Assembly (NCBI RefSeq): GCF_000768315.1
Contig: NZ_AQQX01000001.1
Location: 682,001-746,000, forward strand
DNA: 64,000 bases
From: Pseudooceanicola atlanticus
GTDB lineage: Bacteria > Pseudomonadota > Alphaproteobacteria > Rhodobacterales > Rhodobacteraceae
Reading direction: 5' to 3'
Position 1 is the stretch's first letter, and every line of letters begins with the position of its first letter. The notes below the pieces were generated by a model. The model did no database searches and was not told the DNA's origin. It saw nothing but the letters and a program-made list of their open reading frames with translations. Shown here one piece after another: positions 1 to 64,000 of this stretch. A program made the translations under genes and the position numbers.

Positions 1-1
1 T

Positions 2-280
2 CTCAACGTCTTCATGTGCACCGGTTTCACCCAGGATACCGGTCAGTATTTCATGAAGGCCAGCCCCGTGCGCCCCGGCGATTACCTGGAATTCTTCGCC
101 GAGATCGACCTGCTGGGCGCGCTGTCGGCCTGTCCGGGGGGCGATTGTTCGTCCGAGCATTCCTCGGACGCTGCTGCCTGCCATCCCCTGCTGATCGAGG
201 TCTTCGCCCCGCAGGAGGGCGCGCTGGAGGGATGGCAAAGCTCGCCGCGCAACGGCTATTCGGGTAGTCACGGGCTCTGA
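2..280 (+). CDS. DUF1989 / urea carboxylase-associated family protein (C-terminal part)
   Basis: Only the C-terminal ~92 residues are in the window; the reading frame is open to the left edge and stops at TGA 278-280. The visible part has the DUF1989 tail pattern: a CTGFTQDTGQ segment, then KASPVRPGDYLEFFAE, then a cysteine-rich SACPGGDCS stretch that in this family contributes to metal binding. DUF1989 proteins occur next to urea carboxylase/allophanate hydrolase genes and with amine catabolism genes. The partner genes would lie upstream of this window, so the specific pathway cannot be judged. The stop is followed within 5 bases by a palindrome and the creD promoter. Confidence 0.72.
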   Translation, partial: LNVFMCTGFTQDTGQYFMKASPVRPGDYLEFFAEIDLLGALSACPGGDCSSEHSSDAAACHPLLIEVFAPQEGALEGWQSSPRNGYSGSHGL

Positions 281-283
281 CCC

Positions 284-302
284 CGTGACACCCTTTGTCA
301 CG
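284..302. promoter_or_regulatory. Palindromic operator candidate upstream of creD
   Basis: A perfect inverted repeat with arms CGTGACA and TGTCACG around a 5-base spacer. Its centre is about 56 bases upstream of the transcription start predicted from the adjacent -10 box, a position suited to an activator. No regulator gene adjoins it. Confidence 0.4.
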
Positions 303-312
303 CGATGAGGCG

Positions 313-342
313 ATGACACGCGGGCCCTGACGGGCCTATGAT
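313..342 (+). promoter_or_regulatory. Predicted sigma-70 promoter of creD
   Basis: ATGACA (313-318) and TATGAT (337-342) are each one mismatch from consensus and are separated by 18 bases. A GAGGAGGGG ribosome binding site follows at 362-370, just ahead of the creD ATG. Confidence 0.5.
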
Positions 343-374
343 GCGGCGGTCGTACCGAGGCGAGGAGGGGTATC

Positions 375-1790
375 ATGCGCAAGGGTCTGGGCACGCGGTT
401 CCTGATTGTGGGGCTGCTCATCCTGTTGATGTTCATCCCGCTTTTCTTCGTCGCCGAGGTCGTCGGCGACCGGCGCAGCCTCTCGCGCGAGACGATCCGG
501 CAAATCGGTGCGCAATGGGGCGGCGAGCAGACGATCTCGGGCCCGCGCCTGTCGATCCCCGTTCGCGCCGAGGTCGACCGCGTCACACAGCGCGACATGG
601 TCGATCCGTCGACGGGTCGCGCGGTGATCGACCCCGAAACCGCCCAGCCCCGGCAACAGAGCATCACGGAACGGGTCAGCGTGAACCGCGCGCCGCTGAT
701 CCTCTATCCCACCGATTACCTGATCGAGATCGACAGCGAGACGGAGTTGCGTCACCGCGGCATCTTTACCGCGCCGGTCTATCGCGCGCGTCTGCTGGCG
801 CAGTTCGGCTTCGACACCGACGGCGCCGCGCCGCTTCTGGGCAACGACGAGGAGCTGCTTTGGGACCGCGCCCGGATCGAGGTCTTCCTGTCCAGCAACG
901 CCGCCCTGCGCGGCGAGGCGCGCCTGACCCGCGCCGGCGAAGAAATCGCGCTGGAGCCCAACCCCGATGCCCGTACCCCGGGCATCGTCGCGCAGGTCGG
1001 CGATCCGCGTGACCAGGGCGGGTTCGAGCTTCAGCTGGGTCTCAACGGGGCCTCGCAGCTTTTCGTGACGCCGGTGGGGCGGGACACGACGGTGCGGATG
1101 CGGTCTGACTGGCCCGATCCGTCCTTCCAGGGGGCCTTCCTGCCCGACCAGTCCGAGATCGACGAAGACGGATTTTCCGCCGAATGGACGATCCCGCACC
1201 TGGCGCGCACCTTGCCGCAGATGACGCGGGACGATTTTCACGACGAAACCCGGCGGTTCATGAGCTTCGGTGTCGAATACTTCGAGCCCAACGATTTCTA
1301 CCAGAAGGCCTTTCGCGCGGCGCGCTACGGCATCCTCTATATCGCGCTGACCTTCCTGACCGTGCTGCTGATCGACCGGGGCCGCGACAAGCCGGTGCAC
1401 CCGGTGCAATACCTGCTGATCGGGCTGGTGCAGGCCACCTTCGTGCTGCTGATGGTGTCCTATGCCGAACAGATCGGTTTCGGCCCGGCCTACCTGTTGG
1501 CCGCCGGTGCGGTGACGCTGCTGCTGACGCTCTTCGGCTGGGCAGGGCTGGGCCTGGGGCGGCGATCCCTGGTGCTGGGCGCGCTGCTGGTGTTGGTCTA
1601 CGCGGTGCTCTACCTGATCCTGCGCAGCACCGATTACGCGTTGCTGGCCGGATCGACACTGGCCTTCCTGGCGCTGGCCGCCACCATGTTCGCGACGCGG
1701 AACGAGGAATGGTACGGCCCAGAGGGCAGCGGCTGGTTCCACCGCGACAAGGCGACATCCGACGCGGGCCCGCCCGAAAAGGACGGCTGA
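375..1790 (+). CDS. creD: Inner membrane protein CreD
   Basis: A 471-residue protein of the CreD family. In enterobacteria CreD is an envelope-integrity protein linked to the CreBC regulon and colicin/beta-lactam phenotypes. The N-terminus has one transmembrane segment (about residues 9-27, FLIVGLLILLMFIPLFFVA). A large periplasmic domain rich in beta structure follows, beginning around the GPRLSIPV motif. From about residue 313 there is a block of closely spaced hydrophobic segments (YGILYIALTFLTVLLI onward) typical of the family's C-terminal membrane domain. Length matches the family. The start has an excellent Shine-Dalgarno sequence. No creBC genes are adjacent. The acidic/basic C-terminal tail is cytoplasmic by inference. 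Confidence 0.88.
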   Translation: MRKGLGTRFLIVGLLILLMFIPLFFVAEVVGDRRSLSRETIRQIGAQWGGEQTISGPRLSIPVRAEVDRVTQRDMVDPSTGRAVIDPETAQPRQQSITERVSVNRAPLILYPTDYLIEIDSETELRHRGIFTAPVYRARLLAQFGFDTDGAAPLLGNDEELLWDRARIEVFLSSNAALRGEARLTRAGEEIALEPNPDARTPGIVAQVGDPRDQGGFELQLGLNGASQLFVTPVGRDTTVRMRSDWPDPSFQGAFLPDQSEIDEDGFSAEWTIPHLARTLPQMTRDDFHDETRRFMSFGVEYFEPNDFYQKAFRAARYGILYIALTFLTVLLIDRGRDKPVHPVQYLLIGLVQATFVLLMVSYAEQIGFGPAYLLAAGAVTLLLTLFGWAGLGLGRRSLVLGALLVLVYAVLYLILRSTDYALLAGSTLAFLALAATMFATRNEEWYGPEGSGWFHRDKATSDAGPPEKDG

Positions 1791-1804
1791 GGTCGCGCGA
1801 TTCC

Positions 1805-1828
1805 GCGCCGGACCCGCAGGCCCGGCGC
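1805..1828. terminator. GC-rich hairpin between convergent creD and aldo/keto reductase genes
   Basis: GCGCCGG (1805-1811) pairs with CCGGCGC (1822-1828) across a 10-base loop in the 43-bp gap between two convergent genes. There is no T-run, so it is at best a weak bidirectional terminator. Confidence 0.35.
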
Positions 1829-1833
1829 AAGGC

Positions 1834-2823
1834 TCAGCAATAGCGTTCGACGCCCATCATCTGCGCATCGGAATAGCGGTCGCCATGGGCAAAGCCCGCG
1901 GGCAGGATCGCCGCGATCTCGGCCAGTTCATCGGGGCCCAGCGTGATCTCCGCCGCCCCCTGCCATTCCGAAAGGTGCGCCGCCGTCCGGGTGCCGGGTA
2001 TCGGGATTACATGATCGCCGCGCTGCATCACCCAGGCCAGGGCCAGCGCCGCCGTCTTCCAGCCCTTCGACCGGGCATAGTCGCGGAAGGCGTCGATGGC
2101 GGCCAGGTTGTAACTGTAATTCGGCTCTTCGAACCGGGGGTTCACGCGGCGCCAGTCCCGTTCCGACATCTGCGCCGGATCGACCGAGGTTTCGCCGATC
2201 ATCCCCCGCGCCAGCGGCGAGAAGGCGACAAAGGCCGTGCCAAGCTCCGCGCAGGTGTCGATCAGGCCCAGTTCCGGCAGGCGCGTCCACAGCGAATATT
2301 CGTTCTGCACGGCGCGGCAGGGATGGATCGCATGGGCGCGGCGCAGGGTGCCGGGCATGACTTCCGACAGGCCGTAGCCGCCGATCAGCCCTTCCTCGAT
2401 GAAGCCGGCGAGGGTTTCCACGACCTCCTCGATCGGGCGGCCGGGTTCGTGGCGGTGGATGTAGTACAGGTCGACGCGGTCCACCTGCAGCTTGGTCAGG
2501 GATTTCTCCAGCTCTTCGCGCAGATGCGAGGCGGAATTGTCGATGGCGCGCGGCGGGCCCGGCACGATGCCGCCCTTGGTGGCCAGCACGATATCGGGCT
2601 TTTCGGCCGCCAGGTACTTGCCGATCACCGTTTCCGACACGCCCATCCCGTAGATGTTCGCGGTGTCCCAGAAATTGATCCCGGCCTTGATCGCCGCGTC
2701 CAGCGTGGCGAGAGAGGTCTCTTCATCCGTTGGTCCGAAGAACCCGGCAAAGGACATCGCGCCGAAGCCCAGCTGGGCGATTTTAGGGCCGTTGCGTCCC
2801 AGTTCAACCTGTTTGAAGCTCAT
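1834..2823 (-). CDS. Aldo/keto reductase
   Basis: A 329-residue (alpha/beta)8-barrel NADPH-dependent oxidoreductase of the AKR superfamily. The catalytic tetrad is readable: Asp and Tyr in [11 protein letters not shown], Lys in VLATKGG and His in [10 protein letters not shown]. The C-terminal [12 protein letters not shown] matches the NADP phosphate-binding region. It most resembles the AKR13-type subfamily that reduces diverse aldehydes. The physiological substrate cannot be told. Its ATG overlaps the stop of the nucleoside phosphorylase gene (ATGA), so the two are translationally coupled in one operon. Confidence 0.85.
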
Positions 2824-3524
2824 GCGAAAGCCGCCTCCAGCGCGATCTCGACCATGTCGCCAAAGCTTTTCTCGCGGTCCGAGGAGGGCAGCGCTTCATG
2901 GGTTTTTAGATGATCCGACACGGTCAGCACGGCCAGCGCCCGCACCCCGAACCGGGCCGCGAGTGTGTAGAGCTCAGCCGCCTCCATCTCGACGGCGAGG
3001 ATGCCGTGGCGCTCCATCACCTCGTCGAGGTCGGGGCGTTCGGCATAGAAGACATCGGCGGAATAGATGCCGCCGGTATGGGTGGTGATCCCCTTGGCCT
3101 GTGCCGCGTCCCAGGCCTTGCGCAGCAGGTCGAAATCGGCGGTCGGGGCAAAGTTTACCTCCTTGAAGAAACTCAGCGACGGGGTCGAGATCGAGGTCGC
3201 GGACATGGCCAGGATCACGTCGCGGATCGCCACCTTTTCCTGCATCGCGCCGCAGGACCCGATCCGGATCAGCGTCTTGGCGCCGTAATCGCGGATCAGC
3301 TCGTTGGCGTAGATCGACAGGGAGGGCATGCCCATCCCCGATCCCTGGATGGTGACGCGGTGGCCTTTCCAGGTGCCGGTAAAGCCCAGCATCCCGCGCA
3401 CTTCGTTCACCAGTTCGGCCCCTTCCAGGAAGGTCTCCGCCGCCCATTTGGCGCGGTAGGGGTCGCCGGGCATCAGCACGGTCTCTGCGATCTGTCCCGG
3501 TTCGGCTCCGATATGGATGGTCAT
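2820..3524 (-). CDS. deoD: Purine nucleoside phosphorylase, DeoD type
   Basis: A 234-residue hexameric-type purine nucleoside phosphorylase. It splits purine (deoxy)nucleosides with phosphate into base and (deoxy)ribose 1-phosphate in nucleoside salvage. Diagnostic stretches are [17 protein letters not shown] (phosphate and nucleoside site), [20 protein letters not shown] (nucleoside-binding Glu) and VSDHL, which holds the catalytic Asp. The start is the ATG at 3524 because [10 protein letters not shown] is the family N-terminus and AGGGAGC lies just upstream. An upstream in-frame ATG at 3584 would add 20 unrelated residues. It is followed by the coupled aldo/keto reductase. Confidence 0.92.
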
Positions 3525-3650
3525 TCTGGCGGCTCCCTCTGATCTGTCAGGCAGAGTATCCGGTTGACCGCCGTGAAAGTCCATCGACGCCGTCGCGACA
3601 GCGGGATTTCACGCGTTGCACCAAAAGACGCGGATTTCGCCTGCCGGCGA

Positions 3651-3707
3651 GAGTATTTTGGGCAAGATGAAGCTTGGGATCCTCTCTTCATCTTGCCGGA
3701 AATACTC
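3651..3707. repeat. Inverted pair of the dispersed TTCATCTTGCC repeat (long hairpin)
   Basis: Two copies of the intergenic repeat face each other (3651-3672 and 3686-3707). Twenty of 22 positions pair across a 13-base loop. The hairpin lies in the 259-bp gap between the kinase stop and the deoD start, both on the minus strand, about 76-132 bases past the kinase stop. A further hairpin-prone GGGGGCAGAGCCCCC lies near 3750. No T-run follows. Nothing else was recognised in the gap. Confidence 0.7.
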
Positions 3708-3783
3708 CGGGGGCGGGCGCGCGATTTCAATCTGTGCAGACCGATGTCGGGGGCAGAGCCCCCGTCGCGAAACGGTGCGACTG

Positions 3784-5211
3784 CTATTGTGTGACCGTGT
3801 CGGCCCAGTGGCTGACGAGGTCGCAGGCAGCGGCAAAACGGTCCGGGTCGGGGCGGGCCGCGGGATCGGGGGCGAAGCAGTGCGGGAGCGCCGGGGCGGG
3901 CAGGTCCTGGCCCATGTGCCGCGCGGCCAGCCGTGCTGCGCCGAAGGCGGTCAGGTCGGGCAGGGCGCTGACCGCGATCTGGCGACCGGTGATATCGGCC
4001 AGCGCCTGGCAGAACCACGGATTGGCTGACATGCCGCCATCGATGCGGATCGGGTCGCTCAGCGGCTGGTCGCAGGCCATGGCCCTCAGCATTTGGTCCG
4101 TTCGGTAGGCGATCCCGTCCAGCAGGGCTCGCATCATGTCGGCCCGGCTGGTGTCGAGCGACAGGCCCAGCCATGAGCCGCGCGCGCGCAGATCCCAATG
4201 CGGGCAGGCGAGGCCCGACAGGGCCGGGACAAAGACCAGCCCTTTATCCATCGGACTGGGGCCGTCGAAATCGGTAATCTCGTCGAACCCGCCGAACAGG
4301 CCAAGCTCGCGCGCCCAGTTCACGGCCGCCGACGCGGTGTAGAGCCCGCCATCCAGCGCATAGGTCAGTGGTGTGCCGTGTTCTTGCCAGGCGATGGTGG
4401 GCAGCGCGCCGCCGTTGCCTGATGGCGGGGTCGTGCCGCAAAGCGTCAGGGCGAAGGCGCCGGTGCCGAAGGTGATCTTGGTGTCGCCCGGCCGGGTCAG
4501 CCCGTGTCCCGCCATCGCCGCCTGCTGATCCACGATGGCCGCGGTCAGACGCAGCCCGTCGACCATCCCGAGCGCGCCGGTATTGGCGGTGATCCGGGGC
4601 AGGGTGTCCATCGGCACGGCGAAGATCGCACAGAGTGTGTCGTCCCACGCCCCCGTCGCCAGGTTCAGCAGGGAGGTGCGCGAGGCCGTGGCGATATCGG
4701 TGTCGCAGGACCCGGTCAGCACGTGGCGGAACCAGGCATCGGTTGTGCCGAGCCTGAGCCGGCCCGCCTGCCGGGCCTGTTGGACGGCGGGCAGATAGTC
4801 CAGCAGCCAGCGCATCTTGGGGGCGGAGAAATAGGGCTCGACCGGCAATCCGGCGCGGGTTCGGATCGCGTCGGCATTGTGGGTGGCCAGCGCCTTGCAG
4901 AACGCCTCTGTCCGGTTGTCCTGCCAGACCAGGATGGGCGAGAGCGGTTCGCAGGTTTCGGCATCCCAGGCGAGGCAGCTTTCGCCCTGGTTGGTGAGCG
5001 CCAGCGCATCGGCCCCGGCGGCGCGACCTGCGGAGATGGCGGCGCGCAGGTCGGTCAGGATCTCGGCCGGGTCATGTTCGACATGGCCGGGGGCCGGGTA
5101 GTGCTGCCGATGGTCGCGGTGAAAGATGCGGGCCGCGTTCGCCGGGCCGTCGGTGTCGAAGAGGAACCCGCTGGTCGAGGTCGTGCTTGGATCGATTGCG
5201 AGGATCTTCAT
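3784..5211 (-). CDS. FGGY-family kinase, glycerol-kinase-like with altered substrate site
   Basis: A 475-residue ATP-dependent kinase clearly aligned with glycerol kinase. Seen are the phosphate-loop region DPSTTSTSG, HVEHDPAE, VWQDNR (Trp96, matching E. coli Trp103), EPYFSAPKMRW (Tyr127, matching Tyr135) and IVDQQAAMAG (Asp228, matching the catalytic Asp245). The GlpK motif NQRE reads NQGE here (Gly76). The arginine that contacts glycerol is therefore missing while the neighbouring Glu is kept, so the substrate may be a different polyol. The ATG at 5211 overlaps the stop of the upstream FAD oxidoreductase gene (ATGA). It is the last gene of a three-gene operon divergent from the TRAP/eutBC operon. 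Confidence 0.85.
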   Translation of the reverse strand: MKILAIDPSTTSTSGFLFDTDGPANAARIFHRDHRQHYPAPGHVEHDPAEILTDLRAAISAGRAAGADALALTNQGESCLAWDAETCEPLSPILVWQDNRTEAFCKALATHNADAIRTRAGLPVEPYFSAPKMRWLLDYLPAVQQARQAGRLRLGTTDAWFRHVLTGSCDTDIATASRTSLLNLATGAWDDTLCAIFAVPMDTLPRITANTGALGMVDGLRLTAAIVDQQAAMAGHGLTRPGDTKITFGTGAFALTLCGTTPPSGNGGALPTIAWQEHGTPLTYALDGGLYTASAAVNWARELGLFGGFDEITDFDGPSPMDKGLVFVPALSGLACPHWDLRARGSWLGLSLDTSRADMMRALLDGIAYRTDQMLRAMACDQPLSDPIRIDGGMSANPWFCQALADITGRQIAVSALPDLTAFGAARLAARHMGQDLPAPALPHCFAPDPAARPDPDRFAAACDLVSHWADTVTQ

Positions 5212-6398
5212 GGCATGCGGGGCAGGGGGCGATGTATGCGGCGATCGGGGCGTGCGTGTAGCTGGCCCTGGTCGCGGCCCAGGGTCAGCGGGCCGGAGTA
5301 ATCCCGCGTCACCCGCAATTGCATGTGCGGCAGCGCGGGCGGCGCCGTGTCCGGGGCCAAACGGTGGGGCAGGGCGTAGGCCAGGGCGCCGGGGGCTTCG
5401 GGCGTGTCCGCAGGGATCGTGCGGGTGGCCTGGGGGTCGGGCAGGCCGTCCAGCAGGGCAAGCGCCACACTGCGGGCCACGCGGCGTCCTTCGCGCCAGC
5501 AGGCCCCGGCGGTTTCGACGCCGCGCAATGCATTGCCGCAGGCGAAATAGGCCGGGTCGGTCAGCCGCGCATATTGATCGACCACGGGGCCGAGGCTGCG
5601 CGGGTCCTTGTCGCAGCCCGATCCGGCCAGAAGGGCGCTTTCGGGGCGGAAGGCGCCGGTGATGACGACACCGTCGCAGGCGATTTCCCGGGTCTTGCCG
5701 GTGGCGTTGCGCAAGGTTGCGCCGGTAACCTGCGACCCGCCGTGGATCGCCAGCAGTTCGGTGCCGGTCAGGACCGGAATGCCCAGCAGGCGCGGCAGGA
5801 GCGGCGCGGTCCAGCGGGCGCGGATGCGGGGGCCAGGTTCCACCATGGCGACAGGCTTTGCCCCGGCGCTGCGACAGGTCAGCAGGGCGGAGAAGGACAC
5901 GAGCTCCGTCCCGAGGATCAGGGGCGCCAGGAAGGGTCGTGCGCCATTCACATGGACCAAGGGTTGCAGCGCGCCGGTGGTCAGCACGCCGCCGGGCTTG
6001 GTGCCGCCGATCAGCCGCGCCGCGCGGCTGGTTTCGCGGGCACCGGTGGCGAGGATCACGGCACGGGCCCGCAATTGGTGCAGGCCATCGGGCGTCGACA
6101 GCTCCAGCGCGCCGCCGGGGCCGAGGGTTGTGACCGTGACGCGAGTATGGACCTGCGCCCCGGCGCTCAATGCCCGGCGCAGGTTCAACCGCGCATAGGC
6201 CGGGCCGGTCATGGGGCGCCCGTATTCGCGCAGGCCGAAGGGCGAATGCAGGCAATGGCGGGGGATGCCGCCGGCCTCTGCCTCCCGCTCCAAGACGTGG
6301 ACCGAGGCGATACCGGCCTCGGCCAGGTGGCGGGCGGCGGACAGGCCGGCGGGGCCGGCGCCGATGATCGCGACATCGACCATGTCGGGCAGCGTCAT
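5208..6398 (-). CDS. FAD/NAD(P)-dependent oxidoreductase of a GlpA-like dehydrogenase cluster
   Basis: A 396-residue pyridine-nucleotide-disulfide-type flavoprotein. The N-terminal FAD dinucleotide fold is VDVAIIGAGPAGLSAARHL, the second nucleotide-binding region is around LRARAVILATGARET, and the FAD-contacting tail is DPAYFACGNALRGVETAG. In several bacteria a protein of this kind is encoded between a [2Fe-2S]-domain glycerol-3-phosphate dehydrogenase and glycerol kinase, and is thought to pass electrons from the dehydrogenase. The order is the same here. The ATG at 6398 begins the family-like MTLPDMVDV. It overlaps the upstream stop by ATGA, as does its own stop with the kinase start. The ~50 C-terminal residues are rich in Arg, Pro and His and look unstructured. 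Confidence 0.8.
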   Translation of the reverse strand: MTLPDMVDVAIIGAGPAGLSAARHLAEAGIASVHVLEREAEAGGIPRHCLHSPFGLREYGRPMTGPAYARLNLRRALSAGAQVHTRVTVTTLGPGGALELSTPDGLHQLRARAVILATGARETSRAARLIGGTKPGGVLTTGALQPLVHVNGARPFLAPLILGTELVSFSALLTCRSAGAKPVAMVEPGPRIRARWTAPLLPRLLGIPVLTGTELLAIHGGSQVTGATLRNATGKTREIACDGVVITGAFRPESALLAGSGCDKDPRSLGPVVDQYARLTDPAYFACGNALRGVETAGACWREGRRVARSVALALLDGLPDPQATRTIPADTPEAPGALAYALPHRLAPDTAPPALPHMQLRVTRDYSGPLTLGRDQGQLHARPDRRIHRPLPRMP

Positions 6399-7756
6399 GG
6401 GGCATCCCCGTTCAGGCAGGCCTCGAACGCTGCGGTACAATGAAAGCCCTGGCAGCGGCCCATGGTCATTCGGGTCCGGCGTTTCAGCCCGGCAGCGGTC
6501 TGCGGGGCGAGCGGACCCTGCATCGCCGCCTTCGCCTCGCGCCGGGTCACGCGTTCGCAATGGCACAAGATGCCGTCATTGCCGGGGCGCTGCCAGTCAC
6601 GGGTTTCGGTTTCCGCCAGCATCGGTATTTCGGGCACAACGGGGTCGGGTAGGGCCGTCCAGCCGCCCGTCACCAGCGAGGCAACATGCGCCGCCGTACC
6701 GAGTGCCGAACTGAGGCCGGTGGACCGGATCGCGCCCACGGTGACATAGCCCTGCTCGGGGCGGGCGCTGATCTGGTAATCCTTGTGCTCGCAGGCGGGG
6801 CGCAGTCCGGCATAGACGGTGGTGATCTCCTCGGCCGCGAGGGCGGGCAGGATCTCCGCCCCCTTGTCGCGCAGCTGCTGGAGCGTTTCGGGAACGAGGT
6901 CGGCCGTGGTCCGGTCCTCCTGGTCCTCGGCCGTGGGGCCGACCAGAAGGTTGCCCCAGATCGTGCGGCAGACGACGATGCCCTTGGTCTTGTCCGTGGG
7001 CACGGGCAGCAGGATGTGGCGGGCCAGGCGCGCGGCGCTCTTGTCGTAGACCACGAACTGGCCCTTGCGGGGGCGTATGGTGAAGGCGCTGGCGCCGATC
7101 AGCCGCTGATCGACCACGTCGCCCCAATTGCCGGCGGCGTTGATGACATGGGCGGTGCGCACCGGGCCCGTCGGCGTCTGAAGGTGCCAGACCCCGTCGT
7201 AATGGCCGCTCGTGACCTCGGCATTGCGGCGCAGCTCCGCCCCGTTCAACAGGGCCTGCAAGAGGTAGGCATGGGGGGCGGACCACGGGTCGATCAGCGC
7301 CTCGCGCGGGACGCGGAAGGCGGCGTGCAGATGCGGGGCCAGGTTTGGCTCCAGCGCCAGGGCCTGGTCGCGGGTCAGCATCTCGAGGTCGTCGACGCCG
7401 TTGGCCTGGCCCTGGGCGACCAGGTCGGGCAGGCGGTCGGCCTGTGCCGCATCCCAGGCCAGGACAAGCGCGCCGCAGCGGTCGATGGGCAGGTTCATCG
7501 CCTCGCGGATGGTTTCGTATTCGGCATGGCCGGCCTGAACGCAGGACAGCTCGAGCGATCCGGTGGGCGCGTCGAACCCCGTATGCAGGATGGCGGAGTT
7601 CGCCTTGGACGCCCCGTCGAGGATGTCCGGCGCCTTTTCCAGGACAACCACGCGGGCCCCGTCGAGGGTGAAGCGACGGGCGATGGCGCAGCCGATCACG
7701 CCCGCGCCGATCACCGCCACGTCATATGGTGTCTCCGAGGATGTCGCTGCGCCCAA
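6395..7756 (-). CDS. FAD-dependent glycerol-3-phosphate dehydrogenase-like protein with [2Fe-2S] domain
   Basis: About 453 residues: a DAO/GlpA-type FAD domain (VAVIGAGVIGCAIARRF near the N-terminus, INAAGNWGD and ATVYAGLRP-like regions) plus a C-terminal BFD-like [2Fe-2S] domain. The likely cluster cysteines are 398, 400, 435 and 440 (CHCERV and GRCQGFHC). The expected reaction is oxidation of a polyol phosphate such as sn-glycerol 3-phosphate. No ATG lies near the domain start. I chose TTG at 7756 because AGGAGACAGG sits just upstream and the FAD motif then begins within about 14 residues. The frame is open further upstream. First gene of the operon with the oxidoreductase and kinase. Confidence 0.8.
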   Translation of the reverse strand: MGAATSSETPYDVAVIGAGVIGCAIARRFTLDGARVVVLEKAPDILDGASKANSAILHTGFDAPTGSLELSCVQAGHAEYETIREAMNLPIDRCGALVLAWDAAQADRLPDLVAQGQANGVDDLEMLTRDQALALEPNLAPHLHAAFRVPREALIDPWSAPHAYLLQALLNGAELRRNAEVTSGHYDGVWHLQTPTGPVRTAHVINAAGNWGDVVDQRLIGASAFTIRPRKGQFVVYDKSAARLARHILLPVPTDKTKGIVVCRTIWGNLLVGPTAEDQEDRTTADLVPETLQQLRDKGAEILPALAAEEITTVYAGLRPACEHKDYQISARPEQGYVTVGAIRSTGLSSALGTAAHVASLVTGGWTALPDPVVPEIPMLAETETRDWQRPGNDGILCHCERVTRREAKAAMQGPLAPQTAAGLKRRTRMTMGRCQGFHCTAAFEACLNGDAP

Positions 7757-7938
7757 AACCTGTCTCCTGTGCCTCTTTTCTGCGCAGCAGCATTGGCTGC
7801 CGTCAAAAATATTCGCATCGGCAAAGGGGAAGCGCCAGCACCCCGTTGACCGGTTGATCAAAATTGCGCCGCTCTGGACGGGGCCGTCCCCGGACCGGCC
7901 TGCCACCAGACGAATTGAAGACCAGGGCAGAGGGCAGG
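7757..7938. promoter_or_regulatory. Divergent promoter region between the GlpA-like and TRAP operons
   Basis: A 182-bp gap between two operons transcribed away from each other, so it must contain both promoters. It includes TTGACC and the 8-bp palindrome TTGATCAA (7854-7861) near the middle. I could not assign convincing -10 boxes. Confidence 0.4.
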
Positions 7939-8448
7939 ATGCCAGCAATATTACGAGGATACGTCCGGATCATCGACAGGATCGCCGACGTCGTGGGCGT
8001 CGTCGCGATGTACCTGATCTTCCTGATGGTCGGGGTGCTTCTGCTGGATGCGGTGACACGCAACGTCATCGACATTCCCCTGCACTGGTGCATCGAGGCG
8101 GCGCAATTCACGCTGGCCGCTTACTACTTCATGGGCGGGGCCAAGACGCTGAAGGACGGCGACCATGTGCGCATGGACCTGCTCTATGAACGGCTCAGTC
8201 CGCGGGACAAGACGGTCACCGACCTGGTGACGATCCTGTGCCTGCTCTTTTACCTGTGCATCCTGCTCTGGGGGTCGATCTCTTCGCTGGAATACGCGAT
8301 CCAGACCGGTGAACGACGGTTTTCCATGTGGAACCCGTCGATGATCCCGATCAAGTCGCTGATGGTCGGGTGCATCCTGCTGATGATCCTGCAGACGCTG
8401 TCGGAGGTGGTCAAACACGTGGCCGATCTGCGCGGGGAGCATCTGTGA
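7939..8448 (+). CDS. TRAP transporter small permease (DctQ type)
   Basis: A 169-residue membrane protein with four hydrophobic segments (VVGVVAMYLIFLMVGVLLL, FTLAAYYFMGG, VTILCLLFYLCILLWG and LMVGCILLMILQTL). That is the DctQ topology; this subunit bridges the periplasmic binding protein and the large permease. GDHVRMDLLYERLSP is a typical cytoplasmic loop. The ATG at 7939 follows GAGGGCAGG. It overlaps dctM by TGATG. It is the first gene of a TRAP-eutBC operon, so the import substrate is probably an amino alcohol or a precursor of one, but this is inferred from context only. Confidence 0.87.
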   Translation: MPAILRGYVRIIDRIADVVGVVAMYLIFLMVGVLLLDAVTRNVIDIPLHWCIEAAQFTLAAYYFMGGAKTLKDGDHVRMDLLYERLSPRDKTVTDLVTILCLLFYLCILLWGSISSLEYAIQTGERRFSMWNPSMIPIKSLMVGCILLMILQTLSEVVKHVADLRGEHL

Positions 8449-9782
8449 TGTCCTACGAGATGATCGCGATCACCATGTTCGCCAGCATGATGGTGCTGCT
8501 GCTGACGGGGCAGAGGGTCTTTGCCGCCATCGGGTTCGTCGCCTCCATCATGGTGCTGTTCCTCTACGGGCCGGGTGGGATCGAGATCCCGTTCTCGGCA
8601 GCGTTCAAGCTGTTCAACTGGTTCCCGATGCTGACGCTGCCGCTGTTCATCTACATGGGCTACGTCCTGTCCGAATCCGGCATCGCCGAGGACCTCTACA
8701 AGATGCTGCATGTCTGGTTCGGCCGGATCGGCGGCGGGCTGGCCATCGGTACGATCTTCCTGATGGTCATCATCTCGGCGATGAACGGGCTGTCGGTTGC
8801 AGGCATGGCCATCGGGGCCACCATCGCCCTGCCTGAGATGCTGCGCCGGGGCTACGACAAGGTGCTGATCACCGGGGTCGTGCAGGGCGGGTCGTCGCTG
8901 GGCATCCTCGTGCCGCCATCGGTCGTCATGGTGCTGTACGGCATGATCGCGCGCCAGCCGGTGTCGCAGCTGTGGCTGGCGGGCGTGATCCCGGGCCTGC
9001 TGATGGCGACCATGTTCGTGATCTACGTGGTCGTCCGTGCCCGACTGAACCCGTCCCTCGCGCCGGTCGTCTCGGACGAGGAGCTGAACATGCCGCCGCG
9101 CGAAAAGCTCAAGCTGCTGCGCGCGGGCATCATCCCCTTCCTGATCTTCTTCGCCATGACCGGGCTGTTCGTCAAGGGCATCACCTCGCTCGTCGAAAGT
9201 TCGGCCGTGGGGGCGACGGCGGCGACGCTGGCGGCCATCATCAAGCGGCGCTTCACGCTGAAGATGATGCACGAAACGGCGCGCAAGACTCTGGGCGTGT
9301 CCTGCATGTTCCTGTGGCTCATCCTGGCCGCGCTGGCCTTTGGCGCGGTGTTCGACGGCATCGGCGCGGTCCGCGCGATCGAGAACCTCTTCATCAACCG
9401 GTGGGAGCTGACGCCCTGGCAGGTCATCATCATGATGCAGCTCAGCTTTATCGTGATGGGCATGTTCCTGGACGACACCGCGATGCTGGTGATCGTCGCG
9501 CCGCTCTACATCCCGCTGGTCAAACTGCTGGATCTGGGGATCGACAATCAGCTGATCTGGTTCGGCGTGCTCTACACGATGACCTGCCAGATCGCCTATA
9601 TCACCCCGCCCTTCGGCTATAACCTGTTCCTGATGCGCGCCATGGCCCCCGGCGACATCACCCTTCCCGACATCTACCGCTCGATCTGGCCCTTCGTCCT
9701 GATGATGGCCGTCACGATCGCGCTGGTAATGATCTTCCCGCAGATCGCCCTGTGGCTGCCGGAAACCATGCGGTCCTACTGA
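8448..9782 (+). CDS. TRAP transporter large permease (DctM type)
   Basis: A 444-residue, about 12-segment integral membrane protein of the DctM family. This is the sodium-gradient-driven translocation subunit. Recognisable family segments include GMAIGATIALPEMLRRGYDK, GSSLGILVPPSVVMVLYG and the C-terminal YITPPFGYNLFLMRAMAP. The start at 8448 is chosen because MSYEMIAITMF begins with the first hydrophobic segment and the start overlaps the dctQ stop. Length is normal. It is followed after 56 bp by the binding protein gene. Confidence 0.92.
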   Translation: MSYEMIAITMFASMMVLLLTGQRVFAAIGFVASIMVLFLYGPGGIEIPFSAAFKLFNWFPMLTLPLFIYMGYVLSESGIAEDLYKMLHVWFGRIGGGLAIGTIFLMVIISAMNGLSVAGMAIGATIALPEMLRRGYDKVLITGVVQGGSSLGILVPPSVVMVLYGMIARQPVSQLWLAGVIPGLLMATMFVIYVVVRARLNPSLAPVVSDEELNMPPREKLKLLRAGIIPFLIFFAMTGLFVKGITSLVESSAVGATAATLAAIIKRRFTLKMMHETARKTLGVSCMFLWLILAALAFGAVFDGIGAVRAIENLFINRWELTPWQVIIMMQLSFIVMGMFLDDTAMLVIVAPLYIPLVKLLDLGIDNQLIWFGVLYTMTCQIAYITPPFGYNLFLMRAMAPGDITLPDIYRSIWPFVLMMAVTIALVMIFPQIALWLPETMRSY

Positions 9783-9796
9783 GCCGCCAAGAAACT

Positions 9797-9826
9797 GAAC
9801 GACCAACAGACCGAACGACCAACAGA
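9797..9826 (+). repeat. Two tandem copies of a 14-bp word between dctM and dctP
   Basis: GAACGACCAACAGA occurs at 9797-9810 and again at 9813-9826, a 16-bp period. It lies in the 56-bp spacer just before the dctP ribosome binding site (GAGAGGAC). It could affect message processing or local translation, or be a simple slippage product. Confidence 0.6.
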
Positions 9827-9838
9827 GAGGACAAGACC

Positions 9839-10912
9839 ATGACTGAGAAGAAACCCCAGACACCCTCCGAAAAGATATTGGCCTCGCGCCGGAAGTTCCT
9901 GACCGGCACCGCCGCCGGTGCCGTGGGCGCCCTGGCTGCCCCGGCCGTGATCGCCCAGACCGGCGCGATCAAGTGGCGCCTGCAGACATATTCCGGCGCC
10001 CCGCTGGGCGCGCATGTGATCAAGCCGCAGATCGACGCCTTCAACGCCGCCGCTAATGGCGAGATGGAGATCGAACTGTATTACGCCGATCAGCTGGTCC
10101 CCACCGGAGAGCTGTTCCGCGCCATGCAATCGGGCGTCATCGACGCGGTGCAATCGGACGAGGCGACCATGGCCTCCCCGGTCGATATCGCGGTCTTCGG
10201 CGGTTATTTCCCCTTCGCCACGCGCTATTCGCTCGATGTGCCGTCGCTGTTTTCCTATTACGGCCTCAAGGAGATCTGGGAAGACGCCTATTCCGAGGTC
10301 GACAATGTCACCTGGCTCTCCGCTGGCGCCTGGGACCCGCTGCACATCTTCACCAAGGAACCGATCAACTCGCTTGGCGACATGCGCGGCAAGCGCGTCT
10401 TCGGCGTGCCGACCGCCGGCCGCTTCCTGTCGCAATACGGTTTGATCCCCGTGACCGTGCCGTGGGACGATGTCGAGGTCGCGCTGCAGACCGGTGAACT
10501 GGACGGCGTCGCCTGGTGCGGCTTCACCGAAGCCTACGAGGTCGGCTGGGCCGATATCTGCAACTACGCGCTGACCAACTCGGTCACCGGGGCGTGGTTC
10601 GGCTCCTACTTCGCCAATACCGAAAGCTGGGAAAAGGTGCCGCCGCATCTTCAGGAACTGTTCCGCATGTCCATCGACCAGTCGCATTACTACCGCGCCC
10701 AGTGGTACTGGGGCGGCGAGGCCAAGCTGCGCGTCGAAGGCGAGAAGATGGAGCTGACCTCGATCCCCGCCGACGAATGGGCGACTGTGGTCAAGGACGC
10801 CGAATCCTTCTGGGACAGCGTTGCCGAAAGCGGCGAACGCCCCAAGAAGGTCGTCGACGCCTTCAAGACCTACGCCGCCACGATGGAGAAGGCGGGCTAT
10901 CCCTACCGCTGA
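9839..10912 (+). CDS. TRAP transporter periplasmic substrate-binding protein (DctP/TakP-like)
   Basis: A 357-residue periplasmic binding protein with a twin-arginine signal (ASRRKFLTGTAAGAVGALAAPAVIAQ split by a hydrophobic core), so Tat export is likely. The mature part starts IKWRLQTYSG and holds the DctP signatures ADQLVPTGELFRAMQSG and INSLGDMRGKRVFG, where the conserved Arg normally clamps a carboxylate. The pocket-side stretch WCGFTEAYEVGWADI is rich in aromatic and acidic residues, which could suit an amine-bearing ligand. Its position upstream of eutB suggests uptake of ethanolamine or a related compound. The ATG at 9839 follows AGAGAGGAC. Confidence 0.88.
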   Translation: MTEKKPQTPSEKILASRRKFLTGTAAGAVGALAAPAVIAQTGAIKWRLQTYSGAPLGAHVIKPQIDAFNAAANGEMEIELYYADQLVPTGELFRAMQSGVIDAVQSDEATMASPVDIAVFGGYFPFATRYSLDVPSLFSYYGLKEIWEDAYSEVDNVTWLSAGAWDPLHIFTKEPINSLGDMRGKRVFGVPTAGRFLSQYGLIPVTVPWDDVEVALQTGELDGVAWCGFTEAYEVGWADICNYALTNSVTGAWFGSYFANTESWEKVPPHLQELFRMSIDQSHYYRAQWYWGGEAKLRVEGEKMELTSIPADEWATVVKDAESFWDSVAESGERPKKVVDAFKTYAATMEKAGYPYR

Positions 10913-10972
10913 TCGCAGGTTTAAGATCGGGGTGCGCCACAAAGGCGCGCCCCGGCCAAGACGGAGCTTTCG

Positions 10973-12349
10973 ATGGCCTATCGCACCCTTCTGGGCGGAG
11001 AGACCTTCCGCTTCGACACCCTGGCCCAGGTCATGGCCTGCGCCACACCCGCCCGGTCCGGCGATGAACTGGCCGGGATCGCCGCCGAAAGCGACGTGCA
11101 GCGCGTGGCGGCGCAGATGGTGCTGGCCGATCTGCCCCTGTCGACCTTCCTGACCGAGGCGCTGATCCCCTACGAGACGGACGAGGTCACGCGCCTGATC
11201 CTCGACACCCATGATGCCGCGGCCTTTGCCCCGGTGCGGTCGATGACCCTGGGCGATTTCCGCGACTGGCTGCTGTCGGATGCTGCCAGCCCCGCGACCC
11301 TGGCCGCGCTGGCCCCAGGTCTGACCCCGGAAATGGTCGCCGCCGCAGCCAAGCTGATGCGCAACCGGGACCTGATCGCCGTGGCCCGCAAGTGCCACGT
11401 CACCACCGCCTTCCGGACCACGCTGGGGCTCGAGGGGCGGTTGGGCTCCCGCCTGCAACCCAATCACCCGGCCGACGACCTTCAGGGCATCGCCGCTTCG
11501 ACCCTTGACGGGCTCAGCTACGGGATCGGCGATGCGGTGATCGGCATCAACCCGGCCACCGACAATATCCCGACCGCGACCGAACTGCTCCTGATGCTGG
11601 ACGAGTTGATCGCGAAATACGACATCCCTACCCAGACCTGCGTGCTGACCCATGTCACCAACACGATCGAGATGATCGGCGCCGGTGCCCCGGTCGACCT
11701 GGTCTTCCAATCCGTCGCCGGCACCGAGAAAGCGAACGAGGGCTTCGGCGTGACCCTTGCCATGCTGGACGATGCCCGCCAGGCCGCCCTGTCACTGAAT
11801 CGGGGCACGGTCGGCACCAACGTGATGTATTTCGAAACCGGGCAGGGATCGGCCCTGTCGGCCGATGCGCATCACGGCATCGACCAGCAGACGCTCGAGG
11901 CGCGCGCCCAAGCGGTGACCCGCGCCTTCGATCCGCTGATCGTCAATACCGTGGTCGGCTTCATCGGCCCCGAATACCTCTTTGACGGGCGCGAGATCAT
12001 CCGCGCAGGGCTGGAGGACCACTTCTGCGGCAAGCTGATGGGCGTGCCCATGGGCTGCGACGTCTGCTACACCAACCATGCGGAGGCCGATCAGAACGAC
12101 ATGGACGTTCTGATGACCCTGCTGGCCGATGCGCGGGTGCATTTCCTGATCGGGGTGCCCGGCGCCGACGATATCATGCTGAATTACCAGAGCCTGTCGT
12201 TCCACGACATCGCCTACCTGCGCAACACCTTCGGCCTGCGCGCCGCGCCGGAATTCGAAACCTGGCTGGCCCGGACCGGCATCGTGTCGGGCACAGGCCA
12301 GCTGACCGATGACCGCGCGGCCACCCTCCGCCTGCTGGAGGCGGGATGA
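10973..12349 (+). CDS. eutB: Ethanolamine ammonia-lyase large subunit
   Basis: A 458-residue catalytic subunit of the adenosylcobalamin-dependent ethanolamine ammonia-lyase. The enzyme converts ethanolamine to acetaldehyde and ammonia. Family blocks are clear: RSMTLGDFRDWLLSD, MRNRDLIAVARKC, GLSYGIGDAVIGINPATDN, VFQSVAGTEKANEGFGV, YFETGQGSALSADAHHG and DVCYTNHAEADQNDMD. Length is like E. coli EutB (about 453). There are no microcompartment shell, reactivase (eutA) or aldehyde dehydrogenase genes nearby, so this is the stripped-down cytosolic version. It overlaps eutC by ATGA and lies 60 bp after dctP. Confidence 0.96.
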   Translation: MAYRTLLGGETFRFDTLAQVMACATPARSGDELAGIAAESDVQRVAAQMVLADLPLSTFLTEALIPYETDEVTRLILDTHDAAAFAPVRSMTLGDFRDWLLSDAASPATLAALAPGLTPEMVAAAAKLMRNRDLIAVARKCHVTTAFRTTLGLEGRLGSRLQPNHPADDLQGIAASTLDGLSYGIGDAVIGINPATDNIPTATELLLMLDELIAKYDIPTQTCVLTHVTNTIEMIGAGAPVDLVFQSVAGTEKANEGFGVTLAMLDDARQAALSLNRGTVGTNVMYFETGQGSALSADAHHGIDQQTLEARAQAVTRAFDPLIVNTVVGFIGPEYLFDGREIIRAGLEDHFCGKLMGVPMGCDVCYTNHAEADQNDMDVLMTLLADARVHFLIGVPGADDIMLNYQSLSFHDIAYLRNTFGLRAAPEFETWLARTGIVSGTGQLTDDRAATLRLLEAG

Positions 12350-13095
12350 GCGGCGCCGATCCCTGGGCCCGCCTGCGTGCCGCCACCCCCGCCCGGATCG
12401 GGCTGGGCCGCAGCGGGGCGGGCCTGCCCACCCGCGCCAACCTGGAATTCCAGTTCGCCCATGCCCGCGCCCGCGACGCGGTGCATGCGCCGCTCGACCT
12501 CGCCATGCTGAAAGATCAGCTGGAGGGCCTCGATCCGGTCACCGTCACCTCCGCCGCTCCGGACCGCGCCACCTATCTGCGCCGTCCCGATCTTGGCCGC
12601 CGCCTGTCGGACGAGGCCGACCTCTCCGGCGTCACCGGCGAGGTCCTCTTCGTCCTGGGCGACGGGCTGTCCTCGGCTGCTCTGGAAGCACATGGCGCGG
12701 CGGTCCTGCGCGCCTGTCTCGACCGGCTGGGCGACACGGATGTCGCGCGGCCCGTCATCGCCACCCAGTCCCGTGTCGCGCTCGGCGATGCCATCGCGCA
12801 GGCCACCGGGGCACGCATCGCGGTCATGCTGATCGGCGAACGGCCCGGCCTGACCGTGGCCGACAGCCTGGGCGCCTATATCACCTACATGGCCCGGCCC
12901 GGCACGCCTGACAGCCGCCGCAACTGCATCTCCAACATCCATACGCGCGGCGGGCTGTCCGCCGACCTCGCCGCCCACAAGATCTGCTGGCTGCTGCGCC
13001 AGGCGCTCCGCCTGGAACTGACCGGCACCGGGCTCAAGGAAAACGCGGGCGCACTTGAGGCACCAGGGACCACCGTCGGCCTGCCCGACAGCTAA
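12346..13095 (+). CDS. eutC: Ethanolamine ammonia-lyase small subunit
   Basis: A 249-residue small subunit that pairs with EutB and helps bind the B12 cofactor. It has the family segments IGLGRSGAGLPTRANLEFQ, FAHARARDAVHAPLD, DGLSSAALEAHG, MLIGERPGLTVADSLGAY and PDSRRNCISNIH. It is somewhat shorter than the enterobacterial protein because it lacks the N-terminal extension, as is common in alphaproteobacteria. The ATG at 12346 lies within the eutB end (ATGA overlap). It ends the TRAP-eut operon, convergent with the acylphosphatase gene. Confidence 0.95.
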   Translation: MSGADPWARLRAATPARIGLGRSGAGLPTRANLEFQFAHARARDAVHAPLDLAMLKDQLEGLDPVTVTSAAPDRATYLRRPDLGRRLSDEADLSGVTGEVLFVLGDGLSSAALEAHGAAVLRACLDRLGDTDVARPVIATQSRVALGDAIAQATGARIAVMLIGERPGLTVADSLGAYITYMARPGTPDSRRNCISNIHTRGGLSADLAAHKICWLLRQALRLELTGTGLKENAGALEAPGTTVGLPDS

Positions 13096-13118
13096 ACGCT
13101 GATAGCCAAAAAAACCGC

Positions 13119-13394
13119 TCAGCGCCTGATCTCGAACCCTTCCACGGCCTCCGCCTCGGCGCGATCGACCTGAACATCGCGCACGTCCGCCGCGCCCGGC
13201 CCGGAATGACAATTGGTGATCATCGCCTGAACCACGTCTTCGGGCCCCTGCACCAGCGCGGTCACCGACCCGTCCGCTTCGTTGCGCACCCAGCCCGTCA
13301 GGCCCTTGGCCTGCGCCTCCGCCTGGGTCCAGGCACGATAGGCCACGCCCTGCACGCGACCCGTGATCCTCAGATGTCGACTGATATCCCGCAT
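13119..13394 (-). CDS. acyP: Acylphosphatase
   Basis: A 91-residue ferredoxin-like-fold enzyme that hydrolyses acyl phosphates. The active-site loop GRVQGVAYRAW contains the catalytic Arg, and GWVRNEADGSVTALVQG holds the catalytic Asn. A longer in-frame start at 13415 exists, but the ATG at 13394 has a strong GGGGAGG site directly upstream and gives the usual length. It stands alone in the short gap between eutC and ecm, convergent with the former. Confidence 0.92.
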   Translation of the reverse strand: MRDISRHLRITGRVQGVAYRAWTQAEAQAKGLTGWVRNEADGSVTALVQGPEDVVQAMITNCHSGPGAADVRDVQVDRAEAEAVEGFEIRR

Positions 13395-13477
13395 AATCCT
13401 CCCCTTTCCCGTCACCAGCTAGGCCGGGACAGGCGATTGCACACCCCGCGCGCCTTCACAGACGGGGACCGCCCCAG

Positions 13478-13506
13478 CTTCATCTTGCCGGAAATACTCC
13501 GGGGGG
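13478..13506 (+). repeat. Dispersed intergenic repeat, copy 3
   Basis: CTTCATCTTGCCGGAAATACTCC followed by a G-run. This is the same element as at 3686 and 31102. It is followed by two small dyads, GAGCCACAGGCTC and a GGGGGGCAGCGCCCCCC hairpin, in the gap downstream of ecm. Confidence 0.65.
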
Positions 13507-13576
13507 TGAATTGAGCCACAGGCTCAAGAGGGGGGCAGCGCCCCCCTGACCCCGTCGCCGCGCAAGGGCCGCAGGC

Positions 13577-15544
13577 CTATTCCGCGGCGACATCCTTGGG
13601 GGCGGCCAGCTCGACCACGTCCATCATGATCGCGTTCAGCTGGAAATCCTTGGGGGTATAGACCTTGGCCACGCCCATTTCCTTCAGCCGCCTGGCATCC
13701 TCCTCGGGAATGATGCCGCCGACGATGACGGGGATATGGCCCAGGCCGGCCTCGCGCATCCTGGTCAGCGTGTCCTCGACAAGCGGCAGATGTGAGCCCG
13801 ACAGGATCGACAGGCCAACCACGTGCGCCTCCTGCTCCTTGGCGCGGGTCACGATCTCTTCGGGCGTCAGGCGGATGCCGTCGTAGTTGATGTCCATGCC
13901 GCAATCGCGGGCGCGGAAGGCGATCTGCTCGGCGCCGTTGGAATGGCCGTCCAGCCCCGGCTTGCCGATGACGAATTTCAGACGCCGGCCCAGCTTGTCC
14001 GACACTGCATCCACCGCGTCGCGGATATCGTCCAGCCCCTCGGTCTTGTTCGAGACAGAGGCCGACACCCCGGTTGGCCCGCGATATTCACCATGGACCG
14101 ACCGCATCTGCGCCGCCCATTCCCCGGTGGTCACCCCGGCCTTGGCGGCCGCGATGGAGGCGGGCATGACGTTCTCGTTCTTCGCCGCTGCCTCACGCAG
14201 GGCGGCCAGCGCGGCTTTCACGGCGGTTTCGTCCCGCTCGGCGCGCCAGGCGTTCAACCGGTCGACCTGGTCGGCCTCCACCGCCGGGTTGACGGTCATG
14301 ATGCCGCCATCCTCGCCCATCAGCGGCGAGGGCTCGGCCTCGGTCCACTTGTTCACACCGACGACCACGGTCTCGTCGGTTTCGATCTTGTTCAGGCGGT
14401 CCGCGTTGGAATCGACCAGTCGCGATTTCATGTATTCGATCGACGACACCGCGCCGCCCATCGAATCGAGGTTCGCCAGTTCCGCCCGGGCACCTTCCTT
14501 CAGCGCCTCGACCTTGGCATCCACCGCCGGGTTGCCGTCGAACAGGTCGCCATATTCCAGCAGGTCGGTCTCGTAGGCCATGATCTGCTGCATCCGCAGG
14601 GACCATTGCTGATCCCAGGGGCGGGGCAGGCCAAGCGCCTCGTTCCAGGCGGGCAGCTGCACGGCACGGGCGCGGGCCTTTTTCGACAGGGTCACCGCCA
14701 GCATCTCGATCAGGATGCGGTAGACGTTGTTTTCAGGCTGCTGCTCGGTCAGCCCAAGCGAGTTCACCTGAACCCCATAGCGGAAGCGGCGGAACTTGGG
14801 GTCCTCGACGCCGTACCGTTCGGCGCAGATCTCGTCCCAAAGGTCGACAAACGCGCGCATCTTGCACATCTCGGTGACGAACCGGATGCCCGCATTCACG
14901 AAGAAGGAAATCCGCCCGACGACCATCGGGAAATCCTCTGCGGGGACGCGCGGCTTCAGCTCGTCCAGGACGGCGATCCCGGTGGCCAGCGCATAGGCCA
15001 GCTCCTGCTCCGGCGTCGCACCGGCCTCCTGCAGGTGGTAGGAACATACGTTCATCGGGTTCCACTTGGGCACTTCGCGATAGCAATACTCGGCCACGTC
15101 CGCGATCATCTTCAGGCTGGGCGCGGGCGGGCAGATATAGGTGCCGCGGCTCAGGTATTCCTTGATCAGGTCGTTCTGCACGGTGCCCTGCAATACCTTG
15201 GGGTCGGCGCCCTGTTCCTCGGCCACCGCGATATAGAGCGCCAGCAGCCAGGGCGCCGTCGCGTTGATCGTCATCGAGGTGTTCATCTCTGCCAGCGGGA
15301 TCTGGTCGAACAGCGTGCGCATGTCGCCCAGGTGGCAGATCGGCACGCCGACCTTTCCGACCTCGCCCTTGGCCAGTACGTGATCGCTGTCATAGCCCGT
15401 CTGGGTGGGCAGGTCGAAGGCCACGGACAGGCCGGTCTGCCCCTTTTTCAGGTTCCCCCGGTAAAGCTCGTTCGAGGCCTTGGCCGTGGAATGTCCGGAA
15501 TAGGTGCGGAACAGCCAGGGGCGGTCTTTCTGCTGTGCGGTCAT
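13577..15544 (-). CDS. ecm: (2R)-ethylmalonyl-CoA mutase
   Basis: A 655-residue adenosylcobalamin-dependent mutase that turns (2R)-ethylmalonyl-CoA into (2S)-methylsuccinyl-CoA in the ethylmalonyl-CoA pathway for C2 assimilation. The N-terminal (alpha/beta)8 substrate domain carries FRTYSGHSTAKASNELYR and LSVAFDLPTQTGYDSDH. The C-terminal B12 domain has the base-off motif GLDGHSNGAEQ, with the cobalt-coordinating His. The family-specific N-terminus and the neighbouring ccr separate it from methylmalonyl-CoA mutase. The ATG at 15544 begins MTAQQKDRPWLFRTYSG; an upstream in-frame ATG adds 29 unrelated residues. It is divergent from ccr across a 314-bp regulatory region. Confidence 0.95.
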   Translation of the reverse strand: MTAQQKDRPWLFRTYSGHSTAKASNELYRGNLKKGQTGLSVAFDLPTQTGYDSDHVLAKGEVGKVGVPICHLGDMRTLFDQIPLAEMNTSMTINATAPWLLALYIAVAEEQGADPKVLQGTVQNDLIKEYLSRGTYICPPAPSLKMIADVAEYCYREVPKWNPMNVCSYHLQEAGATPEQELAYALATGIAVLDELKPRVPAEDFPMVVGRISFFVNAGIRFVTEMCKMRAFVDLWDEICAERYGVEDPKFRRFRYGVQVNSLGLTEQQPENNVYRILIEMLAVTLSKKARARAVQLPAWNEALGLPRPWDQQWSLRMQQIMAYETDLLEYGDLFDGNPAVDAKVEALKEGARAELANLDSMGGAVSSIEYMKSRLVDSNADRLNKIETDETVVVGVNKWTEAEPSPLMGEDGGIMTVNPAVEADQVDRLNAWRAERDETAVKAALAALREAAAKNENVMPASIAAAKAGVTTGEWAAQMRSVHGEYRGPTGVSASVSNKTEGLDDIRDAVDAVSDKLGRRLKFVIGKPGLDGHSNGAEQIAFRARDCGMDINYDGIRLTPEEIVTRAKEQEAHVVGLSILSGSHLPLVEDTLTRMREAGLGHIPVIVGGIIPEEDARRLKEMGVAKVYTPKDFQLNAIMMDVVELAAPKDVAAE

Positions 15545-15593
15545 GTCGGGCCTCTCTCGAGTCGGGCGGGCAATAAAATTACGTCTGGCCGTA

Positions 15594-15621
15594 GGTATAT
15601 GAAAGAATGTGGCCATGTCAA
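15594..15621 (-). promoter_or_regulatory. Predicted sigma-70 promoter of ecm
   Basis: Read on the minus strand: a perfect TTGACA (15621-15616), a 16-base spacer and TATACC (15599-15594). It lies 50-77 bases ahead of the ecm start. Confidence 0.5.
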
Positions 15622-15623
15622 TT

Positions 15624-15638
15624 CGCCGCAATGCGGCG
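15624..15638. promoter_or_regulatory. Perfect palindrome abutting the ecm -35 box
   Basis: CGCCGC-AAT-GCGGCG is a 15-bp inverted repeat centred about 44 bases upstream of the predicted ecm transcription start. It is a likely binding site for a pathway regulator, and part of it recurs next to ccr. Confidence 0.45.
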
Positions 15639-15858
15639 TAACCTCAGACTAGACCCAACCGGCCCCTTCCGGCCGGAAAATCGTGGAAAACGAGCCAAAT
15701 ACGCGATTTTGGCCCGATTTTGCCTGACGCGCCGCAACGTCTCGGACATAAAATTACAATATCGACGTTCTGGGCATTGCATTGTTGCGCGGCCATCGAT
15801 ATTCGGTGGGGCAATCCCGCGATTCTGCATTGCGGCACAAATGACTCAGGAGGCTCAC

Positions 15859-17148
15859 ATGGCTCTGGACACCGATTCCGCCATCGCGGCGTATGACGCG
15901 CCGAAAAAAGACCTGTATGAAGTGGGGGAAATGCCGCCGCTGGGCCACGTGCCCAAGCAGATGTACGCATGGGCGATCCGCCGCGAACGTCACGGTGAAC
16001 CCGAAACCTCTTTCCAGAAAGAGGTCGTCGACACCTGGGAGATCGACAGCCACGAGGTTCTCGTTCTCGTCATGGCGGCGGGCGTGAACTATAACGGCGT
16101 GTGGGCCGGCCTCGGCCAGCCGATCAGCCCCTTCGACGTCCACAAGCAGGATTACCACATCGCCGGCTCCGATGCCTCGGGCATCATCTGGGCCGTGGGC
16201 GACAAGGTGAAGAACTGGAAAGTGGGCGATGAGGTCGTGATCCACTGCAACCAGGACGACGGCGACGACGAGGAATGCAACGGCGGCGACCCGATGTTCT
16301 CTCCGACCCAGCGTATCTGGGGCTACGAGACCGGCGACGGCTCCTTCGCGCAATTCTGCCGGGTGCAGGCGCAGCAGCTGATGCCGCGCCCCAAGCACCT
16401 GACCTGGGAAGAGGCGGCCTGCTACACGCTGACCCTCGCCACCGCCTACCGGATGCTCTTCGGTCATCACCCGCATGAGCTCAAGCCCGGCCAGAACGTG
16501 CTGGTCTGGGGCGCCTCGGGCGGCCTCGGTTCCTATGCGATCCAGCTGGCCAACACCGCCGGTGCCAACGCGATCGGCGTGATTTCGGATGAAAGCAAGC
16601 GCCAGTTCGTGATGGATCAGGGCGCCAAGGGCGTCATCAACCGCAAGGATTTCAACTGCTGGGGCCAGCTGCCCACGGTGAACTCCCCCGAATACAACGA
16701 ATGGCTGAAAGAGGCCCGCAAGTTCGGCAAGGCGATCTGGGACATCACCGGCAAGGGCGTGAGCGTCGACATGGTCTTCGAACACCCCGGCGAGGCGACC
16801 TTCCCGGTCTCCACCCTCGTGGTGAAGAAGGGCGGTATCGTGGTGATCTGCGCCGGCACCTCCGGCTTCAACACCACCTTCGACGTCCGCTACATGTGGA
16901 TGCACCAGAAGCGCCTGCAGGGCTCGCACTTCGCGAACCTGAAACAGGCGGCTTCGGCCAACCGGCTGATGCTGGAGCGGCGCCTCGACCCCTGCATGTC
17001 CGAGGTCTTCCCGTGGGAGGAGATCCCGCAGGCCCACACCAAGATGCTCCGCAACGAGCACAAGCCGGGCAACATGGCGGTTCTGGTCCAGTCTCCCCGC
17101 ACCGGCCTGCGCACGGTCGAGGACGTGCTGGAAGCCGGCAAGGCCTGA
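15859..17148 (+). CDS. ccr: Crotonyl-CoA carboxylase/reductase
   Basis: A 429-residue medium-chain dehydrogenase/reductase that reductively carboxylates crotonyl-CoA with NADPH and CO2 to (2S)-ethylmalonyl-CoA. It is the key enzyme of the ethylmalonyl-CoA pathway. Visible are the MDR nucleotide-binding loop VLVWGASGGLGSYAIQLA, the long Ccr-specific insertion HCNQDDGDDEECNGGDPMF, and YEVGEMPPLGHVP near the N-terminus. The ATG at 15859 has a perfect AGGAGG six bases upstream. A good rho-independent terminator follows the stop. Confidence 0.97.
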   Translation: MALDTDSAIAAYDAPKKDLYEVGEMPPLGHVPKQMYAWAIRRERHGEPETSFQKEVVDTWEIDSHEVLVLVMAAGVNYNGVWAGLGQPISPFDVHKQDYHIAGSDASGIIWAVGDKVKNWKVGDEVVIHCNQDDGDDEECNGGDPMFSPTQRIWGYETGDGSFAQFCRVQAQQLMPRPKHLTWEEAACYTLTLATAYRMLFGHHPHELKPGQNVLVWGASGGLGSYAIQLANTAGANAIGVISDESKRQFVMDQGAKGVINRKDFNCWGQLPTVNSPEYNEWLKEARKFGKAIWDITGKGVSVDMVFEHPGEATFPVSTLVVKKGGIVVICAGTSGFNTTFDVRYMWMHQKRLQGSHFANLKQAASANRLMLERRLDPCMSEVFPWEEIPQAHTKMLRNEHKPGNMAVLVQSPRTGLRTVEDVLEAGKA

Positions 17149-17171
17149 TCCTGTAAGAATAATTAGACAAT

Positions 17172-17200
17172 GGGCGTGGCCATCGGGCCGCGCCCTTTTT
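17172..17200 (+). terminator. Rho-independent terminator of ccr
   Basis: GGGCGTGGCC pairs with GGCCGCGCCC (one G-T pair) over an ATCG tetraloop and runs into five Ts, starting 24 bases after the ccr stop. Confidence 0.85.
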
Positions 17201-17231
17201 CGTGACCCACTCCCGGTCCGCTCGCGCCACG

Positions 17232-17270
17232 CCCCCCTTTCATCTGGCCGGTCAATATCCCCGCCGGAGG
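17232..17270 (+). repeat. Dispersed intergenic repeat, variant B copy 1
   Basis: CCCCCCTTTCATCTGGCCGG followed by TCAATATCCCC and a GCCGGAGGCTCCGG tail. The same sequence in inverse orientation is at 20231-20264. The two copies bracket the helicase-SDR-DoxX block. Confidence 0.65.
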
Positions 17271-17368
17271 CTCCGGACCGCGCCACCCGACCAACGCTCC
17301 GATCCAAAGGGCGCCAGCGTGCAATCGGGCGCTGGCACATCCCGCTGAGCCGGGGTAGCGTCTGCGCC

Positions 17369-18910
17369 ATGACGCTGCCCTCCGTGACCTTTTCCGACGA
17401 CCAGGCCCAGGCCTTCGACCGCATCGCCGAAGTGCTGCGGGGCGAGGGCGTGGACCTCGAAGATGGCTCCACCCGGCCCGCCGGCGCGGGCAAGGGGCAG
17501 GTGATCGCCGTCACGGGCAAGGCCGGGTCGGGCAAGACGCTGCTGCTCTCGGCCATCGCCAGTGCCGCCGAAGAGGCCGGTGTCACCCTCGTCTCGGGCG
17601 ATTACGAACCGCGCAAGCATCGCGACCGCCGCACGCTGGCGATTCTCGCCCCGACCAACAAGGCGGCCTCGGTCCTGCGCCTGCGCGGCGTGCCGGCGAC
17701 GACGATCCACCGCATCCTCTACACCCCGGTCTATGACCCGGAATACGAACGCATTGCCGAATGGCTGGCGGGCGAGGGTGAAAAGCCCGAGATCGAGGGC
17801 CTGACCGATGCCGCGCTGGACCGCGCGCTGGCCTTCTACCAGACCAACAAGTCGGTGCCCGGCGCGCTGGCCGCCGCGGGACTGCGCGGATCGGATTTCA
17901 TCACCGGCTGGAAACGCCGCGACGACCCGCTGGACATGGGGCTGATCGACGAAGCCTCGATGCTCGACGACAAGCAATACGATGATCTGAGAGAGATTTT
18001 TCCGACCCTGCTGCTGTTCGGCGACCCGGCGCAGCTGTCGCCGGTGGGCCAGTCGGGCCGGATGGTCTTTGACCGGCTTGCGGCACCGGAAAAGCTCAAC
18101 CTCGACCGGATCCACCGCCAGGATGCAGGCAACCCGATCCTCGACCTTGCCCATGCGCTGGCCGATCCGCAGCTGGGCTTCGAGGATTTCGAACGCATGA
18201 TCGAGGACAAGGCCCGCCAGGACGACCGCGTCGTCTGGGGCCAGCGGGTGGAGGTCGACCTGATGGCGCGCTCCCCGGTTCTGGTCTGGCGCAATGCCAC
18301 GCGGATCCGCCTGATCAACGCATTCCGCAGGGTCCATGACGCGCCCGAAGATGCGCTCCTCCCCGGGGAGCCGCTTATCTGCGACGGCATCGAACTGCCC
18401 CTGAAGCACCGCAAGAAGCGCCTGGACCTCGAGGCGCGGGGCCTGATCAAGGGGGCGCAGGTGGTCTATCTCGGCCCCGGCTCGAAGCCCGGCTTTTCCC
18501 GCCTGCACGTGGTCGGCGCCGAAAGCCCGCAGGTCTCCGCCGCCTCCATCGTGAAGATCGAGAAGCCGGACGAAGAGGAACCCTTCATCCCCTTCGCCGC
18601 CCGCATGGGCGCGACCTTCCTGCATGGGGCTGCGGTGACGATCCACAAGGCCCAGGGCTCGCAATGGAACGAGGTGCAGGTCTTCGCCCCTGACCTCTTT
18701 GCCGCGGCACGGGTCGGGCGGGTCGAGGCGGGGCAACCCCTGTGGAAACGGCTTGCCTACGTGGCGATCACCCGGGCGGAAACGCGCCTGCACTGGATCG
18801 TGCGCAACCGGCTGGCCAAGCCCTCGGTCCCGCTGGGCGTCGACGACCTGCGCGCCACCCCCGTGGCACCTCTGGAAATGAGCCTGACCAGCGAGGACGA
18901 CACGCCATGA
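17369..18910 (+). CDS. ATP-dependent RecD-like DNA helicase
   Basis: A 513-residue superfamily 1 helicase of the short RecD2/UvrD-C type. Seen are motif I VTGKAGSGKTLLL, motif Ia APTNKAASVL, motif II LIDEASML, motif III FGDPAQLSPVG, an HRQDAGNP segment, motif V TIHKAQGSQW and motif VI YVAITRAETRL. It is expected to unwind 5'-tailed DNA in repair, but no partner genes indicate a specific role. The first ATG (17369) gives a full domain without excess N-terminus. It overlaps the SDR start by ATGA, so the two are co-translated. Confidence 0.9.
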   Translation: MTLPSVTFSDDQAQAFDRIAEVLRGEGVDLEDGSTRPAGAGKGQVIAVTGKAGSGKTLLLSAIASAAEEAGVTLVSGDYEPRKHRDRRTLAILAPTNKAASVLRLRGVPATTIHRILYTPVYDPEYERIAEWLAGEGEKPEIEGLTDAALDRALAFYQTNKSVPGALAAAGLRGSDFITGWKRRDDPLDMGLIDEASMLDDKQYDDLREIFPTLLLFGDPAQLSPVGQSGRMVFDRLAAPEKLNLDRIHRQDAGNPILDLAHALADPQLGFEDFERMIEDKARQDDRVVWGQRVEVDLMARSPVLVWRNATRIRLINAFRRVHDAPEDALLPGEPLICDGIELPLKHRKKRLDLEARGLIKGAQVVYLGPGSKPGFSRLHVVGAESPQVSAASIVKIEKPDEEEPFIPFAARMGATFLHGAAVTIHKAQGSQWNEVQVFAPDLFAAARVGRVEAGQPLWKRLAYVAITRAETRLHWIVRNRLAKPSVPLGVDDLRATPVAPLEMSLTSEDDTP

Positions 18911-19626
18911 GATCCATCCTCATCACCGGTGCCAGCGCCGGCATCGGCCGCGAAACTGCAGAGCTGTTCCTGAAGGAAGGCTGGAAGGTCGGCTGCGTCG
19001 CCCGTCGCGGCGACGTGTTGGAGCAGGTCTTCGGCGGGGCGGAAAACGCCGTGCTTCTGCCCGCCGATGTCACGGACGAGGCCGGGGTCGAGCAGGCTTT
19101 CGACCGTTTTGTCGACAGCGCCGGTCGCCTGGACGTCCTGTTCAACAATGCGGGCCGCTTCGGGCAGGGCGGGACGATCGACACGATCCCGCTGGAGGAA
19201 TGGCGCGCCACGGTCGATCTGAACATCACCGGCATGTTCCTGGCCGCCCGCGCCGCCTTTGCCCGGATGCGCGCACAGGACCCGCAGGGTGGCCGGATCA
19301 TCAACAACGGGTCGATCTCGGCCCATGTGCCGCGCGAAGGCTCCATCGCCTATACGGCGACCAAGCACGCGGTGACGGGCATGACCCGGACCCTGTCGCT
19401 GGATGGCCGCGCATATGACATTGCCTGCGGCCAGATCGATATCGGCAATGCCCGGACAGAGCTGCTTCAGGGCCTGATCGACGCCAGCCCCGACGCGCCG
19501 CCGCCCAGCATGGACGTCGCCCATGCCGCGCGGTCCGTCCTGCACATGGCCGATCTTCCGCCCGAGGCCAACGTCCAGTTCATGACCGTCATGGCGACCA
19601 AGATGCCCTATATCGGCCGCGGCTGA
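18907..19626 (+). CDS. Short-chain dehydrogenase/reductase
   Basis: A 239-residue classical SDR. It has the Rossmann motif ITGASAGIGRETA, the structural motif LFNNAGRFGQGG, a catalytic Ser in NNGSISAHVP and Tyr/Lys in YTATKHAVTGMTRT. The cofactor preference is probably NADP because an Arg pair follows beta-strand 2 (CVARRG). The substrate is unknown. It is coupled to the upstream helicase gene by ATGA overlap, and the pairing looks organisational rather than metabolic. Confidence 0.88.
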   Translation: MRSILITGASAGIGRETAELFLKEGWKVGCVARRGDVLEQVFGGAENAVLLPADVTDEAGVEQAFDRFVDSAGRLDVLFNNAGRFGQGGTIDTIPLEEWRATVDLNITGMFLAARAAFARMRAQDPQGGRIINNGSISAHVPREGSIAYTATKHAVTGMTRTLSLDGRAYDIACGQIDIGNARTELLQGLIDASPDAPPPSMDVAHAARSVLHMADLPPEANVQFMTVMATKMPYIGRG

Positions 19627-19639
19627 GGTTTTCCGCCTA

Positions 19640-19653
19640 TTCAACGCGTTGAA
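19640..19653. promoter_or_regulatory. Perfect 14-bp palindrome upstream of doxX
   Basis: TTCAACGCGTTGAA lies 14 bases after the SDR stop and 113 bases ahead of the DoxX start. A symmetrical site with a central CG is the usual form of a LacI-family operator. No regulator gene adjoins it. Confidence 0.4.
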
Positions 19654-19765
19654 GGCACGATCTTGCGCGGGAACCCGCCCCTGGACGGGGCTCTTGCCGG
19701 TCTCGTGACGACGCCGTGTCCGTCCCCCTCTTGCGCTTTTGCGTCATGGCTGAGACGGTGCGCCC

Positions 19766-20164
19766 ATGTCGGATTTCGTCAACCTGCTGGGCCGGATCAT
19801 GGTCGCCATCCTGTTTCTGGGTGGCGCCGTTCAAAAGGTCTTTGATCCCGCGCCGGTGATGGAGATGATCACGTCCCTCGGCCTGCCCGCGAACCTGGTC
19901 TGGGCGGTCGCGGCCTTCAACCTGGTCGCAGCGCTGAGCCTGATCGTCGGGCCGGGCGTGCGCAGCTGGGCCATCGTGCTGGCGGGCTATTGCATTTTCA
20001 CCAGCTATTTCCACTGGCAGCTGCGGGCCGATCCCTGGCAGGTGACCATCGTGGTGAAGAACTGGGCGATTGCCGGGGGGCTGCTGATCCTCGCCGCCCA
20101 GGGCCCCGGGCGGCTGACCGTGTTCGGACGCCGCCGCAAGGACGGGCCGGATTTCTCGGGCTGA
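19766..20164 (+). CDS. DoxX family membrane protein
   Basis: A 132-residue protein with four hydrophobic segments (LLGRIMVAILFLGGAVQKV, NLVWAVAAFNLVAALSLIVG, WAIVLAGYCIFTSYFHW and NWAIAGGLLILAAQG) and the DoxX-type FLGGAVQKVFDP N-terminus. Bacterial DoxX proteins are small inner-membrane proteins. Some take part in redox homeostasis with thioredoxin/quinone partners, but no partner is encoded here. It is a single gene between the SDR and an oppositely oriented dehydrogenase. Confidence 0.82.
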   Translation: MSDFVNLLGRIMVAILFLGGAVQKVFDPAPVMEMITSLGLPANLVWAVAAFNLVAALSLIVGPGVRSWAIVLAGYCIFTSYFHWQLRADPWQVTIVVKNWAIAGGLLILAAQGPGRLTVFGRRRKDGPDFSG

Positions 20165-20230
20165 GGGCGGGGCGTAATGCCCTGATTTTGCGCCGGCTTC
20201 GCCGTCGCGCAGCCGGGGCTCTGCCCCGGA

Positions 20231-20264
20231 CCCCGGGATATTTACCGGCCAGATGAAAGGGGGG
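20231..20264 (-). repeat. Dispersed intergenic repeat, variant B copy 2
   Basis: On the minus strand this reads CCCCCCTTTCATCTGGCCGG then TAAATATCCCGGGG, nearly identical to 17232-17270. A GGGGCTCTGCCCC hairpin adjoins it (about 20215-20227). It fills the gap between the convergent doxX and dehydrogenase genes. Confidence 0.65.
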
Positions 20265-20266
20265 CG

Positions 20267-21142
20267 TCAGCGCGTGGGAACCGGCGTGTCGCCCCGGTAA
20301 TCGTAGAAGCCGCGGCCGGCCTTGCGGCCGAGCCATCCGGCCTCGACATATTTGGTCAGCAGCGGGCAGGGGCGGTATTTCGTGTCCGCCAGCCCATCAT
20401 GCAGCACGTTCATGATGGCGAGGCAGGTGTCGAGCCCGATGAAATCGGCCAGCTCCAGCGGGCCCATCGGGTGGTTGGCACCCAGCTTCATCGCCTCGTC
20501 GATGGACTTCACGTTACCGACGCCTTCGTAGAGCACGTAGACCGCTTCGTTGATCATCGGAACGAGCACGCGGTTCACGATGAAGGCCGGGAAATCCTCG
20601 GCCGAGGAGGCGGTCTTGCCCAGGCGTTCCACCACCGCGAGGCAGGCCTTGTAGGTTTCCTCGTCCGTGGCGATGCCGCGAATCAATTCGACCAGCTGCA
20701 TGACCGGCACCGGGTTCATGAAGTGGAAGCCCATGAACTTTTCCGGCCGGTCCGTGCGCGAGGCGAGGCGCGTGATCGAGATCGAGGAGGTGTTCGAAGT
20801 CAGGATCGTGTCATCCTTGAGATGGGGCACCAACTCCTTGAAAATGGCGTCCTTGACCGTCTCGCGTTCGGTTGCGGCCTCGATCACGAGGTCCATCTTG
20901 CCGAGATCGGTCAGGGTCATCGTGGTCGAGATACGGGCCTGCGCCGCCTGCTTGTCCTCTTCGGTGATGAGGCTGCGCGACACCTGCCGGGCGAGGTTCC
21001 GGTCGATCTGGGTCATGGCGCGGTCCAGCGCCTCCTGGTTGATATCGTTGAGCACGACATCATAACCCGCCAGGGCGCAGACATGCGCGATCCCGTTGCC
21101 CATCTGACCGGCGCCGATGACACCTACCGATGCAATTTCCAT
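20267..21142 (-). CDS. 3-hydroxybutyryl-CoA dehydrogenase
   Basis: A 291-residue soluble 3-hydroxyacyl-CoA dehydrogenase. The N-terminal NAD fold is VGVIGAGQMGNGIAHVCA. The catalytic His and Glu are in GFHFMNPVPVMQLVE, the Asn in FIVNRVLVPMINEA, and the C-terminal dimerisation domain contains NHPMGPLELADFIGLD. In this genome it may supply acetoacetyl-CoA/3-hydroxybutyryl-CoA interconversion feeding the ethylmalonyl-CoA pathway, although the Ccr branch usually uses an NADPH enzyme (PhaB). The ATG at 21142 has GAGGAG upstream. The frame extends 27 residues further to another ATG that I consider spurious. Confidence 0.93.
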   Translation of the reverse strand: MEIASVGVIGAGQMGNGIAHVCALAGYDVVLNDINQEALDRAMTQIDRNLARQVSRSLITEEDKQAAQARISTTMTLTDLGKMDLVIEAATERETVKDAIFKELVPHLKDDTILTSNTSSISITRLASRTDRPEKFMGFHFMNPVPVMQLVELIRGIATDEETYKACLAVVERLGKTASSAEDFPAFIVNRVLVPMINEAVYVLYEGVGNVKSIDEAMKLGANHPMGPLELADFIGLDTCLAIMNVLHDGLADTKYRPCPLLTKYVEAGWLGRKAGRGFYDYRGDTPVPTR

Positions 21143-21266
21143 GACCAACTCCTCATGTCCACGGCCCCACACTGACCTGCGGAGGCACGGCCTGCAATAC
21201 CCATGCAGGTCGATCAAATGCAAGGTTTAGGTCTTTGGAAAGGTTTGGAGTTCAAGAAGGGACCGG

Positions 21267-22154
21267 GTGAATTTGATGGTGGGTGTGATGACCTATGAAC
21301 GGATAGGGCCGGCGGCCCTTGATTACATGCCTTGTCGCTATGGGTCCTCGAAGATCCTGTTCCGGGGGCCGCGGCGGCGTCTGGACAGGCCCTATATTGC
21401 CTTCCTGGGCGGGACGGAGACCTACGGAAAGTTCCTGGCAGAGCCTTATCCCGCACTGGTGGAGGCCGGGCTGGGCCGGGTCTGCGTCAACCTGGGCGCG
21501 GTCAATGCGGGGGCGGATATCTACCTCAACGATCCGGCGCTGCTGGAGGTGATCGCCGGGGCCGAGGCGGTCGTCATCCAGGTGATGGGGGCGCAGAATA
21601 TCTCGAACCGCTATTACGCCGTGCATCCGCGCCGCAATGACCGGTTCCTGCAGGCCTCCGAGGTGATGAAGGCCGTGTTCCGGGATGTGGATTTCACGGA
21701 ATTTCACTTTACACGCCACATGTTACAGGCCCTGCGGGAGCTGTCGGCCGACCGGTTCGCCATTGTCGAGACAGAGCTGAAGGCGGCCTGGATCGCGCGG
21801 ATGGGCCAGTTGATCGATGCGGCTCGGGGGCCTGTTCTGATGCATTGGTTCGCCCCCCGCAGGATGGCCGAGGACGGCGCGCGCGACCTGGCCGATCCGG
21901 CGCAAAGCGAGCCGCTTTTCGTCGATCCGGCGATGCTGAAGGTGCTTGGGCCAAAGCTGGCCGGGCTGGTCACTACCGTCCCCTCGGACGCCGCGCTGCG
22001 GGCCGGGGCGGAGGGCATGATCTTTTCCCAGATGGAGGCACCCGTCGCCCGGACCCAGATGGGGGTGATGGCCCACCAGGAGGCGGCCGATCAGCTGATC
22101 GCTGCGCTGGCTGCACTGTTGCCGAAACACCGAAGCACCGGCACGGCGCGGTAA
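21267..22154 (+). CDS. DUF6473 family protein
   Basis: A 295-residue protein of unknown function that I recognise as DUF6473, a family I know mainly from Rhodobacterales. Typical segments are YGSSKILFRGPRR, IAFLGGTETYGKFL, VNLGAVNAGAD, VIQVMGAQNISNRYYAVHPRRNDRF and MHWFAP. It has no signal peptide or membrane segment. The alternating beta/alpha pattern suggests a nucleotide- or sulfotransferase-like fold, but this is a guess. GTG at 21267 has AAGAAGG six bases ahead; ATG at 21288 (MTYER) is an equally plausible start because many homologues begin there. Confidence 0.72.
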   Translation: MNLMVGVMTYERIGPAALDYMPCRYGSSKILFRGPRRRLDRPYIAFLGGTETYGKFLAEPYPALVEAGLGRVCVNLGAVNAGADIYLNDPALLEVIAGAEAVVIQVMGAQNISNRYYAVHPRRNDRFLQASEVMKAVFRDVDFTEFHFTRHMLQALRELSADRFAIVETELKAAWIARMGQLIDAARGPVLMHWFAPRRMAEDGARDLADPAQSEPLFVDPAMLKVLGPKLAGLVTTVPSDAALRAGAEGMIFSQMEAPVARTQMGVMAHQEAADQLIAALAALLPKHRSTGTAR

Positions 22155-22173
22155 GGTTTCACCACCGAACGCC

Positions 22174-22228
22174 ACGTCGGTATCACGTCGGTATTGCGTC
22201 GGTATCGCATCGGTGCGGGATCGGTCTT
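22174..22228 (+). repeat. Five-unit tandem array with an 11-bp period
   Basis: Units of 11 bp: ACGTCGGTATC, ACGTCGGTATT, GCGTCGGTATC, GCATCGGTGCG, GGATCGGTCTT. The first three are near-perfect and the last two decayed. The array starts 20 bases after the DUF6473 stop. A matching array in inverse orientation lies at 48731-48774. Confidence 0.85.
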
Positions 22229-22290
22229 CGCCACTTTGCCGGTGTGCCGCGCAGGGGGACCTGCGTGCCGCACGGGACGGGCAAAAGAAA

Positions 22291-22315
22291 ACGGCGCCGC
22301 TGAGTGCGGCGCCGT
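22291..22315 (-). terminator. Rho-independent terminator of katG
   Basis: ACGGCGCCGC and GCGGCGCCGT form a perfect 10-bp stem with a 5-base loop. On the minus strand it is followed by a T-rich tract (TTTTCTTTT), 45 bases past the katG stop. It may also stop plus-strand readthrough from DUF6473, since TCGGTTTT follows on that side. Confidence 0.85.
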
Positions 22316-22359
22316 TCGGTTTTCAGGCGAGGGGCGGGCCGTGCCGCGCCGCTGCAGGA

Positions 22360-24958
<2,599 letters not shown>

Positions 24959-26143
24959 ATGTGGCTCAATTGGATCAAGTCGGCGCTGAGCCAGATCATC
25001 CTGGCGGCGATCGTCATCGGGGCGTTCCTGGCGCTGTGGGTCACACAGGTGCCGTCGGCGCGGCCGTGGCTGGACCAGGTCGGGATCTCCGAGATGCTGG
25101 GCTTGCCGCCGGTCGAGGCGGCCGAGGCGGGGCAGGGGCCGCGGGGATACGGGCCGGGCGGTCCGACCCGCGTGGTGATTGCGCCGGTGGGCACCGGGGC
25201 GCTGAACGACCGGATCACCGCGATCGGCGACGGGCGCGCGCTGCGCTCGGTCACGGTGCGGGCGGAAACCAGCGGGCGGATCACCGAGATCGGGTTCCGC
25301 GCCGGCGAGATGGTCGAGGAAGGCACGGTGATCTTCCACCTCGATGACGAGGCCGAGCGGATCGCGCTGGATCGGGCCCGGCTGGTGCTGGACGATGCGC
25401 GCGAGGATGCGGACCGGCTGGACCGGTTGCGCCAGGCCGGATCGGCCACCGCCGTGGCCCTGCGCGAGGCGGAACTGGCCCTGCGCACCGCGGAACTGAG
25501 CGTGCGCCAGGCCGAATTCGACCTGGATCAGCGCCAGGTCGTCGCGCCGATCAGCGGCTGGATGGGCCTGCTGGAGCACGAGGTCGGCGACCGCGTCTCG
25601 GCGACCGAGGAACTGGCGGTGATCTCGGATCGCAGCGAGATCCAGATCGATTTCCGGGTGCCCGAACGCATCCTGACCAAGCTGTCGCCGGGCATGCCGC
25701 TGAGGGCCGAACCCCTGGCCCTGCCCGGTGTCGAAATCGCCGGAGAGGTCGTGGCCATCGACAACCAGGTGGACCGCAACAGCCGCACGGTGCGGGTGCT
25801 GGGCCAGCTGGGCAATGAAGGCGACCGGCTGCGCGACGGCATGTCCCTGACGGTCAGCCTGTCCTTCGAGGGCGAGCCGTTCCCGACGGTCGATCCGCTG
25901 GCAGTGCAATGGTCCAGCGACGGCGCCTTTGTCTGGGCCGTGCGCGAGGGCAAGGCGACCCGCGTGCCGATCGAGATCCGCCAGCGCAACGCCCAAGCGG
26001 TGCTGGTCGAAGGCGCGCTGGAAACCGGCGAACCGGTGGTGATCGAGGGCGTGCAGACGCTGCGGCCCGGGGCCGAGGTGGCGATTGACGGCGATGACGC
26101 GGCGGGGCTGGAAGCCAAGGCCGCGCCGGCGCGCAAATCCTGA
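24959..26143 (+). CDS. RND efflux periplasmic adaptor (membrane fusion protein)
   Basis: A 394-residue HlyD/AcrA-type adaptor. One N-terminal membrane anchor (IILAAIVIGAFLALWV) is followed by a glycine-rich linker. The lipoyl half-motif ITAIGDGRALRSVTVRAET is followed by SGRITEIGFRAGEMVEEG, then an alpha-helical hairpin of regularly spaced Leu/Ala/Arg (ALDRARLVLDDAREDADRL and the following stretch). The second lipoyl half is VVAPISGWMGLLEHEVGD, and beta-barrel segments follow. It links the inner-membrane pump encoded next to an outer-membrane channel encoded elsewhere. An upstream in-frame ATG (24902) is possible. Confidence 0.9.
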   Translation: MWLNWIKSALSQIILAAIVIGAFLALWVTQVPSARPWLDQVGISEMLGLPPVEAAEAGQGPRGYGPGGPTRVVIAPVGTGALNDRITAIGDGRALRSVTVRAETSGRITEIGFRAGEMVEEGTVIFHLDDEAERIALDRARLVLDDAREDADRLDRLRQAGSATAVALREAELALRTAELSVRQAEFDLDQRQVVAPISGWMGLLEHEVGDRVSATEELAVISDRSEIQIDFRVPERILTKLSPGMPLRAEPLALPGVEIAGEVVAIDNQVDRNSRTVRVLGQLGNEGDRLRDGMSLTVSLSFEGEPFPTVDPLAVQWSSDGAFVWAVREGKATRVPIEIRQRNAQAVLVEGALETGEPVVIEGVQTLRPGAEVAIDGDDAAGLEAKAAPARKS

Positions 26144-26158
26144 TCGGAGACCGGGGCC

Positions 26159-29100
26159 ATGGCGGACAAGAACGCGGACGGGTCGGGCAAGACCGACAAG
26201 GACGAGGCCGGGAAAGATCAGGCCGAGACCTCCAAACCCGATGAGGTGACGTCGAAGGACGCATCGTCGGAGGCTTCGGACAAGACGGTTGCGGCAGATA
26301 CGTCCGACAAGTCCACCGGTACAGATATGTCTGATTCCGCCGAACCGGCAGAGGACCCGGCGCTGGCCCCGGGCGCTGGGGGCGGCACGGGGCTTTTCGT
26401 GCGCCGCCCGATCCTGGCCTTCGTGCTGTCGGCGCTGATCGTTATCGCGGGCATTGCCGGGCTGGCGGGCGTCGAGATCCGCGAATTGCCCGATGTCGAC
26501 CGCCCGGTCGTGACGGTCACCACGGATTTCCCCGGCGCCTCGCCGGAAACAGTGGACCAGGAGGTCACGTCGCGGGTCGAGGGCGCGGTGGGCCGGGTGT
26601 CGGGCATCCGTACCATTTCGTCGAATTCGCGCTACGGGCGCAGCCGGGTGACGCTGGAATTTGGCGACGATGTCGATCTGGACGTGGCCGCGACGGACAC
26701 TCGTGACGCGATGGCGCGTATTTCGAACCAATTGCCCGACGGGGCCGAGGACCCGCGCATCGTCAAGGCTGACGCCAATGCCCAGCCGGTGCTGCGGATC
26801 GCAGTGACATCGCCCACCCGCTCGCCGCAGGAACTGACGCAGCTGGTCTCGGACCGGGTCGAGGATCGCCTGATCTCGGTCACCGGGGTGGCGGATTTGC
26901 AGGTCTATGGCGACCGGGAACCGATCTTCCGCGTCGATATCGACCAGCGGAAACTGGCGGCGCGGGGCCTGACCCTGGCCAATCTGCGCAACGCGCTGGG
27001 CACCGTGGCCTTCGACGTGCCGGCGGGCGATTTGTCGGGCGAACGCCAGACGATCAACGTGCGGACCACCGCCCTGATCTCGACCGCGGAGGCGTTCGAG
27101 GCGCTCGAGGTCGCCGACAACGTGCTGCTGGGCGACGTGGCCCGCGTGTCGCTGGGCCCGGCGCCGAACGAAACGGTACTGCGCGCCAATGGCCAGACCG
27201 GCATCGGCATCGGCGTGATCCGGCAGGCGACCTCCAACACGCTGGAGATCTCGCAGAACGTCCGCCGCGTGGTCGGAGAGCTGTCGCAATCGCTGCCCGA
27301 AGACGTCGACATCTTCGTCACTTCCGACGACGCGACCTTCATCAACGGGTCGATCACCGAGGTGCTGAACACGCTGCTTCTGGCCGTGGCCATCGTGATC
27401 GCGATCATCTTCCTGTTCCTGCGGGACATCCGCGCGACGCTGATCCCGGCGCTGACCATGCCGGTGGCCCTGATCGGGACGATTGCCGCGCTCTACCTGG
27501 TGGGGTTCTCGGTCAATATCCTGACCCTGCTGGCGCTGGTGCTGGCGACGGGCATGGTCGTCGACGACGCGATCGTTGTGCTGGAGAACATCGTGCGCCA
27601 CCGCACCATGGGCACCGGCCCGCGCGCCGCCGCAGTGATCGGCACGCAGGAGGTGTTCTTTGCCGTGGTCACCACCACCGCGACGCTGGCCGCCGTCTTC
27701 GTGCCGCTGTCCTTCCTGCCGGGTCAGGTGGGCGGGCTGTTCCGCGAGTTCGGGTTTACCCTGGCCATCGCGGTCATGCTGTCCTCGGTCGTGGCGCTGA
27801 CGCTGTGCCCGGTCCTGGCCAGCCGCCTGCTGACCAAGCCGGTCAACGAAAACCCGCGCGGCCCGATCATCTGGCTGGGCAACCGTCTGGCCGGGCTGTA
27901 CCGGATGACGCTGAACTGGGCGCTGTCGGGGCCGCTGGTCGTGCTGGTGATCGCCGCGCTCTTCGCCGCGACCGCCTGGCTGATGGCCGGGGGTATCCGC
28001 AACGAGCTGACCCCGCGCGAGGACCGCGCGCTGGTGCTGCTGTCGATCACCGCGCCGCAGGGCGTGGCGCTGAGCTACACCACCGGGAAGATGGCGGAAA
28101 TCGAGGACGGCATCCAGAACCTGCGCGAGAGCGGAGAGGTCACCTCGGTCTTTTCCATCGCCGGCTGGGGCGGCAACAATTCGCGGGGCTTCATGGTCAT
28201 GGCGCTGTCGCCCTGGGATCAACGGGAGCGCAGCCAGGACGAGATCGCCAGCGACATTAACGCCGCACAGCGCAACGTGATCGGCCTGCGCGCCTTCGTG
28301 ATCCAGCCGAACTCTCTGGGCATCCGGGGGGCGGGGCGGGGCCTGTCCTTTGCCATCACCGGCAACAATTACGACCAGCTGGCCAGTGTCGCCGAAGACC
28401 TGGTGGCGCGGATGTCCGAGAACCCCGATTTCGGCGCCGTCCGGCTGGAATTCGAAACCACGATGCCGCAGCTTTTCATCGAGATCGACCGCCGCCGCGC
28501 CTCGGATCTGGGCGTCGACATCACCGGCCTGGGCGAGGCGCTGCGCGCCGTGCTGGATGGACGGTCGGTGGGCGAGTTGTTCATCGACGACACCTCGTTC
28601 GACATCCAGATGCTGTCCTCGTCGCATCCGGTGAACGATCCGTCGGACCTCGAGAACGTCTTTGTCCGCGCGGGCGACGGCCAGATGATCCCGATGTCGA
28701 CCTTCGTGACCCTGTCCGAACGCGCCGTCGCGCCCGAGCTGAACCGCGAAGGCCAGAACCGGTCGGTCGAGATATCGGCCGGGCTGACGCCGGCCATGTC
28801 GCTGGGTCAGGCCATGGTCGAGGTCGAGCGCCTGGGCGAGGATGTCCTGGCCGAGGAAAACCGCATCGTCCCCCTGGCCGAGGCCGCGACGCTGGACCAG
28901 ACCTCGTCGGGGATGCTGATGACCTTCGGCTTTGCGATCCTCGTGGTCTTCCTGGTGCTGTCGGCGCAGTTCGAAAGCTTCATCTCGGCCATCGTGGTGA
29001 TGTGCACCGTGCCGCTGGGCCTGGCCTGCGCGGCCATCGCCATGGTGCTGACCGGCATGTCGCTGAACGTCTATTCGCAGATCGGGCTCGTCATGCTCAT

Positions 29101-29458
29101 AGGGATCATGGCCAAGAACGGGATCCTGATCGTCGAATTCGCTAACCAGTTGCGGGACAGGGGCGCGCCGCTCCGCGAGGCCATTTTCGAGGCGTCGACG
29201 ATCCGCTTGCGCCCGGTGATGATGACCATGACCTCGACCGTGCTGGGGGGGGTGCCGCTGATCCTGTCCTCGGGCGCGGGGGCCGAGGCGCGCGAGGCCC
29301 TGGGCTGGGTCATCGTCGGCGGGCTGGGCCTGGCCACGCTGTCGACGCTCTACCTGACGCCGGTCGCCTACCTGCTGCTGGCGCGGTTCTCCAAGCCCAA
29401 GGTCGAAGAGGAACGGCGCCTGGCCCGGGAACTGGCCGCGGCCTCCGGCACGGCCTGA
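26159..29458 (+). CDS. RND efflux transporter permease (AcrB/MexF-like)
   Basis: A 1099-residue proton-driven drug/metabolite exporter. After an unusual hydrophilic N-terminus come FVRRPILAFVLSALIVIAG (TM1), porter domains with FPGASPETVDQEVTSRVEGA, the TM4 charge-relay motif GMVVDDAIVVLENIVRH with two Asp, a second porter repeat, and the C-terminal IGIMAKNGILIVEFANQLRD. The first ~75 residues are a low-complexity Lys/Asp/Ser/Thr run not found in AcrB, which normally starts at the membrane helix. A start at ATG 26327 would remove most of it. It lies 15 bp after the adaptor gene. No outer-membrane factor is adjacent. Confidence 0.93.
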   Translation: MADKNADGSGKTDKDEAGKDQAETSKPDEVTSKDASSEASDKTVAADTSDKSTGTDMSDSAEPAEDPALAPGAGGGTGLFVRRPILAFVLSALIVIAGIAGLAGVEIRELPDVDRPVVTVTTDFPGASPETVDQEVTSRVEGAVGRVSGIRTISSNSRYGRSRVTLEFGDDVDLDVAATDTRDAMARISNQLPDGAEDPRIVKADANAQPVLRIAVTSPTRSPQELTQLVSDRVEDRLISVTGVADLQVYGDREPIFRVDIDQRKLAARGLTLANLRNALGTVAFDVPAGDLSGERQTINVRTTALISTAEAFEALEVADNVLLGDVARVSLGPAPNETVLRANGQTGIGIGVIRQATSNTLEISQNVRRVVGELSQSLPEDVDIFVTSDDATFINGSITEVLNTLLLAVAIVIAIIFLFLRDIRATLIPALTMPVALIGTIAALYLVGFSVNILTLLALVLATGMVVDDAIVVLENIVRHRTMGTGPRAAAVIGTQEVFFAVVTTTATLAAVFVPLSFLPGQVGGLFREFGFTLAIAVMLSSVVALTLCPVLASRLLTKPVNENPRGPIIWLGNRLAGLYRMTLNWALSGPLVVLVIAALFAATAWLMAGGIRNELTPREDRALVLLSITAPQGVALSYTTGKMAEIEDGIQNLRESGEVTSVFSIAGWGGNNSRGFMVMALSPWDQRERSQDEIASDINAAQRNVIGLRAFVIQPNSLGIRGAGRGLSFAITGNNYDQLASVAEDLVARMSENPDFGAVRLEFETTMPQLFIEIDRRRASDLGVDITGLGEALRAVLDGRSVGELFIDDTSFDIQMLSSSHPVNDPSDLENVFVRAGDGQMIPMSTFVTLSERAVAPELNREGQNRSVEISAGLTPAMSLGQAMVEVERLGEDVLAEENRIVPLAEAATLDQTSSGMLMTFGFAILVVFLVLSAQFESFISAIVVMCTVPLGLACAAIAMVLTGMSLNVYSQIGLVMLIGIMAKNGILIVEFANQLRDRGAPLREAIFEASTIRLRPVMMTMTSTVLGGVPLILSSGAGAEAREALGWVIVGGLGLATLSTLYLTPVAYLLLARFSKPKVEEERRLARELAAASGTA

Positions 29459-29705
29459 GGCCTCACCGCCTTTCGTCGGGCTTTCGGCTGGGCCTTGACC
29501 TTGCCGGGCCTTGCCCCCAAAGTGGCCGCTGACAAGTGTCAGGCGCCGCGATCCCGCGCCCGCCGGCAGGGATCAGACCGGAGGGGAGGCCGGGGGATGT
29601 CTTTGATATCAAACCTGTATTTGCGCTGTCCCTTCTGTCGTCCCCGCGCCCGTCCACAAGACATAGCATGACGGCGCCCCCAGGGGCCCAAGGAAGGAGA
29701 CAAGA

Positions 29706-31016
29706 ATGAGCGAAGACCCACAGAGTGAGCTGAACAACCTGGCCATGTCCGATGCGGCGCGTCCGCTGCTGGACAAGGTGATCCGGCATATCCGCGACAA
29801 TTGCGACCCGGCCTTCGTCGAATACGAGGCGCTGAACGCCAAGAAGCCCTCGCGCTTCGAATATGCGCCCGGCCAGCTGGAGATCATCGAGGATCTCAAG
29901 ACCAAGGCGCGCGCGGCGGGGCTGTGGAACTTCTTCCTGCCCAATGCGGAAACCGGCGAAGGCCTGTCGAACCTCGACTACGCCTATATCGCCTTCGAGC
30001 TGGGCAAGAACCCGCTGGCCTCGCAATCGATGAACTGCGCCGCGCCCGATACCGGCAACATGGAAGTGCTGGAACGCGTCGGCACCCCCGAACAGAAGGA
30101 GCAATGGCTGAAGCCGCTGCTCGAGGGCAAGATCCGCTCGGCCTTCGCGATGACCGAACCCGATGTCGCCTCGTCGGACGCCAAGAACATCGGCACCCGC
30201 GCGGTGCTGGAAAACGGCGAATGGGTCATCAACGGCGAGAAATACTACATCTCAGGCGCCGGCGATCCGCGCTGCAAGATCATGATCACCATGGTCAAGA
30301 CCTCGCCCGATGCCGAACCCTTCCGCCAGCAGAGCCAGATCCTCGTGCCGATCGACACGCCCGGCGTGGAAATCGTCGGGCCGATGAACGTCTTCGGCCA
30401 TGACGACGCACCGCATGGCCACATGCAGATCCGCTTCAACAACGTCCGCGTGCCCGAGGCGAACATCCTCTGGGCCGAGGGCAAGGGCTTCGAGATCTCC
30501 CAGCTCCGCCTCGGGCCGGGCCGCATCCACCATTGCATGCGCTCCATCGGGTCGGCGGAAAAGGCGCTGGACCTGATGATCCACCGCGGCCTGACGCGCG
30601 AGGCCTTCGGCAAGAAGATCATCGACCTCGGCAAGAACATGGAGACGATCTCGCGCTCCCGGATCGAGATCGACGCGATGCGCCTGCTGGTGCTCAAGGC
30701 GGCCAAGGCGATGGACGTGCTGGGCAACAAGGAAGCCCGGATCTGGGTTTCCAAGGCCAAGGCTATGGTGCCGGAAAAATGCTGCAAGATCATCGACGAC
30801 GCGATGCAGGTGCATGGCGCGACGGGGATCAGCCAGTGGACCCCGCTGCCCGAGATGTACATGAAGCAGCGCACCCTGCGCTTCGCCGACGGCCCGGACG
30901 AGGTGCACCACCACGTCATCGCCCGCGCCGAACGCCAGGCCTTCGAGGCGTCGAACGAACGGCAGACCGCAGCGCGCGCCTCGACCGGCACCGGCCAGAT
31001 GTTCGAAGGCCCGTAA
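29706..31016 (+). CDS. Acyl-CoA dehydrogenase (ACAD10/11-like)
   Basis: A 436-residue flavoprotein dehydrogenase, longer than the ~380 of the classic short-chain type. Key segments are FAMTEPDVASSDAKNIGTRA (FAD/substrate binding), GEKYYISGAGDPRCKIMITM, RLGPGRIHHCMRSIGSAEKA, REAFGKKIIDLG and the C-terminal QVHGATGISQWTPL. The pattern resembles bacterial homologues of ACAD10/11, which act on long or 4-hydroxy acyl-CoAs. The exact substrate is unknown. The ATG at 29706 has AAGGAAGGAGA upstream. It stands alone between the efflux operon and a repeat-rich gap. Confidence 0.9.
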   Translation: MSEDPQSELNNLAMSDAARPLLDKVIRHIRDNCDPAFVEYEALNAKKPSRFEYAPGQLEIIEDLKTKARAAGLWNFFLPNAETGEGLSNLDYAYIAFELGKNPLASQSMNCAAPDTGNMEVLERVGTPEQKEQWLKPLLEGKIRSAFAMTEPDVASSDAKNIGTRAVLENGEWVINGEKYYISGAGDPRCKIMITMVKTSPDAEPFRQQSQILVPIDTPGVEIVGPMNVFGHDDAPHGHMQIRFNNVRVPEANILWAEGKGFEISQLRLGPGRIHHCMRSIGSAEKALDLMIHRGLTREAFGKKIIDLGKNMETISRSRIEIDAMRLLVLKAAKAMDVLGNKEARIWVSKAKAMVPEKCCKIIDDAMQVHGATGISQWTPLPEMYMKQRTLRFADGPDEVHHHVIARAERQAFEASNERQTAARASTGTGQMFEGP

Positions 31017-31101
31017 GGGCCGCAGGTCACACGACCTGTCCCTGACCGGGACCCGAATTTGCCTTCAAGGGGCGCCGTCGCAATCCGCGCCGGCGCCCCT
31101 G

Positions 31102-31130
31102 CTTCATCTTGCCGAAAATACTCCGGGGGG
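31102..31130 (+). repeat. Dispersed intergenic repeat, copy 4
   Basis: CTTCATCTTGCCGAAAATAC followed by TCCGGGGGG, directly after a strong GC hairpin and before a second one around GGGGGCTGGCCCCC. This is the same composite arrangement as the other copies. Confidence 0.65.
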
Positions 31131-31278
31131 GCCGCCAAAGCGCAGCTTTGGGGGCGGGGGCTGGCCCCCGACCGTCCCCGGCCACCGGCGATCCGGCCTG
31201 CCTGAAAATCGACCCCGCCGCGACCCGAACGGGACCGTATCGCGTCTTGCCCTTTTGCCCGGCATCCGGCTGGGGCAA

Positions 31279-31294
31279 TGTGACGATGTCACCG
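31279..31294. promoter_or_regulatory. TGTGAC-N3-GTCACCG palindrome upstream of the SLAC1-channel gene
   Basis: A perfect GTGAC-GAT-GTCAC dyad. Its centre is about 42 bases upstream of the start expected from TAGGAT at 31316-31321, a class II activator position. The same 16-mer framework is found at 33191-33206. Confidence 0.55.
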
Positions 31295-31401
31295 ACCCGG
31301 CGCGCCGGGCAGCGGTAGGATAACCGGCCCGCGCGGCCCCGGCTCAGCTCAACGTGCCAGCGCGCCGGGGCAGGGACCGGACAGCAAGGGACGATACAGA
31401 C

Positions 31402-32367
31402 ATGACCGCCGGAACGGACGAGGCGCCACAGGGCGCGCGGCTGCAACATTACCCGATCAGCATCTTCGGGATCACTATGGGCCTGTTCGGCCTGGCCCTG
31501 GCGCTGCGCGCGGGCGGCTTCGTGCCGCCGGGGCGCGTGGCCGGGGCGGCGGCGGCCTTGTCGCTGCTGCTGCTCGGGACGATCTATGTGGCCAAGGCGA
31601 TCCGCCATCCCGCCGCGGTGGCCGCCGAATGGGGGCACCCGGTGCGACTGGCCTTCTTCCCCGCGATCTCGATCTCGTTCCTTCTGCTGGCCACCGTCCT
31701 GCGGGACGAGGCGCCGGGCCTTGCCAACCTTGTCTGGATGGCGGGCGCGGTGGCCCAGGCGATCCTGACGCTGGCGGTCATCAACACCTGGATCTCGCAC
31801 CGCGCCTTCGGGCCGGGGCAGCTGTCGCCCGCCTGGTTCATCCCCGCCGTCGGAAACGTGGTGGTGCCGCTGTCGGGGGTGCCGCTGGGCCATGTCGATG
31901 CCAGCTGGTATTTCTTTTCCGTCGGCGTGCTGTTCTGGATCGTGCTGCTGACGCTGGTCTTCAACCGGCTGATCTTTCACGACCCGCTGCCGGGCCGGTT
32001 GCGCCCGACGCTGGTGATCCTGATCGCGCCGCCCTCGGTCGGGTTCCTTTCCTGGCTGACGCTGAACGGCGGGGTGCTGGACGCCCCGGCGCAGATGTTG
32101 CTGAACCTGGGCTATTTCTTCACCGCGCTGGTGGCGCTTCAGGTGCCGGCGCTGGCCCGGCTGCCCTTCGCGCTGTCTTTCTGGGCGCTGTCCTTCCCCT
32201 TTGCCGCGATCACCACGGCCAGTTTCCGATATGCCGCACTGACCGGCTCTGACGCACATCGTCTGCTGGGCTACGCCTTGCTGGCCGGGCTGGTGCTGAC
32301 CATTGCCGGGCTGTTGTTGCGCACCGCCCGCGCCGCCCTCGCCGGAGAGATCTGCCAACCGGAATAG
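31402..32367 (+). CDS. SLAC1/TDT family anion channel or C4-dicarboxylate transporter
   Basis: A 321-residue membrane protein of the TehA/SLAC1 (tellurite-resistance/dicarboxylate transporter) family with about ten hydrophobic helices. The N-terminus HYPISIFGITMGLFGLALAL is characteristic, as is SPAWFIPAVGNVVVPLSG in the middle. Members conduct small anions or export dicarboxylates or sulfite. The ligand here is unknown. The ATG at 31402 is chosen because MTAGTDEAPQGARLQHYP precedes the first helix. It lies 128 bp ahead of a Crp/Fnr regulator gene and shares an upstream palindrome with the small membrane protein gene beyond that. Confidence 0.83.
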   Translation: MTAGTDEAPQGARLQHYPISIFGITMGLFGLALALRAGGFVPPGRVAGAAAALSLLLLGTIYVAKAIRHPAAVAAEWGHPVRLAFFPAISISFLLLATVLRDEAPGLANLVWMAGAVAQAILTLAVINTWISHRAFGPGQLSPAWFIPAVGNVVVPLSGVPLGHVDASWYFFSVGVLFWIVLLTLVFNRLIFHDPLPGRLRPTLVILIAPPSVGFLSWLTLNGGVLDAPAQMLLNLGYFFTALVALQVPALARLPFALSFWALSFPFAAITTASFRYAALTGSDAHRLLGYALLAGLVLTIAGLLLRTARAALAGEICQPE

Positions 32368-32495
32368 CCCGGCCGTGCTGGTCTGGGTGACATGCGGGCC
32401 GGGCAGGATCGTCGCACTCGGTCACCCCGCTGTTGCGGCAGGGCCCGGTTTGGCCAAATCTGGCGCCACGGCAGCGCAAAATGGGAACCGTTCGG

Positions 32496-33164
32496 ATGGA
32501 GACAGACGATAGCTGGATCGACCGGTTCGCGGGCCTGGCCGGGCTGCCGCAGGACATCCGCGCCGACCTGACCGCGGGCAGCCAGACCGTGTCGGTCCCG
32601 GCGGGCACACAGATCTTCGCGCCGGGGCAATCGGCGGACAACCTGATGCTGCTGCTGGACGGCCTTGTGCGGGTCCAGCAGCGTTCGGAAACCGGGCGCG
32701 AGGTTTTCCTCTACCGGGTGCATGCCGGGGAAAGCTGCATTCTGACCACCGCCTGCATGCTGGCCTTCGAAGATTATTCCGCCGATGGCATCGCCGAAAC
32801 GGACGTGACCGCCGCACTGATTCCGCGTGCCACGTTCGACGACCTGGTGGCCCGGTCCAGGGTCTTTCGCGAGTTCGTCTACACCGCCTATTCCCGCCGC
32901 ATCACCGATCTTTTCGCCCTGATCGACGATATCGTCTTCCAGAAGCTGGATGTCCGGCTGGCCGCTCGCTTGCTGGAGCTGGCCGACGACGGCGGCATCG
33001 TCCGCGCGACCCATGCGGTGCTGGCCACGGAACTGGGGACCGCGCGCGAAGTGATCTCGCGTACCCTGGCCGAGTTCCACCGCCGCGGCTGGGTCGAACA
33101 ATCGCGCGGCCAGGTCGACCTGGTGGGGCGCGAGGGGCTGGAGCGGCTGGCCCGGTCGGCCTAG
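32496..33164 (+). CDS. Crp/Fnr family transcriptional regulator
   Basis: About 222 residues: an N-terminal cyclic-nucleotide-binding-like beta barrel (VSVPAGTQIFAPGQSADNLMLLL split by turns), a dimerisation helix and a C-terminal winged helix-turn-helix. The recognition helix TAREVISRTLAEF keeps Arg, Glu and Arg at the positions that contact GTGA in CRP. Cysteines occur in GESCILTTACML, so redox or NO sensing is possible, but there is no FNR-type N-terminal cysteine cluster. The start is uncertain: ATG 32496 (METDDSW) or 32481. It sits between two genes that carry the same GTGAC palindrome and is probably their regulator. Confidence 0.85.
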   Translation: METDDSWIDRFAGLAGLPQDIRADLTAGSQTVSVPAGTQIFAPGQSADNLMLLLDGLVRVQQRSETGREVFLYRVHAGESCILTTACMLAFEDYSADGIAETDVTAALIPRATFDDLVARSRVFREFVYTAYSRRITDLFALIDDIVFQKLDVRLAARLLELADDGGIVRATHAVLATELGTAREVISRTLAEFHRRGWVEQSRGQVDLVGREGLERLARSA

Positions 33165-33190
33165 CTCCGTTGCACCAAACCTCCGGGGTC

Positions 33191-33206
33191 TGTGACCAAG
33201 TCACCG
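33191..33206. promoter_or_regulatory. TGTGAC-N3-GTCACCG palindrome upstream of the DUF2892 gene
   Basis: A perfect GTGAC-CAA-GTCAC dyad with the same TG and CG flanks as the site at 31279-31294. It lies 64 bases ahead of the small membrane protein gene and 27 bases past the regulator's stop. Confidence 0.55.
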
Positions 33207-33269
33207 TCGCCTGTGGGCGGGTCATGCGATGAAAGCTCATCACCTGAGTCGCCGCGGAGGATTACCGGC

Positions 33270-33479
33270 ATGAAAACGAATATGGGAAAACTGGATCGCG
33301 GCCTGCGCATCGTCGTGGCGCTGATCCTTGTCTGGGTCGCCTTCGGCACGAGCGTCGCGGCCGCGGGCGTGCTGCACTGGCTGGCCCTGATCGTGGCCGC
33401 AATCTTTGTCCTGACATCTGTGGTGGGCATGTGCCCGCTCTATAGCCTCGTCGGCCTGAAGACCTGCCGCGACTGCTGA
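33270..33479 (+). CDS. YgaP-like DUF2892 small membrane protein
   Basis: A 69-residue protein matching the DUF2892/YgaP transmembrane unit. It has an N-terminal MGKLDRGLRIVVALIL helix start, a second helix WLALIVAAIFVLTSVVG, and a C-terminal MCPLYSLVGLKTC with conserved cysteines. In YgaP this module is fused to a rhodanese domain; here it is stand-alone. A longer frame from 33192 is possible, but the GGAGG ahead of 33270 supports the short form. The shared palindrome suggests co-regulation with the SLAC1-type channel. Confidence 0.85.
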   Translation: MKTNMGKLDRGLRIVVALILVWVAFGTSVAAAGVLHWLALIVAAIFVLTSVVGMCPLYSLVGLKTCRDC

Positions 33480-33527
33480 GCCGAATGGCCACGCCATGCC
33501 CAGGCGTCCCTTGGGAACGCCCCGGCC

Positions 33528-34535
33528 TCAGCTGGTCGGGATGTTCTCCTTGAACACGACCTGGAGGCGCGGCAGGTATTCCGGCTCTGCCGTGCCCTTC
33601 ACCGAGGACGCCAGAAGGCGCACGATCTCGCGCGCCTCGACGCGGGGGTTCTGGTCGATCACCGCATCCATGGTCCGATCCAGCAGCATCAGCCGGGTGG
33701 CGTCGGTCAGGTCATGCCCGATGAAGACGATGTCGCGTTCCCTGTGCGCCTCGCGCAGGGCGCGGGCGATGCCCTGGTTGCCCGACCCGATATTGTAGAT
33801 GCCGGAAATGTCGTGATGTTCCAGGAACCGCATGGTTTCGGCATAGGCCAGGTCGCGGTCATCGCTGACCTCGGCGGTGCCGGCGATGCGGATCTCGGGG
33901 AATTCCTCGGACAGGATCGACCGCACGCCCATCTCGCGTTCCTCGTGGCCGCGATAGGCGAGCGAGCCGATGAAGACGGCGATGCGGTGCTGGCCCGGCG
34001 GCAGGAACCGCCCCAGCAGCAGCCCCGCCAGTCGCCCCGCCGCGCGGTTGTCGACGCCCACATAGCCCACCTTGTCCACGGTCGGGATGTCCGACACCAG
34101 CGTGCCGATCCGCACGCCCGACGCCGCCAGCGCATTGATCGCCTCGCGCACCTGCGGGTGATCCAGCGCCACCAGTCCGACCGCATCGGTGCGCCCGCGC
34201 AGATCGGCCAGCCGGGCGGACAGGCGTTCGGGGTCGAAGCCCTCGATCTCGTGCAGGGTGGCGGTCACGTCCTCGCGGGCATGGCTTTCCTGCATGAGGT
34301 TGTTCTTCAGCGTCCGCATGAAGGAATTGCTGCCCGCCGGCAGGACGAAATCCAGCCGCACCTTCATGCCGGAGGGTTCCGCATCGGGCGGGCCGAAATA
34401 GCCCAGCTTGCGCGCCACCTGCAAGACGATGTCGCGGGTGCGCGGGCGCACCCCGTCGCGGTCGTTCAGGACCCTGTCCACCGTGGCCGGAGAAACCCCG
34501 GCCTCGCGGGCGATCTGGGAAACGGTGGTGCGCAT
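33528..34535 (-). CDS. LacI family transcriptional regulator of the sugar locus
   Basis: A 335-residue LacI/GalR regulator. The N-terminal helix-turn-helix VSQIAREAGVSPATVDRVLN and hinge region are followed by a periplasmic-binding-like effector domain (VGLVALDHPQVREAINAL, GYVGVDNRAAGRLAGLLLG, GIYNIGSGNQGIARAL, VFIGHDLTDATR). The effector domain is of the type that binds free sugars. It is transcribed away from the ABC-transporter operon with a 233-bp shared promoter region, the standard arrangement for a substrate-responsive repressor of the adjacent locus. Confidence 0.92.
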   Translation of the reverse strand: MRTTVSQIAREAGVSPATVDRVLNDRDGVRPRTRDIVLQVARKLGYFGPPDAEPSGMKVRLDFVLPAGSNSFMRTLKNNLMQESHAREDVTATLHEIEGFDPERLSARLADLRGRTDAVGLVALDHPQVREAINALAASGVRIGTLVSDIPTVDKVGYVGVDNRAAGRLAGLLLGRFLPPGQHRIAVFIGSLAYRGHEEREMGVRSILSEEFPEIRIAGTAEVSDDRDLAYAETMRFLEHHDISGIYNIGSGNQGIARALREAHRERDIVFIGHDLTDATRLMLLDRTMDAVIDQNPRVEAREIVRLLASSVKGTAEPEYLPRLQVVFKENIPTS

Positions 34536-34582
34536 GGTGATCCTTCCTGATTCCGGGATAACATCATTTCACATCATTATAC

Positions 34583-34598
34583 TGATTGGATGCAATCA
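34583..34598. promoter_or_regulatory. Candidate operator for the LacI-type regulator
   Basis: TGATTG-GATG-CAATCA, with perfect 6-bp arms, 48 bases upstream of the regulator start and about 90 bases upstream of the candidate promoter of the transport operon. Autoregulation is likely. I did not find a second clear copy near the transport-operon promoter. Confidence 0.4.
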
Positions 34599-34672
34599 AA
34601 ATGCGAAGCTATCCCGCGTCATATGACCTGTTTTCCGTAATTTGACGGGTAAATCAGGCAAAATGATGGGTT

Positions 34673-34702
34673 TTGAGTATTTTTGAAGATTGCCGGTATG
34701 CT
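34673..34702 (+). promoter_or_regulatory. Candidate sigma-70 promoter of the sugar-uptake operon
   Basis: TTGAGT (34673-34678), an 18-base spacer and TATGCT (34697-34702), in an AT-richer stretch ahead of the binding-protein gene, which has an AGGGAGGG ribosome binding site. Confidence 0.35.
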
Positions 34703-34768
34703 GAGGCCGTATGATGCTCTCCCTCATTGGAGATCGCGTCCGGGAGGGGCGCGACCAGGGAGGGAAAA

Positions 34769-36379
34769 ATGACGCAACAACCGCACTTTTCGCGGCGCCG
34801 ATTCATGTCGGCTGCTGCCCAGACAACTGCGCTCGTCGCCTTGTCATCGCCGCTGATCCTGCGCGCCGACCGCGCCCGCGCTGCCAGTGACCTGGCCGAG
34901 GGCATGATCGGGGGGCCGACCGGCTTTGCCGGGGCGGAACGCTATCAATACGGGCCCGACACGCCCGAAGGCCGCGCGATCGAGGCCGTCAAGGCGCTCA
35001 AGGCGGCCGGCAAGGCCCCCGACCGGATCGTGCTGGGCCTTTCGGACGGCTCCATCGGCCAGATCACCCAGCCCTTCCCCGAAGGCGCCCCCTCGGTGAA
35101 AGAGCTGTGGGAGCAGGAGACCGGCATCACCCTCGACATCGTCGGCGTGCCGAACGGCCAGGAATTCACCAAGGTGATGCAGGACGTTTCCACCAAGGGC
35201 GGCGGCTTTGACATCTACGCCGTCGAATGGAACCGCCTGGGCGACCTGGCCGAAACCGGCGGCATCGTCGCGCTGGACGATTTCGTCGCCAGCCACAAGC
35301 CGGAATGGGACGATCCCGAACGCGGCTACGTGAACGGCGAACAGGGCGTGTCGCTGCTGAACCAGTATCGCGGGTCCGTCTACGGGGTGTCGCTGGACGG
35401 CGATTTCCAGACCTGGAACCACCGCACCGACCTGTTCAACAACCCCGAGGAACAGAAGGCCTTCGCCGATCAATACGGTTACGAACTGGCCCCGCCGAAG
35501 ACCTGGAAACAGCATGACGAGATCGCGGCCTTCTTCCACCGGCCCGACCAGGGGCTCTTCGGCTCGACCGACCTGCGCAACCAGGGCTGGGGCTATACCA
35601 ACTGGTATCAGCGCTATGTCTCGATGGGGTCGCCCAACCAGTTCCTCTTTGCCGATGACGGCACCGCGCTGATCAATTCCGAAGCGGGCTGGATGGCGAC
35701 GCAGGAATATGTCGACAGCCTGTCGCATCATTCCCCCGACGCGATCAGCTGGGGCTGGCCCGAGCAATACGGCAATTTCGGCAATGGTGGTGCGGCGATG
35801 ACCTGTGCCTTCTCGAACCTGCCCAAGTTCCTCGACAACCCCGCCAACGAAGGGTCGAAGGTCACCGGCAAGGTCGGCACCCACCTGCCGCCGGGCCGCG
35901 AGCATGACGACGGCATTTCCGCCCGCACCGTGCTGTGGCTGAACCTGACCGCCTGCGTGTCCTCGCAATCCGACCACCCCGAGGCGTCCTACCTGCTGCT
36001 GCAATGGCTGGGCTCGTCCCGCATCTACAGCTGGATGACGGCCAACCCGGGCGGCTATTTCGACCCGTTCCAACTGGCCAACTTCGCCGATCCGCTGGTG
36101 CGCGAAACCTACCACGACTACCACATGGATGTGGTCCGCGAGAGCGTGAAGCGCACCGTACCGACGATCAACTACCCAGGCGCCACCGCCTTCCACAACG
36201 CGCTGGACGAAAACCTGATGGCGGCGCTGACCGGGGGCATGGATGCCGAACAGGCCATGGCCAACACCGAACGGCAATGGAAACGCATCGCCCGCCGCGT
36301 CGGCGAAGACAAGCTGATCGAGGCGATCCAGGCCAACAAGGCCGCCTGGCCCACCATCATGGACCCGGCGTCCAGCTGA
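34769..36379 (+). CDS. ABC transporter substrate-binding protein (carbohydrate type, Tat-exported)
   Basis: A 536-residue periplasmic binding protein, longer than the ~420 of typical sugar SBPs. A twin-arginine signal SRRRFMSAAAQTTALVALSS directs Tat export, implying folding before export. Mature regions such as YAVEWNRLGDLAETGGIVAL, FADQYGYELAPPKTWKQHDE and CAFSNLPKFLDN follow the COG1653 pattern. The size and operon with two ATPases recall the rhizobial glycerol transporter (GlpV). The many Trp and Tyr residues suit a carbohydrate or polyol ligand. The ATG at 34769 has AGGGAGGGA directly upstream. First gene of the operon. Confidence 0.88.
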   Translation: MTQQPHFSRRRFMSAAAQTTALVALSSPLILRADRARAASDLAEGMIGGPTGFAGAERYQYGPDTPEGRAIEAVKALKAAGKAPDRIVLGLSDGSIGQITQPFPEGAPSVKELWEQETGITLDIVGVPNGQEFTKVMQDVSTKGGGFDIYAVEWNRLGDLAETGGIVALDDFVASHKPEWDDPERGYVNGEQGVSLLNQYRGSVYGVSLDGDFQTWNHRTDLFNNPEEQKAFADQYGYELAPPKTWKQHDEIAAFFHRPDQGLFGSTDLRNQGWGYTNWYQRYVSMGSPNQFLFADDGTALINSEAGWMATQEYVDSLSHHSPDAISWGWPEQYGNFGNGGAAMTCAFSNLPKFLDNPANEGSKVTGKVGTHLPPGREHDDGISARTVLWLNLTACVSSQSDHPEASYLLLQWLGSSRIYSWMTANPGGYFDPFQLANFADPLVRETYHDYHMDVVRESVKRTVPTINYPGATAFHNALDENLMAALTGGMDAEQAMANTERQWKRIARRVGEDKLIEAIQANKAAWPTIMDPASS

Positions 36380-36444
36380 CGGTTCCTCCCTCGCGGGGCC
36401 GTTCCTGACGGCGGCCTCGCGACCTATTCGAAAAGACACCGACC

Positions 36445-37305
36445 ATGCAACGCTCGCTCTCATTCGAGATCTTTCGCTATGCCGCGATCTTCGGCTTTCT
36501 CGCGCTGTCGCTCATCCCGACGATCTGGATGTTCTCGATGGCCTTCAAGCCGATCGCGGAATGGCAGGCCTCCGGCGCCGACCTGACCTGGTGGCCCAAG
36601 AACCCGACCCTCGACAATTTCCGCTTCATCTTCGGCGAAAGCGGATCGGACCTGATCGTCGCGCTGGAACGCACGGCGGGCCGCCCGATCCTGGCCTCGC
36701 TTCTGTCAGCCACCTTCGGCACGCTGATCGCCATGGCCGCCGGCACCGCCGCCGCCTACGGGCTGTCGCGCTTCGGGGCCGGGGGCAACCTGCCGCTGGC
36801 GCTGATCCAGCTGCGGATCTTCCCGCCGATGGCGGTGATGATCCCCGTGATGATCATGTGGGCCTTCCTGGGCCTGATCGACACCTGGTATGGCCTCGCG
36901 CTGATCTACGGCATCGTCACCATGCCCTTCAGTTTCTGGCTGATGAAGACCTTCTTCGATGACCTGCCACGAGAGATCGAGGATGCCGCCCTGGTCGAAG
37001 GCTGTTCGCGCTGGCGTGTCTTCCTCAAGATCACCCTGCCGATGATGCGGCCTGCGCTCGCCTCGTCCGCGCTCTTCGTCTTCATCCTGAACTGGTCCGA
37101 CTACCTGATCGCCCTGCTTCTGACGACGCGCGACTGGGTCACCATCCCCGTCTACATGGCCTCGCTGTCGTCCTCGATGACCGGGCAGCTCTATGGCGCC
37201 AAGGCAGCACTTGGCCTGATCGCCGCCGTGCCACCCGTCATCATGGGCATCGCCATCCAGAAACAGCTGGTCCGCGGCCTGACATTCGGAGCGCTCAAGG
37301 AATGA
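36445..37305 (+). CDS. ABC sugar transporter permease (MalG type)
   Basis: A 286-residue inner-membrane permease with six predicted helices. It has a cytoplasmic EAA loop ([20 protein letters not shown], then LPMMRPAL) that docks on an ATPase. The sequence AFKPIAEWQ near the first helix and the C-terminal [13 protein letters not shown] are typical of MalG-family proteins. It overlaps the next permease gene by ATGA. Its EAA helix is not identical to that of its partner, so each permease may prefer one of the two different ATPases. Confidence 0.92.
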
Positions 37306-38249
37306 CCGACATGACCACCGATACCCTGCCCGACGACGCGGGTGACGAGACCGCCCTGCATGGCGGCGCCGAGGAACGGAAGCTGGGCTTCTGGCTGACC
37401 CTTCCGGCCCAGCTGCTGGTGCTCTTCATCGCGCTCTTCCCGATCCTGATGCAGGTCTACATCTCGCTGACGGACTGGTCGCCGCTGGACGGCATCCCCT
37501 GGTACCAGGCCTACGAGCTGTGGATCGGCCTGCTGAACTATGTCGACCTGGCCAATGATCCCCGGTTCTGGTCCGCCATGTGGCGCACCTGCATCGTGAT
37601 GGCGATCTGCGTGCCGGTGCAGTTCTTCCTCGGCCTCGGGCTGGCGATCCTCTTCGTCGACGATTTCCGCGGCAAGCGGGTGCTCTATTCGACGATCCTG
37701 GTGCCGATGATGGTGGTGCCTGCGGTGGCCGGCTACATGTTCTTCATGCTCTTCCAGTCGGGCGGGCCGGTGAACGACATCCTGTCTTTCTTCGCAGGCC
37801 GCCCGGTGACCATCGCCTGGCTGTCCGACCCCGACCTGGCGCTGTTCGCCACCATCGTGTCGGACATCTGGCAATGGACGCCGCTGATGTTCCTGATCCT
37901 TCTGGCTGGCATGGTGTCCGTGCCGCAGGACCAGCAGATGGCCGCCGTCCTTCTGGGCGCGTCCTGGACCCGGCGCTTCTTCACCATCGTGCTGCCACGG
38001 ATGAAGACGATCATCATCATCGCCATCGCGATCCGGGTGATCGAGAATTTCAAGGTCTTCGACAACTTCTACATCATGACCGGCGGCGGCCCGGGCGTCG
38101 CCACCGAAACCATCTCAATCTACATCTACAAGGTCACCCAGCAGGAGCTGATCTGGGGCTATGTCGCGGCCATCGCGCTGGCCATCCTGATCACGCTGTC
38201 CGTCGTCTCGGCCCTGGCCATCAAGAAACTGCGGGGGGCTCAGCAATGA
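37302..38249 (+). CDS. ABC sugar transporter permease (MalF type)
   Basis: A 315-residue permease with six hydrophobic helices and the EAA loop [25 protein letters not shown]. Its N-terminus carries a ~25-residue acidic cytoplasmic tail ([15 protein letters not shown]). The C-terminal half [18 protein letters not shown] is characteristic of MalF-like proteins. It is coupled to both neighbours by start/stop overlaps (37302 and 38246), consistent with stoichiometric production of the complex. Confidence 0.92.
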
Positions 38250-39304
38250 CCGAGATCGTGATGCAGAACCTCGGCAAGGATTTCGGTGCCTTCACCGCCC
38301 TGGCCGAGATGGACCTGACGATCGGGTCCGGGGAATTCGTGGCGCTGCTTGGCCCCTCGGGCTGCGGCAAGTCGACCACGATGAACATGATCGCCGGGAT
38401 GCTCGATCCCAGCCACGGGGAAATCCGGTTCGACGGGCGCAACATGAACGGCGTGCCCATGGCCAAACGCGGCGTCGGCTTCGTCTTCCAGAACTACGCG
38501 ATCTTCACCCACATGACGGTGCGCGACAACCTGGCCTACGGGCTGAAATCGCAGGGCGTGGGCCGCGCGGAAACCAACCGCCGCGTCGGTGAGATCGCCG
38601 AGCTGTTGCAGCTGACCCCGATGCTCGACCGCAAGGCGGCAGGGCTGTCGGTGAACATCCTGCAACGCCTCGCCATCGGCCGGTCGGCCGTGGTCGAACC
38701 CGCGATCTTCCTGCTGGACGAACCGCTGTCGAACGTCGATGCGGCCTTCCGCGCCGTCATGCGGGCCGAGCTGAAGTCGCTGCAACGCCAGTTCAAGCAG
38801 ACCATGGTCTACGTCACCCATGACCAGCTTGAGGCGATGACCATGGCCGACCGCATCGCGGTGATGGATCACGGCAAGCTGTTGCAGGTCGGCACCCCGC
38901 TCGAGGTCTACAACCACCCCGCCGACACCTTCGTCGCCCGGTTCATCGGCGCGCCCGGCATGAACCTGCTGAAGGGGCGGATCACCGGGGCCGATACCGG
39001 CCTGGTGGCCGATCTGGGCGCGGCGGGCCATTGCCCGGTCCGCACGGGGCAGGGGGGCGATGTGCTCTTCGGCTTCCGCCCGGAACAGGTCCATCCGGAT
39101 GCGAATGGACCGTTGCAGATGATCGTCACCACCGTCGAACGGATCGGCGCGCGCACCATCCTGCACCTGGCCGCGGGCGACATGACCGCCAAGGCCGTGC
39201 TGGACAGCGAAACGCCCGTGCCGGACCAGGGCCAGCCCTTCCGCTTTGCCCTGGATGCGGACGACGTCCGCCTCTTCGACGCTGAAACCGAAAGGGCGCT
39301 CTGA
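38246..39304 (+). CDS. ABC transporter ATPase with degenerate signature motif
   Basis: A 352-residue UgpC/MalK-like ATPase with a C-terminal OB-type regulatory domain. Walker A GPSGCGKS (36-43), Q-loop FVFQN, Walker B FLLDEP with catalytic Glu159 and the switch His192 (VTHDQ) are intact. The signature is LSVNI (134-138) where nearly all relatives have LSGGQ, followed by LQRLAIGRS in place of QQRVAIARA. With the second ATPase (next gene) it should form a heterodimer whose only canonical site pairs this protein's Walker motifs with the partner's LSGGE. TGATG overlap with that gene. Confidence 0.9.
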   Translation: MTEIVMQNLGKDFGAFTALAEMDLTIGSGEFVALLGPSGCGKSTTMNMIAGMLDPSHGEIRFDGRNMNGVPMAKRGVGFVFQNYAIFTHMTVRDNLAYGLKSQGVGRAETNRRVGEIAELLQLTPMLDRKAAGLSVNILQRLAIGRSAVVEPAIFLLDEPLSNVDAAFRAVMRAELKSLQRQFKQTMVYVTHDQLEAMTMADRIAVMDHGKLLQVGTPLEVYNHPADTFVARFIGAPGMNLLKGRITGADTGLVADLGAAGHCPVRTGQGGDVLFGFRPEQVHPDANGPLQMIVTTVERIGARTILHLAAGDMTAKAVLDSETPVPDQGQPFRFALDADDVRLFDAETERAL

Positions 39305-40320
39305 TGGCCTCGATTTCCTTCCGCAACGTGACCAAGCGGTTCGGCGATATCGTCGCCGTGGATGACGTGTCGCTCGATATCCGCGACAACGCCTTCTTCT
39401 GCCTCTTCGGGCCGCCGCTGTCGGGCAAGTCCACGATCCTCAAGCTGATCCTCGGGCTGGAACAGCCGGACGAGGGCGAGATCCTGATCGACGGCCGCCC
39501 CGTCACCCATGTCAGCCCCGCGAAACGCAACGTGGCCATGGTGTTCCAGAACCTCGCGCTGTTTCCGCACATGTCGGCGCTGGACAATGTCCGCTTCCCG
39601 CTGGTGGAACGGCGCGAGGACCCGGCCAGGATCGCCGCCCGCGTCGCCGAGGTCAGCGAGAAACTTCATATCGGGCACATCCTGCACAAACCGCCGGCGC
39701 AGCTGTCGGGCGGGGAACGCCAGCGCGTCGCCATCGCCCGTGCGCTGGTGCGCGACCCGGTGGCCTACCTGATGGACGACCCGATCAGCGCGCTCGACGC
39801 ACGCCTGCGCGAGGAAACCCGCGTCGAACTGCGCCGCATCCAGCGCGAGATGGGCAAGACGCTGGTCTACGTGACCCATGACCAGGAAGAGGCGATGTCC
39901 GTCGCCGATGGCATGGCGGTGTTCGAGAACGGCAAGGTCCGCCAGACCGGCACGCCCGAAGACCTCTATCGCAGCCCGAATTCCACCTACGTGGCGGGCA
40001 TGCTGGGCTCGCCCGCGATGAATGTCGTGCCGATGGGGCTGGCCCCCAGGATGCAGGTCGGGACCGCGCCCGACCGGGCCGAAAGCCTCGGGGTCCGCCC
40101 GGAAAACCTGCGCGTCGGCGAGGGCGATATGGCCGAGATCGTGGAGGTCGAACCGCTGGGAGGCTTCACCACACTGGGCCTGACTTTCGAGGGGACGGAC
40201 CTGCGCGCCACGCTGCGCGGACAGCCGAAATTCACCGCCGGCCAGAAGGTGGGCCTGACCGTCGATTCCGGACGGGCCCATTTTTTCGATGCCGGAGGCG
40301 CCGCAATCGCGGCACATTGA
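39304..40320 (+). CDS. ABC transporter ATPase with Glu-to-Asp change in Walker B
   Basis: A 338-residue UgpC/MalK-like ATPase. Walker A is GPPLSGKS (36-43), the signature LSGGE (134-138) is intact and the switch His is in VTHDQEEAM. Walker B reads YLMDDP, so the general-base Glu at position 159 is Asp. The change lies at the same alignment position as the intact Glu of the first ATPase. In a heterodimer this defect falls in the same composite site as the partner's LSVNI signature. The C-terminal domain (about 240-338) is the MalK-type regulatory barrel. Confidence 0.9.
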   Translation: MASISFRNVTKRFGDIVAVDDVSLDIRDNAFFCLFGPPLSGKSTILKLILGLEQPDEGEILIDGRPVTHVSPAKRNVAMVFQNLALFPHMSALDNVRFPLVERREDPARIAARVAEVSEKLHIGHILHKPPAQLSGGERQRVAIARALVRDPVAYLMDDPISALDARLREETRVELRRIQREMGKTLVYVTHDQEEAMSVADGMAVFENGKVRQTGTPEDLYRSPNSTYVAGMLGSPAMNVVPMGLAPRMQVGTAPDRAESLGVRPENLRVGEGDMAEIVEVEPLGGFTTLGLTFEGTDLRATLRGQPKFTAGQKVGLTVDSGRAHFFDAGGAAIAAH

Positions 40321-40342
40321 AGACAGGGAGAGGGAGGAGACA

Positions 40343-41428
40343 ATGAAAGATTTTGCCTACAGGCCGGATCCGGAGGTCCGGGTCCGCAAGTACAGGATCG
40401 GGGCCATCGGCGCCGGCATGATCATGGCCGATTGCCATCTGGCCGCCTATGCAGAGGCCGGGTTCCCGGTCCATGCCATCGCGTCGCGCACCAGGGCCAA
40501 CGCGCAATCGGTCGCGGATCGCTGGAACATCGGCACCGTGCACGACACGCCCGAGGCGCTGATCGACGACCCGGAGGTCGAGATCGTGGATATCGCCTAT
40601 CCGCCCGACCAGCAGCCCGCGCTGATCCGCAAGGCCCTGGCCGCGCCGCACGTCAAGGCCGTGCTGGCCCAGAAACCGCTGGCCCTGTCGCTGGACGAGG
40701 CCCGCGCCCTCAGGGACGAGGCGAAGGCGGCGGGCAAGCCGCTCAGCGTGAACCAGAACATGCGCTACGACCAATCGATGCAGGTGCTCAAGCAGATCCT
40801 CGATCGCGGTGCCCTGGGCGATCCGGTCTTTGCCCAGATCGACATGCACGCGATCCCGCATTGGCAGGGCTTCCTGGAAGGCTATGACCGCCTGACCCTG
40901 TCCAACATGTCGGTGCACCACCTCGATGCGCTGCGGTTCCTGTTTGGTGACCCGGAGGAGGTGACAAGCCTCACCCGCACCGATCCGCGCACCCAGTTCG
41001 ACCATTCCGACGGGATCGTCATCACCACGATGCGCTTCCCCTCCGGCCTCATGGCGCTCAGCACCGAGGACGTCTGGTCCGGCCCGCGCGAGGAGGGCTA
41101 CGAGGACGATCAGCACATCACCTGGCGGGTCGAGGGCACCAAGGGTGTCGCCAAGGGCACGATCGGCTGGCCGACCGGTGCGGCGTCGACCCTGTCCTAC
41201 AACTCGACCGAGGAAACCGGGGGCAAGTGGGTCACGCCCGAATGGGACACGATGTGGTTCCCGCATGCCTTCATCGGCGTGATGGAGCAGCTCCAGCACG
41301 CCATCGACACCGGCACGGAGCCGGTTCTGAACGTGGCCGACAACGTGCGCACCATGGCGCTTGTCGAGACCGCCTACCAATCCATCGAAGAGGGCCGGAC
41401 CGTCCGGCTCGACCTGACAAAAGACTAA
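40343..41428 (+). CDS. Gfo/Idh/MocA family oxidoreductase
   Basis: A 361-residue NAD(P)-dependent sugar or polyol dehydrogenase. The Rossmann motif is IGAIGAGMIMADCHLAAYAE, the family EKP motif appears as AQKPLALSLDEA with the catalytic Lys, and the C-terminal alpha/beta domain includes NMSVHHLDALRFLFG with the conserved His. Candidate reactions are oxidation at C1 or C2/C3 of an aldose, inositol or sugar acid. It starts the catabolic part of the operon, 22 bp after the ATPase genes, with an AGGGAGGAGA ribosome binding site. Confidence 0.9.
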   Translation: MKDFAYRPDPEVRVRKYRIGAIGAGMIMADCHLAAYAEAGFPVHAIASRTRANAQSVADRWNIGTVHDTPEALIDDPEVEIVDIAYPPDQQPALIRKALAAPHVKAVLAQKPLALSLDEARALRDEAKAAGKPLSVNQNMRYDQSMQVLKQILDRGALGDPVFAQIDMHAIPHWQGFLEGYDRLTLSNMSVHHLDALRFLFGDPEEVTSLTRTDPRTQFDHSDGIVITTMRFPSGLMALSTEDVWSGPREEGYEDDQHITWRVEGTKGVAKGTIGWPTGAASTLSYNSTEETGGKWVTPEWDTMWFPHAFIGVMEQLQHAIDTGTEPVLNVADNVRTMALVETAYQSIEEGRTVRLDLTKD

Positions 41429-41444
41429 AGGGAGGACATTCACC

Positions 41445-42359
41445 ATGATGCCAGTCGGAATTTTCTCGGGATATTTCCCGTACGACCTCAAGAAGACCTG
41501 CGAGACGATCAAGGGTCACGGCTTTTCCACCGTGCAGCTGGACCTGCATTTCAAGGATATCGACGTCAGCGAAGGGCAGATGACGCCTGACAAGTGCCGG
41601 ACCATCCGCGACACGTTCCGCGACTATAACCTGCCGATCTGTGCGATCTCGGGCTACACCAACATCGTGCATCCCGATGCGGGCACCCGCAAGGAACGCC
41701 TGGCGCGGCTGAAGGAACTGATCGCGCATGCACAATACCTCGGCACGCCCTACGTGATCTCGGAAACGGGCACGTTCGATACCGAATCCGACTGGGTCCA
41801 CCATCCCAAGAACAAGACCGAAGAGGGCTGGGAAGACTGCCGCAACGTGATCGCCGACCTCGCCCAGTTCGCCTATGACCACGGCTCGGTCTTCCTGCTG
41901 GAAACCTACGTCAACAACGTCGTGGGCAGCGTCGAGGAAACCCTGCGCATGTTCGCAGAGGTCGACCACCCGGGCCTTGGCCTGCTGATGGACCCGACCA
42001 ACTACTTCGAATCCCACAATATCGACGACATGGATCGCATCCTGAACCACGTCTTCGATGCCCTGTCGGACAAGATCTGCATTGCCCATGCCAAGGACGT
42101 GAAACGCTCCGGCGACGACAAGGCCGAAAAGCACGCCGATATCGGCGATGACAGCGCCGCCGAAAGCCACACCTTCCGCGGTGTCGGCGAGATCGAGCTG
42201 CCGGCCCCGGGTCTGGGAGAGCTGAACTATGATCTCTACTTCCAGCGCCTTGCGAAGAAGCACCCCAACATCCCGATGATCATCGAGCATCTGGATGAAT
42301 CGGACGTGCCGCGCGCCAAGAAGTTCATCGACGAGAAGATGCGCGCCAACGGCTGCTGA
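41445..42359 (+). CDS. Sugar phosphate isomerase/epimerase (AP endonuclease 2-like TIM barrel)
   Basis: A 304-residue xylose-isomerase-like TIM barrel. Metal-binding residues appear in the expected places: Glu in VISETGTFD, Glu in FLLETYVNN, Asp in LLMDPTNYF, His in CIAHAKDVKR and Glu in MIIEHLDESD. Members act as epimerases, isomerases or dehydratases on sugars and inosose. It is probably the partner of the upstream Gfo/Idh/MocA enzyme, a common pairing in polyol and inositol catabolism. The specific reaction is unknown. Confidence 0.87.
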   Translation: MMPVGIFSGYFPYDLKKTCETIKGHGFSTVQLDLHFKDIDVSEGQMTPDKCRTIRDTFRDYNLPICAISGYTNIVHPDAGTRKERLARLKELIAHAQYLGTPYVISETGTFDTESDWVHHPKNKTEEGWEDCRNVIADLAQFAYDHGSVFLLETYVNNVVGSVEETLRMFAEVDHPGLGLLMDPTNYFESHNIDDMDRILNHVFDALSDKICIAHAKDVKRSGDDKAEKHADIGDDSAAESHTFRGVGEIELPAPGLGELNYDLYFQRLAKKHPNIPMIIEHLDESDVPRAKKFIDEKMRANGC

Positions 42360-42452
42360 GCACAATCGGCGGGCCGGCTGATCCCGGCCCGCCACCCCAA
42401 GTTTCGGACAAGAAAAAGGCGCCCCGGACCCGCGGCGGCGAACGGAGAAGTC

Positions 42453-43631
42453 ATGGTCAAGCTTTACGGCAAGAACCTGAACAGGGCAGAGGCAGAGGCC
42501 CTCAGCGGCTCGCTCGGCCACGCGGCGGGCGTCCGGTTGATGACGCTGGGCGACGGGCTGGAACGCGGCATCCGCATGCTGGAATTCCGCACCGGCTCGG
42601 GCCTGCGGTTCACCGTTCTGGTCGACCGCGCAATGGATATCGCCGATTGCGAACATAACGGCCGGGCCATCGGCTGGCATTCTCCCGCAGGGTTCCGCCA
42701 TCCCTCCCTGCACGATTACGAAGGCGAGGGCGGCCTGGGCTGGATGCGCAGCTTTTCCGGCCTGATGATCACCTGCGGGCTGGATCATATCCTCTTCATG
42801 CACGAGGCCGAGACGCCGGAATATGTCTACGGCCCCCGCCAGACCGCCAAGCATTCCCTGCATGGCCGCGTCGGCACCATTCCCGCCCGGCTCACCGGCT
42901 ATGGCGAGGCATGGGACGGCGACACCTGCACCCTCTGGGCCGAAGGCGTGGTGACCCAGGGCACCGTCTTTGGCGAACACCTGGAGCTGCACCGCCGGAT
43001 CGAGGTCGAGGTCGGCAGCGACGACATCCGCCTGACCGACCGCGTGGTGAACCGCGGCTTCTATGCCACCCCGCACATGTATTGCTATCACATCAATGTC
43101 GGCCACCCGGTGGTCGAGGACGGCGCGCGCTACCTTGCTCCGATCCGCGACGTGGTCTGGGCCGCGCATGAGGGCGAATACCGCAAACAGGGCGTCGGCT
43201 ACCGCGCCATCCCGGCGCCGCAGATGGGGTTCCACGAACAGGTCTGGCAGCACGAAATGGCCGCCGACACCGAGGGTCAGGTGCCCGTCGCGCTGGTCAA
43301 TGACCGGCTGGGGCTGGGCTTCATGGTCACCACGCGCAAGGACCAGTTCCCCTGCATGTACGAGTGGCAGAACCTTCAAGCCGGGCAATATGCGTTCGGT
43401 ATCGAACCCTCGACCAACCATGTCACCGGCAATGGCGGCGCCCGCGAGCGCGGCGAACTGATCCGCCTGAGCCATGGCGAGGAACGCCGCTACGACACCA
43501 CCTTCACCATCCTGCCCGACGCCGCCGCCATCGCCGCGGCCGAGGACCGGATCACCGCCATCGCCGCCCAGCCGGACGAGGATTATCCCGCGCCCTCGGG
43601 CCAGTACCTTCCGATCGGAGGCTGCTCATGA
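42453..43631 (+). CDS. DUF4432 aldose-1-epimerase-like protein
   Basis: A 392-residue protein of the galactose-mutarotase-like beta-sandwich superfamily, DUF4432 type. Segments TVLVDRAMDIADCEHNGRAI, ITCGLDHILFMHEAE, SLHGRVGTIPA and YCYHINVGHPVV carry the conserved His/Asp pattern of the family. It probably interconverts anomers or epimers of the transported carbohydrate. Its stop overlaps the SDR start by ATGA. The start at 42453 is preceded by ACGGAGAAG. Confidence 0.85.
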   Translation: MVKLYGKNLNRAEAEALSGSLGHAAGVRLMTLGDGLERGIRMLEFRTGSGLRFTVLVDRAMDIADCEHNGRAIGWHSPAGFRHPSLHDYEGEGGLGWMRSFSGLMITCGLDHILFMHEAETPEYVYGPRQTAKHSLHGRVGTIPARLTGYGEAWDGDTCTLWAEGVVTQGTVFGEHLELHRRIEVEVGSDDIRLTDRVVNRGFYATPHMYCYHINVGHPVVEDGARYLAPIRDVVWAAHEGEYRKQGVGYRAIPAPQMGFHEQVWQHEMAADTEGQVPVALVNDRLGLGFMVTTRKDQFPCMYEWQNLQAGQYAFGIEPSTNHVTGNGGARERGELIRLSHGEERRYDTTFTILPDAAAIAAAEDRITAIAAQPDEDYPAPSGQYLPIGGCS

Positions 43632-44437
43632 ACCGCGTATCACCGATGACAGGCGGGGCCGCACAGGGCCAAGGGGCACAGGGGCAGGGGGCGCTGGCCG
43701 GACGCCGGGTGCTCTATACCGGGGCCTCGGGGGGGCTGGGCCACCAGACCACGCTCGACATGCTGGACGCCGGGGCCGAGGTCTTTGCCCTCGACCGCGA
43801 CCAGTCCAAGAACGAAAGCCTGCTGGCCGACACACCCGACGATGTCGCCGCCCGGCTGCACCTGCTGGAAATGGACCTGACCGACCAGGACGCGCTGACC
43901 GCGAAACTGGCCCAGATCACGGACAACAAACCGCTCGACGTGGTCATCAACAACGCCGCCATCTATCCGTCGAAACCCTTCGAGGATTTCACGATGGAAG
44001 AGCTCCGCCTGGTCCACCAGGTCAACGTGGAGGCCGCGCTGATCTGCACCCGCGCCGCGCTTCCCGGCATGCGGGATCAGGGCTGGGGCCGGATCATCAA
44101 CGTGACCTCGATCACCCTGACCGGCGGCTGGGAAAACCTGGCGCCTTACGTGCAATCCAAGGGATCCCTGCTGGGCCTGACCCGGGCATGGGCGCGCGAG
44201 TTCGGCAAGTGGGGTATCACCTGCAACGCCATCGCGCCCGGGGCCTTTCCCACGGATGCCGAAAAGATCCATCCGGATCCGGATGGGTATCGGAAATTCG
44301 TGCTCGATCACCAGGCGGTCAAGCGGCGCGGGACGCCGCATGACATCGCCGCCGCCATCCTGTTCCTCGCCTCCGACGGGGCCGGTTTCATCACCGGCCA
44401 GAACCTGGCCGTCGATGGCGGCTGGAACATGACCTGA
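43628..44437 (+). CDS. Short-chain dehydrogenase/reductase of the sugar locus
   Basis: A 269-residue classical SDR. Seen are VLYTGASGGLGHQTT (cofactor loop), VVINNAAIYPS, a catalytic Ser/Thr in NVTSITLTGG, Tyr-x3-Lys in YVQSKGSLLGLTRAW and a C-terminal GQNLAVDGGWNM. It resembles gluconate 5-dehydrogenase and sugar-acid SDRs, so oxidation of a sugar or keto-acid hydroxyl is likely. The N-terminal ~25 residues contain a small Gln-Gly repeat (AQGQGAQGQGAL) from a duplicated GGGGCACAGG-type word. It overlaps the upstream gene by ATGA. Confidence 0.88.
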   Translation: MNRVSPMTGGAAQGQGAQGQGALAGRRVLYTGASGGLGHQTTLDMLDAGAEVFALDRDQSKNESLLADTPDDVAARLHLLEMDLTDQDALTAKLAQITDNKPLDVVINNAAIYPSKPFEDFTMEELRLVHQVNVEAALICTRAALPGMRDQGWGRIINVTSITLTGGWENLAPYVQSKGSLLGLTRAWAREFGKWGITCNAIAPGAFPTDAEKIHPDPDGYRKFVLDHQAVKRRGTPHDIAAAILFLASDGAGFITGQNLAVDGGWNMT

Positions 44438-44461
44438 CACCCTCAACCCTGGAACGCATCA

Positions 44462-45655
44462 ATGGGAATTCTCGACGGCTATACCGTACTCGACTGCTCC
44501 ATCGCCATGGCCGGGCCCTTCGCGGCGCAGCGCCTGGGCGACCTGGGCGCCGACGTCATCAAGGTCGAACCGATCGCCGGTGAATGGCAGCGCCACGCGC
44601 CCGCCGGCGGCATCACCGGCAACAGGATCAACGTGTCCTTCCTGTCGCTCAACCGGAACAAGCGCTCGCTCGCGGTGGACCTGAAATCCGATGCCGGGCA
44701 GGCGGTCATCCGGAAGCTGGTGGAGAAGGCCGATGTCTTCATCCAGAACTACCGCGCCGGGGTCGCCGGCCGGCTGGGCGTGGATTACGACACGCTGTCG
44801 GCGATCAATCCCGGCCTCGTCTACGTGTCCATGACCGGCTATGGCGAGGACGGTCCCCACGCGCAGCGCCCCGGCCAGGACCTGCTGTTGCAGGCCATGT
44901 CGGGCGCCATGATGTCCACCGGCCGCGCCGGCGAACCGCCCCAGGCCGCCGGGCAATACCTGGTCGATGCCGTCACCGCCTACACCGCGTTCGAGGGCGC
45001 GCTGGCCGCGCTCCTGCACCGCGAACGCACCGGCGAGGGCCAGAAGGTCGAGGTCAACATGCTCGACGCGATCACCACGCTGCAGATGCAGGAATTGTCG
45101 GTCTTCACCGTGGGCGGCAAGCCGCAGGAACGCTCGGCCGAGCCGCACGCCCATGTCTATATCCGGGCGCCCTACGGCACCTTCGCGACCACCGACGGCT
45201 ATATCGCGCTGGCCATGCCGAACTTCCCGGGCCTTGCCCGCGCGCTCGACGCACCCGCGCTGGCAGACCTCGACGAAACCACCGCGGGCTGGGACGACCG
45301 CGACGCCACATTCGCCGCCGTACGGGACGCCATCGCGAAATTCTCCACCGCCGATTGCCTGTCGCGGCTCGAGGCCGAGGGCATCTGGGCCGGGCCGGTC
45401 TACGGCTATGCCGACCTCGTCGCGGATCCGCAGATCGCCCATAACGGCACCTTCATCGAATACGACCACCCGACCGAAGGCCACGTGAAGACCCCCGGCT
45501 TCCCCATCCGCTTCTCCCGCAGCCCGGCCGAACTGCGCCGCGGTGCCCCCCTGACCGGCGAACATACCGACGAGGTGCTGCGCGCCGCCGGGTTCTCCGA
45601 CGCCGAGATTGCCGAGATGGAAGGCGCCGGCGCCATCGCGCGGGGCACGGAATGA
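44462..45655 (+). CDS. CaiB/BaiF CoA-transferase family III
   Basis: A 397-residue family III CoA-transferase. The N-terminal Rossmann part is VLDCSIAMAGPFAAQRLGDLGADVIKVEP, the middle contains RPGQDLLLQAMSG, and Asp169 in GQYLVDAVTAY aligns with the catalytic Asp that forms the aspartyl-CoA thioester in formyl-CoA transferase. LLHRERTGEGQKVEVNML is another family block. The expected role is moving CoA between carboxylic acids. Such an enzyme is unusual in a pentose or sugar-acid operon and, with the crotonase two genes on, suggests a CoA-ester intermediate. Confidence 0.93.
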   Translation: MGILDGYTVLDCSIAMAGPFAAQRLGDLGADVIKVEPIAGEWQRHAPAGGITGNRINVSFLSLNRNKRSLAVDLKSDAGQAVIRKLVEKADVFIQNYRAGVAGRLGVDYDTLSAINPGLVYVSMTGYGEDGPHAQRPGQDLLLQAMSGAMMSTGRAGEPPQAAGQYLVDAVTAYTAFEGALAALLHRERTGEGQKVEVNMLDAITTLQMQELSVFTVGGKPQERSAEPHAHVYIRAPYGTFATTDGYIALAMPNFPGLARALDAPALADLDETTAGWDDRDATFAAVRDAIAKFSTADCLSRLEAEGIWAGPVYGYADLVADPQIAHNGTFIEYDHPTEGHVKTPGFPIRFSRSPAELRRGAPLTGEHTDEVLRAAGFSDAEIAEMEGAGAIARGTE

Positions 45656-46749
45656 GCTATCGCGGTCTGACATGGGATCACCCCCGCGGCCTGAACGCCC
45701 TGGCCGCCGCACAAGGCCCCGTCACATGGGAGGTCCAGCCCCTTGAAGGCTTCGAATCCGCCCCCATTGCCGACCTTTGTGCCGAATACGACCTCGTCGT
45801 GCTCGACCATCCGCATCTGGGCGAGGCGCTGGCCCATGATTGCCTGACCCCGCTGGACCAGGTTTTCGCCGCTGATGATCTGGCCCGCATTGCCGACGGT
45901 GCCATCGGCCCGGCCTATTCCAGCTATGCCATGGCGGGCCGCCAATGGGCGCTGCCGCTGGATGCGGCGACACAGGTCATGGCCCTGCGCCCCGACCTGG
46001 CTGAAACCCCGCCCACCAGCTGGGCCGAGGTCGAGACCCTGTCGCAACAGGGCGGCGTCGCGCTGTCGCTTGCGGGGCCCCATGCGGCGCTGTCCTTCCT
46101 GTCGGTCTGTGCCGCGTTGGATGACGCCCTCGACATGCGCGACGGTGGCTGGCCCGCCGATGGCATCGCCGAACGGGCCTATGACATCCTCGCGCCCCTC
46201 GCCGCGCGCACGCCCGCGCACACGAAGACGCTCAACCCGATCGGGCTGCTCGACCTGATGGGCCGCGCCGACGACATCCGCCTGATCCCGCTGGTCTACG
46301 GCTACGTCAACTACACCCGCGCGTCCCGTCCCGTGGCCTTCCAGGACGCGCCGCGCGCGGGTGGGCGGCCCGGATCGATCCTCGGCGGCACCGGCATCTG
46401 CGTGTCGCGCCGGGCGCAGGTCGACGACACGCTGCGCGATCACCTGCTCTGGCTCATGTCCGACGCGACACAGCGCGGCTTCATCCCCGATCACGACGGC
46501 CAGCCCGGCCTGCGGTCCGCCTGGGCCGACCCGAAGGTCAACGCCGCCTGGGGGAATTTCTACAGCCAGACCGCCGCCACGCTGGAGGCCGCCGCGATCC
46601 GCCCCCGCCATGACGGCTACATCGCCCTGCAAACCCGCGCCTCGGCCTACCTGCGCGACGCCTTCGACGCGCGCACACCGGCACCCCAGGCCGCGCGCAG
46701 ACTGCGCGACATGTTCGAGGCCAGCCAACCCGAAAGGACCACAGCATGA
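45652..46749 (+). CDS. Substrate-binding-protein-like protein without signal peptide
   Basis: A 365-residue protein with the look of an extracellular solute-binding protein: YDLVVLDHPHLGEALAHDCL, YAMAGRQWALPLDAATQVMA, TSWAEVETL, a Gly-rich GRPGSILGGTGICVS and a C-terminal LRSAWADPKVNAAW. The N-terminus MSYRGLTWDHPRGLNAL starts directly with the first beta strand and has no Sec, Tat or lipoprotein signal. It should therefore stay in the cytoplasm. Its start overlaps the CoA-transferase stop (ATGA) and its end overlaps the crotonase start, so it is made with these two enzymes. A sensing, chaperoning or enzyme-accessory role is possible; no function is established by the sequence. Confidence 0.75.
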   Translation: MSYRGLTWDHPRGLNALAAAQGPVTWEVQPLEGFESAPIADLCAEYDLVVLDHPHLGEALAHDCLTPLDQVFAADDLARIADGAIGPAYSSYAMAGRQWALPLDAATQVMALRPDLAETPPTSWAEVETLSQQGGVALSLAGPHAALSFLSVCAALDDALDMRDGGWPADGIAERAYDILAPLAARTPAHTKTLNPIGLLDLMGRADDIRLIPLVYGYVNYTRASRPVAFQDAPRAGGRPGSILGGTGICVSRRAQVDDTLRDHLLWLMSDATQRGFIPDHDGQPGLRSAWADPKVNAAWGNFYSQTAATLEAAAIRPRHDGYIALQTRASAYLRDAFDARTPAPQAARRLRDMFEASQPERTTA

Positions 46750-47513
46750 GCGCCCCGCTCACCCTGACGATCGAGAACCGGATCGCCACGATCACCTATA
46801 ACCGCCCCGAAAAGCTGAACGCGATGACGCCCGAAATGGCGCAGCTGATGTGGGATGCGGTGCACAGGATCAACGCCGATGATACGGCCCGGGCGGTGAT
46901 CCTGACCGGCACGGGCAAGGCGTTCTGCGCCGGTTCGGACATCTCGGATCTCGACCGGTACGCCACGCCCTGGGATTTCCGCAACCGCCCGGAATATTGC
47001 GACGCGCTCCGGGCGTTGCAGAAACCCTCCATCGCCGCGATCAACGGCTATGCCATGGGCGGCGGGCTGGAAATGGCGCTGTCGTGTGACATCCGCATCG
47101 CCGCCGACACCGCGAAACTCGCTGCGCCCGAGATCAAGCTGGGCTGGATCGGCGGCGGCGGCATGACCGCGCTGCTGGCCCACTCCATCGGCCCCTCGAA
47201 TGCGGCGCTGATGGTGATGACCGGCGATCCGATCCCCGCCGACAAGGCGCTCGCCTGGGGGCTGGTCTCGGAAGTCACGACGCCCGATGCGCTGATGACC
47301 CGCGCGACCGAGATCGCCGGCACCATCGCCAGCCGCGCCCCCGTCGCCGCCGAAACCGCGCGCCTGAACCTTCAGGCCGCCTATAACATGCCGCTGGAAA
47401 AGGCCGTCGCCTACGAGCGTGACCTGCAGGCCATCTGCTTTGCCACCGATGACGCCGCCGAGGGCCGCGCCGCCTTTGCCGAAAAGCGCGCCCCAGATTT
47501 CAAACGCCGCTAA
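46746..47513 (+). CDS. Enoyl-CoA hydratase/isomerase (crotonase) family protein
   Basis: A 255-residue crotonase. The oxyanion-hole segments are KAFCAGSDISDLD and GYAMGGGLEMALSCD. The two catalytic Glu of hydratases are both present, in GGGLEMAL and APEIKLGWIGGGGM, so hydration/dehydration of a CoA thioester is plausible. Its place after a CoA-transferase and a binding-protein-like gene, inside a carbohydrate operon, hints that a polyhydroxy-acyl-CoA is dehydrated. That is inference only. Confidence 0.9.
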   Translation: MSAPLTLTIENRIATITYNRPEKLNAMTPEMAQLMWDAVHRINADDTARAVILTGTGKAFCAGSDISDLDRYATPWDFRNRPEYCDALRALQKPSIAAINGYAMGGGLEMALSCDIRIAADTAKLAAPEIKLGWIGGGGMTALLAHSIGPSNAALMVMTGDPIPADKALAWGLVSEVTTPDALMTRATEIAGTIASRAPVAAETARLNLQAAYNMPLEKAVAYERDLQAICFATDDAAEGRAAFAEKRAPDFKRR

Positions 47514-47524
47514 GGACCCGGACC

Positions 47525-48673
47525 ATGACACCAATCGACGCTCCCGAAGGCCTCTGGCTGGGTCGGTGCTGGACCCCTGATGCGCAGGGCCCCGCCATCG
47601 TCACCCTGCGCGACGGCCAGCTGATCGACATCACCTCCACCACCGCGCCGACGGTCAGCCACGTGCTGGACCTGCCCGACCCCGCCGCCCATATCCGCGA
47701 CGCGCAGGGCACCCCCCTTGGCGACTTCGACACCATCGCCGCCAATGCCCCCGCGCCCGACCGGCTCCATCTGCTCGCGCCCTGCGACCTGCAGGCGGTC
47801 AAGGCCTGCGGCGTCACCTTCGCCCGGTCCATGGTCGAACGCGTGATCGAGGAAAAGGCCGCCGGCGACCCTGCCCGGGCCGAGGCGATCCGCGCCCGCG
47901 TCGGCCAGGTCATCGGCGACAGCCTGCGCAACCTCCGCGCCGGCTCCCCCGAGGCGGCCGAGGTCAAGCGCACCCTTCAGGCCGAAGGGCTGTGGTCGCA
48001 ATACCTCGAGGTCGGGATCGGCCCGGATGCCGAGGTGTTCACCAAGTGCCCGCCCATGGCCTCTGTCGGGACGGGGGCCGAGATCGGGCTGCACCCGGTC
48101 TCGACCTGGAACAACCCCGAACCCGAGATCGTGCTCGCCGTGTCCTCCACGAGGCGCATCCTGGGTGCGACCCTGGGCAATGACGTGAACCTGCGCGATG
48201 TCGAAGGCCGCTCGGCCCTGCTACTGGGCAAGGCCAAGGACAACAACGCCTCCTGCGCGATCGGGCCGATGATTCGGCTCTTCGACGGGAACTGGACGTT
48301 GGACGACGTGCGCCGGGCCGAGCTGACCCTGACGGTCGAAGGCACGGATGGCTACAGCCTGACCGGCCATTCCTCGATGTCCGAGATCAGCCGCGACCCC
48401 GAAGACCTGGTCGCCCAGACGCTGGGACGCCATCACCAGTATCCCGACGGGGTGGTGCTGTTCCTCGGCACGCTTTTCGCCCCGACCGAGGATCGCGACG
48501 TCCCGGGCGAGGGCTTCACCCACAAGACCGGCGATGTCGTCACGATCTCGGCCCCGGGCCTCGGCGCGCTGACCAACATTGTGCGCCTGTCGACCGAAGC
48601 GCCGGAATGGACCTTCGGCACCCGCGCCCTGATGGCCAACCTTGCCGCCCGCGGGCTGCTGGCCCCGGCCTGA
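47525..48673 (+). CDS. 2-keto-3-deoxy-pentonate dehydratase-like protein (XylX-like, FAH family)
   Basis: A 382-residue fumarylacetoacetate-hydrolase-fold protein. It matches the Caulobacter XylX pattern closely: LLAPCDLQAVKACGVTFARS, LWSQYLEVGIGPDAEVFTK, TWNNPEPEIVLAV (metal-binding Glu residues), GNDVNLRDVEGRSALLL and AKDNNASCAIGPMIRLFD. XylX-type enzymes dehydrate 2-keto-3-deoxy-xylonate to alpha-ketoglutarate semialdehyde in the Weimberg pathway. The next gene encodes the dehydrogenase for that product, which supports the assignment. The sugar of origin is not shown. Confidence 0.87.
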   Translation: MTPIDAPEGLWLGRCWTPDAQGPAIVTLRDGQLIDITSTTAPTVSHVLDLPDPAAHIRDAQGTPLGDFDTIAANAPAPDRLHLLAPCDLQAVKACGVTFARSMVERVIEEKAAGDPARAEAIRARVGQVIGDSLRNLRAGSPEAAEVKRTLQAEGLWSQYLEVGIGPDAEVFTKCPPMASVGTGAEIGLHPVSTWNNPEPEIVLAVSSTRRILGATLGNDVNLRDVEGRSALLLGKAKDNNASCAIGPMIRLFDGNWTLDDVRRAELTLTVEGTDGYSLTGHSSMSEISRDPEDLVAQTLGRHHQYPDGVVLFLGTLFAPTEDRDVPGEGFTHKTGDVVTISAPGLGALTNIVRLSTEAPEWTFGTRALMANLAARGLLAPA

Positions 48674-48718
48674 CCGACGCGCCTGACGCCCGCGACGCGG
48701 GATGAACAGCTGATGAAC

Positions 48719-48774
48719 GCCCCGTTTCGGGGCACCGACGTAATACCGACGTGATACCGACGCATTGCCGATGC
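48719..48774 (-). repeat. Hairpin plus four-unit tandem array with an 11-bp period
   Basis: A GCCCCG-TTT-CGGGGC hairpin (48719-48733) runs into four 11-bp units (48731-48774): GGCACCGACGT, AATACCGACGT, GATACCGACGC, ATTGCCGATGC. On the minus strand these match the RCGTCGGTATY units at 22174-22228. It lies in the 130-bp gap between the dehydratase and semialdehyde dehydrogenase genes. Confidence 0.85.
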
Positions 48775-48803
48775 CGGATCCGAGACCCGAAAGGACCCTA
48801 CAG

Positions 48804-50333
48804 ATGGACGGAACGAGCCCCGATTTCACCCCCCATGGCAAGCACCTGATCGCCGGAGACTGGGTCGCCGGAGAGACGCGATTCACCTCCGAGCCGGCCC
48901 ATGGCCCGGCGCATGACTATTCCGTCGGCACCCCCGACCTGGTGGACCGTGCTTGCCGCGCGGCCGAGGATGCGTTCTGGACCTACGGCTACACGACCCG
49001 CGAACAGCGCGCTGTTTTCCTTGGTAAAATCGCCGACGAGATCGAGGCGCGCGGCGCCGCCATCACCGCCATCGGTACCTCTGAGACCGGCCTGCCCGAG
49101 GCCCGGCTGGAAGGTGAACGCGGCCGCACCACGGGTCAGCTGCGGCTCTTTGCCAGCCATATCCGCAAGGGTGATTACCTCGACATCCGCCATGATCAGG
49201 CGCTGCCCGACCGCCAACCCCTTGCGCGGCCTGAACTTTTCATGATGCAGCGCCCCATCGGTCCGGTCGCGGTCTTCGGGGCCTCGAACTTCCCGCTGGC
49301 CTTTTCCACCGCCGGCGGCGACACCGCCGCGGCGCTGGCCGCAGGCTGCCCGGTCGTGGTGAAGGGCCATTCCGCCCATCCCGGCACCGGCGAAATCGTG
49401 GCCGAGGCCATCCATGCCGCCATCGTCGCCTGCGACATGCCCGCCGGTGTCTTCTCTCTGATCCAGGGCGGAAAACGCGATGTGGGTCAGGCACTTGTGC
49501 AGCATCCGCTGATCAAGGCCGTGGGCTTCACCGGCTCCCTCGGCGGGGGCAGGGCGTTGTTCGATCTCTGCGCGCAGCGCCCCGAACCGATCCCGTTCTT
49601 CGGGGAGCTCGGGTCAGTTAACCCGATGTTCATCCTCGAACAGGCATCCTCGGCCCGCGGGGAAGAGATCGGCACCGGCTGGGCCGGGTCGCTGACCATG
49701 GGTGCGGGCCAGTTCTGCACCAATCCCGGCATCGCCGTCGTGGCCAAGGGGGCTGCGGGCGATGCCTTCGTGAAATCCGCGGCGGCCGCCCTTCAGGACG
49801 TCGCCCCGCAGAAGATGCTGACCGACGGCATCGCCGCCGCCTACCGGGACGGAAAGGCCCGGTTCGACGCCCGCAACGCGGTGCGTCCGGTGCTGACGAC
49901 CGATCCCGAAGGCCGCATGGCCACGCCGAACCTGTACGAGACGGATGCCGAGAATTACCTTCGGGATCAATCTCTTGGAGAAGAGGTGTTCGGCCCGCTC
50001 GGCCTTGTTGTCCGCGTCTCGGACCGTGCGGAGATGGAGCATCTGGCCCGCGGCTTCGAAGGCCAGCTGACCGCCACGATCCAGATGGATGGGGGCGATG
50101 CCGAAGATGCGCGCCGCCTGTTGCCGATCCTCGAACGCAAGGCGGGCCGGCTGCTGGTCAACGGCTTCCCCACCGGTGTCGAGGTCGCGGATACGATGGT
50201 TCATGGCGGCCCTTACCCGGCCTCCACCAATTTCGGCGCGACCTCCGTCGGCACCCTGTCGATCCGCCGCTTCCTGCGGCCGGTCTGCTACCAGAACGTC
50301 CCGGCAGATGTCCTGCCGGGTGACTTGGCTTAA
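48804..50333 (+). CDS. Alpha-ketoglutarate semialdehyde (2,5-dioxovalerate) dehydrogenase
   Basis: A 509-residue NADP-type aldehyde dehydrogenase of the KGSADH-III type. RPIGPVAVFGASNFPLAFS holds the Asn-containing active-site region, VKGHSAHPGTGEI is the cofactor site, GFTGSLGGGRALFDL is the loop before the Glu, FFGELGSVNP contains the catalytic Glu, and GAGQFCTNPG contains the nucleophilic Cys. It oxidises alpha-ketoglutarate semialdehyde to 2-oxoglutarate, the last step of Weimberg-type pathways. The ATG at 48804 has AAAGGA upstream. The preceding gap carries the 11-bp-period array, so it may also have its own regulation. Confidence 0.93.
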   Translation: MDGTSPDFTPHGKHLIAGDWVAGETRFTSEPAHGPAHDYSVGTPDLVDRACRAAEDAFWTYGYTTREQRAVFLGKIADEIEARGAAITAIGTSETGLPEARLEGERGRTTGQLRLFASHIRKGDYLDIRHDQALPDRQPLARPELFMMQRPIGPVAVFGASNFPLAFSTAGGDTAAALAAGCPVVVKGHSAHPGTGEIVAEAIHAAIVACDMPAGVFSLIQGGKRDVGQALVQHPLIKAVGFTGSLGGGRALFDLCAQRPEPIPFFGELGSVNPMFILEQASSARGEEIGTGWAGSLTMGAGQFCTNPGIAVVAKGAAGDAFVKSAAAALQDVAPQKMLTDGIAAAYRDGKARFDARNAVRPVLTTDPEGRMATPNLYETDAENYLRDQSLGEEVFGPLGLVVRVSDRAEMEHLARGFEGQLTATIQMDGGDAEDARRLLPILERKAGRLLVNGFPTGVEVADTMVHGGPYPASTNFGATSVGTLSIRRFLRPVCYQNVPADVLPGDLA

Positions 50334-50546
50334 TTATCAATGTGATATGCCGAAATTCGGCCGACGCGCCGCACATGAATCTCCCGATCAGGCTGGCCCG
50401 TCCCTCACGGCGGGTCGGCCGTTTCTCATGCCTCCCACCCTGGGCAGGCCGGTCTCCTTCGGTATTTGCCCCTCTGGCGCATAGTCCTTTGATAAGAGAC
50501 CTCTGCATGATATTTTCCGACAGCATTTCAGTCTTTCGGATTTTAC

Positions 50547-51662
50547 ATGAGCCTTATCAGTACCCACTCGGTGGATCCCCGTCGCGCTCTCTGGCCTGTG
50601 GGCCTTACGATGCCCATGATCGTTCCCATGAGCCTTCTGGCGCTTGGCCTCGGAGCGCCAGCCTGGGCCATCGCGGTCGCGCCGCTTGTCCTGCTGTTCG
50701 GCGTCTGCACGGCCATTGACCACATCTTCGGTCGGGATCATCGCAATATCTCGCTCGAAGTGCTAATGGAGCTCGAGGGCGACCCGTATTACCGCCGCCT
50801 GCTGTTCATCGTGACCGGGCTCTTCGCACTTTCGATCATCCTGGCTTGCGGCCTGGCCGCTTCTGGTCTTTTCGGCCCGGGGCAGCTCATCGTGTTCGGC
50901 ATCGGCCTGGGCCTGATCCATGCTCCCCTCGTGCTTGTGGGGCACGAACTGGGGCATGCAAAATCCAAACGCGACCGGCGCGTGGCCCAGATTGCCCTCG
51001 GGCTGATCGGGTATGGCCATTTCTCGATCGAACACAATACGGGGCACCATGTTCACGTGGCCACGCCGCGCGATCCGGCCTCGGCCCGCTACGGCGAAAG
51101 CATCTACCGCTTCGCGCTGCGCGAAATTCCGGGCGTGTTCGTCGGCGCCTTGCGGGCAGAACGGGCGCGACTTGCGCGCAAGGGGCTGCCGTTCTGGCAC
51201 TGGCGGAACGCGATCGCGCAAAGCTGGGCGGTCACGGCGGCCATGGCCCTGGGCCTGACACTGGCCTTCGGCCCCGTCGCGCTCGGGGTCTACGTGCTGA
51301 TATGCGCGTCGGTCTGGTTCACCATCACCATGGCGAATTACACCGCGCATTACGGCATCGCCCGCCGCATGATCGACGGCAAGAGGGAGCCCTGCCGACC
51401 GGAGCATTCCTGGAACTCGAGCTTCTTCTTTTCCAACCTGCTGTTCTTCAACCTGCAACGTCATTCCGATCATCACACGAACGCGCAGAAGCCATTCCAG
51501 ACATTGGCGGATGTGGACGGCGCGCCAGAGCTGCCCTCGGGCTATCCCGGCGTCTTCGCTCTGATGCTGGTGCCGCCGCTGTGGTTCGCGGTCATCCACC
51601 CCATGCTGCTCAAGGCCGTGGATGGCGACGAAAGCCGGCTCAACACCGGGCGGCAACCCTGA
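50547..51662 (+). CDS. alkB: AlkB-type alkane 1-monooxygenase
   Basis: A 371-residue non-haem di-iron membrane hydroxylase. The histidine boxes are HELGH (133-137), EHNTGHH (162-168) and LQRHSDHH (303-310), plus the AlkB-specific NYTAHYG (264-270, usually NYxEHYG). About six hydrophobic helices precede and separate them. The boxes and HVATPRDPASARYGE identify it as AlkB rather than a fatty acid desaturase. The Glu-to-Ala change in the NYxEHYG motif is notable. No rubredoxin or rubredoxin reductase gene is adjacent. The start follows a TTTACATGAG context with no strong Shine-Dalgarno. Confidence 0.88.
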   Translation: MSLISTHSVDPRRALWPVGLTMPMIVPMSLLALGLGAPAWAIAVAPLVLLFGVCTAIDHIFGRDHRNISLEVLMELEGDPYYRRLLFIVTGLFALSIILACGLAASGLFGPGQLIVFGIGLGLIHAPLVLVGHELGHAKSKRDRRVAQIALGLIGYGHFSIEHNTGHHVHVATPRDPASARYGESIYRFALREIPGVFVGALRAERARLARKGLPFWHWRNAIAQSWAVTAAMALGLTLAFGPVALGVYVLICASVWFTITMANYTAHYGIARRMIDGKREPCRPEHSWNSSFFFSNLLFFNLQRHSDHHTNAQKPFQTLADVDGAPELPSGYPGVFALMLVPPLWFAVIHPMLLKAVDGDESRLNTGRQP

Positions 51663-52220
51663 CGCAGGTCGCTGAGCGCCTCTCTTGCCTGAACTGAGAC
51701 CGCTGTAGCTGTTCAGGCCATCGCGGTTGCCACGACCATATACCACTACGGATCGCGGCGAGGTGTCATCGGTCTTGCGTCTTGCGGTGTTCCGGGGCCC
51801 AAAGGGCAAAGTGCGCCTGTCCGTGCTGACCAACAGGCCGATCATCCCGTCTATCTGATTGATCAGAGCGCGTGCGCGCATTGGACGCCGCGGCCGCTCG
51901 TTTGGGGGCGGTGGCGCACACCCGGATCGACCTGAACGTTTGTGCTTGATACAAGTTACGTAACCTGAACCGATTGCGCCGTCATGATGATTTTTTCAGT
52001 CGATCAGGAACGGCGCCGTGTATATACAAAGCTTTTTGGTACCCCCCACCGATTTTTTGATGAATTCCGTAGACGCGGAGCATCAGGAACAACCCGCGAT
52101 GACGCAGCGGGTTACGTTATTCTCGCTCGGCGGTTCGACGGCACGTGAGCTCGGGTTGGTACCGAGCTCCGCACAAATACCAACACAGTCGGCGCACAAA
52201 GGCACAGCGATATCGAGTGG
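51663..52220. other. 558-bp region without a recognisable gene
   Basis: An 8-bp inverted repeat GCCTGAAC/GTTCAGGC (51687-51694 and 51711-51718) lies shortly after alkB and may end its transcript. The rest has lower GC and only short open frames with no recognisable protein. KpnI-, HindIII- and EcoRI-like words occur by chance near 52030-52065. It precedes a decayed RTX fragment and may be remnant DNA of the same insertion. Confidence 0.4.
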
Positions 52221-52690
52221 CCGACCGATGGGGATATCCTAGCCATTCTGGGCGCAGCTCTGGCCAACATGATTTTGCTGTAAGGATATCCACACGCCTT
52301 CCGACGGTTCCGGTCACGACACGCGGGACGGGGGCGCGGCGGGCGATCTGCTGAAGGAGCTAGGAGGGTGCGGATACTTTTGTCTTCGACCGCGCGCTCG
52401 GCGCGTCGAATGTTGACCGGATCATCGATTTCAACGTCGACACGGTGAATGAGGGCGACAGGTTATTGCTGAAAGACAGCGTGTTTGGCGGCATGACGGC
52501 CGGAGCGCTCGCGACTGCAGATTGCGTGACAGGCACGACGGCTGGCGACACGTCTGACCGGATCATTTTCGATCAGACCTCGGGGAGTATGTAGTGCGAA
52601 AGCGACGGCACCGGCGTAGCAACCTAAATCCTGGTCGCCACCTTCGAGCAGAACGCGATCGTGACTGCCGGGGATATCGAGATTTTCTGA
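52221..52690 (+). pseudogene. Decayed C-terminal fragment of an RTX-type calcium-binding protein
   Basis: From about 52370 the frame reads TFVFDRALGASNVDRIIDFN, then EGDRLLLKDSVFGGMTAG, then ILVATFEQNAIVTAGDIEIF and stop. This closely matches the C-terminus of the intact RTX protein on the other strand. Two in-frame stops, TAG in place of the Trp codon (about 52592) and TAA in place of a Lys codon (about 52628), disrupt it, and a one-base insertion near 52369 shifts the frame. Weaker similarity continues upstream (DGDILAILGAALANMIL against DGDPAIFNGIGNALDNTIV) with another stop. The N-terminal part is absent. Confidence 0.85.
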
Positions 52691-53210
52691 CGATCAGGTC
52701 CCAGACCCGGGTTGGTTTTTGCTCAGGCGGCGCAACTCACCCCTGTCGTTCGGACAAGGTCTGATCGCAGATCGAATGCCATGCGATTTCCGAAGTCGGG
52801 ACCGGATCGCGACCAAAGCAGACGGCCCGACCATCATCCTTGAGAAAGCTGTCCTTTGCTGCGTCGCCCTGTGCTGGAATGAATGGAAAGGTCAAAATAA
52901 TTCAGCCGGCGCAGACCCGAAAGTCCGACACCGGCTGATGACTAAATAGATTGCTATTGACGCCCACTCACAAACGCCGTGCAAATAATTTTTTAAATAT
53001 TCTCCACACTTACGCTTTGGGGATGGTTGGGCAGGTGTGGCTCGCAAGACAAGTGTTGCACATGGGGGCGAAGGGTAAAATGCGCATGATTGCCTCCGTA
53101 ATATTGCCTATAAGGATGTGCCGGCACCGCAGTTGCGCGCTGAGACGAATTGTGGAGACTCGGGCCCTGCGGTTGCGCCTCGGCTGGCCGGTGAAGAAAG
53201 GAAACAGGCC
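52691..53210. other. 520-bp region upstream of the sensor kinase without a recognisable gene
   Basis: It has a CAGCCGG/CCGGCTG stem (about 52902-52938), lower GC around 52950-53020 and the promoter and leader of the kinase gene. Short open frames here show no family pattern and no ribosome binding sites. Confidence 0.4.
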
Positions 53211-55535
53211 ATGCGGAACTCACTGGGGGCAATGCTCGCGATCGGATTGGCGGGGCTGCAATTCATTGCCGTTCTCGCCGTGGTCTTTTCTTCCTATGTC
53301 ACGTCCGAACGGGCCCTGCTGGACCATGCCCGCGACCTGCTGAGCGATATCGGCACCAACACGATTGAACATTCCCGCGGGTTCCTTGGACCGGCCCGCG
53401 GCGCGGCGGAATTGTCGGCGCGTCTGGCGCAGGATCGGGTGATTGCCAGCGACGTCCCCGAATTGCTGGAACGTCTTCTGTTTCAGCAATTGCAGTTGGC
53501 CCCGCAATTTTCCGGTCTCTATCACGGGACCGAGGATGGCAGCTTCGTCTACGTCATGCGCAGCGAATCGCCGGGGCCGTTCCGCACCAAGATCATCCGC
53601 AACGAGGGCGAAACCCGCACGGTGGAACTGATCTGGCGCGACAAGGATTTCAACGTGATCGAGCGGCGGATGGACCCGGACGATCCATATGACCCCCGCA
53701 CGCGGCCCTGGTACACGCTGGCGCGGGAACGGCTGACGACGGTCTGGACCGATCCCTATATCTTCTTCTCCTCCCAGAGGCCGGGGATCACTCTGGCCTC
53801 TCCGGTGCTTGGCGGGCCGGAGGCGATCCGCGGAATCGTCGGGGTCGACATCGAGATCAGCGAAATCTCTGACTTCCTGGCCCGGTTGAGGATCGGCGCC
53901 TCTGGCCGGGCGTTGATCATCCACAGCAATGGCGACGTGATCGCGCATCCGAACAAGGACTTGCTGAAAACGCAGGACGCGGACGGCACGTTGCGATTTG
54001 TCGATATCAGGCAATTCGAAGACCCGATTGCCAGGGCCGCCTTTGCCCATCTGATGGATAGCGGCACAGTTTCGGTCGAGGAAGAGACGCTGTCTCAATT
54101 CACCTATAACGGCGAAACCTATGTTTCGGTCGTCATGCCGCCGATCAATGAAAACCTGTCCTGGATCACTGCCGCCTACGCGCCTGAAAGCGATTTCACC
54201 GAGGTGATCAAGCAGAACCGCCTGGACAATATCTGGATCGCTGCGCTGGTGGCCGCCATCACCGGGCTGGCCGGTCTGGGGCTGGCCAATTACATCTACA
54301 AGCCCGTGCGCGCCTTTGCCGTCCGATCCGCGCTGATTTCGCAGGGAGAACTGGACCCGGCCGATCCCCTGCCGAAAACCTATGACGAATTGGAAAAGGC
54401 CAATAGCACCCTGATGCAGCAGATCGCGGCGCGGCGGGCGACGGAAATCGAATATGGCCGCACCTTCGAATTGTCCTCGCGCGGGATGGCCCAGATCGAC
54501 ACCGAGACAGGCCGCTTCCTGCGCGTGAACGAGAAATTCTCATCCATCACCGGCTATGATGCCGAGGCCCTGATGCAGATGGATTTCGGCGACCTGGCCC
54601 ATCCGGACGATCCGCTCTTCCTGCTCTTCGACACCGCGCAGCCCGAGGTCCCGCAGGAGATCAACCACGAACTGCGCTGCCTGCGCAGCGACGGAGAGGT
54701 GATCTGGGTCGCGGTCAACGCCATCATGATCTTCAACCACGACGGCAAGCCGCTGCATTACGTCCTCACGATGGAGGACATCACCCAGTCCAAGCAGACC
54801 GAGGACCAGATCGCGGAACTCAGCCGTGAATTGTCGAACCTGTCACGCGACAACACGATGGGGCAGGTCGCCGCCGGGCTGGCGCATGAATTGAACCAGC
54901 CCCTGACCGCGATCACGCAAAACGCGGATTCCGCGCTTTATTCGGTCGATCAACTGGGCAATCCCGACAAGGAATTGCGCAATACGCTCGAGGAAATCGC
55001 GGAACAATCCATGCGGGCGGGCGAGATCATCAAGGCCCTGCGCGCCTTCATTCGCCGCGACGAGGGTATCCGCAGCGATTTCGACCTGGCTGGCCTCGTC
55101 GAACAGACCCGGCACCTCGTCATTGCAGAGGCGCGGGCGGCCAATGTCTCGATCTCGGCGGATCTGGGGCGGTTGCCCCCGGTCCACGCCAATCGCCTTC
55201 AGATTGCGCAGGTGCTGGTCAATCTCATTCGCAATGCGATCGAGGCGCTGGCCTCGACGGATCAGGCGGATCGGCACGTGCACCTGACGGCGCATTGCCA
55301 GGACAACCAGATCCTGATGATCGTTTCGGACAATGGCCCGGGTGTTGACCCGAAGATTAATCTTTTTGCCGATTTCGAAACCACGAAACCCACTGGAATG
55401 GGATTGGGGCTTTCGATTTGTCAGTCAATCGTGCAAGCCAATGGAGGCCGCTTGTGGCATGAAAGTCGCGAGCCGCATGGCGCCCGTTTCTATTTCACCG
55501 TGGGCGTCGCAGAACCGGAAACCAGGGTTGCATGA
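53211..55535 (+). CDS. PAS-domain sensor histidine kinase with periplasmic Cache domain
   Basis: A 774-residue membrane sensor. It has a TM helix (about 6-28), an extracytoplasmic double-Cache region including DPRTRPWYTLA and GIVGVDIEISEISDFLARL, and a second TM helix (IWIAALVAAITGLAGLGLA). A PAS domain follows (FLRVNEKFSSITGYDAEAL, then YVLTMEDITQSK). The HisKA box is GLAHELNQPLTAI with the phospho-His, and the catalytic domain has N box LVNLIRNAIEAL, DNGPGV and GMGLGLSICQSIV. The class resembles FixL/DctB. The Cache domain suggests a small organic ligand. The ATG at 53211 has GAAGAAAGGAAA upstream. The stop overlaps the regulator start (ATGA). Confidence 0.92.
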   Translation: MRNSLGAMLAIGLAGLQFIAVLAVVFSSYVTSERALLDHARDLLSDIGTNTIEHSRGFLGPARGAAELSARLAQDRVIASDVPELLERLLFQQLQLAPQFSGLYHGTEDGSFVYVMRSESPGPFRTKIIRNEGETRTVELIWRDKDFNVIERRMDPDDPYDPRTRPWYTLARERLTTVWTDPYIFFSSQRPGITLASPVLGGPEAIRGIVGVDIEISEISDFLARLRIGASGRALIIHSNGDVIAHPNKDLLKTQDADGTLRFVDIRQFEDPIARAAFAHLMDSGTVSVEEETLSQFTYNGETYVSVVMPPINENLSWITAAYAPESDFTEVIKQNRLDNIWIAALVAAITGLAGLGLANYIYKPVRAFAVRSALISQGELDPADPLPKTYDELEKANSTLMQQIAARRATEIEYGRTFELSSRGMAQIDTETGRFLRVNEKFSSITGYDAEALMQMDFGDLAHPDDPLFLLFDTAQPEVPQEINHELRCLRSDGEVIWVAVNAIMIFNHDGKPLHYVLTMEDITQSKQTEDQIAELSRELSNLSRDNTMGQVAAGLAHELNQPLTAITQNADSALYSVDQLGNPDKELRNTLEEIAEQSMRAGEIIKALRAFIRRDEGIRSDFDLAGLVEQTRHLVIAEARAANVSISADLGRLPPVHANRLQIAQVLVNLIRNAIEALASTDQADRHVHLTAHCQDNQILMIVSDNGPGVDPKINLFADFETTKPTGMGLGLSICQSIVQANGGRLWHESREPHGARFYFTVGVAEPETRVA

Positions 55536-56164
55536 CCGAGCAGGACCGCCTCGTTTTTGTCGTCGATGACGATCAGGATATCCGAACCTCGCTGACCCGG
55601 GCCTTGCGGCAACGTGGCTTCGAGGTCGAAGCGTTCGAGTCCGCCAAGGCGTTCCTCTCGGGCTTTGACGGCAGCCGATCCGCCTGTCTCGTGCTGGATT
55701 ACGGCATGCCCGATGTGAATGGGCTGGAGCTTCAGGAAGAGCTGAACTCCCGCGGATGGCCCCTGGCGATCGTTTTCATCACCGGCCATGGCGGCGTGCG
55801 CGAATCCGTTCAGGCGATGAAGAGCGGCGCGGTGGATTTCCTGGAAAAGCCGTTCCGCCAGTCCGAACTGGTCGAGCGGATCGAAGTCGCGCTGGACATG
55901 GCCGAGGCAAAACGCGCCTCCACCGCCGAAGCGGACGAGATCCGCGCCCGGTTTTCCCGTTTGACCGAACGGGAGGCCGAGATCGTCGACCAGGTCCTGG
56001 CCAAGCCGGCCGAAGCCTCGAGCAAGGAAATCGCGGCGGCCCTCGGGATCAGTCCGCGGACCGTCGACCATCACCGCGCCCGCATATTGGAAAAGCTGGC
56101 CGTTCGGTCACTGGTCGAACTGGTCAAGCTGGCCGCGGCGCTGCCGAAAGATCAAAAGGGCTAG
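55532..56164 (+). CDS. FixJ/NarL-type response regulator
   Basis: A 210-residue two-domain regulator. The receiver has the acidic pocket VVDDDQD, phospho-acceptor Asp56 in LVLDYGMPDVNG, Thr in FITGHGG and Lys in EKPF. A linker leads to a LuxR-type helix-turn-helix (LTEREAEIVDQVL, then SKEIAAALGISPRTVDHHRA). It is translated with the kinase by ATGA overlap and is its obvious partner. The regulon is unknown; the adjacent RTX gene and alkB are candidate targets by position. Confidence 0.92.
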   Translation: MTEQDRLVFVVDDDQDIRTSLTRALRQRGFEVEAFESAKAFLSGFDGSRSACLVLDYGMPDVNGLELQEELNSRGWPLAIVFITGHGGVRESVQAMKSGAVDFLEKPFRQSELVERIEVALDMAEAKRASTAEADEIRARFSRLTEREAEIVDQVLAKPAEASSKEIAAALGISPRTVDHHRARILEKLAVRSLVELVKLAAALPKDQKG

Positions 56165-56309
56165 TTTGCAAATGGCAGTTTCGATTTTGGCGCCGTGATG
56201 CTCGGCGCCGCAGATTCAGTAAACCAGCCGCATCTCCGCGGCAGCCGTTGACACGGCTGTTGTCGTCGTCTTGGAGGCTGCGGAGCCTCCGATACATGTA
56301 TGTCCAAGA
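56165..56309. terminator. Hairpins between the convergent regulator and RTX genes
   Basis: Two perfect 7-bp dyads: GGCGCCG/CGGCGCC (56189-56195 and 56203-56209) and GGAGGCT/AGCCTCC (56273-56279 and 56284-56290). They lie between convergent genes and probably act as bidirectional terminators, although T-runs are absent. Confidence 0.4.
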
Positions 56310-59300
56310 TCAGAAAATCTCGATGTCACTAGCCGACACTGTGGCGTTTTGCTCGAATGTGGCGACCAGTACTTTTTCTGCTCCACCAGAACCATCGGCG
56401 TCGAACCACAACTGACCCGCGGCTTGATCGAAGATGAACCGGTCCGAGGCGTCAGCGGCGACAGTTCCTGTGACAAACGCACTTGCGCCAAGTGAGCCGG
56501 TGGTCATGCCGCCAAATTCTGAACTCTTCATCAACAGCCTGTCGCCTTCATTGGCGCTGTTTGTGTTGAAATCTATGATCCGGTCGACATTGGAGGCGCC
56601 TATTGCACGGTCAAATACGAAACTGTCCGCGCCGCCCTGTCCTTTCAGGGTGTCGCGCCCTTCGCGCCCGATAACGAAATTGTCGAAGGGGGTGCCCACG
56701 ATCGTATTGTCGAGCGCGTTGCCGATCCCGTTGAAGATCGCGGGGTCGCCGTCCTTCGTGTAGACGGTCTGCATGAAGAGCTTTTCGACATGCGCCTCCA
56801 TCGCGTAACTGCGGAATGCCAGTACGGTATCTATACCTTCGTCGGCAGCTTCGATGACAGTGTCACCAGGAGCCCTGACGAGGTAGCGGTCATCTCCAGT
56901 GCCGCCCTCCAGGGTGTCATTGTTCTTGCCGCCATCCAAGATGTTGTCCTCGGCGTTGCCTTTGATGTGGTTTTGAAGCCCGTTGCCGGCGCCGACCTTG
57001 GCGCTGCCGACCAATTCCACATTCTCGATATGGCGGTTGCCGGTCCGGAAGTCGACGGAGGATATCGCCGTGTCGGTGCCTGTCCAGCTGCGGCTTTCGA
57101 TAATCCGGTCATCGGCGTGATCGATGCGGTAGACGTCTCCACCCTTTCCGCCATTCATGACGTCGATTCCGGCACCGCCGATCATTTCGTCCTCGCCGTC
57201 GCCTCCATAGATGGTGTCGTTACCGGCCTTGCCGTTCAGCCGGTTATTGCCTGAATTGCCGGTAAGAACGTTGTTGAGTTCGTTGCCAGTGCCGTTCAAG
57301 TCATCCGCACCGAGAAGTTCGAGATCCTCTACGAAGTCCATCAGACCGGTATTCATCAGGGCCCTGACAAGGTCATGCCCCTGGTTTTCGTACTCGATGA
57401 TACGATCGCCAGCGTCTCTCCGTACGTAAGTGTCGTTACCGGTGCCGCCCATCATCGTGTCGTCACCACCCATCCCGTCCAAGATGTTGTCGAGGTAGTG
57501 ACCGACAAGCTGGTTGCCGAGTGCATTCCCGACCGCAATGCGTGCGGAGCCTATAAGGCTGACATCCTCGATATGCGAGCTGCCTATCCTGAAGTCGACA
57601 GCACTGCGAACGTGATCGCGGCCAGCATGCCCCTCAACCTCGACCACGAGGTCGCCAATGTCATCGACGTGGTACGTGTCGGAACCCTCAGCGCCGGTCA
57701 TGGTATCGGCGCCTTCGCCGCCATCCAGATCGTCGTCACCGCTCTGGCCGAACAATTCGTCCAGGCCTTCGCCCCCGATCATGGTGTCGTTGCCGGTGCC
57801 GCCGCGTATTGTATCGTCGCCGCGCCAGCCATGGATGGCGTCGTTGCCGCCCAACATGTCGATAACGTCGTTCGACGGTGGGGCAAAAAGGATATCCATG
57901 CCTTCGGTCGGAGCGCGCTCACCTGAGAGCTGGCGTACGCCGAAAACGATTTCGTCATCCGAAAAGACCAGCTTTTCGATATCCGTATGCAGTAAATCGG
58001 ACGTCATCGGACCAGTGACCTGGGCCCCGAAACCGGTGAAAGGCGTCGTCAAGTCAGGGTCGAATCCAAATTGCACATCGCTGATGACGAAATCTGCAAT
58101 TGGCCCATCATACACAACTGTATCAAAGCCAACGCCCCCGATGACGTAGTCATTGCCCGTACCGGGGCTCATCAAGTCGTCCCCGTCGCGCCCGAGGAGA
58201 AGGTCGTCGTCCGCCCCGCCGATCAGGACATCCCCTTTGGAACTGCCGCGAAGTGTGTCGTTGCCCTCGTCACCGCGAAGATCATGACCAAAAGCGCTGA
58301 AGCCAACACCTTTTGCATCAAGAATGTCATTGCCGAAGCCCCCCTCCATACGGCTGACTTCTTCGGCTTCGATCGTGTCGTCGCCACTGCCACCGAGTAG
58401 GTAGTTTGCCCCGACACCTCCATAGATTTCATCGTTTCCGCTGTCACCCTTGACCAGGTCATCGCCGGGGCCGCCGAACAATGTGTCGTCGCCATCGCGA
58501 CCGCGCACGGTGTCGTTGTCGGACAAACCCGATATCAAGTTGCCATCGGGATCACCGCGCAAGTAGTCGCGGGACTGACTACCAATGATGTGTCCAAGGT
58601 CATCAGGGGTGTCGCTTTCGATACCACCGGTCATGTCCCTCAGTACCTCGAGGATTCCCCCGAAGGCGGATTGCACCTCGAACGGCTCGCGCCACAGCTC
58701 CACGCCGAGACGGTTGACGGTTTCGTAGTAACCAATCGACTGCAAGGCGTTCAGGATATCATCAATGTCGTCGGGCCATCGCAGACTTAGGTTGGGGTCG
58801 CCCGGCTCCAGCGGATTTTCGATGCCATCAATACCTGGGATGCTGCTTTCGTACTTGGCGATGTGGTCGACAATAACTGCGTTATATGTCCCGTTGCCGA
58901 GATCCTGAACCAGCGTGTAGTTTTGGTCTATGTGGATCGGCGGGGCAAAGATGGGAATCTGCAGGTTCTCGGCCAGAGCGATCTCAGGGTCGCGATAGGT
59001 CGAAAATTGGATCGGACTCAGGCTGTTGGCATCAGGTCGCACGCCGTAATATGTGTAGGAGAAATGAACCTCATCGGCGACGTTGTCGCCGTTCATATCC
59101 ATGTAAACGGGCCCGTCCAGGTCTTCGGAATTGACACTTTCCGAGTACACCTCGTGATCATAGACGCTGGGGCCAATGCCTCGGATGTTGTTAACCGCTT
59201 TTTCAAGCGGCGCGATCGCATCCTGGAGAACCGAGGTCAGCTGGGTAGAACCGAGGGTTTCCTGTTCAAAACGTGCGGCGACTTGGAACCGTAGCTCCAA

Positions 59301-59849
59301 AGCGTGATTGATCGCCAGCACCATTGAGGCGTTCAATTCCAGCTTCTCGTTCGCTTCGGTTCCAGGGATATCCAGAACTTCGTTCGCTATAGCCGAAATT
59401 CGGCCCAGCAGTCGGCTGGATTCGTCAACATAACCCTGGAAATAGCCGTCGAGCTGATCTGGCGCGACATAGCCAGTCTCTCCCGGCTCTGCGTAAGGGT
59501 CGAAACTCGCCAACCGCTCTCGTTCGCGCGACACGTCGGACAAGAGTTGCGCCATCTCGACACCGACCAGCAGGTCGGTTTGCTCTTCGATCATCTGCTT
59601 GAGTTCGGCGCCAAGGACATCGATCTGTGAACTGATCTCATCGACAGCAACCAGCAATTGGTCGAGCTTCTGGTTTATCTCTTGATTTGCAGCGTCCGTG
59701 CCACCGCCGAACAGCACATTGAAGAAATCTTCAGGACTGTCGATCTCTCCGTTGGCGAAGCCTTGGATCAGCCCGTTTGCGATACTTGCCGCTTGGAAAA
59801 TTGACGAGCCTACAGTCAGGTAGCCACTGACCGTGTCCAAAGTCCCCAT
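56310..59849 (-). CDS. Large RTX calcium-binding protein with helical N-terminal domain
   Basis: 1179 residues. The first ~45 residues are hydrophobic and helical (VGSSIFQAASIANGLIQGF). Residues ~50-210 form a predicted coiled coil (NQEINQKLDQLLVAVDEIS). A middle domain of unknown fold (about 230-440) contains MDMNGDNVADEVHF, an EF-hand-like loop. From about 445 onward there are at least six blocks of RTX nonapeptides (GGxGxDxxx), each closing with a beta-roll cap such as GTGNDTY. The C-terminus FVFDRAIGASNVDRIIDFN resembles serralysin-type type I secretion ends. There is no Sec signal. It is probably secreted by a type I system, but none is encoded nearby. The ATG at 59849 has AAAGGACA upstream. 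Confidence 0.88.
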   Translation of the reverse strand: MGTLDTVSGYLTVGSSIFQAASIANGLIQGFANGEIDSPEDFFNVLFGGGTDAANQEINQKLDQLLVAVDEISSQIDVLGAELKQMIEEQTDLLVGVEMAQLLSDVSRERERLASFDPYAEPGETGYVAPDQLDGYFQGYVDESSRLLGRISAIANEVLDIPGTEANEKLELNASMVLAINHALELRFQVAARFEQETLGSTQLTSVLQDAIAPLEKAVNNIRGIGPSVYDHEVYSESVNSEDLDGPVYMDMNGDNVADEVHFSYTYYGVRPDANSLSPIQFSTYRDPEIALAENLQIPIFAPPIHIDQNYTLVQDLGNGTYNAVIVDHIAKYESSIPGIDGIENPLEPGDPNLSLRWPDDIDDILNALQSIGYYETVNRLGVELWREPFEVQSAFGGILEVLRDMTGGIESDTPDDLGHIIGSQSRDYLRGDPDGNLISGLSDNDTVRGRDGDDTLFGGPGDDLVKGDSGNDEIYGGVGANYLLGGSGDDTIEAEEVSRMEGGFGNDILDAKGVGFSAFGHDLRGDEGNDTLRGSSKGDVLIGGADDDLLLGRDGDDLMSPGTGNDYVIGGVGFDTVVYDGPIADFVISDVQFGFDPDLTTPFTGFGAQVTGPMTSDLLHTDIEKLVFSDDEIVFGVRQLSGERAPTEGMDILFAPPSNDVIDMLGGNDAIHGWRGDDTIRGGTGNDTMIGGEGLDELFGQSGDDDLDGGEGADTMTGAEGSDTYHVDDIGDLVVEVEGHAGRDHVRSAVDFRIGSSHIEDVSLIGSARIAVGNALGNQLVGHYLDNILDGMGGDDTMMGGTGNDTYVRRDAGDRIIEYENQGHDLVRALMNTGLMDFVEDLELLGADDLNGTGNELNNVLTGNSGNNRLNGKAGNDTIYGGDGEDEMIGGAGIDVMNGGKGGDVYRIDHADDRIIESRSWTGTDTAISSVDFRTGNRHIENVELVGSAKVGAGNGLQNHIKGNAEDNILDGGKNNDTLEGGTGDDRYLVRAPGDTVIEAADEGIDTVLAFRSYAMEAHVEKLFMQTVYTKDGDPAIFNGIGNALDNTIVGTPFDNFVIGREGRDTLKGQGGADSFVFDRAIGASNVDRIIDFNTNSANEGDRLLMKSSEFGGMTTGSLGASAFVTGTVAADASDRFIFDQAAGQLWFDADGSGGAEKVLVATFEQNATVSASDIEIF

Positions 59850-60318
59850 GGAAATGTCCTTTCAAATGCATGCGCTGGACGGGCGACAAAATGTGAGCGA
59901 GCGCCGGTCCTTGCGTAAGCAATAGCGAACCACGCGGGTAATTGATGGGTCAAGAAAACAATTTTGAATTAGTAGTTGATTTCTTGGTTTTAGGTTTCTT
60001 GTCGAACGGTAGACTGAAATAACTTACCCGCGATATGGATCGCATGCAGACGGCGCGATCGTTACATCGCTGGACGACCAGTCTTCGTCATAGTGAAGTA
60101 TACAGGCCGTTCGTTGCCTTTCTGGAACTTCATGGTTGGGGACATTGACTGCATGTGCGGAGTGATCGGAGGGCTGGAATTCGGCCTCGAAAAGCACCCT
60201 GATCGAAAATGTGACACATGTCCGAGTATTTTCGGTTCGAAGCAAAAAGGGACGTCGTTTCTTGTTGCTCCAAACAGCCTGCGGCAACCCGCCGGGGCAG
60301 TGCCGCCACAAGCCTCGG
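59850..60318. other. 469-bp AT-richer gap upstream of the RTX gene
   Basis: It contains the RTX promoter region, with AT-rich stretches at 59955-60025 and TTGACC read on the minus strand at 59953-59948. The rest is non-coding as far as I can see. A short open frame on either strand lacks a ribosome binding site and family similarity. Confidence 0.4.
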
Positions 60319-61298
60319 TCAGGCTGCTAGGTCCGGAAGGGAACGGTCATGTTCGGAAAGGGCAGCCCGGACGCCTTGACAGATATCGTCACCGACTACG
60401 CCCAGGGCGAGGTCTAGCGTATCGGCAATCTGGTCGATTTCGTCTTCGGTGACGGTCAGGGCAGGGGACAGGCAGATCGTGTTGTTCAGCCCCGGCAGCG
60501 ACCGGTTCGTCATCCCCACCAACACGCCCCGCGCAACGCATTCGGCAAAGACCTGGGCGAACAGCCTTGCGGCTAGCGGTTCCTTGGTCGTGCGGTCTGC
60601 CACCAGATGCAGCTTCTGGAACAGGCCCTTGCCGCGCACGTCACCGATGATGGCGAGCCTGTCCTTCAGCCGCTTCATCAGATGCTCTCCCATCCGGGTG
60701 CAATTGCCCAGCAGGTCCTCGTCCTCGATGATGCGCAGGTTTTCCAGAGCGGTGGCGGGCCCGGCGGTGCACCCCCCGAAAGCCGAGATGCAGCAGGATA
60801 TCGTACTTGCGCCAGATCTCCTGCACGCGGGGCCATTAGCCTTCGGGCGGGGCGATGACGCCGCCACCCGTAGTGATCGGTCCAAGGCAGAGCGCGCCGA
60901 CCGTGTCCGGCCCCTCGCGCAGGATGACCTCTTCGATGGCGTCGGCGGCGCGTTCGCCATAATTTTCCACATCTCATTGGGCCCGGTATTCCAAGTAATG
61001 CAGCACCTCGACGAAACCGGGGGCGAGGGGGCCGTATTGCGCGACCCGCTCCGGCTGGCCGCCGATCGAGCTGCCGTGGTAATCGCGTTCGCGGCACAGG
61101 AACTTGGTCTTCTTGCCACCATACTTCTTATGGGCAATCTGGCGAACGATCTTGAACGCCTTCTCGTTCGCCTCGGACCCGGAGTTGGTGTAGTCGAAGC
61201 CGCCCGGCACGGCGTCGAGGAATTTGCGTCCTGCCTGGTCCCAAACCTTCAGGCCCTTGCCCTCCAGGATTGCGCAGGGGGCGTCGATATCAAAGGCC
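60319..61298 (-). pseudogene. Class III (omega-amino acid/taurine-pyruvate type) aminotransferase, broken
   Basis: Pieces of one protein appear in order on the minus strand but in different frames. The N-terminal FDIDAPCAILEGKGLKVWDQ and AGRKFLDAV jump straight to TNSGSEANEKAFKIVRQIA, losing about 50 residues. RERDYHGSSIGGQPERVAQY and ITTGGGVIAPPEG run into an in-frame TAA, then EIWRKYDILL. After a second large loss, including the PLP-lysine region, comes FGGCTAGPATALENLRIIED through RGKGLFQKLHLVADR to the stop at 60319. The catalytic Lys segment is missing, so the gene is dead. Confidence 0.88.
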
Positions 61299-61371
61299 TA
61301 TTGCTGTACCACGGCATGCCAAACATCGGCGCGGTCCGCGCTCACGACGCATCCCATGAAACCCATCCTCG

Positions 61372-62037
61372 CCAGGCCCCCTCGATCTACATCGCGCTTT
61401 GTTCGCGGTTGGCACGGGCCTCCATGCTCGACGTGTTTGGAGCCGATGACATCCGTATCGCGCACCAGGGGCTGTCGGGACGGCAGGTCACCTATCGCCA
61501 CGGCCTGCGCAACGGGCAGATCCCCGTGGTCACCAAGCTGGGCCTGCAGATGGTCAGCTTCTGGCCGGTGCCGTGCTGGTTGAGACGGTGTTCAACTGGC
61601 ACGGCGTTGGCCGGGAGGCCTTTGGAGCCATTCTGCGCCGCGACGACCCGGAGTTGCTAGCGATCCTCTGACTTTCGGTGGTGGTCGGCATCCTGATTGG
61701 CTCCTGCGCAGGCTATTTCGGCGGCTAGGTCGATGTCGCGCTGCTGAAGGTGACCGAGTTCTTCCAGATCCTGCCCGCCCTGCCGCCGCTGATCGTTGCC
61801 GCCGGCCTGGCCATCGGTGGCGCGATCCTGTTCGAGGCGGGCCTCGCCTTCCTCGGCCTTGGCGATCCCAACGAGATGAGCTGGGGCCTGATCATCGGCG
61901 AGAACCGCAACTACCTGCGCGATGCCTGGTGGACGGTGACGCTGCCCGGCATTGCGATCTTCCTCACCGTGCTGGGCATTTCGCTGGTCGGCGATGGCAT
62001 CAACGACGCCCTCAACCCCAAACTTTGGAGACGCTGA
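61372..62037 (+). pseudogene. dppB-dppC deletion fusion (dipeptide ABC permeases), broken
   Basis: A DppB-like piece (SRLARASMLDVFGADDIRIA, then YRHGLRNGQIPVVTKLGLQM) shifts frame near 61553, continues as LAGAVLVETVFNWHGVGREAF and meets TGA at 61669. The same frame goes on directly with DppC sequence (LSVVVGILIGSCAGYFGG, TAG at about 61726, VDVALLKVTEFFQILP). It then jumps over the central DppC helices to AILFEAGLAFLGLGDPNEMS and ends normally at 62037. At least one gene-joining deletion, one internal deletion, one frameshift and two stops are present. Confidence 0.88.
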
Positions 62038-63029
62038 TGGACCCCATCCTTTCTGTCCGTGACCTCTGCGTCGACGTGGGTACCGGGATCCAGGTCCACC
62101 GGGTTCTTGACGGCGTGTCCCTCGACCTCTTTCCCGGCAAGACATTGGGCGTGGTCGGTGAATCCGGTTGCGGCAAGTCGATGACCGCGCTGGCCACGAT
62201 GGGACTGCTGCCCGACCGGTTTTCGGTCGCGTCCGGCTCCATCCAACTGGCGGGCGAAGAGATGACGACGATCAAGCCCGCCCGGCTGCGGCAATTGCGC
62301 GGCAACATGATCTCTATGATCTTCCAGGAGCTGATGACCTCGCTCAACCCGCTGCTGACGGTGGAACGCCAGATTGCCGAGGTGGTCGAACCGCACCAGC
62401 ACAAGACCAAGGCCCGCGAGATCGCGCTGGAGATGCTGCGCGCTATCCCGATCCCGTCGCCGGAGGACCGTCTGGCCGCTTATCCCCATGAATTATTGGG
62501 CAGAATGCGGCAGCGGGTGATGATCGCCATCGCTCTGGCCTGCCGCCCCAAGGTCATCATCGCGGACGAACCGACCACCGCGCTCGACGTGACGGTGCAG
62601 GCTCAGATCTTCCGCCTGTTGCGAGACCTGCAGATGGATACAGAAACCGCGATCATGCTGATCACCCATGACCTTGGCGCGGTGGCAGAAATGGCGGACG
62701 AGGTCGCGGTGTTCTGCGCCGGCAAGTCGATCGAAAGCGGCCCGGTGGGCGATATCCTCGACCGGCCGGCCCACCCCTATACCCGTGGCCTGATGTCCCG
62801 CACCCCGCGGCTGAAACTGGGCGCGGCGGCGCGTCTGCCCGATGCCGGGTCGCTGGGCGAAATCCCCGGCATGGTGCCGCCGCTGGGCCGGTTCCCCAAG
62901 GCCTGCCGCTTTGCGCCGCGCTGCGCGCTGGCGGATGAACGCTGCCGGTCCGAAGACCCGCCGCGGCTGCCCGTCGGCACCGCTCAAACCGCCCTTTGCT
63001 GGTACGCGAAAGAGGAGGCCCTGGCATGA
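62037..63029 (+). CDS. Dipeptide/oligopeptide ABC transporter ATPase (DppD-like), signature altered
   Basis: A 330-residue ATPase with an uninterrupted frame and a DppD layout. Walker A is GVVGESGCGKSMTA, the Q-loop is QELMTSLNPLL (usually QEPM), Walker B is VIIADEPTTALDV, the switch is LITHDLGAV and the C-terminal oligopeptide/4Fe-4S-type cysteines are in CRFAPRCALADERC. The signature, normally LSGGM, reads LLGRM, which should abolish or cripple ATP hydrolysis. With its permeases destroyed upstream, it is probably no longer functional. The ATG at 62037 overlaps the dppC-like stop (TGATG). Confidence 0.85.
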   Translation: MDPILSVRDLCVDVGTGIQVHRVLDGVSLDLFPGKTLGVVGESGCGKSMTALATMGLLPDRFSVASGSIQLAGEEMTTIKPARLRQLRGNMISMIFQELMTSLNPLLTVERQIAEVVEPHQHKTKAREIALEMLRAIPIPSPEDRLAAYPHELLGRMRQRVMIAIALACRPKVIIADEPTTALDVTVQAQIFRLLRDLQMDTETAIMLITHDLGAVAEMADEVAVFCAGKSIESGPVGDILDRPAHPYTRGLMSRTPRLKLGAAARLPDAGSLGEIPGMVPPLGRFPKACRFAPRCALADERCRSEDPPRLPVGTAQTALCWYAKEEALA

Positions 63030-63949
63030 GTCTCGTTGATGTTCAGGACCTCAAGGTCCATTTTCCGCTGGCCTCGGGCGACGTGGTCAAGGCCGTCGAT
63101 GGCGTGACCTTCCGAGTCGAGGCCGGGTCGAGCTTTGGGATCGTCGGCGAAAGCGGGTCGGGAAAATCGACGACCGCGCAGGCGCTCATGCGGTTGGTGG
63201 ACCCGGTCGCGGGGTCCATGTCTTTGGGCCCACACAGCCTGTCGGGGCTAGAGGGCGAACCGCTGCGCAAGGCACACAAGGACATCCAGACGGTGTTCCA
63301 GGATCCCTTCTCCTCGCTGAACCCGCGACTGCGGGCAGGGCGTGCGGTGCGGGAACCGCTGGACCTGATGGATTTCGGCACCAAGGCCGAGCGCGAGGCC
63401 CGCGTGGACGAGATGTTCGAAGCCGTGGGCCTGCATCCCGATGCCAAGCGGCTATTCCCGCACCAGTTCTCGGGCGGGCAACGACAGCGGCTGTGCATTG
63501 CGTGGGCCATGGTGACCGAACCGCGGCTTGTCGTCTGTGACGAACCCGTCCCTGCGCTCGACGTGGCGATCCAGGCGCAGATCCTGAACCTTTTGAAAGG
63601 GCTGCAGAAAACCAAGAACCTGACCTATATCTTCATCTCTCACGACCTCGCCGTGGTGCAGAATATCTGCACCCATGTCGCGGTGATGTACCTGGGCGAG
63701 TTCGTGGAAACCGGCCCGGTGGAAGAGATCTTTTCGGGCGCCCAGCATCCCTACACCTGGTCGCTGATGGCTGCGGCCCTGTCGCCGGATGATCGGGACC
63801 AGGGGCGCGAGAGGTTCACCGTGGAAGGAGAGCCGCCATCGCCCATCAACCCGCCGCCCGGATGCCGTTTCGCGGGGCGCTGTCCCTTCGCCCAGGACAA
63901 GTGCCGGACCGAGAGACCGGTTCTGTCCAAGGTAACGAACGGGCACTAG
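63026..63949 (+). CDS. Dipeptide/oligopeptide ABC transporter ATPase (DppF-like), prematurely stopped
   Basis: 307 residues to a TAG at 63947. Walker A is GIVGESGSGKSTTA, the signature FSGGQRQRL is intact, Walker B is LVVCDEPVPALDV (Ser-to-Pro in the D-loop), the switch is FISHDLAVVQ and the C-terminal Cys pattern is CRFAGRCPFAQDKC. After the TAG the same frame continues VACHFAGDLNPP, the normal DppF end, up to the window edge. A nonsense change therefore truncates the protein by at least 17 residues. The ATG overlaps the dppD stop (ATGA). Confidence 0.83.
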   Translation: MSLVDVQDLKVHFPLASGDVVKAVDGVTFRVEAGSSFGIVGESGSGKSTTAQALMRLVDPVAGSMSLGPHSLSGLEGEPLRKAHKDIQTVFQDPFSSLNPRLRAGRAVREPLDLMDFGTKAEREARVDEMFEAVGLHPDAKRLFPHQFSGGQRQRLCIAWAMVTEPRLVVCDEPVPALDVAIQAQILNLLKGLQKTKNLTYIFISHDLAVVQNICTHVAVMYLGEFVETGPVEEIFSGAQHPYTWSLMAAALSPDDRDQGRERFTVEGEPPSPINPPPGCRFAGRCPFAQDKCRTERPVLSKVTNGH

Positions 63950-64000
63950 GTGGCCTGCCACTTTGCCGGGGACCTGAACCCGCCGATCCCGGAGCTAGCC

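Follow-up and report, generated by a model that had tools for sequence, protein, structure and literature searches.

Gene content of the operon

The window is the whole 64,000-nucleotide stretch of Pseudooceanicola atlanticus DNA that was analyzed (contig NZ_AQQX01000001.1, positions 682,001 to 746,000). Fourteen genes, all confirmed as open reading frames (ORFs), lie on its + strand at 34769-50333; neighbors overlap at six of the 13 junctions, and gaps of 11 to 97 nt separate them at the remaining seven. The co-directional run of fourteen genes given in the preliminary description, many of them coupled, was recovered, with coordinates that agreed within start-codon choice. Pfam domains were assigned to 10 of the 14 products (SBP_bac_1, GFO/IDH/MocA, TIM barrel, DUF4432, SDR, CoA_transf_3, SBP_bac_8, ECH_1, FAA_hydrolase, and Aldedh), while the two permeases and two ATPases were identified by visual inspection and by comparison with annotated relatives. 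The features are as follows, with group A referring to a set of loci defined in the next section.

33528..34535, -, LacI-type regulator with Peripla_BP_4 ligand domain, divergent (Pfam)
34564..34578, -, tandem 10-bp operator-like repeat AATGAYG-KRR-AATGA (motif common to the upstream regions of 13 loci)
34769..36379, +, exported sugar solute-binding protein (SBP), 536 aa, Tat-like start by eye (PF01547)
36445..37305, +, ABC permease 1 (ORF, conserved order, annotated relative)
37302..38249, +, ABC permease 2 (ORF, conserved order, annotated relative)
38246..39304, +, ABC ATPase 1 (ORF, conserved order, annotated relative)
39304..40320, +, ABC ATPase 2 (ORF, conserved order, annotated relative)
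40343..41428, +, Gfo/Idh/MocA oxidoreductase, accessory (Pfam; seen in at least 22 of 38 group-A loci)
41445..42359, +, xylose-isomerase-like TIM barrel, accessory (Pfam; seen in at least 23 of 38 group-A loci)
42453..43631, +, DUF4432, aldose-1-epimerase-like (PF14486; 3ty1 match; at least 33 of 38 group-A loci)
43628..44437, +, SDR dehydrogenase, presumed sugar 1-dehydrogenase (Pfam; at least 35 of 38 group-A loci)
44462..45655, +, CaiB-type family III CoA-transferase, Asp169 (PF02515)
45652..46749, +, cSBP, leaderless solute-binding-protein-like CaiB partner (PF13416; profile matches to LpqY and trehalose/maltose binding protein; leader check)
46746..47513, +, crotonase, Glu109 and Glu129, presumed sugar-acyl-CoA dehydratase (PF00378; 5zai match)
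47525..48673, +, XylX/KdaD-like 2-keto-3-deoxy-acid dehydratase of the FAH family (9kkt and 2q18 matches)
48771..50333, +, aldehyde dehydrogenase (ALDH), presumed KGSADH (3v4c match; 63% identity to the ALDH of the genome's own L-arabinonate dehydratase operon)

The divergent LacI-type regulator is part of the locus, as a relative with at least 48% identity lies divergently at the operon start in 12 other loci. The operator-like motif scored a total of 159.6 across its 13 loci versus 102.2 to 107.0 in five shuffles, and the copy in the window is the sole exact match in the P. atlanticus genome. Ten exact matches to the pattern were identified across 16 genomes, and the five that could be placed (P. 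atlanticus, G215, G218, and two in G220) were all at the locus. An operator common to the locus and to distant FAH genes was rejected; no match with one mismatch or fewer was identified at a distant FAH gene in the 16 genomes, the nearest lying about 5 kb away (G217).

The FAH protein scored 382 bits against 9kkt, a 383-aa FAH-family protein, and much more poorly (65 bits) against 2q18, a 2-keto-3-deoxy-D-arabinonate dehydratase. By homology it is predicted to be a 2-keto-3-deoxypentonate dehydratase of the FAH type, in line with the XylX-like enzyme first proposed. The SDR scored 163 bits against the D-xylose 1-dehydrogenase XylB (cut-off, 400), and ALDH had no NCBIfam match above cut-off among the 25 matches listed. 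The aldonate dehydratase reported as absent from the locus was indeed not found, with no IlvD/EDD, MR/MLE, or UxaA-type dehydratase assigned among the ten operon proteins scanned. No lactonase was recognized in the operon, and the Pfam scan identified no CoA ligase among its genes that could prime a CoA cycle.

Conservation of the CaiB, cSBP, and hydratase genes

Of the 75 cSBP loci collected, 73 are distinct (L034 equals L070, and L035 equals L068); the duplicates were kept in the 75-locus counts and in the CaiB and crotonase alignments, and dropped from the counts for groups A and C. The sample comprised 27 matches besides the window's own, with G132 (a contig-end fragment) and weak partial SBP matches left out, and 6 of 145 plasmid records were taken in. 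Group A comprises 38 distinct loci in which close relatives of the two window genes both occur, and group C comprises 27 distant-type loci with CaiB at 35 to 42% identity. The stretches around the loci span 10 to 29 kb and some are incomplete, so gene-presence counts are lower bounds.

In 65 of the 75 loci, CaiB and cSBP share a strand and lie no more than 300 nt apart; CaiB was not found in five. A hydratase was identified in the stretch around cSBP in 67 of 75, either crotonase (n = 51) or MaoC (n = 16) and never both, and in 45 of 75 it shared the strand at a distance of up to 300 nt. MaoC was often non-adjacent: 5 of 16 lay within 300 nt in the same orientation, and another 5 were encoded on the opposite strand. 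Chance proximity was rejected: with 29 CoA_transf_3 matches (fragments included) in the 4.94-Mb P. atlanticus genome, we estimate that one would lie next to any given gene in roughly 1% of cases. The trio spans two phyla and many unrelated bacteria, and this recurrence indicates that the CoA genes of the operon are not passengers.

The preliminary description suggested searching for the trio next to XylX-like and KGSADH genes; the trio itself is conserved, but FAH and ALDH are frequently away from the locus in module-bearing genomes. A XylX-like FAH gene was seen at the locus in at least 22 of the 38 group-A loci and elsewhere in the genome in 14 of 15 tested genomes without one at the locus (L109, on a plasmid, was left out). 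Within the family sample, FAH was matched strongly in 17 of the 25 genomes that also match cSBP strongly, versus 43 of 173 others. The group-C locus L043 has a gene 80% identical to the window ALDH directly before CaiB-cSBP, and in Pseudooceanicola batsensis the operon is present from SBP (incomplete at the stretch edge) to ALDH. All three Nocardia loci carry an unbroken run of CaiB-MFS-MaoC-ALDH-cSBP-FAH with a divergent regulator, and Azospirillum L088 carries SDR-CaiB-cSBP-ECH-FAH-ALDH plus a transporter; these minimal loci hold little besides transport, CaiB, cSBP, hydratase, FAH, and ALDH. Seven loci combine an SDR and an SMP-30 lactonase with ECH, cSBP, and CaiB, and in Nitrospirillum-type loci the genes that follow encode a 2-hydroxyacid dehydrogenase and a protein whose P-loop matches are weak.

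The catalytic residues noted earlier were confirmed in both enzymes. Asp169 of CaiB is aspartate in 70 of 71 aligned proteins, with a gap in one, and Glu109 and Glu129 of the crotonase are invariant in 41 sequences (relatives with at least 60% identity), the window being included in both sets. The best match of the crotonase among solved structures is 5zai, a 3-hydroxypropionyl-CoA dehydratase. CaiB scored 140 bits against L-carnitine CoA-transferase (cut-off, 413) and is only distantly related to it.

cSBP belongs to the SBP sequence family (29.8 bits against PF13416; cut-off, 27), and among proteins of solved structure its profile best matches the sugar-binding LpqY and trehalose/maltose binding protein. 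With starts taken near that of the window, 11 or fewer residues precede the TW motif in 73 of 75 proteins and 22 in one (L079 was left out). No in-frame start 13 to 60 codons ahead of this motif was present in 53 of the 75 loci, and among the other 22 a clearly hydrophobic start was possible only in L059; an exported cSBP was therefore rejected. Nineteen residues are invariant in 40 diverse cSBPs, including W8, R12, D47, D52, S91, D104, and R317. Across 29 loci cSBP was the fastest-changing of five operon genes, with a mean pairwise difference of 0.424 versus 0.262 for CaiB and 0.283 for crotonase.

No known sugar-acid dehydratase was identified in the stretches of 30 of 38 group-A loci, and one was present in the other eight. 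Group-C loci had an MR/MLE dehydratase alongside in 13 of 27 and a UxaA-type enzyme in 8 of 27; thus, the module need not replace a dehydratase there. In six Azospirillum/Nitrospirillum-type loci, a separate gene run upstream contains an MR/MLE gene. Elsewhere, the P. atlanticus genome encodes three IlvD/EDD proteins (IlvD, Edd, and an L-arabinonate dehydratase whose separate operon also encodes GguC and an ALDH), three MR/MLE matches, including one of no assigned function, and one UxaA-type protein. IlvD/EDD members, mostly counted at family level only, numbered three or more (up to nine) in 14 of 17 module-bearing genomes and two only in G201, G203, and G210. Those of P. batsensis (PF00920; IlvD and Edd) and N. 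grenadensis (two IlvD) are housekeeping members only; P. batsensis also retains one MR/MLE protein of no assigned function.

A possible CoA-dependent route and its alternatives

The operon may encode a route of the Weimberg type that leads to alpha-ketoglutarate and converts aldonate to 2-keto-3-deoxyaldonate via CoA esters, a reading for which we judge the case evenly poised. From gene content, conserved association, and catalytic residues, we infer the substrate, cSBP role, and step order as follows. After the sugar enters, DUF4432 would set the right anomer and SDR would oxidize it, with GFO and the TIM barrel possibly widening the sugar range in some strains. CaiB would move CoA onto the aldonate, with cSBP helping in some way, and crotonase (MaoC hydratase in other loci) would take off the 3-OH as water. 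The resulting 2-hydroxy-enoyl-CoA would tautomerize to a 2-keto-3-deoxyacyl-CoA, from which CaiB would hand CoA to the next aldonate. The freed 2-keto-3-deoxy acid would then pass to the FAH-type dehydratase and the semialdehyde dehydrogenase.

CoA-ester activation followed by crotonase dehydration, as put forward in the preliminary description, is not proven but gains strong comparative support because the trio occurs in two phyla with crotonase and MaoC alternating, because minimal loci hold nothing else able to make the FAH substrate, and because a XylX-like FAH co-occurs in the genome. Also in its favor are the absence of a known dehydratase from 30 group-A loci, the presence of the operon in P. 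batsensis with IlvD and Edd as its only IlvD/EDD members, the resemblance of the crotonase to a 3-hydroxyacyl-CoA dehydratase, and the ALDH gene before CaiB-cSBP in L043. Points counted against it are the dehydratases at group-C and eight group-A loci, the many IlvD/EDD proteins, the L-arabinonate dehydratase, UxaA-type protein, and unassigned MR/MLE protein of P. atlanticus, the unassigned MR/MLE protein of P. batsensis, the five cSBP loci in which CaiB was not found, the missing ligase, non-adjacent MaoC, the frequent off-locus position of FAH and ALDH, and the lack of the locus operator at distant FAH genes. Aldonyl-CoA esters with a free 4-OH should also, from general chemistry, lactonize fast; speculatively, cSBP might hold the linear acid and prevent lactone closure.

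Alternatively, a conventional dehydratase encoded elsewhere could supply FAH and ALDH, leaving the CoA genes to act on another acid that derives from an unusual sugar as a side chain, a branch, or a later fragment. This explanation is credible but unlikely. It would fit the L-arabinonate dehydratase of P. atlanticus, the abundance of IlvD/EDD proteins, the trio combined with MR/MLE and UxaA-type enzymes in group C, and the separate MR/MLE genes upstream of six loci, but the minimal Nocardia and Azospirillum loci encode no second-fragment enzyme, the IlvD/EDD members of P. batsensis and N. grenadensis are all housekeeping enzymes, and the L-arabinonate dehydratase of P. atlanticus belongs to a separate operon with its own GguC and ALDH. 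The side-chain or branch idea, raised early, is weakened by the minimal loci but keeps some probability. An aldonate dehydratase elsewhere that is co-induced with the locus was named at the outset as a refutation of CoA-ester dehydration; the genome matches this in presence only, through the L-arabinonate dehydratase in its separate operon.

Cleavage by the crotonase, in which a retro-aldol reaction would split the 3-hydroxyacyl-CoA into an aldehyde and a short acyl-CoA, has a precedent in feruloyl-CoA hydratase/lyase, and the 2-hydroxyacid dehydrogenase and weak P-loop protein of Nitrospirillum-type loci would suit C2/C3 fragments. It seems improbable given the invariant glutamate pair, the substitution by MaoC (we know of no MaoC with lyase activity), and the fit of FAH and ALDH to a C5 keto-deoxy acid. 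That cSBP is itself the dehydratase, with CaiB and crotonase doing something else, is about equally improbable; MqnA is said to be an SBP-fold enzyme, and the invariant residues and absent leader would agree, but cSBP changes fastest and its top solved matches bind sugars. We most strongly doubt that the TIM barrel supplies the missing dehydratase, of IolE/AsbF type and acting after the GFO oxidoreductase. AsbF and IolE were its only solved matches and were weak, and the barrel was seen in only 23 of 38 group-A loci, a lower bound; of 12 module-bearing genomes in which it was not seen at the locus, 11 had no match anywhere and G178 had one elsewhere on the contig. It was rejected as a general dehydratase.

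If CoA-ester dehydration does operate, a broader and more tentative proposal is a new class of sugar-acid dehydratase in Pseudomonadota and Actinomycetota. This would be a three-part CoA-cycling machine for aldonates, comprising a family III CoA-transferase, an SBP-type partner in the cytosol, and either a crotonase or a MaoC, depending on 3-OH stereochemistry. The SBP fold would have been recruited as an intracellular holder that keeps an otherwise self-lactonizing aldonyl-CoA open.

Comparison with known systems

A literature search of titles and abstract openings found no report of CoA-dependent aldonate dehydration or aldonyl-CoA chemistry. To our knowledge, sugar-acid dehydratases (IlvD/EDD, enolase, and UxaA types) take the free acid as substrate and use a metal or iron-sulfur site. 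The CoA-ester route, if true, would instead represent metal-free chemistry borrowed from fatty-acid metabolism. It would also explain why sugar operons contain CaiB genes of no assigned function, and a widespread family that lacks an export signal but is currently annotated as extracellular or ABC-transporter binding proteins would gain a role.

The operon resembles the Weimberg pathway in its SDR-type presumed sugar dehydrogenase, XylX/KdaD-like dehydratase, and presumed semialdehyde dehydrogenase, but in place of an aldonate dehydratase it has a CoA-transferase, cSBP, and crotonase. The genome's own GguC/L-arabinonate dehydratase operon (C45, L062) likewise combines the related ALDH, a FAH-family dehydratase, and an ABC transporter, but it uses an IlvD/EDD dehydratase and no CoA gene was seen among its ORFs. 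cSBP shares profile homology across both lobes with trehalose/maltose-type SBPs (LpqY and TMBP); unlike them, it is leaderless and encoded with CaiB. The logic of the proposed route would be that of CaiB/CaiD carnitine dehydration in Escherichia coli, likewise a family III CoA-transferase with a crotonase, transferred to a sugar acid. For that system, CoA cycling by CaiB with CaiD, proposed to run between product and substrate, has been described (PMC2131755). The window operon differs in lacking a ligase such as CaiC, CaiT, and CaiA and in having a sugar context and the additional cSBP.

Operon layout and encoded proteins

The 4.94-Mb genome of Pseudooceanicola atlanticus carries, within the window (C1:682001-746000), an operon whose preliminary description as 14 co-directional, often coupled genes was borne out, with 14 genes on the + strand and overlaps at 6 of the 13 junctions. 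Overlaps of 4 nt were found between the genes for CaiB, a family III CoA-transferase, and cSBP, a leaderless solute-binding-protein-like protein, and again between cSBP and the crotonase gene.

34769-50333, + strand: operon, in the order SBP, two permeases, two ATPases, Gfo/Idh/MocA oxidoreductase (GFO), TIM barrel protein, DUF4432 protein, SDR, CaiB, cSBP, crotonase (ECH), XylX/KdaD-like 2-keto-3-deoxy-acid dehydratase (FAH), ALDH
45652-46749, + strand: cSBP, eleventh gene of the operon

Divergent from the operon lies a gene whose product, a LacI-type regulator, includes a Peripla_BP_4 domain. In the region upstream of the operon (34536-34768), direct repeats are arranged in tandem at a period of 10 bp (AATGAYG-KRR-AATGA). 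This pattern was also seen at the cSBP loci L073, L075, L078, L085, and L106; its sole exact match in the P. atlanticus genome is the one upstream of the operon, and to our knowledge such a repeat is unusual as a LacI-type operator. Elsewhere in the window, 56310-59849 (- strand) encodes a 1179-aa protein carrying RTX calcium-binding repeats.

The catalytic residues previously assigned to CaiB (Asp169) and to the crotonase (two Glu, here Glu109 and Glu129) were found and are conserved among relatives. The nearest match of the crotonase was a 3-hydroxypropionyl-CoA dehydratase and that of FAH was 9kkt (named only as FAH family); FAH also matched 2q18, a 2-keto-3-deoxy-D-arabinonate dehydratase. 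The nearest solved relative of GFO (40343-41428) was 5uhw, which we take to be an Agrobacterium D-apionate oxidoisomerase, and apiose-like or other rare sugars may be substrates of the GFO/TIM pair. Using NCBIfam, no family was reported for cSBP, FAH, or the DUF4432 protein, while CaiB was over the cut-off in none of the families listed and ECH in none among the best 25 of its 73 matches.

Profile comparison identified trehalose/maltose-type binding proteins as relatives of cSBP. Across 40 diverse cSBPs, 19 residues were invariant (including W8, R12, D47, D52, S91, D104, and R317), with D52 and R317 aligned to an Asp and an Arg of TMBP/LpqY sequences that are presumably sugar-binding residues. 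A conserved (L/M)TWxHPRG-like motif lies almost directly at the N-terminus, preceded by at most 11 residues in 73 of 75 relatives when start codons were picked near that of the window protein. Because this choice is biased, any in-frame start 13 to 60 codons before the motif was also sought; none was present in 53 of the 75 loci, and in the remaining 22 a clearly hydrophobic start was possible only in L059.

Recurrence and types of the CaiB-cSBP-hydratase module

Searches for cSBP covered 198 genomes of the same family, genome contigs (42 named loci), and plasmids (145 records, 6 opened), and 75 loci were examined (27 family, 42 contig, and 6 plasmid; 73 distinct). The trio, for which conservation in other genomes had been suggested as a check, recurred: CaiB lay at most 300 nt from cSBP on the same strand in 65/75 loci, and a same-strand hydratase lay at most 300 nt away in 45/75 (40 ECH and 5 MaoC) and at most 3 kb away in 54/75. 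CaiB was otherwise ∼3.3 kb distant (three loci, Nocardia), on the opposite strand at 4.6 to 4.7 kb (two loci), or not found (five of the 75). The examined stretches held a crotonase in 51 cases, MaoC in 16, neither in 8, and both in 0. Opposite-strand hydratases comprised five MaoC and two ECH; MaoC is tied to cSBP more loosely than crotonase, a point against the CoA-ester reading proposed below.

Close relatives of the window genes (group A; CaiB of ≥57% and ECH of ≥60% identity) formed 38 distinct loci in Rhodobacterales, Hyphomicrobiales, Azospirillum/Nitrospirillum, Sphingobium, Burkholderia/Bordetella, Comamonadaceae, Pseudonocardia, and Streptomyces. As lower bounds from the 38 examined stretches, at least 33 carried DUF4432, at least 35 SDR, at least 23 TIM, at least 22 GFO, at least 22 FAH, and at least 6 an ALDH of ≥50% identity; the transporter type differed among loci. 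Using IlvD, Edd, L-arabinonate dehydratase, four MR/MLE proteins, and one UxaA-type protein as queries, a known sugar-acid dehydratase was identified within the stretch at 8 of these loci and none was identified at the other 30.

Smaller arrangements were also present. Nocardia loci L100 to L102 comprise an unbroken run of CaiB, MFS transporter, MaoC, ALDH, cSBP, and FAH (Pfam basis for MaoC and MFS of L100 only) with a divergent LacI-like regulator, and L088 of Azospirillum doebereinerae comprises SDR, CaiB, cSBP, ECH, FAH, and ALDH with an ABC transporter. The sole candidates for making the FAH substrate in these minimal runs are CaiB and the hydratase (and cSBP). In a third locus type (n = 7), SDR and an SMP-30 lactonase accompany ECH, cSBP, and a CaiB that is more distantly related; four such loci encode a 373-aa protein (cluster 41; L099:10960-12081 and relatives) that had no Pfam match.

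The 27 loci of group C carry a CaiB of 35 to 42% identity. Conventional dehydratases are often near their module (MR/MLE in 13/27, UxaA-type in 8/27), which likewise counts against the CoA-ester reading; in this group the module may be active on another acid. In the group C locus L043 (7129-11072), an ALDH 80% identical to that of the window lies directly 5′ of CaiB-cSBP. The usual MaoC motif, GDxxPxH, contains the hydratase His; this residue is kept in the Nocardia proteins and absent from some group C MaoC, four of them beside cSBP. The MaoC adjoining cSBP-CaiB in L048, L050, L051, and L052 has MDHHPYV, without this His.

FAH and conventional dehydratases across genomes

Sixteen group A loci had no FAH within the stretch, and a XylX-like FAH was located elsewhere or beyond it in 14 of the 15 genomes searched (13 at 55 to 70% identity, and G217 with a match split into two pieces of 55 and 48%); the Pseudonocardia genome gave only a 32% partial match. 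Strong FAH matches (E < 1e-50) occurred in 60 of the 198 family genomes, comprising 17/25 with a strong cSBP match (E < 1e-25; P. atlanticus included) versus 43/173 others (Fisher p = 3.5e-5, kinship ignored).

The PF00920 proteins of P. atlanticus are IlvD, Edd, and one L-arabinonate dehydratase, the last encoded in an operon (L062, C45:38000-57900) with an ABC transporter, a GguC-type FAH, a GFO-like protein, and an ALDH 63% identical to that of the window. This genome also encodes one UxaA-type protein and has three MR/MLE matches (one DgcA, one weak, and one left unassigned). Counted as family members without subtype, PF00920 proteins numbered three or more (up to nine) in 14 of 17 module-bearing genomes and two each in Nocardia grenadensis (G201), P. 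batsensis (G203), and G210. Those of P. batsensis were IlvD and Edd only and those of N. grenadensis two IlvD only, and genome searches identified no UxaA-type protein in either. For MR/MLE, P. batsensis had a muconate cycloisomerase over the cut-off, two more matches, and a protein without assignment whose locus, by its ORFs, looks like protocatechuate degradation. Given two galactonate dehydratases over the cut-off and one unassigned MR/MLE protein, N. grenadensis may have an enolase-type sugar-acid dehydratase.

Proposed dehydration on CoA esters

Titles and abstract openings retrieved by targeted searches of open-access papers gave no description of CoA-dependent aldonate dehydration, and six aldonyl-CoA names were absent from the open-access papers searched, which is weak evidence of absence because only open-access papers were covered. 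Among the 10 pairwise-distance correlations for five genes in 29 loci, CaiB-cSBP (0.926) and cSBP-ECH (0.901) were the two highest, followed by SDR-CaiB (0.890) and CaiB-ECH (0.889). These values agree with a working unit and are no test of one, because the species tree is common to all five genes. In fatty-acid metabolism, crotonase and MaoC act on opposite 3-OH configurations, and their exchange would therefore fit different aldonates.

Carnitine dehydratase activity in E. coli requires both CaiD, an enoyl-CoA hydratase, and CaiB, which is described as cycling CoA between products and substrates (PMC2131755). Transferring this logic to sugar acids, entirely by analogy, we infer that an aldonate would yield a 2-hydroxy-enoyl-CoA, the enol of a 2-keto-3-deoxyacyl-CoA, and that CoA exchange with the next aldonate would release the substrate of FAH. 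The operon could thereby support a Weimberg-type pathway in which aldonate dehydration takes place on CoA esters, as a putative sugar-acid counterpart of the CaiB/CaiD system.
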